A stretch of 64,000 bases of DNA from Lenzites betulinus (lineage: Eukaryota; Basidiomycota; Agaricomycetes; Polyporales; Polyporaceae). Positions 1 through 64,000 of the stretch are shown piece by piece (the stretch's first letter is position 1; each line of letters begins with the position of its first letter). Below the pieces are notes generated by a model. That model ran no database searches. It saw nothing but the letters and a program-made list of their open reading frames with translations, and had not been told where the DNA came from. The DNA lies in contig JABYQU010000026.1 of assembly GCA_022264855.1 (NCBI GenBank), forward strand, positions 62,001 to 126,000, given 5' to 3'. Both the position numbers and the translations under genes were made by a program.

Positions 1-1980
1 GGATTGTTCCAAGCTTGCGACGGGTCCGCGGGCAGTGTGAGGCTGACGTGGACAAGTGTAAAATAGACGCACCCAGTGTCCTGTACCTGCGCGAGCGACG
101 TCGTAATCGGCGCTGGATTGCCGTCGGCGAGGGGAACGGGAAACTCACATGTGGAACATGATATGGAACCTGCCGCCGAGCAGCGCGCAGGGCGACGGCT
201 GCGGAGCGCGCACCGAACGGGAACTGTGTCAGGCGCACGTACCTGCCAGTGCACAGGGTATGCCCTCGGGTGTCGGGTGCCGTGGCGGCCTCGTTCCATT
301 GGAAACGCGGAGGAGCGCGCCGGCGCGGAAGAGCGAGCGATAGCCTGAGCGTTTGCAGAAATCGCGTTGGCGAGATCTCATGCTCGCTCCCTGGGCTCAC
401 CGCCGACGTGGGCGACGAGGAGTTGGGGCCGGCATTGACTTTGAAACGCGGCCGGTCACGCACGGAGGCCGGGGGACTGTCGAGCAACGTAGTTAGTGAT
501 AATTCTTGCGTTCGAAGCTGAAACGGAGCCGCAGGCATGCACGAACGTCATGCAAATGGTCTGGGAATGGAAAATGTGCACAGGATATGGCACACAGCGG
601 CGGCGCGCCGAGTACCGCGTCGCTCGATGCAGCTTGACGTTTGAAGGCGGCGCAGAGACGTACCTTTTTGAGACCTGAACGGCACGGGGCGACAAACGAG
701 GCTGGTCTGCGAGCTGCACAGTCGGCCACATCTGGAGGGCAAGGAGCTCTGAGCAGTGGAAACGCCTCGTGCGATCCGCAGAGCATCCTCCCGCATGTGC
801 GCTGACCGTCCAAGACAAAGATCCCCGAGAGGGAGTCTTTGCCCACGCGTTCGTGCTTCGTCCGGTTACCTTAGACATTGTAGGCGTCGGTCGCACGTGG
901 ACGCAGTGCCGCGGCAGAGTAGACAGCGAGCCTCGCCGGCAGCAATGGCACGACATCCACGAGCGTCGTCGCCCGCCGATGCGTTGAGCGAGGCGTGAGG
1001 CACGTGGCGCGCGGAGCCTTGTGCGAGGACTTGCGGTATGCTCCTAGAAAGTGCAGCTCCACACACTCGGGGACTGCGAGGCTATAGACGATCAATAGAG
1101 CAGTTCGATGAGTACGAGGAGGAGGAAACGCTACCGGTTGGGGGTGAGAGCCTGAGGGGAGGGGGTCGAGGCGGCGGAGACGTGTCGCTGTTCTGGAAGC
1201 TTTGATGTGAGCGCCGACCAAGCAAAACAAGTTGTGAGACTCAAGAGGCCGCGGGCGGCGCCGCGGCGGTGGCGGTCCAGGGAGGGGTTGCGCGCGGGGC
1301 GGGCGCTCCCATCTACACCGGTTGCCTTCTGCGGCATGCGCTTGAGATCAAATCGGAGGATCTGTGTGTGCGTGCTCCGCGCGGAGAACCCTGAGGAAGA
1401 ACAGAGTGTCAGGGCGGTGGGCAAGCGCGCACACGCGCGCATTTTAAAGTGCGCATTCCGGGGCCCTACCTCCTGCTGATCTCCCCTCCCGCTGCTGCTG
1501 CATTCGCTCCCCGTCCTCCGAGTCGATGCTACGGTACTGCGGGGCCTCGCGAACGACCAAGGTGAGTTTGTCTTGTGCTTACCGGCGGGGGCGAGGCACT
1601 ATGGGATGCGGAGCGGAGGGACTCGAGGGGTGCAGATGGGGCGGCGGCGGCATGGCGCGGAGTGAGTGCGCGAGCGGCAGCGGTTGCGGTGGATGGCGCC
1701 GAGCGTTCCGGTACATCTGGTACGCGGGGCGATACGAGTCGGCGGCGGTCGCGGGGGATGTGTATATTGCCGCGGGACCGTCCGTGCGGGACAGATGTGG
1801 GGCGTCGCGGCAGGTTTTCGGTACGGGCGGGCGGGCGGCGCGTATGACGGCGGGGGCGCACTCGGAACGTCTGCGTGTGCGCGGGCGTCGCGGGGGTGGC
1901 CTTTCGGGAGGACGGTATGCATGGCGGCGGCGTCCCGGGACGTCCTCCGTCTCGTGCGGCGGGCGGCGCGGAGGACAGCG

Positions 1981-2153
1981 GGGGCGCGCTGGGGACGTCT
2001 GGGTGCGCGCGCGGCCGTTCGGGAGGCTGCCGCATTCTGGTACGTCCTCTGTCCTGTGCGGCGGGGGCGCGCTGGGGACGTCTGGGTGCGCGCGCGGCCG
2101 TTCGGGAGGCTGCGGCATTCTGCATTCTGGTACGTCCTCTGTCCTGTGCGGCG
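1981..2153. repeat. Two-unit GC-rich tandem repeat (83 and 90 bp)
   Basis: Two consecutive near-identical units begin with GGGGCGCGCTGGGGACGTCT, at 1981 and 2064. The second is longer because a CATTCTG stretch is doubled. The same pair is preserved in tandem copy 2 at 12279-12451, so it predates the large duplication. Confidence 0.85.
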
Positions 2154-2419
2154 GACGGGGCCAACGACGGGGCGCGTCCGCAAGCGGGCCAGCTTGCATA
2201 CAAGGCTGGCCGCGGCTGCGAAGGCGGGTGAGCGGGAAGGGCGGGACTGGCTGGGCCACGGCGCGGGCGCGGGATGCCTTCCACTCACGGGGCAGTCGTC
2301 CTTGCGCACCAACATGTATATTGAGCTAGCTACTGTATGTACATGTGCGATGCCAATGCGAGGGACGTACCTGTTTGTCCCGGTGCGCTGTCGGAGCGAA
2401 AAAGGGAGACTCACCGTAG

Positions 2420-3137
2420 CACCTACCTCTGCGAGCACCTCCCTTGTGGCGGGAACTCATCCCTACTCCCTTGCGGCGGGACCACCTCCTCCTCCCTTGC
2501 GGCGGGAACACCTCCTCCTCCCTTGTGGCGGGAACACCTTCCTACTCTCCTGCGGCGGGAACACCTTCCTACTCTCCTGCGGCGGGAACACCTTCCTACT
2601 CTCCTGCGGCGGGAACACCTTCCTACTCTCCTGCGGCGGGAACACCTTCCTACTCTCCTGCGGCGGGAACACCTTCCTACCCAAGTGACAGAGTATCGCG
2701 CTCTCCACACGGCACTTTCTCGACGCCCCCCGCGGCCCGTCGGCGCGCGCCCTCCGCATCCGCCGGGAGCCAGCGGCTGTAAGGCGGGGCTCGTGCGCGA
2801 AACGTCGACGTCGAGCAGTCCTGCTTCATTGCCTTGCTGGCAGCGCCCGCGTCAGCGGCGACGGCACTGGTAGCTGGGATATCCAGAAGCATCGAGGTCG
2901 GCGCCAAGACCGGAGGAGGAACTTCCGCTTGTGCGAGTGCGGCCTGTGCGCGCGTGGTGCGCTGACGTTTGCGCGGACTAACACGGAGCGTTACTTCCTC
3001 CTCAGCTGCGTTGTTCGAGGCGGCCGCGGTCGCCTTGCGCACGCGGGTGTGCTGCGTGAGAGCGAGTGGGAGAGCGCGTACGTGCCGTCGGCGGGGTCGA
3101 ACGTGAACACCATCTGGGGCGCGTCGGTGTACAACAT
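2420..3137 (-). pseudogene. Deletion pseudogene of the unit-borne gene (copy 1)
   Basis: This is the copy 1 counterpart of the intact gene at 12721-14297. The start region is kept (ATG at 3137, MLYTDAPQMVFTFDPADG), but 944 bp present in copy 2 (13259-14202) are missing. The deletion removes most of exon 1, the intron and the start of exon 2, and leaves two unmatched bases (AC, 3041-3042) at the junction. After the junction the frame runs into a stop within about 20 codons. A second lesion is a one-base loss near 2813, where copy 2 has GCAAGTCC and this copy GCAGTCC. The basic 3' part (SPRKRQRTTRAQAAL) is still readable. Confidence 0.85.
2441..2680. repeat. 27-bp minisatellite, copy 1 (six perfect units plus three variants)
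   Basis: Three degenerate 26-27 bp units are followed by six essentially identical 27-bp units containing GGCGGGAACACCTTCCTAC. The period is a multiple of three, so on the minus strand every unit encodes the same nine residues (VGRCSRRRR) without changing frame. Copy 2 of the large tandem unit has only three perfect units, which accounts for an 81-bp length difference. In copy 2 this tract lies inside the C-terminal reading frame of the gene at 12721-14297. Confidence 0.95.
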
Positions 3138-6100
3138 CGCGTGTGGTAGGGGTGCGTGGAGGAGGAGGAGAGGTGGGGAGGTGAGGGGGCGCACGCGAGG
3201 GTGGCGGCAATCGAGTGCACAGGCTGCACGGATCAGCGTCGGAGGCGGCGGGGCGGGGAGTCCGATGGGGGATCGCTGCGGGCGTCGAGCGGGACGGGGC
3301 GGAGACGGGACGGGAGGGCGGGACGGAGGAGAGGGCGGGATGGAGGACGACGGCAAGAGGGTCGGGGGTAGATATAGGGCACGGAGGGCAAAGCGAGATG
3401 GGCTGACACTGACACAAAGGCATGCACGCCCCTGCCTATTCCGGACGTCTTCCTCGCCTCCTCCGTCCCGCGCCCCGTCCCCGCGCTCCTCCCACCGTCC
3501 ACGCCCGTCCCCGCCGCCGTCTCCACCAGCACTCTCAGAACGCGCACGTCCCCGCGCGACCCGCGCGACCCTCTAGCGACCCTCCGTCCCACTTCGCGAT
3601 CGTTCACCGGACGGGGTACAGCGTCTATCGGGCCCAGATCCGCAGATCAGATCCAGATCCACACCGCCGCCTCAGATGCATGTAACTACTTGGCCCACAT
3701 TTGGGCAGAAGGAGATGCTTTATATGAGTAGCATCGCACTCAAGTACCACTCTCTGGTGCTGTGGGCATCACACGAACTGCCGGCAGACTGCATCTTCAA
3801 ATATCTGGATCTAGGACTCCGGACACCGATGTGGCCGGTAGATGCGTTACTGAGATCAGATTAAAGAGTGCTCGCGAATGATCGGTGTCGACACCGAGGA
3901 GAGTATGAAGAGCCCACTGAATACTCGCATATGGGGGTCCTATGGTGGCGAAAATACAACAGGAAAGCGCGACGGACGACCTATGCAGGGCACGTCGGTG
4001 TACAGATTAAGAACAGGGTCTAAAAGCGCAGTGTATGGCATTGATATACTTGTTGTCCCTACTTCTCCTCACCTTCTATGCCATACGCAAAAAGGTAATG
4101 CTCTGGAGTTACGTACCATTGGAATCCGACGTCCATCCAGCACTCGAGAGCGGTCAAGCGCAGAGTGGCGGAGCGGACCTCGTACACCGTGTAAAGAGTA
4201 TGCATTCACCATCATCGGTCCGATCGTCCTCGAGGACGACCCGTGCGCGCCCTGCGCCCGCACGTCGTTCTCGTCGAGCATTCCAGTGGCACAGTGATCA
4301 TCGATGTGCGCATCCCGCAGGATCCGCATCCATTGTCAGTCTGCTCATCCGGAGCCTAACTCCTATGTAACTACGTCGAGCGCGGGGACGGGGCCGCTGT
4401 GAACACGTCGTGTGCTGCAGCCAGTTTGAGACGCATGTCGGAGACGCCCGGATCGGGTCCTCGATCGCAGTCATTTAGCTCTCCGTCCATTTGGGCCGCC
4501 GACCGTAACCAACCTCCTCCTCCGCCCAATCCACCCGCACACTAGTAACTAGAACTCGCAACGGAGAAGTCCTTACGCGGGCGTGCACGACGCGCCAGCG
4601 TGTGTGCATCCACAGCATTCATTATCGCCCTATTATCTCACCGCGCGAGACGCACGGAAACGTGCCGGCCGCATCGATCACCGCGTGGCTTCGTACATCC
4701 CCTACACGTACATCACGCGTACAGCTCTCGCCCCCGCTCATCCTCGTTTTCAGAATACGTCCGGATACGTGCCACTCGGCGTGACTCAGTACTTGACAAC
4801 TCCAGATATCGTGTATCGCCATCTATCGTGTGGCGGCGCGGGGGTGGCGGTCAGTTGCTTTATGTGGCCACCGTGGACATGGATTGTGGCCACTGGTCGC
4901 GGCCCGCTGTGGTCACGCATCCAGCCACGGCGAGTTGCGGCGTTAATGCTCATCTTCGAAAGCGTTTCGCAGTCCGCCGCGCGCCCACCCAGATCTGCAG
5001 TGCGTGCTTCATTCCGGAGCTCGGGGCTAACGTCCCCAGCCTCGATGTATCGTCGGCAGAACCCAGGCCTCGCGCACTCCGCTCACATCGTCGCCGTCCT
5101 CGGGTATATCTCGCTCTGCGCGCACGGCGCACGTTGGCGCGCGAATTGGGCATGCGGCGTCAAGTACGTGTCAGCACCCGCACCCACTTGCTTGTGTTCG
5201 CGGGCGGTGGTTTGCGGCGCGCGAAGCGTTCACACAGCGGTGAACATAGTAGTTACTTGGCAAATAAATCATATATTTCTAGCGTAGCCCTTGCTTGGGG
5301 CATAGCCGTGCCCGCGTCGAGCGTCGCCATGAGGTCGCGTACATATGCAGTCTCGACCGTCAGTAGCATGAGGCCGCGCGGGAGGAGGAGGAGGAACGTT
5401 TCGATTTGTTTCCGCGCGGATCACGAGCGAGGCGGCTGAGCGAGAGAATGGACGGAACGGGCGAGCAGGCGCCCGCAGGCGGCACGTGGCTACTCAACGC
5501 CCGACGCTCAGCGCTCAGCGCTCCGTCGCTCTCTCTCTCGCCCATCACAGCCACTCCTTCGCACACCCGCCCGTCGCCCGTGGCTAGACCGTTGATGCCC
5601 TGGTGCCCCTCGCGCACAGTAGCGTGCGTCGCTTCCCAAGTTTAGTCCCACAGCAGCGCCAGCGGTCTCATCACTAATCTCCAGCCACACAGGTAATAAG
5701 TACCGCCGGGGTATACGCATCGCCGCACACCCGAGCGCGCCGCCGCATGCTCCGCGTCGACCTCTGCGCCCGCGTGAGTGCCTGCAAGGGCCCACTGGCG
5801 TCGCCACGCAGCGCCTGCAACGTTACCGGTAGGTCCCGGACTGCGAACGAGACGGCTCGCCGTCAGCCACGTTCTCCGACTCGGAAACGCATGTGTACTC
5901 ACTGTGGGCAACATCACCGGACGTGCACGCCGCGAGGGGCAGCCGTTCCGGCGTCCGGCTGCGCGAACGAACTCGGAAGGTGCGTGAATCACTTAGGCTG
6001 CGCGGTCAGAGGATAGAACGCGGACGATGAGCGGAGAGGAGGGGATGTGCATGCCCGCCTCACCCCGCAGCGTCCGCTTTTAAGCAGTCTCCTCGACTGG

Positions 6101-7249
6101 CCCCTGGCGCCAGGTCAGACACGGGACGCCGACGACGCCGCGCACGGGCCACCCGCCCAATCACCTTCGCAACATCTCCGTTCTAGAATGTGCGCCGTGA
6201 CCGTGCGCCCGCGAGGGACCCTCGCCGCCCACAGGCCCGCTAGTGCGAGGGTCGGCGGCGTGCCGGTATTGCGAAGAGACAACGCCCGCAGCTGCCGTCC
6301 TGCTGTCCATGCAGTGCGCATCCGGTCGCTGCTCGGCGGAGCACCAGGCCTCGTCCGAGCGAACGAGCGAGCGACACGCCAGCGTACCGCGTCGATAGCC
6401 GCAAGGGGCGAGCGGTGCCATGGCAGCCCGCGGAGTGTGCGCCGCGGACGGACGGTGAAACATGCGCGCACACACCCGGCACCACCCACACACAGGGCCC
6501 ATTGCCCTGGGCGGGCGAGTGCCACGTTCGGGCTCATCCGTCGATCGTACGAGTGAGAGCGGCGCAACACCATGTGTGCTCCTGTCGGGACCCGATGCCC
6601 GACGCCCGACGCCCGACGCCCGACACTCGATGCCCGACGCTCCACGTTTGCCTTCGCCGTGCGGGATGTGCCCGACGCGCTCGAGTGCACAGGCCGTCGG
6701 GATGCACAGTATTGAATAGCACTTTCGTATCACCTCTTCGACGTCTTCATGACCGGTCATCTTCTGTGTGTGACTCTACAGTAAGCTAACCTCGCGAATA
6801 CAAAGGTGTGCGCCCTCGACACAGCTCAGATGACGGCGACGACGCACGTCGAGCCTCGGAGCGCATGTGTTCATCAATACCATACATGGCCGACGCTCGA
6901 GGCGTCATACGACGTCGGACAGTCATGCAATCGGCGCATGCGCAACCGTTTGCCGTAGACAGCGTCCAGCTCGAGTGGGAGGCCAAGCTCATCGTGGTAG
7001 CGACCCCCCGCTGTCCCTCGCTCATCGCCCGGCCCATCCGCGACGTCTCCGAACTAGTACTGTACCTATTGCCGCTCTGTCGAGTGTGTTCCCCTTCTGT
7101 GAGGTCGTAAAGTAAGTGCGCTGGCGGGGCGGTATTCTCTGCGCACCCGCCGAGTCGAAAGTCTCACACACCTCTTTTAGTTCCTCGCCGACGCAGCCCG
7201 CCAATCGACTGCGGCTGCATGTCGTCTCTCTCTACCGCCCTGGAGCTTT
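3138..7249. other. GC-rich stretch without a supported gene
   Basis: About 3140-5240 is duplicated with small differences at 14298-16985; 5250-7249 is not in copy 2. I found no splice-consistent gene, RNA gene or mobile-element protein. A short microsatellite of four to five GCCCGAC units lies at about 6594-6640, followed by a GGGATGTGCCCG...GCTCGAGTGCACA segment that recurs in diverged form at 40065-40130. Confidence 0.6.
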
Positions 7250-8820
7250 CTTAACGTGCGCGGCACTGCGCACCAGCCGTCTCGTCGCCGCGCTCGACCA
7301 CCACAAGCCCTGTGCCGAAGTTCAGTGGGTGCACATGCAAACTCTGACGCCGCGCGCCACCCTCGCATCGGGTCACTGCGAAAATGCGTACGTCGACTGG
7401 AATGGATGTACGGCGTGTGCTCACGACGTTTCAGCGCAGTACGCGCAGATTCAAGCAGCGGAGGGGCGATTTTGCGTGAATTCTGGATGTCCGGCAACAA
7501 TCGCCTGCCCTGCATCGTCCCCGCCTCGCGTCGCTGCGAAAACTCGTACGTCGTCCAGTATGGACGAAAGGTATGTGCTCACGGAGTTTCGCAACGCTAC
7601 GAGCAGATGCAGAAAATCGTCGATTTCAGAACATTTCGTGCAAATGCATGGAAACTCGCTTGCCCCGCTCCGTGATCCAGTCGGACCGCCGCGAAACTTT
7701 GTACGTCTCTTCTGCTGCACAGTGCGCATGTGCTCACACAATTGCAGCTCGATACGAGCAAGTTGGAAAATCGGCCTCTTCGTATCTTGTCGTGGCTATC
7801 CCAAATGCGTCGTCCGCTCCACATCCCGCGCACAACGGATCGCGGCGAAACTCTGGGCTTCGTCTCGCCTGAACAGACGGTACTCGCCCACGAAGTTGCA
7901 GCGCGATACGAGCACGTCCGAAATCAGCCATTTTGCGCGATTTCATGGCACTTTCATGGACATGCAGCGACGATCGCGCGTCGCGTGTCACCCTCCCACC
8001 CTGTCCCCGCCAAAATTGGCACGTGCTCTCGTACTACCTGGCGACACCCGTTCACGAAGTTTGAAGGCGGCACGAGCACGTCTCAAAATGCACCCATCTG
8101 GCTCGATGTCAGGTGTGCACAAATGCGACTACTCGCCCCGCCCCGGACTCTCGCCCGATCGCGGCGAGACTTTGTACGTCGTTTTGACTGAGCACCACGC
8201 ATGCGCTCACGAAGTTTCAGCGCGAAACGAGCAAGTCGGAAAATCGGCCGTATGGCATCATTTTGGGGGTATTCCGCAAAAATGGCCTCTCCCTCGCTCG
8301 CCCCGCCTCATCTCCACGCGCAACTCCGGGTATCGTTTCTCCTGAACAGACGGTACGCGCCCACGACATTGCAGCGCGATACGAGCAATTCCATTTCGGC
8401 ACCCATTCTGTGCGATCTCATGGTCGTCGTGCAAAGGTGTTTGCTCGCCGCGCATCACTGTCACCACGTCCCGGCGCGAAACTTGGTGCATATCCTCGTA
8501 CGAGCGAACGTTGCATGCTCTCAGCGTTTCAAGGCGTCGCGAGCACACCTGAAATCTGCGACCTTGACAAGTCTGCTCAAAGTCCACGGGAAGGCGATCG
8601 CCCACCACGTGTCCGGTTCACTTCGCGGCTTCGCGCAAATTGGTATGTCGTCTCGCACTGATGTACGGCACACGCTCACGGAGTTTCAGCCCGATCCGAA
8701 GCAAACTGACACCCGGGCGCAACGCCGCGTCCCCTCGCACGCCCGTCTCGTATGTATGGCAGCGCACACGTCTAGTGCGCGATCGCTGACTTTTAGCACG
8801 TTTGGAACATAAAAGAATTC
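7250..8820. repeat. Degenerate satellite, about 156-bp period, about ten units
   Basis: A block of the type GCGAAACTTTGTACGTCGT followed by GCTCACGAAGTTTCAGCGCG and ACGAGCA..TC.GAAAATCGGCC recurs along the whole interval. Anchor positions for the first block are near 7376, 7534, 7690, 7842, 8009, 8162, 8318, 8479 and 8630, giving spacings of 151-167 bp. Units are clearly diverged from one another, so the array is old. The same satellite occurs at 40920-42590. Long open frames across it (for example 7116-8345 plus) are unlikely to be genes, because the period is not a constant multiple of three and several frames are open together. Confidence 0.85.
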
Positions 8821-10298
8821 ATGTCATTTTGAGGACCACAGAGCACACACCCGCGCCGAAATGGCCACTCCACCTCGACGGCGCGTCGAATCGCCGCGAA
8901 ACTCGGCAGGCACGCTAGTGTGGGTATGCTGCACCAATCCCGCAACGCTTGGCCCGCCTCGGATAGAAACGGACGGCACGGGGCAACGACCAGGACGGCG
9001 TGGTCCGTGATACTCGAAAATCGACAGCTCTGCTCGGCGTGTCGCGCCGAGCACTTCCCGCAACCCTAGACCCATGCTGCAGGCCCCCAGCGCGTAGTTC
9101 CATCTCGTAGCACGCCCACGCGTCACCGGATGCGCCACCGCGCGCCCGCGCCCTGCCCTGGTACACCCCGGCGCACCCCTGCATCCCCAAACACCCCCGA
9201 AGCGCACCTGCGACCGGCACCCGCCTTGTACCGCGCCGCGCCCATCACACACCGTCCAGGCTCGCCTTTCGTTCACCGTCCCCGCACAGCTGCCCGAGGG
9301 CGGCGCGCCGCCGCCGCCGCCGCCCCGAGAGTATTCCCGGCAAATGGACAGTTAGGTACATGGTCCTGCGCGGCAGGCGGTCGTCGCCACAACCCTCTCC
9401 AAAGACGCCGTCCCATCAATGAAGGCAAGTCCAGGCTGACACTCGTGCATCGCCCGCAGCTCTGCGCCCAACGCCGACGACCAAGAACACCTCGGAGGCG
9501 AGTCGACCCTGTCTGCTCCAAGGCGCGTCGCTATGCTGCGCCGCGCACTAGGCCGTTCCTTGTCTCGGATCAAAGTACACAACGCCCTGCCCGTGGGCCC
9601 ACGCATTCCGGGTGTATTCAGTGGTTTGGCCGCCGTGCGGCGTCTCCGCTGATCGGTTTCCACAGATTCAGCTGCCGTGCAAGTCCCTCGACCTCGGATC
9701 ATCGTGCGAGGGCCCAGGAATATGACTCTGAGCGTTGCGGCGTTGCGGCGCACATCGCCATTGCCCTCGCCTCGTGACGAACTCGGTATGGCATTCGCTT
9801 CGGCGCGAACAATGCAATAACCTGGGCGACGCCGTGTCTCCCGGTACGGTCGTGCATATTCACGACGGAGTAGCGGGCCGCCTTGACATCCCCACATCCC
9901 CTCGCATTTGGCCTGCTCGCCGACAGCTCCGTACGAGCACAGAGAGTACTGTACGTAGTCACGCGGCCAAATAATAACTAACTCACGCGACACCTCCGGC
10001 GGTGCACCCGCGTTCACTTTAATAAGGTACACAGGGTCGGTCGTCTCTGGTGAGCGCGTTCCAGACGCCACGCCACGCTTCGCGTCTCCAGGGAGTAGCG
10101 GGACGCGTACGAATGTGTCGCGCTCCGGCGTGCGCCCACACTGTCCCTGGATGTCCAGAAGACTTGTTCTCCGCTTCGTCTGAGCTCCGCCACGCAGTGC
10201 CGTGCTCGCCGTCCTGCGGGGGTGCTCTCGTACTCGGATATAAATATATTTGTTTAAACACATACACTACGAGTGCATAGTCGTTGATACAGGTACAA
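8821..10298. other. Right part of tandem unit 1, no supported gene
   Basis: GC-rich sequence without recognisable coding exons. It contains a short GCC-rich tract near 9300-9330 and an AT-rich spot (TATAAATATATTTG) near 10240, just before the second unit begins. Nothing else is supported. Confidence 0.5.
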
Positions 10299-12278
10299 GG
10301 ATTGTTCCAAGCTTGCGACGGGTCCGCGGGCAGTGTGAGGCTGACGTGGACAAGTGTAAAATAGACGCACCCAGTGTCCTGTACCTGCGCGAGCGACGTC
10401 GTAATCGGCGCTGGATTGCCGTCGGCGAGGGGAACGGGAAACTCACATGTGGAACATGATATGGAACCTGCCGCCGAGCAGCGCGCAGGGCGACGGCTGC
10501 GGAGCGCGCACCGAACGGGAACTGTGTCAGGCGCACGTACCTGCCAGTGCACAGGGTATGCCCTCGGGTGTCGGGTGCCGTGGCGGCCTCGTTCCATTGG
10601 AAACGCGGAGGAGCGCGCCGGCGCGGAAGAGCGAGCGATAGCCTGAGCGTTTGCAGAAATCGCGTTGGCGAGATCTCATGCTCGCTCCCTGGGCTCACCG
10701 CCGACGTGGGCGACGAGGAGTTGGGGCCGGCATTGACTTTGAAACGCGGCCGGTCACGCACGGAGGCCGGGGGACTGTCGAGCAACGTAGTTAGTGATAA
10801 TTCTTGCGTTCGAAGCTGAAACGGAGCCGCAGGCATGCACGAACGTCATGCAAATGGTCTGGGAATGGAAAATGTGCACAGGATATGGCACACAGCGGCG
10901 GCGCGCCGAGTACCGCGTCGCTCGATGCAGCTTGACGTTTGAAGGCGGCGCAGAGACGTACCTTTTTGAGACCTGAACGGCACGGGGCGACAAACGAGGC
11001 TGGTCTGCGAGCTGCACAGTCGGCCACATCTGGAGGGCAAGGAGCTCTGAGCAGTGGAAACGCCTCGTGCGATCCGCAGAGCATCCTCCCGCATGTGCGC
11101 TGACCGTCCAAGACAAAGATCCCCGAGAGGGAGTCTTTGCCCACGCGTTCGTGCTTCGTCCGGTTACCTTAGACATTGTAGGCGTCGGTCGCACGTGGAC
11201 GCAGTGCCGCGGCAGAGTAGACAGCGAGCCTCGCCGGCAGCAATGGCACGACATCCACGAGCGTCGTCGCCCGCCGATGCGTTGAGCGAGGCGTGAGGCA
11301 CGTGGCGCGCGGAGCCTTGTGCGAGGACTTGCGGTATGCTCCTAGAAAGTGCAGCTCCACACACTCGGGGACTGCGAGGCTATAGACGATCAATAGAGCA
11401 GTTCGATGAGTACGAGGAGGAGGAAACGCTACCGGTTGGGGGTGAGAGCCTGAGGGGAGGGGGTCGAGGCGGCGGAGACGTGTCGCTGTTCTGGAAGCTT
11501 TGATGTGAGCGCCGACCAAGCAAAACAAGTTGTGAGACTCAAGAGGCCGCGGGCGGCGCCGCGGCGGTGGCGGTCCAGGGAGGGGTTGCGCGCGGGGTGG
11601 GCGCTCCCATCTACACCGGTTGCCTTCTGCGGCATGCGCTTGAGATCAAATCGGAGGATCTGTGTGTGCGTGCTCCGCGCGGAGAACCCTGAGGAAGAAC
11701 AGAGTGTCAGGGCGGTGAGCAAGCGCGCACACGCGCGCATTTTAAAGTGCGCATTCCGGGGCCCTACCTCCTGCTGATCTCCCCTCCCGCTGCTGCTGCA
11801 TTCGCTCCCCGTCCTCCGAGTCGATGCTACGGTACTGCGGGGCCTCGCGAACGACCAAGGTGAGTTTGTCTTGTGCTTACCGGCGGGGGCGAGGCACTAT
11901 GGGATGCGGAGCGGAGGGACTCGAGGGGTGCAGATGGGGCGGCGGCGGCATGGCGCGGAGTGAGTGCGCGAGCGGCAGCGGTTGCGGTGGATGGCGCCGA
12001 GCGTTCCGGTACATCTGGTACGCGGGGCGATACGAGTCGGCGGCGGTCGCGGGGGATGTGTATATTGCCGCGGGACCGTCCGTGCGGGACAGATGTGGGG
12101 CGTCGCGGCAGGTTTTCGGTACGGGCGGGCGGGCGGCGCGTATGACGGCGGGGGCGCACTCGGAACGTCTGCGTGTGCGCGGGCGTCGCGGGGGTGGCCT
12201 TTCGGGAGGACGGTATGCATGGCGGCGGCGTCCCGGGACGTCCTCCGTCTCGTGCGGCGGGCGGCGCGGAGGACAGCG

Positions 12279-12451
12279 GGGGCGCGCTGGGGACGTCTGG
12301 GTGCGCGCGCGGCCGTTCGGGAGGCTGCCGCATTCTGGTACGTCCTCTGTCCTGTGCGGCGGGGGCGCGCTGGGGACGTCTGGGTGCGCGCGCGGCCGTT
12401 CGGGAGGCTGCGGCATTCTGCATTCTGGTACGTCCTCTGTCCTGTGCGGCG
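12279..12451. repeat. Two-unit GC-rich tandem repeat, copy in unit 2
   Basis: Duplicate of the 83/90-bp pair at 1981-2153, shifted by 10298 and still carrying the same CATTCTG doubling in the second unit. Confidence 0.85.
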
Positions 12452-12720
12452 GACGGGGCCAACGACGGGGCGCGTCCGCAAGCGGGCCAGCTTGCATACA
12501 AGGCTGGCCGCGGCTGCGAAGGCGGGTGAGCGGGAAGGGCGGGACTGGCTGGGCCACGGCGCGGGCGCGGGATGCCTTCCACTCACGGGGCAGTCGTCCT
12601 TGCGCACCAACATGTATATTGAGCTAGCTACCGTATGTACATGTGCGATGCCAATGCGAGGGACGTACCTGTTTGTCCCGGTGCGCTGTCGGAGCGAAAA
12701 AGGGAGACTCACCGTAGCAC

Positions 12721-14297
12721 CTACCTCTGCGAGCACCTCCCTTGTGGCGGGAACTCATCCCTACTCCCTTGCGGCGGGACCACCTCCTCCTCCCTTGCGG
12801 CGGGAACACCTCCTCCTCCCTTGCGGCGGGAACACCTTCCTACTCTCCTGCGGCGGGAACACCTTCCTACTCTCCTGCGGCGGGAACACCTTCCTACCCA
12901 AGTGACAGAGTATCGCGCTCTCCACACGGCACTTTCTCGACGCCCCCCGCGGCCCGTCGGCGCGCGCCCTCCGCATCCGCCGGGAGCCAGCGGCTGTAAG
13001 GCGGGGCTCGTGCGCGAAACGTCGACGTCGAGCAAGTCCTGCTTCATTGCCTTGCTGGTAGCGCCCGCGTCAGCGGCGACGGCACTGGTAGCTGGGATAT
13101 CCAGAAGCATCGAGGTCGGCGCCAAGACCGGAGGAGGAACTTCCGCTTGTGCGAGTGCGGCCTGTGCGCGCGTGGTGCGCTGACGTTTGCGCGGACTAAC
13201 ACGGAGCGTTACTTCCTCCTCAGCTGCGTTGTTCGAGGCGGCCGCGGTCGCCTTGCGCTTGCGGAGCGTCATTCCGCCGGTCTTCGGTTTCTCCGGTTGT
13301 GGCGGCGGCGGGATAAACGACGACTGCAGCCCGTGCAGGGCCCAGATGCTTTCCGGCAGCCCGAGCCAGCCCACCGGTGAGACGATGGGACACGGGTTGA
13401 GTTCTAGATTGGGCGTGAGCATCCGGCGCATACAAGCAAGTAGAGTCGGACGTGTGAGACACGCCGGGCGTGGGGAAACGATCAAGAGATTCACGCACGC
13501 AATACGTCCTCGACAACCTGCGCTGTGCGCCGCAGCACATTCTTCGCCCAGAGAGCCCAGTGCGCAGGGTGTGTGGGATGGTTGAGCACCCGGAGCGCAG
13601 CAAGCGCGAAGACGACCTGCTTCTGCTCCTCGGAGAGCCGTGGGACCTGTGCTGCATACCACGCTGACCCGGGGCCCGGGAAGAGCTCGTACTGGACGGT
13701 GATGACCTGCGCTACGGTGCATACGGACGCAATGCCGCCCTGCTGGGCGCGCCACCGGAGTCTCTCATCCTCGCTGTAGGAGGCGTAGCGCAGTCTCTCA
13801 GAGTCACTGTGGGCGGCGTATGCGTGTGTGGCGGGAGGCGAGGAGACGTGGGCGTCTATGCGGGCGTGTGGAGTGAGTACGGGGGACGCGGCGGCGGTGG
13901 GGGGCAGGCTGCTGAGGGCTCTGGGTGCTTGCTGCGGTCGCTGCCTGGGTGCAAGACGTTCGAGGGCTGCGAGGTATGCATCGACGAGGGGGTGGTTGGC
14001 GGTCCAGTGGCCGGTGGCGAGCACGCCTGGCCGGGTCTCGCGCATGTCTAGCACGGGGTATTTGAGGTGGCTTCGGCCCTCCATGGTCGGTGTCGAGGAG
14101 ATGGCGTGGATGGGATACGAGGGCTGGAATGTAGGGGTAGATGTGGATGGAGTAGGATGAGACGGGGTGTAGGGCTCGCCACGGCCGCAGGACAGGGTAT
14201 ATGCGGGTGTGCTGCGTGAGAGCGAGTGGGAGAGCGCGTACCTGCCGTCGGCGGGGTCGAACGTGAACACAATCTGGGGCGCGTCGGTGTACAACAT
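12721..14297 (-). CDS. Uncharacterised fungal protein with basic low-complexity tail
   Basis: Two-exon model: ATG at 14297 (MLYTDAPQIVFTFDPADG), exon 1 to 13499, a 95-nt intron 13404-13498 (donor GTGCGT, acceptor TCTAG), and exon 2 from 13403 to a stop at 12721. The total of 1482 nt closes in frame, for 493 aa. Visible regions are a conserved-looking core (HWTANHPLVDAYLAALERL; DERLRWRAQQGGIASVCTV; AWYAAQVPRLSEEQK), a hydrophobic helix-like stretch around VFALAALRVLNHP, then WLGLPESIWALHG just after the intron. A lysine/arginine-rich segment (TLRKRK, SPRKRQR), possibly a nuclear localisation signal, leads into the minisatellite-encoded VGRCSRRRR repeats. No known domain was recognised. The last 70 or so residues may be untranslated if a further intron exists. 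It is the only plausible gene in the tandem unit. Confidence 0.6.
12739..12897. repeat. 27-bp minisatellite, copy 2 (three perfect units)
   Basis: Same array as 2441-2680 but with three instead of six perfect 27-bp units after the degenerate leading units. On the minus strand it is read as part of the arginine-rich tail of the gene at 12721-14297, so unit number would set tail length. Confidence 0.95.
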
Positions 14298-15265
14298 CGC
14301 GTGTGGTAGTGGTGCGTGCAGGAGGAGGTGAGGTGGGGAGGTGAGGGGGCGCACGCGAGGGTGGCGGCAATCGAGGTGCACAGGCTGCACGGATCAGCGT
14401 CGGAGGCGGGGGTCCGATGGGGGATCGCTGCGCGCGTCGAGCGGGACGGGGCGGGAGACGGGGACGGGGAGGGCGGGACGGAGGAGGGGGCGGGATGGAG
14501 GACGAAGGCAAGAGGGTCGGGGGTAGATATAGGGCACGGAGGGCAAAGCGAGATGGGCTGACACTGACACAAAGGCATGCACGCCCCTGCCTATTCCGGA
14601 CGCCTTCCTCGCCTCCTCCGTCCCGCGCCCCGTCCTCCCTCCCCCGCGCTCCTCCCACCGTCCACGCCCGTCCCCGCCGCCGTCTCCACCAGCACGCTCA
14701 GAACGCGAACGTCCCCGCGCGACCCGCGCGACCCTCCAGCGACCCTCCGTCCCACCTCGCGATCGCTCACCGTCCGGGGTACAGCGTCTATCGGGCCCAG
14801 ATCCGCAGATCAGATCCAGATCCACACCACCGCCTCAGATGCGTGTAAGTATTTGGCTCACATTTGGGCAGAAGGAGATGCTTTATTTGAGTAGAATCGC
14901 ACTGAAGTACCACTCTCTGGTGCTATGGGCATCACACGAACTGCCGGCGGACTGCATCTCCAAATATCTGGACCTAGGACTCCGGACACCGATGGGGCCG
15001 GTGGATGCGTTACTGAGATCAGATTAAAGAGTGCTCACGAATGATCGATGTCGACACCGAGGAGGAGAGTATGAAGAGCTCACTGAATACTCGCATATGG
15101 GGGTCATATGGTGGCGAAAATACAACAGGAAAGCGCGACGGGCGACCTATGCAGGGCACGTCGGTGTACAGATTAAGAACAGGGTCTAAAAGTGCAGTGT
15201 ATGGCATTTATATACTTGATGTCCCTGCTTCTCTAGTTACACCTTCGATGCCATACCCAAGAAGG

Positions 15266-15885
15266 TGTGTACACACCGCCTGGCAGAATGCGAGTTCCTT
15301 GCTCGTCGGATCAAGGCTATCTTTCCTAACAGCCTGAGGTCGATATTCTTGCCCTATGTCATCCCTAATGTAACAACATCCAAACCTACGAGTCAGACCT
15401 TCTTTCATAGCGTGAAACTGTGTGGTATGCTAACCATCGCACAAAACCATCCTTTTATGCACGTAGGACATGCATTCATGAACTCTGAATCACTGGTGAT
15501 GAACTTCCCCCTTTGCGATCGTAGCCACGCTCAGTAACATTAGGCAAAGAGACTCTCTCAGGCTGGCACCATTCGATAGTCTTTTGTGGTGCATAAGAAG
15601 AGCGGGTGTCCTAGGAGCATGTGGCGCTGAGTGCTGAGTTTAGTAGACAGTGTTGGGTGATATTAGCGGAAGACACTCAGTCGAAGGCAAGCTTTCGCCC
15701 GCGTGTCTGGGTTGCTATGCGTGCCCAGTCTGGCAGAGAGCGAGGAAAAGAAAGAAATATATGGATCTGTACTCTTCAACGCTTCGATATGAATATATGG
15801 CGTTCAACTGCTGCTTGGAAACTTGAAGCTTAGCTTGAAGACGAGCAAGGAATTCAGCGCGCGACCGCAGGCGAGTGTGTAGTTG
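15266..15885. other. 620-bp segment present only in tandem copy 2
   Basis: Flanks match copy 1 (AAGGT at about 4096, and CGGACC.CGTACACCGTGTAA at about 4175). Copy 1 has about 77 unrelated bases between them while copy 2 has about 620. The insert is visibly more AT-rich than its surroundings. No terminal repeats, target-site duplication or coding exon were recognised, so it may be an insertion into copy 2 or a replaced segment. Confidence 0.6.
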
Positions 15886-16985
15886 TCGGACCCCGTACAC
15901 CGTGTAATGGCTATAGCAGCCAACATCTAATCTTATCGGTCCGATCGTCCTCGAGGACGACCCGTGCGCCCCTGCGCCCGCACGTCGTTCTCGTCGAGCA
16001 TTCCAGTGGCACAGTGATCATCGATGTGCACATCCTGCAGGATCCGCATCCATTGTCACTCTGCCCATCCGAATCCTAACTCCTATGTCAACGTAACTAC
16101 GTCGAGCGCGGGGACGGGGCCGCTGTGAACACTGCAGCCAGTTTGAGATGCATGGAGACGCCCGCATCGGGTCCTCGATCGCAGTGACGTCAGTCTATTT
16201 AGCTCTCCGTCCATTTGGGCCGTCGACCGTAACCAACCTCCTCCTCCGCCCAATCCACTCGCACACTCGCAACGGACAAGCTTAAGCTGCGTCTACGCGA
16301 CCAGTACTTAGCGAGCGTGCACGACGCGCGCGCACACACCGCATTCATTATCGCGCTATTATCTCACGGCGCGAGAGGCACGGAAACGTGCCGGCCGCAT
16401 CGATCACCGCGTGGCTTCGTACATCCCCTACACGTACATCACGCGTACAGCTCTCGCCCCCGCTCATCCTCGTTTTCAGAATACGTCCGGATACGTGCCA
16501 CTCGTCGTGACTCACGACTTGACAATTCCAGATATCGTGTATCGCCATCCATCGTGTGGCGGCGCCGGGGTGGCGGTCAGTTGCTTTATGTGGTCACCGT
16601 GGACATGGATTGTGGCCACTGGCCACGGCCCGCTGGCCAGTGGCACGGCGACTTGCGGCGTTAATGCTCTCCTGGTCCATCAGTAGCTCTCAATTGCAAT
16701 AGCTCTCATCTTCGAATGCCGCACGCCCAGTAACCGTGGCCAGATCTGCAGTGCGTGACGGTACTTCATCTCGGAGCTCGGGGCTAACGTCCCCAGCCTC
16801 GATGTATCGTCGGCAGAACCCAGGCCTCGCGCACTCCGCTCACATCGTCGCCGTCCTCGGGTATATCTCGCTCTGTGCGCACGTTGGCGCGGGAATCGGG
16901 GGGTCGTGGCGATGGGTGTGCACCGAGTACGCGTTTGGGCTCTGCAGCGTGTTGGTGAGCGGTGGTTTGTAGCGCGAATGGCATT

Positions 16986-18363
16986 CATGCTACACGCTGC
17001 TTTTACTTGCCGATGCAGACACTGATAGGGTCTGTGTCTGATTAGCATACGCTGATCCAGCTGTTCTTGAAGCTTACAGCTGCGCGGGGAATACACGGGT
17101 GGAGTGGGCGTGGAACGGGCCGCCACGAGGGACGCGTCGTGGTCCCGTGACCGCGTGAAAGGAGGCACTTGCTGCGTTGCGCTAAGTTTGACAGGATTGA
17201 TTTCGTGCACTTCTCGAGTTGAAGAGCAGCGAAACACACGCATAGACGTAGTTACAAACCAACGCTATCTACGAAGGGCGTTGCATTTGAGACGGGTTGC
17301 TTCCGGCTTCTGTGCCCGCCCGGCCGTTGAATATTCAAGCTGAATAACGGATATTTGAATTCTGGGTCCCACTGATTGTGTTCTAAACATACGAGAGTTG
17401 GAGTGTCAACTGCTACGCCCCGACGAGGATCTCGAGCTCACATACATGAAGAGACCGCACGAAATGAACGTACCTCTCATTCCGATCGAAACCCTGAGGC
17501 CTGTGGGTGATGCACTGCGCTCCTGGAGGCGGCGTTTGAGCGGGCGCTGAGCGCCCTAGCTATGATTGACGTACTCAATACTCGATGGAGTACAATTTGC
17601 ATCCTCCCGGAAGTCCTCGAGGGAATGCCGCATGCATGACGATAGCAGTCCGTAGCAGCAAAGACCTTATACCTAAGCGCCGAATATCGGTACCATGCCA
17701 CGTGGAAAGCATGCAGAACTTGAAGCGCCTGCTGTGTGGCGGCCGCGAAGTTTAGACAACTGCCATCGTCTGGACTCTGAGGTACATTTCGAACTTATCC
17801 AACACGCTCTTGCTGCTCATGGAGGTGTTCACCCCTTTAGAAGCTCGGTTTGAACCGGGATATATCTGAGGGCCACTCAAATCCGTGTTAATCGCGTCCA
17901 TGGCGACATCTTATACAAGTACTGTGAACGGTATACGGTCACCTGTGCGCAGGCGACGGACTTTTGTGTATGTGTTCCCCTACTGTCAAACCGCCGGCTG
18001 ATACATGTCACTGCGTACCGCGAGCCAAACGGGACAGCTGTTAAAAGTGTCAGCGCCGTAATATCGCCGGTGCTAGTGACGGGGATGCACTCACCACTTC
18101 GCTTCATAGGCTGCTTACTCGCACTAACAGAATTGATCTCCTCCACTGTGGCCGATGTAAAAGAGTGTACATAACCTCGAAAAGGGCCACATTGCTCCTG
18201 TAGATCCGGTCGAGGGCCACCCTTCGGTCCCAGCGTCGGACGACCGGCTATTCAGGCACAGTTCCCGACGGCCTGCCGGTGCTTCATGTCACTCATAGGC
18301 TGAAGAAAATTCGGCGGACATGGTTGACGTCCTGACTGGTGATGTAGCTGATACTACAACTTG
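16986..18363. other. Intergenic, no supported gene
   Basis: Homology to tandem unit 1 ends near 16985 and composition drops to moderate GC. Short open frames on both strands (for example 17104-17343 plus and 17877-18146 minus) show no recognisable domain and no splice-consistent extension. The last 100 bases hold the promoter of gene A. Confidence 0.5.
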
Positions 18364-18371
18364 TATAAAAA
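18364..18371 (+). promoter_or_regulatory. TATA box of gene A
   Basis: TATAAAAA lies 106 bp upstream of the ATG at 18470. Every member of this family in the window has a comparable TATA element 75-120 bp upstream of its start. Confidence 0.7.
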
Positions 18372-18469
18372 GCGGGGTTCCTCACGTTCATCCCTCAGAC
18401 ATCTAGCTGCAGTTACCTCCTGGCATATTTCCTCACTTGAACTCTCCAACCCTCCCTCACAACAACGCC

Positions 18470-19992
18470 ATGAGCTACAGCCTCGCCGTCTCGATTGACC
18501 CGGGCGTTCTGCCTCTGTTGCTCCGGAACGGGTACAAACTGTGCATTGCGAGGAAGGTCAACTCCACGTACGACGTTGTTTGGCAAGCCATCTCGTGAGT
18601 GACCCACTTTCATCCTCTTTCCGCTATCATAGCTCTGAGCCCATATATAGGCCTCTAGCCAAGAACCAGTTCAAATGGACTTCGGACACCTACCGCGTGT
18701 TCGGCGCCGAGCCATATCGCGATGGGGCACCAGTCCGCATATTGACACAGCAAGTGGACATCCGTCCAGGTCAGTATCAGGCTCTGACCTACCTCGCTCA
18801 CTCGATCATTCACTGTCTTCCTGTATAGGACAAACGGCGATCATGGACAAGCTAGGCCTCATGAACCCCCCGACAGGCCCGCCCGACAACAGCAACACGT
18901 TCCGGGTGCAGAACTCGTACGGAGTCACCAATATCGCCATGTCTTCCTACGTGAACGAGTCGTATGCGCCCGTTTTTATCTTCCCGACGGACGTGATCCC
19001 GGGGACGATCTCGTTCACGCCGCAGGATCAAGTCATTGTATGGCTTGCCACGAACACGTCTTCTGGTGTGATGATGTCCCAGGACGAGGGTGCCAGCGGC
19101 GGCTTTGAGGCACGTTCCGCCCGCCCTCTGCCTCCCCCGCAGCAGTGTCGCTCACCTCAGGCTGCTGCATAGGTCTCCTTCAACCCCGACCGGCGCACTC
19201 AGTCGGTGAGGTACACGGACGCAGCCAAGTGGGTTCTGGATGGGACACAGTCTGCCGCAATCACCGCTCTCGACGTCGACGAATCCCGGCCGAAGCCGGA
19301 GAAGGAGAAGGACCGTGGCGCCGTCCCTGTTGCGGTCGCCGTTACTTTCGAGACGGAGCGAGAGGCGCATGCATTTGCCGAGCATGCAAGGAAGCACGTC
19401 CCCGAAGATATGAGCAAGTGGGACGTGTCGGCATTCGATAAGACTATACGGGCGACTGTCGCGGTGGAGGGTAAGACCAAGGGCGAGATGACGTCCATCG
19501 ACTTGGCCATGAAGGCGTTCCTGGATGTCTTGTACAGCTTCCCTGGCGCGAAGTACAAGTCCCTGACGTACACCGTTCTCCCGCATAAAGGTGCGTCCTT
19601 CTGGCGTCTCTCTAAAGTATGACAGCAGGCGCTTACATATTCACTCTTGACTTGCAGAGGAAAAGCACGAGTATAGCGCCACCGCGGCTGTGTGTTTCTC
19701 CTCCGCGCAAGAGGCGGATCGCTTCGCGGAGCGTGTCAAGAACAGCCACTCCAGCGACGTCGTGAACATCGAGGGCATCGTCCATGGTCCCGCAGTCGCT
19801 GTGAAGTTGTCAGTGAAGGACCGTGACGAAGTGAGCGCGCGTGAGCGGGGCCGCTGCGTCTACGACGAAGTCATTGCGGAGTGCCAGCGCGATGCGAAGC
19901 CCGTGTACATCGGGCCGCTCATGTGGGGTATGTGGGCAGTTACCTCACTCACTCGTCGCACTGACTGACAGCGATGTTACTTCCTAGAGTGA
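18470..19992 (+). CDS. Family member A (type 1, 405 aa), unknown function
   Basis: Six exons: 18470-18594, 18651-18769, 18829-19109, 19173-19590, 19658-19927 and 19988-19992, 1218 nt in total and in frame. The last exon holds only five bases and supplies the stop (..MW-E-stop). Exons 1-3 encode the family N-module, starting MSYSLAVSIDPGVLPLLLRN and then GYKLCIARKVN, FKWTSDTYRVFG and VIVWLATNTSSG. Exons 4 and 5 each encode one C-terminal repeat of about 85-90 aa (first VPVAVAVTFETEREAHAFAE, second SATAAVCFSSAQEADRFAER). There is no signal peptide or membrane segment, so a cytosolic location is expected. Intron 3 appears to use a GC donor (GCACGT) with acceptor CATAG. A is the most divergent type 1 member and lacks a divergent type 2 partner. 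An F-box gene follows on the same strand. I do not recognise a characterised homologue. Confidence 0.8.
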
Positions 19993-20356
19993 GTACAGAT
20001 TATGATGCAGCTATCACAAGTCCATATTTGGTGCGCATATGGTTTATGTTAGTGTTCCTCCATCTGTGATCTATAGGAATGGCATATTGGTATGGTTTCG
20101 TCCGTTGTGCATGCAGTGTCGCATCAAATTCCCGCGCGCCTCAAGTGTCAGAATATGACATACGTACTCACGAACCCTCTCACGACCATCATGCATCGAA
20201 CTGTGCGTTGAGCCACTGCTTGATCTCGATCTGACTGTCCACAGCGGTACCGAGCGGACCATAGTCAGTAGATGCATTTATGCGGCGTCTGCCAATGCCA
20301 GCCAACTACTAGTATATGAAGCTCAATCTACGTACGTCCCCCATACCTCCTCCATC

Positions 20357-21604
20357 ATGGACACGCTGCCTATAGAAAACCTGCAATGCATATTCACACT
20401 CGCATGCATCGACGGCGGACGTACCGGCCTCTCACTCTCCCTCACCTCCAAAGCTATTCGCGCGGCGTCTCGAACGGCAAGGTTCCACTCGGTCTCGCTG
20501 GTCGCCAACCCACGCCGCCTCCAGGCGTTCGTCGCGCTCTACGAGCGGGAGTGCGATCCCTCGCTCGAGGACAAGCCGCGCATCCGCCACTTGTATTTGT
20601 CGTTTCCGGACGTCCCACGGGTGCCCCTGCCGCGCGAGAGAGCGCGTTCCCTCTCACCGCACCCCGATCGGTGGCAGATGAGACAAGCAATCGCGGACAG
20701 CCTGCATTCGCTAATACAATCCGCAGACCGCGAGGCACCGAGCCCCGCTCGGCACGAGTCCGAGGACGTGTTGGACGTAGCTTTTCAGCGGGGTCGAGGA
20801 CGCAGCTCCCATTCGCCCGACTCAAGGACGTCCCCGGAATACCGTGCAGCAGCTCGCCGACTTCTCCACCTCGTCGCCCCTGACGTACTGTCCCTCAACA
20901 TCGAGGCAGGTTTCTCCAGCGGTGGTGAACTCCACCTCCCCGGCGTCATCGAAGAGCCCTTCGCGGTCCTGCGCGAACTCACATTCGTCGACGTCGATGA
21001 TCCTGCGGCCCTCTTCTCCTCCGCGCCGAACGCTTCCAACCCGCTGTTCCCCGCTCTCACACATCTGCACATCTTGGTCCACTTCACACGCCGCGAATTC
21101 GACATTCCGATGTGGTCTGCGCAGGCGCCGCGCGTCACCCATCTTGGCGTAACAGGCGTCGTAACCGAGTCGCACATCAAAGAGCTGGCGGATGCGGTGG
21201 GCCCGTTCACGATTGATTCGGAGCCCCTTGTCATCATTTGCTACTTGACAAGACCCCCGCGACGGCTGGACGCCCCCATCCCGCCACCTACTCCGCCACC
21301 CCGGACGTACCCAAGCGTGCAAGTGCTGGTGATGCAGCCTCGCCCGCCGCCGCGCATGATCGAGGGAAGTTGCGGAGCTGCGTTCGACGAATGGGTTGAG
21401 ACGGTTGAGGACCTATACCAGATCGTGAATCAGTCTCGTGCGCGGGGAGATGTGAAGGCTGTCGTACAGCCGCCTATCGACGATGCAGGAGAACATCTGT
21501 ACGCTTTGGATGCCTATGGAGACTGGCTGAAGCGGATTGAGGGTAGAGGGGAGTTTTGGGTCGCGGAAGGTCGCGATGAATGGGACACGCGGTGGGGATT
21601 TTGA
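20357..21604 (+). CDS. F-box-like protein (F-box i, 415 aa)
   Basis: Single open exon starting MDTLPIENLQCIFTLACIDG, a degenerate F-box of the kind common in Agaricomycetes, followed by LSLTSKAIRAASRTARFHSV. The middle (about residues 90-155) is low-complexity and acidic/serine-rich. After SPEYRAAARRLLHLVAPDVL comes a leucine-rich region that may form the substrate-binding half, then a proline-rich stretch (PPPTPPPRTYPSVQVLVM) and the family tail LYALDAYGDWLKRIEGRGEF. F-box proteins of this type link Skp1-cullin ubiquitin ligases to targets; that role is inferred from the family. Paralogues lie at 33882-35111, 46273-46732 (truncated) and 58874-60084 (frameshifted). It lies 365 bp downstream of gene A on the same strand. 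Confidence 0.8.
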   Translation: MDTLPIENLQCIFTLACIDGGRTGLSLSLTSKAIRAASRTARFHSVSLVANPRRLQAFVALYERECDPSLEDKPRIRHLYLSFPDVPRVPLPRERARSLSPHPDRWQMRQAIADSLHSLIQSADREAPSPARHESEDVLDVAFQRGRGRSSHSPDSRTSPEYRAAARRLLHLVAPDVLSLNIEAGFSSGGELHLPGVIEEPFAVLRELTFVDVDDPAALFSSAPNASNPLFPALTHLHILVHFTRREFDIPMWSAQAPRVTHLGVTGVVTESHIKELADAVGPFTIDSEPLVIICYLTRPPRRLDAPIPPPTPPPRTYPSVQVLVMQPRPPPRMIEGSCGAAFDEWVETVEDLYQIVNQSRARGDVKAVVQPPIDDAGEHLYALDAYGDWLKRIEGRGEFWVAEGRDEWDTRWGF

Positions 21605-21784
21605 CATCACTCTGGTTGCGGGTACCACGGCACTTCACATTGGAATGTGCCACGGGCTCTGAAGGAGTTAGACGTTTTGATGTACACCAAATGTCGTTTG
21701 CTTTTCCGAGCAAAGAAAAGTCTTAAGAAAGTGATGCAGACATAGTGGATTGAGTCACAAACGCACAACCAACATGACGGTAAC
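21605..21784. other. 3' flank with sequence shared beyond other family members
   Basis: The stretch at about 21680-21745 (TGTACACCAAATGTCGTTTGC ... GTGATGCAGACATA in parts) resembles 23820-23885 beyond gene B and, inverted, 58445-58530 beyond gene G. It suggests that these loci descend from one duplicated block that included the distal flank. Confidence 0.5.
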
Positions 21785-23117
21785 TTATATACACATACTA
21801 CCTATCATACTCAGAGTACTACCGTCTCGAAGGTTAGCATTTGAAAAGGTCACTGCATGTATGACGGACATACCTTGTAGCATACTTCTGGAGCGAAGAC
21901 CCGGAAACAACTCTTTAAAGCGGCGGTCATCGGGATGTGCCTTGTCTCGATAATCGAACTCAAAGATGGCGCGTTCCAAGGACCCCATGAAAGGCGGGGA
22001 GGTCAGAATTTGGTCCAATTCTTCGAAGAACATGTGCATAGATGCGAGGGCGTGAGAGGCGGATTGGAAGGTGAAAGTGATGGTGCGGAGCGTGTCGCAA
22101 GTCAAATGCGGCAACAACCACGCTAACCACGTCCAGTCCGGGATGATACCGCGCTCGTTTCGGCAGTCTAATCGTAGTGTGCGAAGGGTACGGCAATGCG
22201 AGAGGGCTAGCTGTCTTTCTAAAACAGAAATTGAGTCAACGAGTAGGACGGGGTGGACGGTATGGCCATTTACCAATCACGTTGATGGGAAAGCGAGTTC
22301 CCGTAGCCCTTTTCGATATACTAAGCGATAGATGCTCCAGAGTGGCGCCCACACTGACCCAGAACACGCCCAGGGTTTGGCCATCGTCGCGGGTGGATAG
22401 CTCATAAGTGCATTCGGCGTCACGGAGGGCTGGGAAGCTATTGCTTCCTAGTAGCCAATCCATGGGGGAGGTCGGATGTTTTGAGCTAGCCCGCAGCGTG
22501 GAAAGAAAAGGCAGGGTGCATCCAATGTCTCCCACTATCGATGCATCCATGGGTCGCTGACAATCCAAATGCTTCGCTGACAGGAAAGTGAGGCTACTAC
22601 TCAGCGCTCGTAGGATGATGGAAAAATCCGCGACGGTCGTGAAAGTGACGTCATGTATATCAAGAGAGGTGATGGAGGAGAGTTGGGATAAAGAGACTAG
22701 ATAATCCGGGTTATATCGCGTGGGCATCCACAGTTGGTCGAAGACCCTCAGACGACGTGGCCGAATAAGCGGATGGGCGGCCAGGACCGAGGGGAGGCGC
22801 GCAACGATGACCAGTTCAGGGCGGAATAGTCCAAGAAATGAGTTCTCAGAGATGTCGATCTCCTCCACGCAAGGAGCGATGTGCGGAGCATCAGCGAGCA
22901 GTGTCGCAAAACGGTCCAGGTGAGTCGGCAAGCTCAGCTGGATGACGCGAAAGAGGTTCAGGCGACTTCTAGGCAGCCATGCCCTACAGACCAAAGATGT
23001 TTTTTTCAGGGACACTTCATCGTCGAGGAGGTCGATTGCGTGTTCGAAGACTTCAATTGGGAGTGCGACTCGGAGGGGGGGCATCTGATGGGTAGTGAAC
23101 AATTGTTGACGGTTCAA
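21785..23117 (-). CDS. F-box protein of a second type (425 aa)
   Basis: Exon 1 is 22274-23117, followed by a 55-nt intron 22219-22273 (donor GTAAAT, acceptor TTTTAG) and exon 2 21785-22218, 1278 nt in frame. Residues from about 13 form an F-box (PPLRVALPIEVFEHAIDLLD ... TSLVCRAWLPRSR). The remainder is a leucine-rich-repeat-like arrangement (HCRTLRTLRLD, LPFLSTLRAS, FPALRDAECTYEL), as in the large basidiomycete family of F-box proteins. A start at Met12 is also possible. The sequence is unrelated in detail to the other four F-box loci here. It occupies the space beyond the 3' end of gene B, where the equivalent locus G has an F-box pseudogene. Role in protein ubiquitination is by family inference only. 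Confidence 0.8.
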
Positions 23118-24005
23118 TATAAACCTATAGAGTTATTCTAGACGTGTAACGGACGTAAGACTGTACATCATACTGACACAGACAAAGTCAACTTGCCTTC
23201 CAGTGATTGTATTGAATAACAAATTTGATACACTGTTTCGGCCGCGCAGGCGTTGCAGGACGCCACTCATACAATATCTATAGAGTAAACTGAGCAATGA
23301 GCCACCGCAATACCACGTCATCGTTACTGAGGCATACCCCTACTTCGAGACAAGTAGATAACTTTGTGGAATAATGTCTAATGGTAGCTTCGCCAGACTT
23401 GAAATTGCCAAATGGCCTTAGACTACAGACGAAATTAGGGAGTTCAAGTTAGAGAGTAGTATGTGTAGAGGTGCGCATGCGAGTCACATACCAGGAATCA
23501 TAAGGGAGAATCTAATCTGTAATAAGTCTTCGTTGTGAGAATACTTGTTGCGGAATGATTGGTGTAGCGTATGAACGAGAGGAGAAGAGAAATCAAAACA
23601 ACTGACGCTCACCACCTGGGTCCTCTCTAATACAGGCGCTTATATTGTTGATGGCTTGCCGAGCCGCCACATCTGCAAATGCAGTGGAACGAGTCCCAGC
23701 GTCTTAGGTCGAGGCGCACCTGTCTATGGACACGTTCGCAGGATGACTGAGCTGCCCCCGTCGAGCGCGGCATCGAGTGCGAGGTAGTCTCTCCGAAGGC
23801 TCTGCAGTCAAGCCTCTTGTTGCATACCAAACGTCGTTTGCCTTGTAGAGCACAGAGAAGTCCCCAGAAAATGATGCAGACATAGACCAGGCCACATAAG
23901 AACAGCCAGCATAGCGCGTATTACATGACTCTTCGAAACTTGAACTCGGTGCTCAACCTGCTTGCCCATGTACGCCGCGCTAGGCCGTGCCGGATGCTCA
24001 CTGGG
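23118..24005. other. Intergenic; inverted repeat begins here
   Basis: No supported gene. From about 23690 the sequence becomes homologous, inverted, to 58650 and leftwards, with divergence greatest at this outer end. A short minus frame at about 23690-23830 has a counterpart at 58524-58600 plus, but neither is open enough to call a gene. Confidence 0.5.
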
Positions 24006-25665
24006 CTACAACTGGTCTACAGAGAGGCATTGCGTGTAAGCGTCGTTTCCGCTGGAGAGGTATGAAAGCATACTCACCCCACACGATAGGGCCGACGTAG
24101 ACGGGCTCCGGGTGGCTGGGGACGCTCTGGAATGCAGCGACAGCAGCGTCGTACGACTGGCGGATGCGCTTGGCCGCGGTGTCCTTGTTCCCCTTGGCCT
24201 CGAGTTTGACAGTCACCGCGACACCGCGGGCGGTGGCCCTGAACGTCGCCCCGGGAGAGGTCGCATCATTGAGCTGCTCGGCGAACGCGGTGGCTGCCGC
24301 CTCGTCCTCGAAGTGAACGACCGCCGTGCCGGTGGTGGCAGCAGGTGTGCCATTCTGCTTGATGCCGTTCACAGGGACGGGAACAGGTTCAGCAGACGGC
24401 TGGATCTGGGAGTTGCCTACCAAATAGTCGTTGAGTGTACGGTCAAGGTGTATATGCGAGGGGCGGGAACGTACCGAGACGGCCCTTGACGGTCAAGCTG
24501 AGCGCCTTGAAAACGGGCTTCGGCCCTCCGAAAGCGTATAAGAGCTCCAGGTACTTGTCGGACGCAGCGCGGACGGAGGCTTCTTCACCAGTAGCAAACT
24601 CGGCCTCTATGATGACAGAGACGGCGCTGCCGGTCTTGGAAACTTCCCAGCCTGCAAATCCAACCGGCTTGTGAGCGACCAGGTAGTCCGCGAACGTGGC
24701 AGCGGCATCTCCATCGGCCAACTCGACCGCAGCCACGACAGGAACGGTACACGTGAGGGCGCCGCTCCCGCCCGCAGGGGCGTTGAAAGACTGCGTGATG
24801 AGCGCAAGAGTGGCGGCGTCCGGCTCGGGGATGGAGAAGCTGTTTTCGATGAAGTTGTAGGTCATGGGCAACACAGGTTGGTCGCCGTTGAGGATCCAGA
24901 CACCTGCACCGCTGTCGGAGATCTTGTACAACAGGCTTTGTCCGGGAACTCTGGTGAAATCGACCTAATGATACATGGGAGCTCGAAGTCAGTCCCGAGA
25001 TATATTCACTCAAGCAAAGGATATGGACAGTACCTCAATTGCCTCGCTCGATGCCGCAAGGATCATGGTGCCCGAGGTCACCTCGGTGGCGAACCAAACC
25101 ATGACAGTCTCGATAGGCTGGAGGGTGATCGAACCGAGCACGAAGGGGTTCTGCGAGACGTAGAAAGGGCTGTACTTTCCGTTCAGGTAGGAGTTCAGAC
25201 CGATGTTGATCGGGCGGTAGTTGTTCTGCACAGTGAGCTTGCCGCTTGTGTCAATGCGGCCGCCCGCAGGCCCCATGACCCCGTACTGGTCCAAAGTCGC
25301 AATTTGGCCTAGACGGAGGGGAATAAGCATTGGGTGAGAGTGAAGGAATGCGGACCGCCGAGACGTACCCGACTTGATGCCCTCCGCGTTGGTCGATGCT
25401 TGAACGCGTGCGCCGGACTCGAACTTCTCGGATCCAAACACCTCGAACTTGGTCTGCCACGCGAAGTCGTTGTTGTAGAGTACACTGGTAGTACGTCATC
25501 AGAAATAGCATCCCCAAGAGTCAACAAGCGCACTCACTCGCCGCCTTGCCAGATGACGGTGTACGAGTTGTTGACCTTCTTGGCAATGCAGAGCTTGTAT
25601 CCCGCCTTGATGAGAATCGGGAGCGCGGCAGTGTCGATGCGAACGTTCAGTTTGTATTCAGACAT
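24006..25665 (-). CDS. Family member B (type 1, 452 aa), unknown function
   Basis: Exons on the minus strand: 25538-25665, 25369-25484, 25034-25308, 24475-24964, 24078-24416 and 24006-24016, 1359 nt in frame. The first three exons give the N-module (MSEYKLNVRIDTAALPILIK, GYKLCIAKKVN, NIGLNSYLNGKYSPFYVS, ETVMVWFATEVTSG). Exon 4 adds VLPMTYNFIENSFSIPEPD and the first C-terminal repeat (ADGDAAATFADYLVAHKP to YAFGGPKPVFKALSLTV). Exon 5 begins with a short linker and carries the second repeat (GTAVVHFEDEAAATAFAEQL to PEPVYVGPIVW). The 11-nt last exon encodes DQL-stop after an interrupted codon. No secretion signal. It is divergent to type 2 gene C across 1.2 kb. Gene G is its inverted duplicate. 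Function not recognised. Confidence 0.85.
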
Positions 25666-26860
25666 GTTGAGAGTTGCTGATGTCCAGTGCAGAGGGGTTT
25701 GTGCAGATGCGATGGGGATGAGAGACGATGGCCTCCTCTGTTCGCGCACCTGGCTTTTATACGCTTTCTCCATGGGCCCCGCGAGCAGGTGTGCAGACAC
25801 ACATGCCAGTGGCCGCGCTTCGAGAACAAGTGCTTCGGTGCTTCGCGCATGACAGACTCCGGTGTACACAAAGAGGCGGTCTGTTCATTTGGAATTGGCA
25901 CTGACGGGCCGAGAAGCGACTGCCACCACAGACAGATGGGTCCCAGGGCTGTGACATGGGGCTAGCATTGAAGGACACCGTGGCGCTCTCCGTCGTTCCT
26001 AGTGCGCACCCAAATCGGGCGATCCCTATACGAGGCGTCCTAATTTGGCAACAGGTGTTTCGTACCGCCGTGCCGGGGGAGGGTCAAATGCGGACTTGAG
26101 CGTCTGCAGGTGCCGTCTTCTTGCCTTCGTCTTCGCGGGCAAGTGACCGCTATACAGTAGGTTGTGTTCTGTGACATTCTGAAACGCTAGATCGTGCGTA
26201 GCGTTCGCTCACGGGCCGTGGAGTGCAGCTTGGACCTAGAGGGCGCTATGTCCATAGTCCCGCGCCGCTTGGGGCCCGTACCTATTATTGAGAATTACGA
26301 CAGTCTCGGCCGTAGTTGCAGTGCCTGGCTTCATAGTAGACAAGGCAGCTGTTCGACGTTTAGCTTCGGCTGCCATAGTGCTCGAGAGGCACCTACGCGT
26401 ATGACAACGGGGATAACGCTGTCCGGTGCTATAATGAGCATCTTGGAGGAACATCGTCTGCGACTGAATGGGCGAGACAACGTCGACGCTCCTTCACCCA
26501 CCCATTAGCACCGGGAGCACACACGGCCGCTGTCGCTTCCCTGCGGCGCACGACGCATTCGTGTTACGAGCGTGCTCGACGTCGTGCAACCGCGACACGC
26601 TGTCCCACTGGTGCAACACTTCTCGACCCTAGAAGCCCGGTGCATACGGATGCCGAATGTTGCACCAGGGACAAGGGCGACAGCGGGTACACGACCGGTT
26701 CTTGTATACGCCGTAGCACTTCTCGTCTCAGGTGGACTGCGTACGGCAAAGTCAGAGAGTCCTTGAGACGCAGGATGGCATAAATACCAGGGCGTCGAGG
26801 AGCCACCCACCATCGCCAACACAGCACTCCTCACCCGAACGCCTATCCTCCACAAGCACC
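25666..26860. promoter_or_regulatory. Shared divergent promoter region of genes B and C
   Basis: The 1195 bp between the two start codons hold no supported gene. TATA boxes face outwards: TATAAAAG (minus strand, 25754-25761), 89 bp from the B start, and CATAAATA (plus strand, 26779-26786), 75 bp from the C start. The same arrangement is preserved in the inverted copy at 55479-56675, and a non-identical equivalent separates D from E. Co-regulation of the two genes is an inference from this layout. Confidence 0.65.
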
Positions 26861-28102
26861 ATGTCCGACTTCTATCTCTCCGTCCACGTGAACCCCAACG
26901 ACCTGGCCACCCTCAAAGCGGCTGGCTACAAGCTGTGCATCGCGAAGAAGGTCAACAACAAGTACAACACGGTCTGGAAGGGAGGCAGGTTGGTGCTCAC
27001 GATTTCCCTAGCCCTACTCCTCCGCCTGTCTGACGGATACCTATAGCTTCCTCGCCCACAACCAGTTCAAGTGGACCAGCAGGTACGAGGTCTTTGCGAC
27101 GGAGACCTTCGAAGATGGCGCCCTTGTCTCTGAGTCTACCGATACCCCTGAGATCAAGTATGGTAAGACACCGTTCATTATCCGAGTCGACGATACATAC
27201 CGGGTGCTCACCGATCGCTCTCCGCGTAGGTCAAAGCTGCTTGCTTGACAAAGTGGGAAACATGGGCAACGCGAAGGGCACGCCGAACACATCCGGCACC
27301 TTCTCCGTCATCAACCAGTACATGGCGATGAACATCGGCGTCAGAGGCTACCTCGGGGGCAAGTTCTCGCCCATCTTCGTCAGCCCAGAGAAACTGGTCA
27401 CTGGCAAGATCGACCTCACGCCCGTCGAGAGCGTCCTCGTCTGGTTTGACACTACGCACGTTACCAGCACGATCATCACCAGCGCCATCTCGAACACAAT
27501 GGAGGTAAGCAGGCCGTTCTTGCAGCGTTAAGGCTACATTAGCTCACCTAGCGCGTTTCCCAAGGTCGAGTTCACGGGCGGGAAAGCCACCCGCTCGGTC
27601 TCGTACGCAGGCGGCGCGTGGCTCCTCGACCACCAGCTCCGCCTCGCAGCGACCTACGACCCCCAGACCAACCTCTTCGCAGCCGAGAAGCCGAGCCAGC
27701 CGCTCTTGCGCAAGATGGCAAGCTTCATCAACGACCGCAGCCTTATAGGCTACACCGACACCGCCTTCAAGGCTACCGTCGAGTTCAGCGAGGCGGATGT
27801 GGAGGCTGGTGTCCCGCAGGCCTTCGCCGACTACGCAAAGGGGGCGCGCCCGTCCGGGCTGGAGCAGTGGGGGGTCTCGACGGAGCACAGCGCCGTCGTG
27901 GTGCGTCTGGCCCTCGAAGAAGACTACGAGGATGCTACGGGGGCGGAAAAGACTGAGACCCCTAACGCGTTCTTGAGCATTATCCCCGGATGGACCGGTG
28001 CGGCGTACAAGAAGCTCACCTTTGAGGCTCCCGAGACTGCTGGTGAGCGTTCTTCGTCGCATCGTCACTAGTCTGCCGCTGACAAATATCTCTGCAGCTT
28101 GA
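26861..28102 (+). CDS. Family member C (type 2, 333 aa), unknown function
   Basis: Exons 26861-26988, 27047-27162, 27230-27504, 27565-28042 and 28098-28102 total 1002 nt in frame. Exon 5 is five bases (CT plus TGA), giving ..ETAA-stop. Exons 1-3 have the same sizes as in gene B (128, 116, 275 nt) and encode the N-module: MSDFYLSVHVNPNDLATLKA, GYKLCIAKKVN, NIGVRGYLGGKFSPIFVS and ESVLVWFDTTHVTS. Exon 4 encodes a linker (WLLDHQLRLAATYDPQTNLF) and a single C-terminal repeat (TAFKATVEFSEADVEAGVPQ to AYKKLTFEAPE). The second repeat of type 1 is absent. No signal peptide. Partner of divergent gene B; gene F is a virtually identical inverted copy. Function not recognised. Confidence 0.85.
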
Positions 28103-28413
28103 AATATCTGGTATTCATATGCTGGAGACACTGCTACGTCTTGCTATGGCATCTTGGGATGTTTCGTGCTGTTTACGCACATGGTCTATGATGTCCTTGT
28201 CAGCTAGTACATCCTGAATCGATATGGGATTATGCGTACATTAAGGACATTGGGGCAACTATGCACAGGGAATATGACTCCGCCGTATGCGTCTTCACAG
28301 TGCTAAGCCGATAGCAATGATTTGAATCTTAATGTTCATTTATATACGCCAGATCGGCGGGAATATGAGGGCAAGTGCGGTTTTGAACACTATTCTTCGG
28401 GATAGGCTTATGA
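28103..28413. other. Convergent intergenic of C and the J-protein gene
   Basis: About 310 bp of lower GC between two convergent stop codons. No gene seen. Repeated inverted at 53926-54236. Confidence 0.6.
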
Positions 28414-29269
28414 CTATGATGTAGATATTGAAGGCGAGTCCTTGTCTATGGAGAGTTTCCGTGCTTCGATGTCATCAAGTGATGCCGATGTTTCGGCGCG
28501 CGTAATGCTTCTGCGAGTATTCTTGCTCTCTGAGAGCGCTCGTGCGCGAGTGGTGTAGGTCTGAAAGACGAACAGAGCAACCGTCTTTTCCACCGTTCTG
28601 GTTAGATCGAGAGTATTCATCGCAGTGTGCCGTAACGCACCAGAACGACTGCACCAAGCATGATGCGCTCCTTCCACCGGTCGTCCAGGCCGACGTTCAT
28701 CTCCGCCCGCTTCATCTGTCTTGCTCTCCACATTGCGGTGCTCAAATCATGGTAGGATGCTCGCGGGCCAGAACTTGAGCCTTCTTCCGCGCTCATGCCG
28801 TCCACCGAAGACGCAGTTTTCTTCCCGGAGAGGACAGCATACGCAGACGCAATGGCTTGGAAGCGGGCATGCGCCGCCTCAGGAGATATACCTCCAGCAC
28901 TTGCAACGGGCGAGTCCGGATGGTATATGCGAACAAGGTCGTAATCTGCTCTCGCACATTGTCAGATATCGCATGGCCACAATTGGGGGACAACAGAACG
29001 GACGCACACCGGGCTTTCACGTCTGCGCGTGTCGCACTCCGAGGAAGGTGGAAGATTTGGTGAGGTGTTGGATGGGTGTTCTTGGGGAATGGGTATGGGT
29101 TTGCGCTTGTAGATGCAGCTCTGCTCGGGCCTGACGAAACGGTCACTCGTGCGATACACGGCGTGCGCAGTGGGCGAGAGGCGCGAGACGTCGCGAGTAG
29201 TGGTAAGCTTCGAGCATTGCTAGTGTGGTAGCGGAGATTCAATGTGTTTCTTAGACAGGCTTGAAACAT
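28414..29269 (-). CDS. J-domain (DnaJ-like) protein, probably mitochondrial, 245 aa
   Basis: Three exons on the minus strand (29008-29269, 28641-28945, 28414-28584 by mirror of the right-arm copy), 738 nt in frame. The N-terminus is rich in Arg/Ser and lacks acidic residues (MFQACLRNTLNLRYHTSNAR), as expected for a mitochondrial presequence. A J-domain follows: PTPHQIFHLPRSATRADVKA, then YYDLVRIYHPDSP with the HPD motif at residues 96-98, and FQAIASAYAVLSG. A hydrophobic segment at about 181-198 (LGAVVLTVALFVFQTY) suggests a membrane anchor, and the tail is charged. J proteins stimulate Hsp70 ATPase through HPD. This copy has an intact HPD, whereas the right-arm copy at 53070-53925 does not. 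The family fits short membrane-anchored fungal J proteins; the exact orthologue is not identified. Confidence 0.8.
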
Positions 29270-29744
29270 TAGACTGAAGCGAATCTTAAATTACAGTCTA
29301 TAGAGCCACCTTCGAGGAGGAAGAGCCAAAGATCGCAAGAAAGCAAAACAGACAAGGTAGAGTGAGCAGGAGCAAGCCCCGGCCGCTTCGGAATGAGCGC
29401 TTGGATCCAGATAGATCTAGATTTCAGGGTCGGCATGTGCCGGACACCAGACCGGCCTTTGCCGCTCAGCGACATGAGCCTGCGGACGGGTTCAAGTTTG
29501 TCGCGAGTTCATCTAATACTGTAGCCACCACCGCTACAGTCTCCCTATTCTTGAAGCAAGGTCACTTGATGTATGGTTTAAGGATGTCATCACGTCGTCT
29601 CAAGACTGACACCACTTTCAGACGTTTCACATCATGTTCAAACCCTACAGCATACTATATGTAACAAAAATGAGATTGCTTTCTCTCATGCGAACCTCCC
29701 AAGAAGTAGAGCACAGCTTCCAATAGATCAAAACAACGGAATCT
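29270..29744. other. Intergenic; inner boundary of inverted repeat
   Basis: Homology to the right arm ends at about 29477, just after GGTCGGCATGTGCCG. The rest up to the end of gene D shows no gene. Confidence 0.6.
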
Positions 29745-31014
29745 TCAGGCTGCGCAAACTCCGTCAGCTATAGGCCGACACTTTGGGTATCCCGTAGCAA
29801 GGAACTTACCGTTAGTCTCGGGAGCTTCAAAGGTGAGCTTCGTGTACTGTGCGCCAGTCCATCCGTTCAGAATGCTCAAGAACTTGTAAGGGACCCTCTT
29901 CGTGGCTGCCGCCGAAGCGTTGTCGTCCCCGTCAATCTTCAAGTATGCCACGACCGCGTCGCCTTGACTAGAGACGTTCCACTCCTCCAGCCCGTCCGGT
30001 CGTGCACCCTTCGCATACTCCTCGAACGTCTGAACAACACCGGCCTGCACTTCTGCATCGCTGAACTCGAGAGTCGCCTTGAATGCAGAGGTATCGCCTA
30101 TCGCCTTGTTCTGAGAGTTCAAGAGGCTCGCCATCTTGAGCAGCAGCGGCGGGCTTGGCTTCTCGACCTCGAACAAGTTCGTCTGGGGATCAAACGTCGC
30201 AGCAAGACGAAGCTGGCCGTCTAGAGACCATGCGCCCGTACCCGGGCTGCCAGGCGTGCTAGCGTACGTGACGGAACGCGTGGCGATTCCACCCGTGAAG
30301 TCGACCTTGATGCATGTGCAAGGTGAGTCAATAACAGTAGCATATCGGTCCATTTCGCGGTCACTCACCTCAATCGTGTTCGAGATAGACTTGGTAATAA
30401 TGGTGCTGGTAACGTGCGTAATATCGAGCCAGACGAGGACAGTCTCGATGGGCGTGAGATTGACGCTGCCTGTGACGAGCGGCTTTGGGCTGACGAAGAT
30501 GGGCGAGAACGTGCCACCAAGGTAGCCCATGACGCCGATGTTTATCGCCGCGTAAAGGTTGTCGACACTGAAAGTGCCGGATTCGTCCGGCGTCCCTTTC
30601 GCATTGCCCATGCTCCCATTCTTGTCGATGGTCGCTGTTTGGCCTATGGGAGGATTCGATGTTACCCGTCAGTAGCATATAGGTACGTGCTAGCAACGGC
30701 ACCCAAACGATGACTTACCGAACTTGATCTCAGGGGTTTCAGTTGAAGCAGTAACCAGTGCACCGTCCGCGAAGGTGTCTGTTCCGAAGACCTCATATCT
30801 GCTGGTCCACTGGAACTGGTTATGGACGAGGAAGCTAAGAGGAGAACGTCAGTAAGGCAGCTCGCTGGGAGGTTCGGGTTCATTACCTGCTTCCCCTCCA
30901 TACGGTATTATAAGTATTGTTGACCTTTTTAGCAATACAGAGCTTGTATCCAGCCGTCTTCAAAGCGCTTAAGTCGGTGGGGTCGACGTTTACGGTGAGA
31001 GAGAAGGTTGACAT
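29745..31014 (-). CDS. Family member D (type 2, 339 aa), unknown function
   Basis: Minus-strand exons 30887-31014, 30719-30834, 30369-30643, 29810-30305 and 29745-29749, 1020 nt in frame. The 5-nt final exon (CC plus TGA) gives ..ETNA-stop. The first three exon sizes (128, 116, 275) equal those of B and C. N-module motifs: MSTFSLTVNVDPTDLSALKT, GYKLCIAKKVN, NIGVMGYLGGTFSPIFVS, ETVLVWLDITHVTS. There is one C-terminal repeat (SAFKATLEFSDAEVQAGVVQ to YTKLTFEAPET). It is a diverged paralogue of C, not a recent copy. A TATAAAAG lies at 31095-31102, 81 bp upstream. It is divergent to type 1 gene E across 1.0 kb. Function not recognised. Confidence 0.85.
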
Positions 31015-32036
31015 GTCAGCGAGGGAAGACGACTTTGTTGCGAAAGCGGATTTGACGTGTGGTTATGGGTGGTGAGTGGCTACGCCCTCTCCCACTTTTA
31101 TACCTTTTCGAACGCTGTCTGAGCTTCATCACATACAGCCCAAGTCTACCGCCATCCTACGAACACACAAGGTGGGACGTCCTCAGCCCGAGATCCGCAC
31201 TTCTCATGCATGGAAACCGTGCTAGCGTCTTCGGTGTGGCCCTTTCCAGACACTAGACGTTGCCACGCCGGTATATCAGCGTCGGGGATGCGCTCCCGTC
31301 TAGGACAGCGTGTTAAGCCCGGACAATGTTGCGCACAACCCCATCAGTAGCGCGTCCGGCGTAGCTGAAAGTGGGCAGCGACCATGGATAATCCCGGCGT
31401 CAAGACCCATGGAATGTTCAGTTTTCGTGTGTGGGCTTGTCCAACCTGCCACTCAGCCGTGTACGTTGTTCGCTTACAATCACTGATGATACCTAGTCGG
31501 ATTGCGGTCAAAGTACTGATGCTACTCAAACGCTGAAGAGGCACCCCTATACAACGACAACGCAGTCGAATACCAGGGTCCTCGTGTGCGGAAGTACTAC
31601 GATATACTTCCTATGCGCTGACAAAACATACCATATTGAGACCGTTTTGTACAGGCCTTGCCGCTTCTAAGCGTGCAATTATGTCCGAAAACGCCGTGCC
31701 CGTCAAGTCGAAGCTGTTTGCACAAGTCATGCAATGGAACGCATCAGTCCGGGGTAGCAGCCACTGTTCGGTTACTCACGCTAGTCCCGGTCTCGACACC
31801 GGGATCGCCGATCGAAGAGGCTGTCCTTCGTGGAACGCGAAGTGTAGTCCACACAAGGTGGGACAGTGCACTACTAGGCATCTTACCGAGCCATGAGCTG
31901 CATGGTAGGTGTCGCGCTGTATAAAGGGAGGGTGCATAAGCTGAGAGCGACAGCATCTCGTCGTTCTCTACCAACAGGTCCCTCGTACAGTTCCAACATC
32001 TCGCAGCTCTCCAAAGCCCTCTCAGCCTCCACCATC
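31015..32036. promoter_or_regulatory. Shared divergent promoter region of genes D and E
   Basis: The 1022 bp between the two ATGs hold no supported gene. TATA boxes point both ways: TATAAAAG on the minus strand (31095-31102) for D, and TATAAAGG on the plus strand (31920-31927) for E. The sequence is not obviously alignable with the B-C promoter, so the layout rather than the sequence is conserved. Confidence 0.65.
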
Positions 32037-33675
32037 ATGGATTACAGCCTGACCGTCAGCATCGACACTGGTATCCTCCCTACTTTAATCAATGCGGGAT
32101 ACAAGCTCTGCATTGCCAAGAAAGTCAACGGAGTTTACACGGTAATCTGGCAAGGCAGCAAGTAAGAGTTCCTTTAATACACTCTTGCCGTCGTTCTGAT
32201 CATTCCCAGTGTACTCCCCAACGACCAATTTTCGTGGTCCGCGAAGTACCAGGTATACGGTTCCATCGCGTTCAATTCCGGGGCACTCGTCCGCGCCACG
32301 ACTAACGTGCAAAACATCATGTCAGGTAGGTGTTGCGTTGAAATGATTCATTCCGTACTAACTTGCTCTTGCCACCCACACAAGGGGAAACCTGCGTTCT
32401 GGACAATTTTGGGATCATGAACCCTGCTAGCGGCTCCTCGGACGACAGCGGCATCTTTACCGTGCAGAACAACTACGGACTGATCAACATCGCCACGAAT
32501 TCCTATGTCAACGGCACATACGCCCCTTCCTATGTCTCCACGAACCCCGTCGTCTCGGGCCCAAACACACTTCAGCCCATCGAGACGGTCATGGTGTGGT
32601 TCGAGACCAATGTCACCACGGGCACCATGATTCTCGACGCCTCTAGCCAGGCTATCGAGGTACATCTCACCCCATCCATTCTGAGGGATGTTCTCAAATA
32701 ACATTGCGTCAGGTTGATTTCACTAGCATTCCAACCCACACCCTGCTGTACAAGGTGCCCGACGGCGGCTCTCCTGGGGCGGGCGTGTGGTACCTCGACA
32801 ACGACCAGGCCGTGCTGCCCATGACCTACAACCGGCTCTCCAACAGCTTCTCGATCCCCGAGCCGAACGACGCCACACTCGCGCTCCTGACCGACTTCCT
32901 GAACGCGCCGTCTCACGTCGGCGCCCCCCACGCGTTCACCGTACCCATCGTAGCTACGGCGGAGTTCGCGACGATTCAGGTCGCTGCTTCCTTTAAGGAC
33001 TACCTGACCGCCCACAGACCGGATGGGTTCGCGAGCTGGGAGGTGTCGAAGACAGCGAACTCCGTCTCTGTCGCTATGCAGGTCGCAGTTGCTGCCGACG
33101 AAGAAGCCGCCGTGCGCGCTGCTTCAGACAAGTACCTCGAGATCGTGTACGACTTCGGGGGGCCGAAGTTCAAGGAGCTCCGCTTGACTGTGGAGGGCCG
33201 CCCCGGTATGATATGTACATCGCTTCTGACGCGATGCACGGACTGACTCGCGTTCGGTAGTCGACCCCATCGCCCCCGTCGGACCAACCAAGCCCACTCA
33301 ACCCGGCGATCCGACCCTAGGTGGAACCATGGGCAACGGGAACTGCGGCACCACCACCGGAACGGCCATCGTCCGCTTCCAAGACCAAGGGGCGGCGGCC
33401 ACGTTCGCTGAGCAGATCAACGAGTCGACCTCTCCCGGCACGACGTTCAACGCTACTGCCCGCGGTGTTGCAGTGACCTTGAAACTCGAGGCCAAGGGAC
33501 AGCACGATGTCGCGCGCAAGCGGATCCGCCAGGCGTACGAGGCTGCTATGGCTGCGTTCCAGGGCATCCCGGGTCAGCCTCAGCCTATCTACGTCGGCCC
33601 GATCGTGTGGGGTACGTGGTTTCCTCAGCCATTCAGAAGGATGCTTACACGTGACCCTGCTCTGCAGATCAGTGA
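32037..33675 (+). CDS. Family member E (type 1, 455 aa), unknown function
   Basis: Exons 32037-32161, 32210-32325, 32385-32659, 32713-33205, 33261-33611 and 33668-33675, 1368 nt in frame; the last exon (8 nt) gives ..VW-D-Q-stop. N-module: MDYSLTVSIDTGILPTLINA, GYKLCIAKKVN, NIATNSYVNGTYAPSYVS, ETVMVWFETNVTTG. Exon 4 carries VLPMTYNRLSNSFSIPEPN and repeat 1 (TVPIVATAEFATIQVAASFK to FKELRLTVEG). Exon 5 has a Pro/Gly-rich linker (PIAPVGPTKPTQPGDPTLGG) and repeat 2 (GTAIVRFQDQGAAATFAEQI to QPIYVGPIVW). Clear paralogue of B and G. No signal peptide. Divergent partner is D, and F-box ii lies convergent only 206 bp beyond its stop. Confidence 0.85.
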
Positions 33676-33881
33676 ACCACCCGTCGCAGCGTGCATGCGA
33701 AGGTTCGCTGGCGCAATAGGGTTGACGAGGCTCCGGTTTCGAAGATGCAAGTGATACGCTGCTCTGTCGGCCGCTCGAGCATTGGGCGAGCTATGCCTAC
33801 ATAAATTTCTTGGTAGTTTCAAATATGAACACCAGTCATAGTGTGCTAAGCCTGAGTGCTATCAATCATACCTCCTGGCGT

Positions 33882-35111
33882 TCAAGACTTTTCCTCCACC
33901 CAGAAACCATCACCGCCCGTCAACCGCTCCAACCAGTCCCCATAGGCATCCAAAGCGTACGCGCGAGCAAACACGTCGTCCATATGCGCGTGAGGAATTG
34001 CGCGCACATCCCCCCGCGCGGCGCACAGATCCGAAATCTGCTGCAACTCGTCGAGCATCTCGGCGTGTCGAGTGAGAGGATTATAGCCGAATCCCGGGGC
34101 CCCGACCGGCGGCGGGCACGGCTCCATCACCAGCACTTGCACGCTGGGGTACGTGCGGGGGGCCGGGGAGGGCGGTGGGGTTGGTGTGGGGAGCCGTCCT
34201 GGGACGTCCATGAAAAGGGGCGTCGTGGGCAGCTGGAGGACCACCCCTACCGCGCGCGCGAGCTCCTCAACGTGCCTCTCATTTATGCATGTTAATCCGA
34301 GGTGAGTGACGCGCGGTGCCTGATCAACCCACCGCGCAAAGGAAAGATCACGCCACATGTGTTGAGATAGAATGTGCAGATGGGTGAGCGCGGGGAACAG
34401 CGGGCTAGCGTCCGGTGATCCCGTGAAGAGCGAAATGTGATCATCGACGTTGACGAGCGTGAGTTCGCGCAGAACGGCGAAGGGCTTGTCGAGCATGGAC
34501 GGGCAAAGTATGTCCGCATCGTTAACTCCCGTATCGATGGCAAGAGACAGCAAGTCGGGCGCAACCAGCTGGAAAAGTCTCTGTGTTGCTGCTCGGTATT
34601 CTGGAGATGTCCTTGGGTCGGGCGGCGGGGAGTTGCTCCTGTCCTCGCGCGGAAACATCGCGACTGGGGAGTCGTATGAGTCGTCCATGATGTACTCGAC
34701 GTCCTCGTTGTCTTCGTCCGACCACTCCTCTCCGCGTTTTGGGAACCGCACTCGCCAAGATAACGAGAACACGAACTCCCGTCTCCGCTGCCACCATCCA
34801 GGAGACGGCGATAGAGACCGCGAGCGCCGTTCCTGAAGTGAGCCCTTCGGGAGGCTGTCCGGGTAGGTCAGATACAAGTGTCGGATGTGCGGCTTGTCCC
34901 CGAGAGAAGCGTCGCATTCACGTTCGTACAGCGCGACGAACGCCCGGAAGCGGCGAGGGGTGGCGACCAGCGAGATCGAGTGGAACCGTGCCGTTCGAGA
35001 AGCCGCGCGGATGACCTTCGACGTAAGTGAGAGGGCGACGCCGGTGGGCCCGCCGTCGGTGCATGCAAAGGCGAATATCCTTTGCAATGTCTCCAGAGGC
35101 AGCGTGTCCAT
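33882..35111 (-). CDS. F-box-like protein (F-box ii, 409 aa)
   Basis: Single exon. I chose the ATG at 35111 because MDTLPLETLQRIFAFACTDG aligns with the start of F-box i; an upstream in-frame ATG at 35180 would add 23 residues. The F-box-like N-terminus is followed by LSLTSKVIRAASRTARFHSI and an acidic, serine-rich middle (SDEDNEDVEYIMDDS). After SPEYRAATQRLFQLVAPDLL come leucine-rich segments (FAVLRELTLVNVDD, FPALTHLHIL, VTHLGLTCINERHVEEL), a proline-rich linker and the tail YALDAYGDWLERLTGGDGFW. It converges on gene E with a 206-bp gap. The 5' 470 bp are repeated at 46273-46732. Expected to act as an SCF-type substrate adaptor, by family inference. Confidence 0.8.
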   Translation of the reverse strand: MDTLPLETLQRIFAFACTDGGPTGVALSLTSKVIRAASRTARFHSISLVATPRRFRAFVALYERECDASLGDKPHIRHLYLTYPDSLPKGSLQERRSRSLSPSPGWWQRRREFVFSLSWRVRFPKRGEEWSDEDNEDVEYIMDDSYDSPVAMFPREDRSNSPPPDPRTSPEYRAATQRLFQLVAPDLLSLAIDTGVNDADILCPSMLDKPFAVLRELTLVNVDDHISLFTGSPDASPLFPALTHLHILSQHMWRDLSFARWVDQAPRVTHLGLTCINERHVEELARAVGVVLQLPTTPLFMDVPGRLPTPTPPPSPAPRTYPSVQVLVMEPCPPPVGAPGFGYNPLTRHAEMLDELQQISDLCAARGDVRAIPHAHMDDVFARAYALDAYGDWLERLTGGDGFWVEEKS

Positions 35112-35415
35112 GGCGGTTGTGGTCAGAGGGACGTACCTAGATTTATTTCTCTTATAGGAAGCTATCGGCAGACGCCGCATGGTTAGCAGCTGCGGTCTGT
35201 TCAGCCTCGGGTACCCCTGCGGGCATGGCCATTAGTCACTAATCAGGCCTTCAGGTAGCGTGCCTAGTCAGGAGCCGGGCGCAACTGGTCATCCGACTCA
35301 AAGTGTCCACATTGCCCGTACTGACGCTCTTCATCGTCATAAACAATCATCTCAAAAGTGGCTGGTGTCACAATGTACAATTGCACCAATTCCCACTGCG
35401 TTCGGCCGCAGTGAC
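35112..35415. other. Intergenic between F-box ii and AKR1
   Basis: Upstream region of F-box ii and 3' flank of AKR1. No gene seen. Duplicated at 46733-47036. Confidence 0.6.
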
Positions 35416-36870
35416 TCAGGGTGCGTTGACGGGGTTCCAAGTAATCGCGCCATCTCCTCCCCTGTCCAGCGCGTCGAGGCTCTGCATGTCCTCCACGCTG
35501 ATCTCGAAGTCAAAGACCTCCGAGTTAGACAGGATGCGCTCCGGGCGTGCTGACTTCGGCAGGGGGACGTGTCTATACGGACGTCAGTATGCGAGACGTA
35601 GATAGGAGCACTAGGACGGTACCCGTGCTGCAGGGACCACCGGATGAGGATCTGGGCTGCGTCCTTGTAGTACTGGTGAACAAGACGTCAGTCCGAGTGC
35701 GTCAACACGCAGCGTCAGGGAAGTCGTGGACGCACCTTCTCCGCCAGCTCTACAAAGAGCGGCTCATGAAGTCTTCCTTGGACGAGGGGCGAGTACGCCT
35801 GCACCACTATCCCGTTGGCTTTACAGTACTCGACGATTGGCCTTTGCTGGCAGAACGGATGCAGCTGTTATAGCGACGTGTCAGAGGGCCTCACGTAAGC
35901 CGTATGCAGTATGATATATTGACCCACCTCGACCTGGTTCACGCTCGGGAGCTCGTACCCCGCCTCGCGGATTTCATCGATGTGTCTGTCCGAGCTGATA
36001 TAAAGCAAGAGCGTCATAATCATGCCCACATGTCATCTCACATTTCATATATTGACGCGTCGCACTCACTAGTTGGACACGCCGATCGACTTGATCTTCC
36101 CCGCCTTCTTCGCGTCGACAAGCGCGCGCCATGTCTCGAGGCGGGTCTCCTTCCCCGAAAGCGGGCTGTGAATGAGATACAAATCGAAGTAGTCTACACT
36201 TTCCTTAGCTGGTTTAGTCTCACAAGAGCGATCAGATTTACCATAGCCAAAGTTGGCGAGAGAGTCCTCCACGGCGGCGAGAGTGTTCTCGTAGCCGTGC
36301 TCGGGGTGGTAGATCTTCGACGCTGCCACGGTTTAAGATGGGTCAGTACACATTCCAAGTCCAGATATGGCGGTGTCGACAGTACTCACTAACGAAAACA
36401 TCCTCCCGCGGGATCCCACTCCTCCTGATCGCCAAGCCCACTTGGGCCTCGTTCTTGTAGTATCGTGCAGAATCGATGTGTCTGTGGGGCTATTATCAAT
36501 CCCTCTCCCTCTACATAACCATTACTGATAAACTGACCTGTATCCGTTTTGCAGCGCTGCGATACATGCAGGTGCGCACTCGTCATTCTCGAACACGCCC
36601 AGGCCCAAGATAGGCATGTCGTGTCCTGCAACAAAGGATAAGCCGACAAGCTTCACAACCACATGCAAGGACAACACATTGATATCGTAGCACGATAGAG
36701 CGGTCACGCATTATACAACCCTTACAGCGGTGTTCGAGGCAGACAAGTACGTGGACGCGACATCATCGTCGCGGTCCCGTGACCGTGTCGTCGTCAGCTT
36801 TGAGTCAGAGACGGGACTTACCGGAAGAGAGGCGGACCGTCGTTGACAGCGATAACGCCGACCCAGACAT
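35416..36870 (-). CDS. Aldo/keto reductase (AKR1)
   Basis: Start ATG at 36870 ([17 protein letters not shown]), then an intron of about 200 nt before [20 protein letters not shown], and at least six further short introns to the stop at 35416. The NADPH-dependent aldo/keto reductase (TIM-barrel) signature is complete: [15 protein letters not shown] carries the catalytic Asp and Tyr, [10 protein letters not shown] the Lys, and [15 protein letters not shown] the His. The later motifs are [24 protein letters not shown] and the cofactor-binding [11 protein letters not shown], with the end ITWNPVNAP. The length fits the roughly 280-300 aa small AKRs. Fungal members reduce sugar-derived or xenobiotic carbonyls; the substrate cannot be read from sequence. 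It is tandem with AKR2 and duplicated at 47037-48491. Confidence 0.85.
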
Positions 36871-37177
36871 ATCAGAACGATGTTTCGAAACGCAAGGCCG
36901 GGGCGTTTGATTCTGAATTTGAAAGCATCTCCTGTGGGTATTTATACTCCCCGTGTGGCTGAGCGGCCGAGTCAAAACGAAATTTGGACCACATTGACGT
37001 GCCAAGCAGATAGAACGGCCAATAACACATCGGGCTCAGATTAGAACAATTTTCCCATTGTGCCTGCGACCAGGTCGAGGATATCATACACCTCCGTTCA
37101 TACGCGTTCGTGTCGTTTCCAAGCTCCTGTTACAATTCTCTTCTGGTTCTTGCTGTAGACGACTTGCATGAAGGTGT
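36871..37177. promoter_or_regulatory. AKR1 upstream region
   Basis: 307 bp between the AKR2 stop and the AKR1 start. A TATTTATA element on the minus strand (about 36937-36945, read TATAAATA) lies about 70 bp upstream of the AKR1 start. Confidence 0.5.
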
Positions 37178-38512
37178 TCAAGGTGCATCGACGGGGTTCC
37201 AGGTGACGGCACCATCCTTGCCGCGGTCCAGTGCGTCAATGGCAGCCACGTCTTCCGCACTGATCTCGAAATCAAAGACCTCGGCGTTGGAGACGACACG
37301 CGTGGGCTGAGACGATTTCGGGAGTGGGATGAAACTAGAGAAACGATTTAGATTGAGCGTTTCTTACTTCACAGTTCAGAATGTTTTGCAGATGCTTACC
37401 CGCGTTGTAGTGACCAGCGCACGAGCAGCTGCGCCGGGTCTTTATTGTACTGTGGTTAAGAAAGTTGAGCACATCAACTTCCCGGATGAGACGCGGCCAC
37501 CGACCTTCTTCCCGATATCGACGATCGTGTCGTTCCACTTTCCGCGAATCAGCGGCGTGTACGCTTCAACGATGATCTTATGCTTGTTGCAGTATTCCAC
37601 GATCTCCTTCTGCTGACAGAAGGGATGAAGCTGTGCGTGTGTTCAGTCCGTGCTCTTTGTACGAGGATGCACCGCACGTACCTCGACCTGGTTGACAGAG
37701 GGCGTCTCAAGCCCCGCTTCGCGGATCTCCTCCAAATGCTTAGGGCCGCTATAAGACGATATTTAGTTTGGAGCACAGTTGGTCGCCAGCGATCATTTCA
37801 AGAGGCCACATACTAGTTGGATACACCGATCGTGTGGACCTTTCCCTGCTTCTTCGCCTCAATCAACGCATTCCAGGTCTCTAAGCGGCGCTCCTTGTCG
37901 GACAATGGCGAGTGGATGAGCATCAGATCGATGTATTCTGAAGTGAGTGGATATATGCGCCCAAATCGCATGTAAGGTGAGTGGATAATCATGGGGAACC
38001 CATCGTAACACGCACCGAAGCCAAACTTCTTGAGCGAGTCGTCAATTGCAGCTGTCGCCTTGTCAAATCCGTGCTCGGGATTGTTCACCTTCGAAGCTGG
38101 GTAACCGAGGATACTTGTCGTTTAGTAAGAAAAAGGGCGCTATGGGCAATGTACGCACTGATGAACACTTCCTCTCGAGCGATCCCGCTCTCTCTCACAG
38201 AGTTTCCGACCTGTTCCTCATTCCTGTACATGCGTGCAGAGTCGATATGCCTGTATACCTTTCAGAATACGAACAAAGAACCCATACAGGACCAAGGTCT
38301 TACCTGTACCCGTGTTTCAGTGCCGCGAGGCACGCCGGGCTGCAGTCGTCATTCTGGTACACTCCCAGCCCTACAACCGGCAGGTCGTAGCCTGTGCAAA
38401 CAAACACGTCAACTAATACGCACGAAGTAGAACGGTCCGAAGCGAGACGCTGCGCACCAGAAGATAGTTTGACGGTGCTATGGATCGTGAGCGTGAGCTT
38501 GGACTCAGGCAT
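37178..38512 (-). CDS. Aldo/keto reductase (AKR2)
   Basis: ATG at 38512 ([19 protein letters not shown]), stop at 37178, interrupted by several short introns in positions matching AKR1. Motifs: [35 protein letters not shown] (Asp and Tyr), [10 protein letters not shown] (Lys), [15 protein letters not shown] (His), [30 protein letters not shown] and end VTWNPVDAP. All four catalytic residues are present. It is clearly a tandem paralogue of AKR1, older than the segmental duplication that copied both. A TATATAAA-type element sits at about 38575-38583, some 65 bp upstream. Substrate unknown. Confidence 0.85.
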
Positions 38513-40919
38513 TCTTGATGCTGGCGCGAGATGGTGGTCGGTGAGAGACCGCGGTTTGGGCGCGGGCTTCCGCCTTTATATAACGTGCCCAGGGCCCGAG
38601 ATTAATAAAACAACTTGGTCTCAGGCCGCCATATCCGATCTTGACAGAGTTCAGAAATGCCCGATGACGGCATGCCTGTCGCGGGCGGGCGCTCGCAGCT
38701 CGATCGGCCAACTGCGCGTCTGGCTGTGTCCTGCGCCGTCCACGAGCTGGCGACGCGGCCTCCTTGAATATCCGCGGCGACTGCCCTGCGCTGCGACACA
38801 CACGCCCTGCTCTCGCCCGCCGCTCCCCGCACCGCACATCTCGTGCACGCCGCGCTCGCCTCGCAGTGCCCCCTCCTGCTCTCTGCGCCGCCCACCGCTC
38901 GCCTGCTCCAGCCTCGCATATACCTAGCAGTAGTGTATTCTCTTCACCTGGTGTGTCTCGACGTCTCTACTCGACACTCTCTGGCTAGCTCTGCTGCCTG
39001 CCGGAGCGCTCACCCAGCCATTCCGCGCGCCGCAGCCGCTACTCGACGCCCGTCACAGCCACCTGTGCACAAGCGCCGCCGTTTCCTCCCCCTTCTCCAA
39101 CGCCCTCACGCACGTCCTGTCCGCATCGCTGGGGCAGGCGCCGACGCTCACCTTGGTCTTTGTACCGCCAACGCCGTGCTCGGCTATCCAGCGTGCGCGA
39201 GCATCCACAGCGGCGCCTCGCCGCACCGAGTTCAACGCCTCCGCGTCCATGGAGGTTGCCAACCACTACATCTCGGCTGTCAGCGGCATGCCTCGACATG
39301 ACGGAATGCGACAAACCTCGCTCAATGCCTTGCGCGGGACGCTGCGAGATGCAGTCGACATAGGCACGGCTGCCCAGGTACAAGGTGTGTCCGTCTCTTC
39401 TGTCAGAGGCAGGAACATGCGGCGAGGTCAGAGAAAGGGTGCACGAACAGAGGAGGGAGGGCGATGTCTGTCCCTCCCCAGAACGTGTGCTCTTATATCC
39501 CTCCCCGCCCGCCCATGCAGCCAGACGTCCGACCTGGGCGCTGCAAAATTCAAATGCGCGCGCGCACGGGCCACCCATCGTGTCTCGCATCGGACCACCC
39601 CCGATCTGTTACCAACGCCCGCTCTTCCCTTGCGCACCCGCGCGGCCGTCCACGACGTGCCAGGTACTAGCACCCACCGCCCAAGACGCCGTCCGCGACG
39701 CGCGTCCAGGGGCTGCCGCGCTGCCGAAATAACTCGGAGACACCCAGCCCGTGGTCGTCACCCCGCCCAGCCCGTCCAGCCTGCAGCACCACCCGGGGCC
39801 GGGCGTCGTCCGCGGAGCACACGTACTCCAATTGCAAGCTCGCAGCGCCCCGATAGCCACGAGGAACGGCCGACACCATGCCGGCATGCCCGCGACTCGG
39901 TGCACGGTGAAACGCGCGCCCGCACGCCCGCGCGACCGGCACTCGCACGCCGCCGTGCCCCTTGTGTGGACACTGACAGCGCGGGTGGGCCCCGCTCGAG
40001 CCCGCGTGGCTCTGGGGGTGGGCGGGGCGGCACCACGTGTAACGGCGGCGGCGGCGGCATGCACAATGCCCGACGCCCGACGCCCAGCCCCGTCGTGGGG
40101 ATGTGCCCGCTGTGCTCGAGTGCACACCGTCCCGGGTCCCTCGTCGCCATACGCAGCACGTTCGTACCGTCGGGCTGCGATAGTGAATGCATATCTGTTC
40201 GTCGTTTATGTGCACGTCCGAGTCTCCCAAGGATGCCCCATTGCGAGCGAGTACGTGTGCATGGCCGTCTACCTACAGTGTGTGAACTAGTATTCTGGTA
40301 AATGACAGCGTGACCGCGTGGAGCCTAGTTGGCAGCACCGACAACCCTCGAGCTCGCAGTCTCGGTCGACGCTGAGGAGGCTTCCACCCCCGCGCCCCGA
40401 GTGTCCTTCGCCACGGACACCGTCCCCCTCGAGTGTGCACCGCGAGCACACGACGGCAACCCCCGACTGCTGCCCGCTCAGCAGGCAGGCCCGCGCATTC
40501 CGCAAGCAGCACGGCACGGTCCTGACGTCGCCCCAGGTGCGTCCTCCCACCCCGATCACCACCCTCGCGTGCCCGCACCCCACAACTCACGCCGCCCGTC
40601 CAGATCCTCGCCGCGCTCGTACCGGCCAGCGTCCACACCGCGCGGCGTGTGCAGCGCTGTGAGTGCCAGAGGGCCGATCGCCAGGCCGGTGTGCTCGACC
40701 ACGACAAGACGCCCTCCGCCCTCCGCTTTTCGACATCGCCGCCACGGCTGCGCAGACTCGACGGCGGCTTCCTCGGACTACTGGACCACTGTGCATACAC
40801 CCAGCGCGCACCGGCTCGAGCTGCGCTGGCCCCGGCATGCTCCGAGCCACTTCTATGTCCCTCAAGAGACCGATGGCTTCCCAGAAAGAATCGCATGCGC
40901 CGACGCGGCAGCACGTTCG

Positions 40920-42590
40920 TTTGCCTCAAAACCTCGTAGGTCCTCCCGTCTGCACACCCCGCACGTGCTCACGGAGTTTCAGAGCGCGACGAGCAAATCC
41001 AGAAATCGCCAATTTCACGCGATTTCATGCATTTTCGCGCATGCCCGCAGTCCATCGCGCGCCCCGCGCCGACCGTCCATCAGTATGTCGCGAAACTCTG
41101 TACGCGCTTTTGCTTGCACAATACGTACGTGGTCACGCAGTTTCAGAGCGCGCCGAGCAAATCTCAAAATCGTCAATTCCGCGCGATTGCATGCATTTTC
41201 GCGCATGTCCGCAGTCCATCGCGCGCCCCGCGCCGACCGCTCTTCGCGGCGTCGTGAAACTCTGTACGTCGTCTCGCCCGAACGTCCCGTACGTGCTCAC
41301 GAAGTTTCGCGACGATCCGACGAGGTGCACAAATCGGCCATTTCGCTCGTTTTCGTGCATATGCCGCCAGAATCGCCCGCCCGTCCCTAGGCGCGAGCCC
41401 GATCGCCGCGCAACTTGGTACGTCGTTTTTCGCGGGTGGACGCTACGTGCTCACGAGGTTGCAGCCCGCTACGAGCATATCTCAAAATCGGTGCCTTCGC
41501 CCAGGCCCAATTCATCTTGGTGGTGATGTGGCGGAAATCGCCTGTCCCCAGGCGGCCCCGCGTCGCGTCCTCCCGCAAACTCGTGGGCTCCTTCGTATAG
41601 GCAGACGGTACATGCCAACGACGTTCCAGCGCCATGCGAGCGAAACAAGAAACCGGCCATTCTGCAGCTGCTCCCATGGCCATCCGAACATATTCGCTCG
41701 CGGCGGGCCGAGCTTGCCTCCCGCCATCACGCAACCTCGTACGTGGACTCGCATGCACAAACGCGCTACGCTCACGAGGTTTTGCAGCGATACGACCAGT
41801 TGTCAAAATCAACATTTTCGCTCGATTTTGTGCCGGATGTGCGAAGATGAATTGGTTGCCCCGCATCGCCCGCGCGAAGGACTCTCGCAAGACTTTGTGC
41901 GTCGTCTCGCACCAGCACACGCCACGAGCTCACCCATTTGCAGCTCGATACGAGCACATCTCAAACTGTGTTTTGCTGCTCGACGCTATGGACGAGCAGA
42001 TAGGCACACTTGCGGCCGGCCGGGATCGTGTCGGATCGTCGCGCAAATCCGTGGGTCGTCTCGTATATACTGACGGTACGTGCTCAGAAGGTTACAGCGC
42101 GATACGAGTACAAGAACACATCGGCCTTCCCGCATGGTGTCGGGGAAATGCAGAGGAGACCGCCCACCCCGGATCGGCATTGTGTCGCCCATGCACACAA
42201 CGTGGTACGTTGTCTCGTATGAGTTGGCGGCACGCGCTCATGAAGTTCCAGGGCGATCCGAGCAGATTTGGAATTCAGCCGCCTTGCATAGATGGGTTGA
42301 GGCCCGAACATGGTCGTTTGCTCCATTTTGTCCGCGCAGCCGATCAACCCGAAACTTGGTATGTTGGCTCGCATGGACGAACGGCACGCGCTCACCGGGT
42401 TTCAGCTCCATACGAGGCGAAACAAATTCGACAGGGTCCCGTCACAGGCATCTATTCAGAGAATCACTTCTGTTGGCAGCACGTCGCCACAGCACCTCTC
42501 GCCGCCACGTTGTATGTACTATCCTATGCACCTACCAACCATCTTCGCTGACGTCTCGGCGCGATTCGAGCAGGAACCTATCGCATCACT
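40920..42590. repeat. Degenerate satellite, about 156-bp period, about eleven units
   Basis: Same satellite as 7250-8820. The CGAAACTnTGTACGTCGT-type block recurs near 40924, 41086, 41248, 41407, 41570, 41726, 41882, 42040, 42194, 42350 and 42500, giving spacings of 150-163 bp. Each unit also has a GCTCACGAAGTTTC-type block and an ACGAGCA..TC.AAAATCG-type block. Long plus-strand frames over it (for example 41634-42551, 42080-43255) are treated as non-genic. Confidence 0.85.
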
Positions 42591-45500
42591 CCAACACTAG
42601 TACTCCGGGTGCGTGGCACGCCCGCCAAAACAGCTGTCCCGCACCCCGTGCATCTCCCCGCCGCCGCGCAACTCGGCACGCCCACTCGGGTGCACGCTCG
42701 ACGTCTGCCCTGCATATCGCGACTCTCCTCAAGCAGGTACCGGCCGCGCGCGTCGATGACAAGGATGGTCGGCGGCAAGACTGTCTGGAACGAGGAAGCC
42801 CCGCCGCCGCGGTGCGTCCGCATCCCTCGCATATATCCCCGAATGCGCCGACGCCCTGCGCCGATCTCGATACCCCCGGCGCACCTCTGCGTGCCCCGAC
42901 CCCGCCCAAACGCGCGTCCCGCAAACTAACACCGTGCACTCCTGTCCCGCCGATGCTCAATTCGAGCTTTTCATGCGAACGGAGCGGTTCCGCCGCCAGG
43001 CCTGCGCCGACCGTCTGCTGCTCTGGATTGTGCGAGTCCTGCCCGCCGACAATTCGGAATAATCAAAGTGAATTCCTGCGCTGCAGGGCGCCGCGGCGGC
43101 GCGGCCACACGGCTCTCCGAGGACCCTGTGCCATGCATCAAGATTCAAGCTTCAAGACGATATGTGTGACACCCGACGCCGGCGGCGGAGCGCACGCCAT
43201 CGCCCCAGCAACACATATTATTCTGAGCACGAGGAGCGGGCCGAGCCTGGGCTAGACGTGTCTGTTCAGAATCTCGAGGGCATGTTCCGCCTTGGATAGA
43301 AATATACAATGTTCGGCGCGCGCCGCCCCGCGTCCCCTCCTGGGCGGCAAGAACAAATGTGTCCGCGCTAATTGATCGCTTTCGGTACCCTGTACGCGGC
43401 GTCGTCCACGCGCTGCTGAGACGGCCGCCTCGCTTCCTCGTGATAGGCTCAACGCCTTTGCCCCCGTGGCTTACTGCACATGTTCTTCCGCTTTCGTGCG
43501 TACGGGATTTGATTCTTCTTGTTTCTGTAATACGAGCTCTCCACACTGTACACCGTACTCGCACGAGCATGGATCACAATATCATAGTATGTCCAGTGTG
43601 GTCGCTACAATGGGCTATTGAATGTGTCAAGACCCTCCGCCATTCCTGCCAGCTTGCGACGAGGCGGTCTTCGGCTATGTTGCATGGTGAGACAAGGCCC
43701 TGAGATGTGCGCTGCTAATAATGGCGTTTTGGGACAACGCCGGGCGGCGCGAAGCAGCCGAAGTGGTCTAGTGAAACCCAGCACGAGACCTACCGCCGAG
43801 CGACGCGAGGAGACAGTGTTCAGGGCAGCGGAGTTCCTGCGTAGCGAGCACCTGAGGGTAGACGTTCCTAGCAACCGACACGACGGCAGCGTCGTCAGAT
43901 CGAGAGTGATTCCAGCGTCGCGGCGGCGATGTCCTGTTGGGCACACGCGAGTGGACGAGCACCCGTTCTGGAGGTGTTGTGCGAGCGCGGCGTCATTCCC
44001 CGTATGCCGAGGAGTGCTCGAACACTATGCACTCACCTTTATCATGTTGTCCGCCGAGAATAGCGCGCTTCGGTACGTGAGCAGTCGCGCGCGACGGCTT
44101 GAGGGACGGTGTCGCTTTCGTTCCATGCGGGAAACAGTTCCGGGCCTATACGTCATGGAAGGTGGTCTTGCGGGCGTGACACGCATGCGGTACGATGCAT
44201 GCGGCTACACCGTTAGTCGGTGCAGGTCGCAGCAAGAAGAACAGCCAGATAACATACCTATTTACGGCCTGAGCAACAGCGATAGCGGGGTATTATGCGA
44301 ACACCGTATGAGCCCCACAAAGTGCCGTTCGGAACACAAAGGGCAAGACGGGGGCCACGGTGCCGCGGCAAACCCGCCCGTCTTCGTTTGACAGCACTTT
44401 TATGAAGTCCGGCGGCGAGACGGAGCGGGGCGGACGACAAACAGGCTCGGCTCCGGCAGCGGCGGCGGCGGAGCGAGGTCTTTGCCTATTGATGTGCCCC
44501 AGCTTGAAGCGGAGCGGCCACTCGAGCGCGGAGCGGCCAGCGCCAGGAGCACAAAGACGCATATCCTGGATTGTAGAGTAAGCTATGAGACAGACAGAAA
44601 GGAATGGGCAGGGAGGCACGTACACGCGGGTTGTGAGAGGGTTACAGAGTACAAGGCAAGAGGCAAGAGAGTCAATGGTCAGTACTGTCGGAGTTGAACG
44701 AACGCGAGTGGAGGGACGACGAGATCAATCGGGGACCGGTCGCGGGGGTGATGTGAGACATTTCCTTGCACCCGGCGGAGCGGAGCCAGTTGCGAACGGG
44801 AGGAGGGCGGCGCCGCGGTGGTGGCGGTCCAGGGAAGAGTTGCGAGCCGCGCGAGCGCTCCGGCGCTCCGACGGTGCGGTCCCTCCTCAAAATCGCATCG
44901 GGGGGATCTTGGATCTCTGCGTACCTAAACCGCACCGTCAGGGTCGGTGTAAATCGAGCGCGCGCGGAGGCGGGAATGGACTCACTTATATACATCAGCG
45001 GATGGTCCACGGTGGGCCTCTTGCTGTTCTTGCTCCCACTGCCGTTCCTTTGCCTCCCGACCCCACTCTGCCGAGGCTGTGCCGCCCTGCTGCTTTCCGT
45101 ATTCACGCCGCGTCCCGTTCCCACCGCGAGGCGTCCCAGACGGATGAACGCAAGGTGAGTCGTCTACCACTATAGACTCTGCAGCAACCGCGGCCTCCGT
45201 CGGGGCCGGCTGCGCAGAGGGCGGTTCCGCCGGGGCATTGTGGGCGAGCCTGAGAGGGCGCAAGGCGCGCAGACGCTGCCGCGGCAGCACCCCCGTACGC
45301 CCAGGACAGTGTGCGCCTGTGTGCCTACGCCGCAGCCGCACACGGGCGGCGGGGACGTCGGGACGGCATTGCAGACGCGGCAGAGGGCACGACGAAGGCG
45401 GCCGGTCGCCACGTTACCGGACGGGGCTCGACGCGACGTGCGACGACACTGTGACACTTGGGGCGGCGCGCCGAGTGAGAGAGGCACTGCAACAGTGCGA

Positions 45501-46272
45501 CGGCGTTGCTCACAACGGAAACGGGCTGGCGAGGGTGGCGGAGGGTGTGCCGGGGCACCTGTGGTTGCGGCAGGGAACACGGCCGAGGCAGACGGTCTTG
45601 ACTTCACGGGAACTCGCCCGTCGGGACGCGGAATGGCGTCGCGGCACTCTGGACGGCGCGCGGGACAACGGAGTGTTTGGAAGGTTGCGCGGGGACAAGA
45701 GCTGCGGCGCGAGTGCCGCGGCGGCGTTTTGGTGCACGCGGCGGGCAGGCCATTTGGGTGGCGAGAGACAGCCCTCGAGTGGTACGCACGCGCTGGCCCT
45801 CCCATGGCGGCGTCCGGAGGTCGGCGTGAGGGTGTTGTATGACGAGCGGGACGGTGGCGGCGGGAGCTCGAGGAGCGGGGCTGCAAGAGACGGCGGGAAA
45901 CATGTTAGCTGTATATACACATCGAATACAAGGGCGTGGGACATGCCTGTTTACGAGCGACCATCCTCGGCATCCACTGCACATGTCGGCCATACTGTTA
46001 GCTATTGTACTTGTACCTTCTCCGTGTCCCTTGCGAGCACCCCGTGTGCCCACCAGGGAGCAGCCCAGGAGCGCCCCCCACCAAAGACCACCCCGAGAGT
46101 AAAATCCCCGCGGGAGCACAATATTTCACCCCTCCATGGCACTGTGGGAGTACAATCCCCCCACCAAGGAGCACCCGAGGAGCACAATCCCCCCTCGGTG
46201 ACAGACTATCGCGCTCTCGACGCGGCACTTTCTCCGCGGCCCGTCGCGGTCGCCGGCACGCGCCGCCCCGAT
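42591..46272. other. Rest of third GC-rich copy, no supported gene
   Basis: Overlapping open frames on both strands reflect high GC. At 46050-46195 a short degenerate array of GGAGCACAATCCCCC-type units sits where copies 1 and 2 have the 27-bp minisatellite, so a different repeat occupies the equivalent place. Confidence 0.5.
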
Positions 46273-46732
46273 CCTCGCGCGGCGACATATCGACCGGGTC
46301 GTCGCTGGAGTCGTCCATGACGTCCTCGTCATCTTCGTCCGACCATTCCTCGCCGCGTTTTGGGAACCGCACGCGCCAAGATAACGAGAACACGAACTCC
46401 CGTCTCCGCTGCCACCATCCAGGAGACGGCGATAGAGACCGCGAGCGCCGTTCCTGAAGTGAGCCCTTCGGGAGGCTGTCCGGGTAGGTCAGATACAAGT
46501 GTCGGATGTGCGGCTTGTCCCCGAGAGAAGCGTCGCATTCACGTTCGTACAGCGCGACGAACGCCCGGAAGCGGCGAGGGGTGGCGACCAGCGAGATCGA
46601 GTGGAACCGTGCCGTTCGAGAAGCCGCGCGGATGACCTTCGACGTAAGTGAGAGGGCGACGCCGGTGGGCCCGCCGTCGGTGCATGCAAAGGCGAATATC
46701 CTTTGCAATGTCTCCAGAGGCAGCGTGTCCAT
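46273..46732 (-). pseudogene. Truncated F-box gene (F-box iii), fused to repeat DNA
   Basis: The first 150 or so codons match F-box ii (same ATG, at 46732, MDTLPLETLQRIFAFACTDG). After the acidic tract and PREDR the reading frame runs straight into the GC-rich repeat and ends at 45998 without the leucine-rich half or the conserved tail. Between about 46273 and 46345 it differs from F-box ii (VMDDSSDDPVDMS against VEYIMDDSYDSPVAMF), while upstream it is nearly identical. This suggests the junction came through a slightly different F-box paralogue. A product would have only the F-box-like end. Confidence 0.85.
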
Positions 46733-47036
46733 GGCGGTTGTGGTCAGAGGGACGTACCTAGATTTATTTCTCTTATAGGAAGCTATCGGCAGACGCCGCA
46801 TGGTTAGCAGCTGCGGTCTGTTCAGCCTCGGGTACCCCTGCGGGCATGGCCATTAGTCACTAATCAGGCCTTCAGGTAGCGTGCCTAGTCAGGAGCCGGG
46901 CGCAACTGGTCATCCGACTCAAAGTGTCCACATTGCCCGTACTGACGCTCTTCATCGTCATAAACAATCATCTCAAAAGTGGCTGGTGTCACAATGTACA
47001 ATTGCACCAATTCCCACTGCGTTCGGCCGCAGTGAC
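46733..47036. other. Intergenic between F-box iii and AKR1 copy 2
   Basis: Duplicate of 35112-35415; no gene seen. Confidence 0.6.
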
Positions 47037-48491
47037 TCAGGGTGCGTTGACGGGGTTCCAAGTAATCGCGCCATCTCCTCCCCTGTCCAGCGCGTCGAGG
47101 CTCTGCATGTCCTCCACGCTGATCTCGAAGTCAAAGACCTCCGAGTTAGACAGGATGCGCTCCGGGCGTGCTGACTTCGGCAGGGGGACGTGTCTATACG
47201 GACGTCAGTATGCGAGACGTAGATAGGAGCACTAGGACGGTACCCGTGCTGCAGGGACCACCGGATGAGGATCTGGGCTGCGTCCTTGTAGTACTGGTGA
47301 ACAAGACGTCAGTCCGAGTGCGTCAACACGCAGCGTCAGGGAAGTCGTGGACGCACCTTCTCCGCCAGCTCTACAAAGAGCGGCTCATGAAGTCTTCCTT
47401 GGACGAGGGGCGAGTACGCCTGCACCACTATCCCGTTGGCTTTACAGTACTCGACGATTGGCCTTTGCTGGCAGAACGGATGCAGCTGTTATAGCGACGT
47501 GTCAGAGGGCCTCACGTAAGCCGTATGCAGTATGATATATTGACCCACCTCGACCTGGTTCACGCTCGGGAGCTCGTACCCCGCCTCGCGGATTTCATCG
47601 ATGTGTCTGTCCGAGCTGATATAAAGCAAGAGCGTCATAATCATGCCCACATGTCATCTCACATTTCATATATTGACGCGTCGCACTCACTAGTTGGACA
47701 CGCCGATCGACTTGATCTTCCCCGCCTTCTTCGCGTCGACAAGCGCGCGCCATGTCTCGAGGCGGGTCTCCTTCCCCGAAAGCGGGCTGTGAATGAGATA
47801 CAAATCGAAGTAGTCTACACTTTCCTTAGCTGGTTTAGTCTCACAAGAGCGATCAGATTTACCATAGCCAAAGTTGGCGAGAGAGTCCTCCACGGCGGCG
47901 AGAGTGTTCTCGTAGCCGTGCTCGGGGTGGTAGATCTTCGACGCTGCCACGGTTTAAGATGGGTCAGTACACATTCCAAGTCCAGATATGGCGGTGTCGA
48001 CAGTACTCACTAACGAAAACATCCTCCCGCGGGATCCCACTCCTCCTGATCGCCAAGCCCACTTGGGCCTCGTTCTTGTAGTATCGTGCAGAATCGATGT
48101 GTCTGTGGGGCTATTATCAATCCCTCTCCCTCTACATAACCATTACTGATAAACTGACCTGTATCCGTTTTGCAGCGCTGCGATACATGCAGGTGCGCAC
48201 TCGTCATTCTCGAACACGCCCAGGCCCAAGATAGGCATGTCGTGTCCTGCAACAAAGGATAAGCCGACAAGCTTCACAACCACATGCAAGGACAACACAT
48301 TGATATCGTAGCACGATAGAGCGGTCACGCATTATACAACCCTTACAGCGGTGTTCGAGGCAGACAAGTACGTGGACGCGACATCATCGTCGCGGTCCCG
48401 TGACCGTGTCGTCGTCAGCTTTGAGTCAGAGACGGGACTTACCGGAAGAGAGGCGGACCGTCGTTGACAGCGATAACGCCGACCCAGACAT
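47037..48491 (-). CDS. Aldo/keto reductase, duplicate of AKR1
   Basis: Copy of 35416-36870 at an offset of 11621, with the same ATG (48491), splice sites, catalytic motifs ([35 protein letters not shown]) and stop. I saw no coding difference in the stretches compared, so it should encode the same enzyme and raise gene dosage if the duplication is real. Its 5' promoter region is copied in full. Confidence 0.85.
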
Positions 48492-48798
48492 ATCAGAACG
48501 ATGTTTCGAAACGCAAGGCCGGGGCGTTTGATTCTGAATTTGAAAGCATCTCCTGTGGGTATTTATACTCCCCGTGTGGCTGAGCGGCCGAGTCAAAACG
48601 AAATTTGGACCACATTGACGTGCCAAGCAGATAGAACGGCCAATAACACATCGGGCTCAGATTAGAACAATTTTCCCATTGTGCCTGCGACCAGGTCGAG
48701 GATATCATACACCTCCGTTCATACGCGTTCGTGTCGTTTCCAAGCTCCTGTTACAATTCTCTTCTGGTTCTTGCTGTAGACGACTTGCATGAAGGTGT
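48492..48798. promoter_or_regulatory. Upstream region of AKR1 copy 2
   Basis: Duplicate of 36871-37177, with the same TATAAATA-type element on the minus strand. Confidence 0.5.
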
Positions 48799-50133
48799 TC
48801 AAGGTGCATCGACGGGGTTCCAGGTGACGGCACCATCCTTGCCGCGGTCCAGTGCGTCAATGGCAGCCACGTCTTCCGCACTGATCTCGAAATCAAAGAC
48901 CTCGGCGTTGGAGACGACACGCGTGGGCTGAGACGATTTCGGGAGTGGGATGAAACTAGAGAAACGATTTAGATTGAGCGTTTCTTACTTCACAGTTCAG
49001 AATGTTTTGCAGATGCTTACCCGCGTTGTAGTGACCAGCGCACGAGCAGCTGCGCCGGGTCTTTATTGTACTGTGGTTAAGAAAGTTGAGCACATCAACT
49101 TCCCGGATGAGACGCGGCCACCGACCTTCTTCCCGATATCGACGATCGTGTCGTTCCACTTTCCGCGAATCAGCGGCGTGTACGCTTCAACGATGATCTT
49201 ATGCTTGTTGCAGTATTCCACGATCTCCTTCTGCTGACAGAAGGGATGAAGCTGTGCGTGTGTTCAGTCCGTGCTCTTTGTACGAGGATGCACCGCACGT
49301 ACCTCGACCTGGTTGACAGAGGGCGTCTCAAGCCCCGCTTCGCGGATCTCCTCCAAATGCTTAGGGCCGCTATAAGACGATATTTAGTTTGGAGCACAGT
49401 TGGTCGCCAGCGATCATTTCAAGAGGCCACATACTAGTTGGATACACCGATCGTGTGGACCTTTCCCTGCTTCTTCGCCTCAATCAACGCATTCCAGGTC
49501 TCTAAGCGGCGCTCCTTGTCGGACAATGGCGAGTGGATGAGCATCAGATCGATGTATTCTGCAGTGAGTGGATATATGCGCCCAAATCGCATGTAAGGTG
49601 AGTAGATAATCATGGGGAACCCATCGTAACACGCACCGAAGCCAAACTTCTTGAGCGAGTCGTCAATTGCAGCTGTCGCCTTGTCAAATCCGTGCTCGGG
49701 ATTGTTCACCTTCGAAGCTGGGTAACCGAGGATACTTGTCGTTTAGTAAGAAAAAGGGCGCTATGGGCAATGTACGCACTGATGAACACTTCCTCTCGAG
49801 CGATCCCGCTCTCTCTCACAGAGTTTCCGACCTGTTCCTCATTCCTGTACATGCGTGCAGAGTCGATATGCCTGTATACCTTTCAGAATACGAACAAAGA
49901 ACCCATACAGGACCAAGGTCTTACCTGTACCCGTGTTTCAGTGCCGCGAGGCACGCCGGGCTGCAGTCGTCATTCTGGTACACTCCCAGCCCTACAACCG
50001 GCAGGTCGTAGCCTGTGCAAACAAACACGTCAACTAATACGCACGAAGTAGAACGGTCCGAAGCGAGACGCTGCGCACCAGAAGATAGTTTGACGGTGCT
50101 ATGGATCGTGAGCGTGAGCTTGGACTCAGGCAT
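48799..50133 (-). CDS. Aldo/keto reductase, duplicate of AKR2
   Basis: Copy of 37178-38512 (ATG at 50133), with all splice junctions and the catalytic Asp, Tyr, Lys and His retained. The only differences noticed lie inside an intron (near 49562 and 49604). The promoter copy extends about 168 bp upstream before homology ends at 50301, so its distal upstream sequence is unrelated to that of copy 1, which abuts the GC-rich unit. Confidence 0.85.
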
Positions 50134-50301
50134 TCTTGATGCTGGCGCGAGATGGTGGTCGGTGAGAGACCGCGGTTTGGGCGCGGGCTTCCGCCTTTAT
50201 ATAACGTGCCCAGGGCCTGAGATTAATAAAACAACTTGGTCTCAGGCCCGCCATATCCGATATTGACAGAGTTCAGAAATGCCCGATGACAACATGCCTG
50301 T

Positions 50302-50992
50302 GGCGGTTCTCTATCTTATCTTATCTCTTCTAAACACCTATACCCCAAGTTTTGAACGTTCTCGCGAAATCTCATAAGTACCCGCCGCTCGGCATGTGCA
50401 GCGTCGGAGGCCGTGTGTGGTCCGTTGGCGATATGCTGTTCATGATCTTGAAAGAGTATCATACCCCGGGCCGCCTTAAAGGATCTCGCGCGAAGGCAGA
50501 AAGTTCAGTCGTTGATACGATACACGAAGACCTCAAAGGGAACTTCAGCATAAGAACCAGGAGTCGGATGGTTAGTATTCCTACCGCTAGAGACATTGCG
50601 GCAAGTGGTCGACGCGGGAAGTAGTGGAAAAGGCGCGCCGGGGTGGGGGCATCGTGAGGGCAATACACGATCCTTGCATACCAGTCTATGAGATCACCGA
50701 ATTCAAGTGAGTCGACGTTTCAGCATATCCTAAGGCGACCTGTAGCTCACCAAATCTCTCAGTCCGCTCAAATAGCAAACACATATGTTCATATCTCCTT
50801 AAGGGTTCCCATTGGGCGGCAACCTAGTGCGCGTCGCACCCAGTGAAGTCAAGTACGAGTCAACAATTCCACTGGCGTCATCGGGAGGGTAAAGAGCCTT
50901 CCGGTTACGCTTGCGCATCCGAATCTGCATCTGAAACGATTGTCTTACAAATATACTGGGACGATAGTACAACCTGATGAGACGGATTTGAT
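50302..50992. other. Intergenic, no supported gene
   Basis: A plus-strand frame at 50352-50624 (90 codons, MNVLAKSHKYPPLGMCSVGG onward) has no recognisable domain or splice extension. 50700-50992 is the 3' flank of the WDR83 gene. Confidence 0.5.
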
Positions 50993-52227
50993 CTAGTTCC
51001 TCCATACCTTCACCATCCCATCCGCGCTCGCAGTGATCAGCTCCCCAGCCTCGATGGGGTGGTGCTCGATCCAAGTGATGACTTTTTCGTGAACCTTTGG
51101 GGGTGGGTTCGGTTGTAGAGGCGCCGCCTGCAAACCAAGAAGGTGGTAGCGCAAGACGCCGAACGTGAGTAATAAAGGTAACCAGAATGGAGCTGGGCAC
51201 GCACATCTACCAAGTCCCAAGCCCACACTTTCCCTTCTTCATCCCCGCACACGACACTGGCTTCCCCATGCGCGAAGCACGCACGAATGCGGTACGAGGA
51301 ACTCGCATGGCCCGTGAAGTCATTCAGCATTTTGCCGGTCGAGATGTCCATCAAGCGGATATGCCCGTCGATCGTGGATGCGAGGTATGTTTGGTTGTCT
51401 TGCGAGGGCACGACTGCCGTGACGGGGTCTGCAGAGCGCAGGCTGAGATGCATGAAGAGCAGGCGGGACGGGGAATACGCACTGCCAAAGAAGTCTGTGC
51501 GCAATTCGCCCATGCGCAGGTCGTACGTCCGGACGTATCCGTCAACGGACCCAGTGGTGATGTAGGACCGCCCGATGTGGATAGCTTGGACAGAATCCCG
51601 CGCTTCTTCCAGAATCTGGATAGGTTGCCGGTTCTGCGACCTGGTACCCCGTACCGCGCGTCAGTGCACCACTCCGCAAGATCAAGAAACCCCAACTTAC
51701 TTCAAGTCCCACAGCCTGACCGTTGAATCATAGGACCCTCGAACCAGCTGAGCATCTCAGGGCCTCCCTCCACACAACACGCAAGACCAGACTTACCACT
51801 CGCCAGTACGCTCGCGTCCTCGTTGAACTCAACTGTGAATATCTTGCCCATATGCCCCGGGATACGCCGAATCGTCTGCCCAGTGATCACGTCCCACAAG
51901 AACACTTGACGATCTCCGCCCGAAGACGCGAACCGGCTGTTGTCATGCGCTCTGTGTTCAGTGGTCAGTGGAACATTCCCGGGGGCGCTGAAGCTCAAGA
52001 GAGGCTTACACCGTGATTGAGAGCACTTCGTAGCCATGGGCAGCATACGTCTTGATCTCGGTGCCCAGCTCAGGATTCCAAAGGCGCACGACGCGGTCCT
52101 GTCCACCGGAAAGGACGTATTTAGCGGTACCCTTTGCGTAGCGCGCCACATGCACCGGTCCTTTACTGTTTCCGAGTGTTTTGTGCAGCTTTCGAGGCGT
52201 TGAGATCGGGCCGCGCGAGGGTGCCAT
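50993..52227 (-). CDS. WDR83: WD40 protein, orthologue of WDR83/MORG1
   Basis: ATG at 52227 (MAPSRGPISTPRKLHKTLGN), stop TAG at 50993-50995. Exon 1 is 52010-52227, exon 2 51797-51951, followed by at least three more short introns. Successive WD repeats are visible: YVLSGGQDRVVRLWNPELG, then YAAHGYEVLSITVAHDNSRF, FASSGGDRQVFLWDVITGQT, GHMGKIFTVEFNEDASVLAS, SYDSTVRLWDLK, ITTGSVDGYVRTYDLRMGEL, YLASTIDGHIRLMDISTGKM, VVCGDEEGKVWAWDLVD and ELITASADGMVKVWRN. The order and wording (RTYDLRMG, AHGYEVL, GKVWAWDLV) match the single-copy eukaryotic family of MAPK organiser 1, which is also found with spliceosomes. The length of about 310 aa is normal. It appears intact and is the only gene in the 46-59 kb interval not present twice in the window. 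Confidence 0.85.
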
Positions 52228-52871
52228 AGTATATTACGATGCAACAGCTTAGCAGAAGTGGAGGCTTGGGACAAGTAAGGTGCTTGAGCGTCTCGGATGA
52301 GGGTGGAATGATCGAGTTTTAGCGCCAGCACTCCCAGCCATAATTGGCAGGTGTAGTGGTATGAATATGCAAGTTGTCGGACGCCCGTCCAGACACGTCC
52401 TCCGGCCGAGTTCAGCACGCCCGGAGTGCATGAGGTCCAGCTCAAAGGGGTTATACCTCAAGATGAGGGTGCGACAGGGGATCCAGAGGAGCCGATGCGA
52501 TTACTTGGGGCCCGGGGTCGACGCACCCTGACCCGTCACTGCGGCCTGACGCAGGTACGATGTCGCATCGTGGCTGCAGCCATGTTCAAGTGAGATGAGT
52601 GTTCATGACAATCACAGTGACTTGGATCCACAACGGCGGGCGCACTGCGAGTCTGACTGCGTCCGGCTCCTGACTAGTAGGCCTGAGACCTGTCATAATA
52701 GTGGTGCCCGAGGGTGAACAAATCACGCGCTGTACGTGCGACTCCCGGGACTACTCGAACACCAAATTATCTTCAACACTGTAGTGGGGCTGGTTATAGT
52801 TATGAGTATCAGTAGATGAGCTCGCGACATAGTCACATACCCGTGCGCAAGCTCACGTGGGCTCATGCCAC
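52228..52871. other. Intergenic between WDR83 and the right inverted arm
   Basis: About 640 bp without a supported gene. It contains the divergent upstream region of WDR83. Confidence 0.5.
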
Positions 52872-53069
52872 CATCGTTGAGCGGCAAATGCCGGTCTAGC
52901 GCTCGGCACATGCCGACCCTAGATCTATCTGGATCCAAGCGCTCATTCCGAAGCGGCCCGGACTTGCTCCTGCTCACTCTACCTTGTCTGTTTTGCTTTC
53001 TTGCGATCTTTGGCTCTTCCTCCTCGAAGGTGGCTCTATAGACTGTAATTTAAGATTCGCTTCAGTCTA

Positions 53070-53925
53070 ATGTTTCAAGCCTGTCTAAGAAACACATTGA
53101 ATCTCCGCTACCACACTAGCAATGCTCGAAGCTTACCACTACTCGCGACGTCTCGCGCCTCTCGCCCACTGCGCACGCCGTGTATCGCACGAGTAACCGT
53201 TTCGTCAGGCCCGAGCAGAGCTGCATCTACAAGCGCAAACCCATACCCATTCCCCAAGAACACCCATCCAACACCTCACCAAATCTTCCACCTTCCTCGG
53301 AGTGCGACACGCGCAGACGTGAAAGCCCGGTGTGCGTCCGTTCTGTTGTCCCCCAATTGTGGCCATGCGATATCTGACAATGTGCGAGAGCAGATTACGA
53401 CCTTGTTCGCATATACTATCCGGACTCGCCCGTTGCAAGTGCTGGAGGTATATCTCCTGAGGCGGCGCATGCCCGCTTCCAAGCCATTGCGTCTGCGTAT
53501 GCTGTCCTCTCCGGGAAGAAAACTGCGTCTTCGGTGGACGGCATGAGCGCGGAAGAAGGCTCAAGTTCTGGCCCGCGAGCATCCTACCATGATTTGAGCA
53601 CCGCAATGTGGAGAGCAAGACAGATGAAGCGGGCGGAGATGAACGTCGGCCTGGACGACCGGTGGAAGGAGCGCATCATGCTTGGTGCAGTCGTTCTGGT
53701 GCGTTACGGCACACTGCGATGAATACTCTCGATCTAACCAAAACGGCGGAAAAGACGGTTGCTCTGTTCGTCTTTCAGACCTACACCACTCGCGCACGAG
53801 CGCTCTCAGAGAGCAAGAATACTCGCAGAAGCATTACGCGCGCCGAAACATCGGCATCACTTGATGACATCGAAGCACGGAAACTCTCCATAGACAAGGA
53901 CTCGCCTTCAATATCTACATCATAG
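53070..53925 (+). CDS. J-domain protein copy with altered HPD motif
   Basis: Exons 53070-53331, 53394-53698 and 53755-53925 give 738 nt, 245 aa, collinear with 28414-29269. The presequence-like N-terminus and the membrane segment (LGAVVLTVALFVFQTY) are unchanged. The codon at 53417-53419 is TAT where the left copy has CAT, so the J-domain reads YYPD instead of YHPD (His96 to Tyr). The HPD histidine is required for Hsp70 stimulation throughout the family, so this copy is predicted to be expressed but unable to activate its chaperone partner. A sequencing or assembly error is the main alternative. Confidence 0.8.
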
Positions 53926-54236
53926 TCATAAGCCTATCCCGAAGAATAGTGTTCAAAACCGCACTTGCCCTCATATTCCCGCCGATCTGGCGTATATAAA
54001 TGAACATTAAGATTCAAATCATTGCTATCGGCTTAGCACTGTGAAGACGCATACGGCGGAGTCATATTCCCTGTGCATAGTTGCCCCAATGTCCTTAATG
54101 TACGCATAATCCCATATCGATTCAGGATGTACTAGCTGACAAGGACATCATAGACCATGTGCGTAAACAGCACGAAACATCCCAAGATGCCATAGCAAGA
54201 CGTAGCAGTGTCTCCAGCATATGAATACCAGATATT
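53926..54236. other. Convergent intergenic of J-protein copy and gene F
   Basis: Inverted copy of 28103-28413; no gene seen. Confidence 0.6.
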
Positions 54237-55478
54237 TCAAGCTGCAGAGATATTTGTCAGCGGCAGACTAGTGACGATGCGACGAAGAACGCTCACCAGC
54301 AGTCTCGGGAGCCTCAAAGGTGAGCTTCTTGTACGCCGCACCGGTCCATCCGGGGATAATGCTCAAGAACGCGTTAGGGGTCTCAGTCTTTTCCGCCCCC
54401 GTAGCATCCTCGTAGTCTTCTTCGAGGGCCAGACGCACCACGACGGCGCTGTGCTCCGTCGAGACCCCCCACTGCTCCAGCCCGGACGGGCGCGCCCCCT
54501 TTGCGTAGTCGGCGAAGGCCTGCGGGACACCAGCCTCCACATCCGCCTCGCTGAACTCGACGGTAGCCTTGAAGGCGGTGTCGGTGTAGCCTATAAGGCT
54601 GCGGTCGTTGATGAAGCTTGCCATCTTGCGCAAGAGCGGCTGGCTCGGCTTCTCGGCTGCGAAGAGGTTGGTCTGGGGGTCGTAGGTCGCTGCGAGGCGG
54701 AGCTGGTGGTCGAGGAGCCACGCGCCGCCTGCGTACGAGACCGAGCGGGTGGCTTTCCCGCCCGTGAACTCGACCTTGGGAAACGCGCTAGGTGAGCTAA
54801 TGTAGCCTTAACGCTGCAAGAACGGCCTGCTTACCTCCATTGTGTTCGAGATGGCGCTGGTGATGATCGTGCTGGTAACGTGCGTAGTGTCAAACCAGAC
54901 GAGGACGCTCTCGACGGGCGTGAGGTCGATCTTGCCAGTGACCAGTTTCTCTGGGCTGACGAAGATGGGCGAGAACTTGCCCCCGAGGTAGCCTCTGACG
55001 CCGATGTTCATCGCCATGTACTGGTTGATGACGGAGAAGGTGCCGGATGTGTTCGGCGTGCCCTTCGCGTTGCCCATGTTTCCCACTTTGTCAAGCAAGC
55101 AGCTTTGACCTACGCGGAGAGCGATCGGTGAGCACCCGGTATGTATCGTCGACTCGGATAATGAACGGTGTCTTACCATACTTGATCTCAGGGGTATCGG
55201 TAGACTCAGAGACAAGGGCGCCATCTTCGAAGGTCTCCGTCGCAAAGACCTCGTACCTGCTGGTCCACTTGAACTGGTTGTGGGCGAGGAAGCTATAGGT
55301 ATCCGTCAGACAGGCGGAGGAGTAGGGCTAGGGAAATCGTGAGCACCAACCTGCCTCCCTTCCAGACCGTGTTGTACTTGTTGTTGACCTTCTTCGCGAT
55401 GCAGAGCTTGTAGCCAGCCGCTTTGAGGGTGGCCAGGTCGTTGGGGTTCACGTGGACGGAGAGATAGAAGTCGGACAT
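54237..55478 (-). CDS. Family member F (type 2, 333 aa), inverted copy of C
   Basis: Exons mirror those of C: 55351-55478, 55177-55292, 54835-55109, 54297-54774 and the 5-nt 54237-54241. I found no amino-acid difference from C in the long exon 4, nor in the N-module stretches compared. All splice sites are retained, as is the CATAAATA element (55554-55561) 76 bp upstream. It is divergent to gene G. See gene C for domains. Confidence 0.85.
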
Positions 55479-56675
55479 GGTGCTTGTGGAGGATAGGCGT
55501 TCGGGTGAGGAGTGCTGTGTTGGCGATGGTGGGTGGCTCCTCGACGCCCTGGTATTTATGCCATCCTGCGTCTCAAGGACTCTCTGACTTTGCCGTACGC
55601 AGTCCACCTGAGACGAAAAGTGCTACGGCGTATACAAGAACCGGTCGTGTACCCGCTGTCGCCCTTGTCCCTGGTGCAATACTCGGCATCCGTATGCACC
55701 GGGCTTCTAGGGTCGAGAAGTGTTGCACCAGTGGGACAGCGTGTCGCGGTTGCACGACGTCGAGCACGCTCGTAACACGAATGCGTCGTGCGCCGCAGGG
55801 AAGCGACAGCGGCCGTGTGTGCTCCCGGTGCTAATGGGTGGGTGAAGGAGCGTCGACGTTGTCTCGCCCATTCAGTCGCAGACGATGTTCCTCCAAGATG
55901 CTCATTATAGCACCGGACAGCGTTATCCCCGTTGTCATACGCGTAGGTGCCTCTCGAGCACTATGGCAGCCGAAGCTAAACGTCGAACAGCTGCCTTGTC
56001 TACTATGAAGCCAGGCACTGCAACTACGGCCGAGACTGTCGTAATTCTCAATAATAGGTACGGGCCCCAAGCGGCGCGGGACTATGGACATAGCGCCCTC
56101 TAGGTCCAAGCTGCACTCCACGGCCCGTGAGCGAACGCTACGCACGATCTAGCGTTTCAGAATGTCACAGAACACAACCTACTGTATAGCGGTCACTTGC
56201 CCGCGAAGACGAAGGCAAGAAGAAGGCACCTGCAGACGCTGAGGTCCGCATTTGACCCTCCCCCGGCACGGCGGTACGAAACACCTGTTGCCAAATTAGG
56301 ACCGCCTCGTATAGGGATCGCCCGATTTGGGTGCGCACTAGGAACGACGGAGAGCGCCACGGTGTCCTTCAATGCTAGCCCCATGTCACAGCCCTGGGAC
56401 CCATCTGTCTGTGGTGGCAGCCGCTTCTCGGCCCCGTCAGTGCGAATTCCAAATGAACAGACCGCCTCTTTGTGTACACCGGAGTCTGTCATGCGCGAAG
56501 CACCGAAGCACTTGTTCTCGAAGCGCGGCCACTGGCATGTGTGTCTGCACACCTGCTCGCGGGGCCCATGGAGAAAGCGTATAAAAGCCAGGTGCGCGAA
56601 CAGAGGAGGCCATCGTCTCTCATCCCCATCGCATCTGCACAAACCCCTCTGCACTGGACATCAGCAACTCTCAAC
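55479..56675. promoter_or_regulatory. Shared divergent promoter region of genes F and G
   Basis: Inverted copy of 25666-26860. TATA boxes are kept: CATAAATA on the minus strand (55554-55561) for F and TATAAAAG (56580-56587) for G. Confidence 0.65.
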
Positions 56676-58331
56676 ATGTCTGAATACAAACTGAACGTTC
56701 GCATCGACACTGCCGCGCTCCCGATTCTCATCAAGGCGGGATACAAGCTCTGCATTGCCAAGAAGGTCAACAACTCATACAGCGTCATCTGGCAAGGCGG
56801 CGAGTGAGTGCGCTTGTTGACTCTTGGGCGTGCTATTTCTGATGACGTACTCCCAGCGTCCTCTACAACAACGACTTCGCGTGGCAGACCAAGTTCGAGG
56901 TGTTTGGATCCGAGAAGTTCGAGTCCGGCGCACGTGTTCAAGCATCGACCAACGCGGAGGGCATCAAGTCGGGTACGTATCGGCGGTCCGCATTCCTTCA
57001 CTCCCGCCCAATGCTTATTCCCCTCCGTTTAGGCCAAACCGCGACTTTGGACCAGTACGGGGTCATGGGGCCTGCGGGCGGCCGCATTGACACGAGCGGC
57101 AAGCTCACTGTGCAGAACAACTACCGCCCGATCAACATCGGTCTGAACTCCTACCTGAACGGAAAGTACAGCCCTTTCTACGTCTCGCAGAACCCCTTCG
57201 TGCTCGGTTCGATCACCCTCCAGCCGATCGAGACTGTCATGGTTTGGTTCGCCACCGGGGTGACCTCGGGCACCATGATCCTTGCCGCATCGAGCGAGGC
57301 AGTTGAGGTACTGTCCATGTCGCTCTTTCGAGTGAATATTTGTCGGAGCTGACTTTGAGCTCCAATACATCATTAGGTTGATTTCACCAGAGTTCCCGGC
57401 CAAAGCCTGTTGTACAAGATCTCCGACAGCGGCGCCGGCGTCTGGATCCTCAACGGCGACCAACCTGTGTTGCCCATGACCTACAACTTCATCGAAAACA
57501 GCTTCTCCATCCCCGAGCCGGACGCCGCCACTCTCGCGCTCATCACCCAGTCTTTCAACGCCCCTGCGGGCGGGAGCGGCGCCCTCACGTGTGCCGTTCC
57601 TGTCGTGGCTGCGGTCGAGTTCGCCGAAGGAGATGCCGCTGCCACGTTCGCGGACTACCTGGTCGCTCACAAGCCGGATGGGTTTGCAGGCTGGGAAGTT
57701 TCGAGGACCGACAGTGCTGTCTCTGTCACCATGGAGGTCGAGCTCGCTGCGGATGAAGAAGCCTCCGTCCGCGCCGCGTCCGACAGGTACCTGGAGATCT
57801 TGTACGCATTCGGAGGGCCGAAGCCCGTGTTCAAGGCGCTCAGCCTGACCGTCAAGGGCCGTCTCGGTACGTCCCGCACCTCACATATGTATATACCTTG
57901 ACCGTACACTCAACGACTATTTGGTAGGCAACTCCCAGATGCAGCCGTCTGCTGAACCTGTTCCCGTCCCTGTGAACGGCATCAAGCAGAATGGCACACC
58001 TGCTGCTACCACCGGCACGGCGGTCGTTCACTTCGAGGACGAGGCGGCAGCCACCGTGTTCGCCGAGCAGCTCAATGATGCGACCTCTCCCGGGGCGACG
58101 TTCAAGGCCACTGCCCGCGGTCTCGCGGTGACTGTCAAACTCGAAGCCAAGGGGAGCAAGGACACCGCGGCCAAGCGCATCCGGCAGTCGTATGACGCTG
58201 CTGTCGCTGCATTCCAGAGCGTCCCTAACCACCCGGAGCCCGTCTACGTTGGCACTATCGTATGGGGTGAGTACGCTCTATACCTCTCCTGCGGGAAAGA
58301 CGCTTACACGCAATGCCTCTCTATAGACTAG
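56676..58331 (+). CDS. Family member G (type 1, 450 aa), inverted copy of B
   Basis: Exons 56676-56803, 56857-56972, 57033-57307, 57377-57866, 57928-58266 and 58327-58331, 1353 nt in frame. Sizes equal those of B except the last exon: the CAG codon of B is TAG here, so the protein ends ..VW-D, two residues earlier. The N-module is almost identical to B. In exon 4, between about 57615 and 57790, about 13 of 68 residues differ from B (for example AEGDAAATF, HKPDGFAGW, MEVELAADEEAS), several agreeing with gene E instead. Elsewhere differences are scattered. This points to a local conversion tract or to local change in one copy. Divergent partner is F; an F-box pseudogene follows on the same strand. 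Confidence 0.85.
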
Positions 58332-58873
58332 TTGTAGACATCAGCGGCCTGTGAGCGCCCGGCGCAACCTACCGCGGCGTACATGGGACAGGAGACTGAG
58401 CACCGAGTTCAAGTTTCGAAGAGTCATGTAATACGCGCTATGTCGGCTGTTCTTATGTGGCCCGGTCTATGTCTGCATCATTTTCTTAAGACTTCTCTTT
58501 GCTCCACAAGCCAATGATGTCTCGTGTGCAACAACAGGGTTGACTCCAGAGCCTTCGGGGCGACTACCTCACGTCCGCCGTGCTCGACGGCGGCAGCTCT
58601 GTCATCCCGTTCATCCTCGGTTTTGCCGTGTTTGGCGTCAGCGGAAACGCGGTTGCGCTCCTCAACTGGCGCATATCTCTATGCCATGGTGCAGCTCAGG
58701 CTGTGGGACGTTTACTGACGTTCCTTCACGGGTTCGCAATACCTCCGTCATCGGCCGTCCGCAGTGGTGCTCGAGAACAGACCGCAGCCGTGCCGTTAAG
58801 CATGCGGCGGCCTCTGCCGATAGCTTCTTATAGGGTAAATCAATACAGGTACGTTCCTCCTACCACAACCGCC
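58332..58873. other. Intergenic; outer end of right inverted arm
   Basis: The first 320 bp continue the inverted repeat with increasing divergence, and the remainder is upstream sequence of F-box iv. A plus frame at 58580-58870 runs into F-box iv but has no start-site support of its own. Confidence 0.5.
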
Positions 58874-60084
58874 ATGGACAGGCTGCCTCTAGAGACATTA
58901 CAACGGATATTCGCACTCACATGCACCGACGGCGGGCCCACCGGCGTCGCCCTCTCACTTACGTCCAAGGCCATCCGCGCGGCTTCCCGAACGACGCGAT
59001 TCCACTCGATCTCGCTGGTCGCCACCCCGCGCCGCCTCCAGGCCTTCATTGCGCTGTACGAACGTGAATGCGACGCTTCTCTCGGGGACAAGCCGCACAT
59101 CCGGCACCTGTATCTGACTTTCCCACACAACCTGCCAAAAAGCTCATGGCAGGAACGGCGCTTGCGGGGTCCATCGCCGTCCCCTGGATGGTGGGTCAAC
59201 GGAGACGGGACTTCGTAGCCTCACTGTCTTGGCGAGTGCGGTTCCCAAAACGCGGCGAGGATTGGCCGGACGAAGGCGACGAGGACGACCAGTTCGTCAT
59301 AGACGACACTTACTACCCGGTCGAAATTGTTCAGCGCGAGGATGGGGCTCCGCCCGACCCCAGGACATCCCCAGAATACCGAGCAGCGACACAGAGATTA
59401 TTCCAGCTGGCCGCGCCCGACCTCTTGTCTCTTGCCATCGATACGGGAGATAACGATGCGGACATACTTTGCCCCTCTATGCTCGACAAGCCTTTCGCCG
59501 TTCTGCGCGAACTCACGCTCGTGGACGTCGACGACCATATCGCGCTCTTCACGGGCTCGCCGGATGTCAACCCGCTGTTCCCCGCGCTCACCCATCTGCA
59601 CATGATGTCTCAATATATGTGGCGTGAACTTTCCTTTGAACAGTGGATTAATCAAGCACCGCACGTCATCCATCTCGGATTAACAGGCCTCAGTGAGAGG
59701 CACGTTGAGGAGCTCGCGCGCGCGGTAGGGGTCGACCTCCAGCCCACGACGCCCCTTTCTATAAACGTCCCGGGACGATTTGACACACCGACCCCGCCGC
59801 CCTCGCCGCTGCCCCGCACGTACCCCAGCGTGCAAGTGCTGGTGATGGAGCCGTGCCCGCCGCCGCGCGGGGGGTTCTGCGGGAATCCGCTCATTCGACA
59901 CGGCGAGATGGTCGACGACTTGCAGCAGATTTCGGACTTGTGCGGCGCGCGAGGGGATGTGCGCGCCATCCTTCACGCGCCTGTGGACGGCGCGGTGGAT
60001 CGCGCGTACTCTTTGGATGCCTACGGGGACTGGCTGGAGCGGTTGACGGGCGGTGATGGTTTTTGGGTCGAGGACAAGTCATAA
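58874..60084 (+). pseudogene. F-box-like gene with frameshift (F-box iv)
   Basis: Starts MDRLPLETLQRIFALTCTDG at 58874 and follows F-box ii closely up to SPSPGWW. There GGTGGGTCAACGGAG replaces the GGTGGCAGCGGAG of F-box ii, a net gain of two bases at about 59191-59197. The first frame ends at 59218, and the homologous remainder (RRRDFVASLSWRVRFPKRGE to LDAYGDWLERLTGGDGFWVE) continues in another frame to 60084. No intron could correct a two-base gain here. The rest is well preserved, so the break is recent, or an error in the sequence. It lies 542 bp beyond gene G on the same strand. Confidence 0.8.
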
Positions 60085-60298
60085 ACGCCAGGAGGTATGA
60101 TTGATAGTACTCGGGCTTAGCACGTAGTGTCATGACTGTCCTCGATATTTGAAGCTACCAGCAAATATTAAACTGCCGTCACGAGCCCTGCCGAATTCCC
60201 ACTGACACTCGGTCTCAATCTCTCCTCGTGGACGGCAGCTTCACCCTTCAAGCGTCCCACTGGCACCCTACAAATAAGTTGAAAAGTCAGCTGGAATC
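60085..60298. promoter_or_regulatory. Upstream region of the HAD gene
   Basis: Short intergenic with an AAATAAG-type AT-rich spot near 60272, about 25 bp from the start. No firm element can be called. Confidence 0.3.
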
Positions 60299-61400
60299 AT
60301 GTCGACCTCGGAAGCCCTTCTTAATGTCGAGGCATTCGTCTTCGACATCTTCGGCACCACTGTTGATTGGCACGGTAACATCATCCGAACGCTCACCGCC
60401 GCAGGCGGAAATCCGGACGAAGGTAAGATCGTGCAAGCCGTTTATGAACCATCCAGTGATGCTCAGCGTTGAGCTGATTCCGTGCGACAGATTGGGACGC
60501 GTTCGCAAAGGAGTGGAGGAAAGGTTACTTCACCCATGCGTAGGAGATCTCCGCCGTCCAAAGCGTGTCTTAAATTGCACACTAACAGGCTCAACAGGCA
60601 AAGTGTAGCGGAGTCTGGTCACGGTGCCACAAACATGGATGTGGTCCATCGCCAAGTACACAGCGGGCATCCCCTTATCCATCAGAGCCTCTGAGATTGA
60701 CATATCCTTGTCAAGGTGTTAGACACGATGCTGGAGTCCCCGCGCTGGAAGAACCTCGCGCCATCGTGGGACGATGCAAAGCGGCACGAGATGACTTTGG
60801 CCTGGCACCGTTCAGATGGCCAGTCGCAGCTATGAGCCCCCAGCCAAGTGATTTCTAACGCAGTGTTGGACACAGGTTGGCCGGACGCTTCCCGTGGCCT
60901 GTACGCGCTGAAGAAGCAGAAGATGGTCATAGCCCTGTCGAACGGAAATATGCGCTTCCTGATTGACGTCGTAAGCTAGACACTCAACGTGCCGCTAGGA
61001 GGCTTCAAGGAGGGCTGACGAAGGGACCCTAGGCGAAACACGCTGACCTGCCCTTCGACGCCGTGCTCTCCGTCGATCTCTTCGGAACATGCAAACCGTA
61101 AACTCCCTCGATCTCTGCCCATTTAAAGTGAATCTGATCTAGCCTCACATCGACGTTTGCAGCGATCCGAAGGTCTACAAAGGCGCTCTCCACTATCTGG
61201 AGCTTCCCGCGGAGAAGTGCGCGATGGTTGCGGCGCACCTGTGGGACCTCCAGGCGGCGGCGAAGCAGGGCATGAAGACGGTGTATGTGCCACGCCCGAC
61301 GGACGATGGGGATCTTCGGGACCAGGTGAAGAGCAAGGCTGAGGGTGGGGAAGTTGACCTTGTGGTTGGATCGTTCGAGGAGCTTGCAGGCCTCATTTGA
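60299..61400 (+). CDS. Type II HAD-superfamily hydrolase (haloacid dehalogenase-like)
   Basis: ATG at 60299 (MSTSEALLNVEAFVFDIFGT). Motif I is FDIFGTTVDWHGNI, with the nucleophilic Asp in the FDIFGT context of (S)-2-haloacid dehalogenases. Exons include 60299-60422, 60491-60539 and 60598-60655, then from 60716. Later motifs are ESPRWKNLAPSWDDAKRHEM, WPDASRGLYALKKQ, VIALSNGN (motif II Ser/Asn), GTCKPDPKVYKGALHYL (motif III Lys) and MVAAHLWDLQAAAKQGMKTV, where the acidic residue of motif IV is Asp. The end is SFEELAGLI. These cytosolic enzymes hydrolyse 2-haloacids or related small acids, but fungal substrates are mostly unknown. A TAG seen after YFTHA is explained by an intron with donor GTAGGA (60540-60597, branch-like ACTAAC). 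The gene appears intact. Confidence 0.8.
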
Positions 61401-61687
61401 AGTTAGTATAGGAAGCTGAGGCGCACAATTGGGGGTCGTAAGACGTAACCGTGTACGATTGCATATGTTCGAGATGAAGTGGTTTCCGCGAGCCCCGCAA
61501 CGCAGTATGGTCATACGGTCTATCGGTGTTCTCACACTGATGCATGCCATATGAACGATCGATGAGATCGTGGTCGCAGAATCTGGTCGCTGTTGTATAT
61601 CTAGAAGTACAGCCACAAGTACAATCCATAGCATCCGAATAACATAACAATAGAGAACACACACCGTCCGCATAACGCGTCAGATAT
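61401..61687. other. Convergent intergenic of HAD and F-box/WD40 genes
   Basis: 287 bp, lower GC, no gene seen. Confidence 0.6.
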
Positions 61688-63493
61688 CTAGATGTCGAAG
61701 CGGCGCACCTCTACCTCCGAGCCATGCGAGCTCACGATCCTTCTGTCGTCAAACACAATAGAGCCTCGTGCACCGAGCGCGGCACGTAGCTTGACCGCCT
61801 CGTATGGATCGGGCTCTTCATCGTCGTCTTCCCGATCGTCGACTGGGCCGATGATCCCGGGGGAAACCTCCGTCCCAGTGCCCGCTTCGAGGTCCCATAC
61901 CCAGATGCTTCCGTTCATCCCGAGGCTCACGCACCGCCCGTCGGCGAGCGCGAGAGTCGACACTGGGCCGATCTGCCCATGAAGTGTACGCACGTAGGAA
62001 AGTTTGGGCGAGGATGAACTTCCCGACGACGAGGGGAGGTATAAGCGATAGAGCTGGAGCCCTGAAGCAGTGTGCAGGCTTGACGAGGAAAAGGCTGTGC
62101 CGGAGGAGGGAGAAGAGGGAGGTGTCGAGGTTCCGGACTCACTTCCAGAGGGCGGTTCGGGGACTGGGGTGGCAGATGGAAGGTGCTGGCCGGGAGCGAG
62201 GACGACCCATTTCCCGTCGGTTTGCGTATCCGCGACTCGTGCGACTTTCCTACCCCACTGCTCGCGAACGGCGCGCATTTTGTTCTCGTCGACCCAGCCC
62301 TGGGGTATGTCAATCGTCCGCGTAGTGCGGGTGCTTGTCACCGTCATCCGAGAGTCATCAGAGCCGGAGATCATGAGCTCTGTGGCGCCTACAGACCAGT
62401 GCGATGGGTACACCGGGGTAGCATAGGCGAGTACGAGCTTGTACGTGGAGGGGGATTGGCAGGATAGGACGAGCGAGCTGGGCGGATACGAGGTGAATGA
62501 TGTCAATGTCTGGGTGTGCTGCACAGACTCGGAGGAGAGGTCGTAGAGGGAGAGATGGAAAGACTGAGATAATGTCACAAGGAGGGGATGGTGATACACC
62601 GCATGGACGATCGGCGCAGTTCGGGAGCTTCTGCCTGTTGGCTGGTATGTGAACATGCGTGCGGAGGACGATGGTGCCTGGTGGTCGACGCTGAATAGGG
62701 TGAATTCTCCCGTGGAGAGAAAGCAGACAAGCTTCCCATGGTGTCCTGACGCTGGTGGAGACTGGTCCAAGGCAAGTGCAGTGATGTGAGTCGTAATACT
62801 GGGCCTACTAGAGGGACAGGATAATGCATGAGGCTCGTGCGTCGGTGTTGAGAGAAGTACGGTAGGCACAGTGCTTGGTCTTGAAGACGCCATGACCGTT
62901 ACACTGCCCGCAAGCAGTAGATGGGTCTGTTCGGGGGCCTGTGTCCGTGAAAATAGCCGAGGTGGACCTCCCAGCTCGAAGTGCTCGAGGGAGCATCGAC
63001 CTTTCGTGGATGTAAGTCAAAGCACCGAGGTCAACGACCGAGTGACATACCTGTACGCCAGTTAGAGCTTATGCGAAACATCCATTTCCAGTCCTTCACG
63101 TTTTCGGACTTGGCCCTCCCGGGCAGGGGCTTGACCTCTCTGCCATCTCCTCTCCCGATGAAGCCCCGCACACCTCTGAGTCGAGTGCGTCCGAATTCAC
63201 TGATGTACAGCGACTTCCATAGCTGATCATATGTTGAGAGTGAGATTTCATAGCGCTTGCACGACCAAGATACGCACCTGGTTATCGAGGGATAGCCTGG
63301 CCCAATTCCTATTCGTGCGCTGTACTGCGCAAAGATCCGATTGCGAGAGGTAGGAGAACACAAATAGTACTATCTCGTCAGACAGAATATTGTCGAACGT
63401 CGGTTGAGGGGGAGCATGAGGGTGCTCTTCTGAGATAGTGTGTACTCTCTTGGGGGGAGGAAGCGACACTGGGGAGAGAGGCCGCTTGGGCAT
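61688..63493 (-). CDS. F-box protein with WD40-like C-terminal half
   Basis: ATG at 63493 (MPKRPLSPVSLPPPKRVHTI). Exon 1 carries an F-box (DNILSDEIVLFVFSYLSQSD ... VQRTNRNWARLSLDNQ). After an intron come LWKSLYISEFGRTRLRG and DWKWMFRISSNWRTG, typical of the segment after the F-box in fungal F-box/WD proteins. The large last exon (to 61688) has degenerate propeller-like repeats, with low-complexity Ser/Pro/Thr loops (for example SESGTSTPPSSPSSGTAF) and the clear WD signature LADGRCVSLGMNGSIWVWDL. The end is IVSSHGSEVEVRRFDI. Expected role is substrate recruitment to an SCF ubiquitin ligase, by family inference; the target is unknown. It is unrelated in detail to the MDTLP-type F-box family here. 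Confidence 0.75.
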
Positions 63494-63850
63494 GATTATG
63501 ATGTGACCGTGGTGGTTGTTGCGCCCCTGTTTTGCGACTCTCGAAATTGATGATACTGAGGATCCTAGACGAGAAACAATCCTATGCGTAGAAAACAGGA
63601 GTAAGCGCAAGACATACAAGTACTATGTCATGTCGGCAGCCGAAATGAAGCCTGTGTCGTTAAGCGCTCGTTCTTCCGGATTTGTCAAGGCGTTGCTTTC
63701 CGATAACATCGAACTTTTATGATAGCACTAGTACTCTCGAGACTCAGAGTTTCTCTAGTTTCTTACGACGAACTGAAGTCTCTCTGCTAGTATGTTGAAC
63801 ACGCCTACAGCTCCTGAAAGATAAGGCGTACTGGTTTCAATTTCCTCCCC
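63494..63850. other. Intergenic, no supported gene
   Basis: Upstream region of the F-box/WD40 gene and 3' flank of the next gene. Confidence 0.5.
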
Positions 63851-64000
63851 TCAAGTTTGGAGCACGTACGGAACAAGCGAGTCTTTGACGGCGCCCGTCC
63901 ATTTGCTTGCATCTGCAAGCTCGAGAATTGAAGGGTATCGGCCGTAGTACTTGCTAACCATATACTATGGCCTTTATCCACCTCTTCGGGTAAGCAGACA
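63851..64000 (-). CDS. 3'-terminal exon of a gene cut by the window edge
   Basis: On the minus strand a stop at 63851-63853 is preceded by a protein-like frame ending GRYPSILELADASKWTGAVK and then DSLVPYVLQT. An acceptor CCATAG lies at about 63965-63970, followed by YMVSKYYGRYPS. Too little is present to name the family. Confidence 0.5.

Follow-up and report, generated by a model that had tools for sequence, protein, structure and literature searches.

The window, a stretch of 64,000 nucleotides from the Polyporales mushroom Lenzites betulinus, is part of contig C28 (481,729 bases) in a genome of 37.4 Mb and 108 contigs. Hand-built gene models gave seven spliced genes of one family (A to G), confirming in position and size the seven genes in two forms described in an earlier, sequence-only reading of this DNA. 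The longer genes A (18470..19992, plus strand, 405 aa), B (24006..25665, minus, 452 aa), E (32037..33675, plus, 455 aa) and G (56676..58331, plus, 450 aa) have six exons; the shorter genes C (26861..28102, plus, 333 aa), D (29745..31014, minus, 339 aa) and F (54237..55478, minus, 333 aa) have five. B, E and G are called type 1 and C, D and F type 2; A, described from the gene model, the genome search and a tree, is a singleton. All introns are GT-AG bar the third intron of A, which is GC-AG. Exons 1-3 measure 128/116/275 nt in B, C, D, F and G and 125/116/275 nt in E, whose first exon is one codon off the others, and A shows small shifts in these exons; because the lengths match, the intron positions within the N-terminal module (N-module) are common to both types. 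Deposited L. betulinus proteins are identical or near-identical to the products of the window genes: P0020 is identical to the product of B, and the models P0010 (C and F), P0003 (D) and P0017 (E) match ours as far as the last exon. No protein beginning as A does was among the proteins found by our searches.

The N-module is a domain of about 200 aa common to both types. In E it covers residues 1-202 (32037..32802, plus; exons 1-3 and the start of exon 4), with the boundary taken from an alignment to the standalone protein P0034, and is followed by C-terminal repeat 1 (residues 246-336; 32932..33204, plus) and repeat 2 (residues 367-453; 33350..33610, plus), the latter absent from type 2. Repeats 1 and 2 match each other in hhalign (E = 3e-6), as do the type-2 repeat and repeat 1 (E = 3e-17), which bears out the earlier description of one N-module with differing numbers of C-terminal repeats, namely two in type 1, as also in A, and one in type 2. 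The N-module is predicted with high confidence to be all-beta; its putative fold is beta-sandwich-like. The repeats are predicted to be ferredoxin-like (beta-alpha-beta-beta-alpha-beta), as seen in the AlphaFold model of P0017 for both repeats of E and by profile comparison for the type-2 repeat.

Arrangement and copies of the gene pairs

The divergent arrangement proposed earlier, with one gene of each type on either side of 1.0-1.2 kb, was found at B-C (25666..26860, 1195 bp), D-E (31015..32036, 1022 bp) and F-G (55479..56675, 1197 bp). All three pairs exist, but only two are independent: F-G arose from B-C by recent inverted duplication, since the segment 23741..29472 (plus) recurs in the assembly as 52874..58607 (minus) with 96.9% identity over 5.7 kb. 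F and C are identical in protein and differ at 1 base in 1002, and the G and B proteins have 94% identity; with dN 0.025 and dS 0.112 between B and G, these copies look constrained. The claim that D-E is no recent copy of B-C stood, with 67% protein identity between C and D and 60% between B and E. The window also contains other block duplications or near-identical segments, as assembled.

Whole-genome searches with E and with C gave 36 and 34 matches among the best-scored candidates, none of which was a family exon outside C28. A third independent pair, H-I, lies on the same contig outside the window (H, type 1, minus, start 166134; I, type 2, plus, start 167324; separation 1189 bp). All four type-2 genes found in the genome thus have a partner; the other six family genes comprise four paired (B, E, G and H) and two unpaired (A and J) members, J lying at 232.5-233.7 kb of C28 with two repeats and no further family match close by. 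A and J illustrate that single genes are able to persist.

On both sides of the window's three pairs each gene has a TATA-like box 75-117 bp off its start codon (25756 minus and 26779 plus for B-C; 31097 minus and 31920 plus for D-E; 55553 minus and 56580 plus for F-G), so a single core promoter common to both partners appears unlikely. A candidate 9-mer, GTGGGACAG, is present in the intergenic regions of all four pairs and absent from the rest of the window, with one further occurrence in the other L. betulinus stretches compared (L002). It is a weak candidate, chosen post hoc from the data on which it is judged: among 300 shuffled sets, 23 have one or more common 9-mers and 6 have two, which is the number observed, one of them TATA-like. 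Within the window the motif stands at 26600..26608 (minus) in B-C, at 31858..31866 (plus) in D-E and at 55731..55739 (plus) in F-G, the last being inherited from the B-C duplication; its distance to the genes is not constant between pairs.

Putative two-type pairs in related fungi

Fungal relatives were collected by a search with a type-2 protein (23 hits) and by a profile search with both types (27 hits). All seven named species with such proteins, L. betulinus, Trametes gibbosa, T. versicolor, T. polyzona, T. elegans, T. cingulata and Pilatotrama ljubarskyi, have both types, and each has at least one type 1 and at least one type 2 on contigs of equal reported size, a proxy for linkage given that gene order was read in L. 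betulinus only. In T. versicolor the consecutive tags TRAVEDRAFT_68950 (type 1) and 68951 (type 2) suggest adjacent genes. Two of the three matched pairs of T. gibbosa lie each on contigs of equal reported size (49091; 467904); for the third, the records place the E-like and the D-like gene on separate contigs, with the first exon missing from the E-like model. This split may be an assembly break or a true separation.

Distance matrices of type 1 and type 2 over 11 putative pairs correlated at 0.924 (0/5000 permutations), a value inflated by common species history; we therefore relied on partner swaps within species. For the pairs of L. betulinus and T. gibbosa, three in each, the assumed assignment was the best of 36, where the floor of the test is 1/36. 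These comparisons point to duplication of whole pairs before the divergence of L. betulinus from T. gibbosa, in agreement with the earlier view that the pairing is old and kept.

The idea that the types would be paired in other genomes fits the Trametes clade, where both occur in seven of seven named species and appear linked by the contig-size proxy, but pairing is no general rule: the N-module is mostly single in bacteria (57/70 loci, see below) and stands alone in Collybiopsis. The standalone Collybiopsis proteins are about 196 aa long; C. luxurians has 9, of which three are short models, and such proteins occur also in Crucibulum and Paramarasmius (Agaricales). Among the relatives found, two-type pairing would be a Trametes-clade feature.

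Searches for known families and folds

No credible family for either the N-module or the repeats emerged when exons, spliced proteins and profiles were scanned against Pfam, NCBIfam, PHROGs, PADLOC and PDB sequences, so that the first impression of no characterised family survived. The structure libraries searched held no convincing match to the N-module model; matches to CBM41 and PUD were within the range of a common arrangement, and Foldseek against BFVD returned no match at E<=0.001. Two candidates were considered. PixA/AidA inclusion-body proteins (PF12306) were rejected, since a profile comparison with 11 PixA sequences, taken from 3 genomes, had an hhalign probability below 1%. Aegerolysin (PF06355), a family linked with PUD-like folds, had no Pfam match in A, D and E at E<=5, nor in 13 N-modules at E<=1; the single aegerolysin match of the genome lies on contig C57, and aegerolysin is not named among the structure matches listed for the N-module, which excludes nothing. 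Literature searches by gene tags (Trametes, Lenzites, Collybiopsis), by these species and, among the matches listed, by head-to-head pairs in Agaricomycetes found no paper on this family. The maximum 12-residue hydropathy was 0.2-2.2 in 12 fungal-type proteins versus 3.1 in one exported-looking bacterial relative; by this measure the fungal-type proteins have no evident leader.

Bacterial relatives of the N-module

The fungal and bacterial N-modules align in hhalign with probability 100 and E = 1.3e-65 over 191 columns. A one-genome-per-species bacterial collection held 73 loci, many of them from Pseudomonas, and the bacterial homologues include those of Photorhabdus, Kordia, Lachnospiraceae and more; where these proteins are named, the name is hypothetical protein only. 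They have the domain of the fungal family and sometimes two adjoining copies, but differ in that C-terminal repeats of the fungal kind were not seen, an N-terminal extension is frequent and most are single-copy. The N-module has probably moved from bacteria into Agaricomycetes, with bacteria as the presumed source. One relative is a chimera with a ricin-B domain, and a Bradyrhizobium ORF carries two N-modules. Seven plasmid records match a Pseudomonas query; a single Kordia query found no relative in phage records, and none of 35 pattern matches in viral contigs was confirmed as an encoded relative.

Copy number was counted at 70 loci, leaving out L015, L052 and L087, where the simple ORF caller gave no N-module. 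Two neighbouring N-modules on the same strand were present at 13 loci (counting L067, with a weak second match of E = 1.5e-6, and L074, with a short ORF as first copy) and a single copy at 57. Among 18 genomes, hand-picked and including loci already known as two-copy, 13 had a single copy and 5 two or more matches. Ten of the 13 tandem loci are from MAGs labelled Lachnospiraceae, Coprococcus, Clostridium sp. or Bacteroides sp.; in the tree all ten first copies group in a clade of their own (0.92) and nine of the ten second copies in a second one (0.75), so that two unlike forms are kept side by side there too. At nine of these ten loci the next gene in line belongs to one cluster, of which one tested member matches trypsin-like peptidases. 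The two copies in Paraprochloron are sisters and those in Kordia are close in the tree; judged by this placement they are separate, younger duplications and not an old two-form system. A regulator-like gene accompanies 35 of the 73 loci, mostly in Pseudomonas, and one tested member gave a weak Trans_reg_C match (E = 0.013).

Discussion

Beside the observed gene structures, two forms, head-to-head pairs and bacterial homology of the N-module, we put forward a reading of the locus tentatively, at rather less than an even chance. Each pair would encode two unequal paralogues with a common beta-sandwich-like N-module of probably bacterial origin, which would be produced together and join in the cytoplasm into a hetero-oligomer; the ferredoxin-like repeats, of which type 1 has two and type 2 one, may serve for assembly or as spacers. 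This complex would most likely bind a ligand, either a glycan or another surface molecule, and be a lineage-specific protein that the mushroom stores for stress or defence, a logic like that of cytoplasmic mushroom lectins. That the pairs look copied and kept as units suggests that their two products work together, as far as gene arrangement can tell.

Several findings speak against a heteromer. The N-module need not pair, since it is single-copy in most of the bacterial genomes searched (13/18) and stands alone in Agaricales; A and J are unpaired, each gene of a pair has its own TATA-like box, the Paraprochloron and Kordia copies are young duplicates, and the E-like and D-like genes of T. gibbosa are recorded on two contigs. 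Kept pairs could result from unit duplication and linkage alone. The strongest rival is accordingly one in which an ancestral head-to-head pair was block-copied repeatedly, the two forms work on their own or as homo-oligomers in related roles, and the pairing is a relic. We hold this to be as likely as the hetero-oligomer, again at rather less than an even chance. The F-G block copy and the other block duplications of the window fit it, as do the solitary N-modules of most bacterial genomes searched and of Collybiopsis and the separate TATA-like boxes, and the type 1 and type 2 distances are compatible with it; however, no partnerless type-2 gene was found in the genome, both types occur in all seven named species, and the two types remain distinct in repeat number.

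An alternative that we consider quite unlikely is that the proteins are toxin-like antagonists or defence effectors directed at nematodes or insects; soil or insect-associated bacteria would be their source, the N-module the active part and the repeats its carriers. Mushroom defence lectins are described as cytoplasmic, duplicated and sometimes transferred (PMC6272156; PMC4704728, the latter on CCTX2), a pattern that the family would match; the absence of an evident leader, the homologues in Pseudomonas, Photorhabdus and others and the ricin-B chimera point the same way. Against it, no credible Pfam family match was found, toxins included, and the recurrent bacterial neighbours examined were the regulator-like gene (35/73) and the trypsin-like protease cluster (nine loci), with no toxin cassette. 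A recognition locus of the self/nonself or mating-type kind, in which unlike partners from different alleles would pair as HD1/HD2 do, is very improbable: several divergent, unequal pairs at a single locus do resemble the mating-type A architecture of agaricomycetes, but A, D and E have no homeodomain or other DNA-binding Pfam match, the types are full paralogues with common N-module and introns, and F is identical to C.

For the preferred reading, a hetero-oligomer of unlike paralogues with a common ligand-binding-like beta domain, which fits the gene anatomy, the part of a stored defence or stress protein is plausible by analogy because the absence of an evident leader and the ricin-B relative go together with the described lectin pattern. 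A broader version, which we think unlikely, takes the N-module as an undescribed beta fold of bacteria and mushrooms whose working unit is two unlike copies, head-to-head in Trametes, as tandem two-form genes in Lachnospiraceae-type bacteria and as a fusion in Bradyrhizobium; it would be a recurrent two-component system without known relative. The N-module occurs at 73 bacterial loci and in mushrooms, yet the libraries searched have neither a family model for it nor a structure close to it, which makes it well suited to structural and ligand studies. Should the unlike partners assemble, the three independent pairs of this genome and the two types in seven species would form a naturally replicated test of why paralogues stay divergently paired, by heteromer or by linkage.

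Comparison with known systems

The standalone proteins of Collybiopsis, Crucibulum and Paramarasmius have the same domain as the family but differ in lacking the repeats. The repeats have the predicted fold of ferredoxin-like (ACT/ABM-type) domains without a sequence family match, and this fold is too widespread to indicate their function. Cytoplasmic hololectins and chimerolectins of mushrooms (CGL1/2, CCTX2) resemble the family in having no evident leader, in being beta-rich and recently duplicated, and in the N-module relative with ricin-B; they differ in that A, D and E have no lectin family match, and glycan binding and toxicity of the family are putative. The closest studied parallel in logic is C. 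elegans PUD-1/PUD-2, described as homologous beta-sandwich paralogues of unclear function, whose genes adjoin, are transcribed divergently from a common intergenic region and form clustered duplicates, pud-1.1/2.1 and pud-1.2/2.2 (PMC3683130); as in B-C, D-E and F-G, homologous paralogues stand head to head on one intergenic region.

Forms of the family and a shared intergenic motif

J, a further member of the family on the same contig but outside the window (C28:232.5-233.7 kb, stretch L010), encodes 434 aa with two C-terminal repeats and is unpaired in L. betulinus. The J type has relatives, P0016 and P0015, from T. gibbosa and T. versicolor, and the J-type genes are a third form of the A-J family. 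All four intergenic regions of the head-to-head pairs contain GTGGGACAG (at 26600, 31858 and 55731 in the window and at L009:3354 in another stretch of the same genome), with no further occurrence in the window outside these regions. This sequence, chosen post hoc, is a candidate regulatory motif.

Neighboring genes and segmental copies

Another gene family was found 3' of A, E and G, with genes at 20357-21604 (+), 33882-35180 (-) and 59068-60084 (+) and a fragment at 46001-46852 (-). The stretches 59068-60081 and 33885-35231 share 77% identity. Three ORFs of this second family, each searched singly, gave no Pfam match; judged by eye alone, the family's start looks F-box-like. A 4.0 kb direct duplicate (34698-38684 and 46319-50306, 99.7% identity) and a second duplicate (1-2599 and 10299-12897, 99.8% identity) are present as well. 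These several recent segmental copies, including the B-C/F-G inversion, may be real or an assembly effect.

Possible distant relatives of the N-module

The metagenomic protein P0090 (366 aa) matches the N-module profile at an E-value of only 4.7e-11 and may represent a more distant branch of the family. In Psychroserpens, a very diverged second N-module-like gene (L067:8761-9414, E 1.5e-6) adjoins the N-module gene. In Kordia and Aquimarina (L065 and L063), the N-module gene is followed by a gene of ~345 aa. The Kordia one bears a weak likeness (E 0.035) to the phage tail collar family PF07484.
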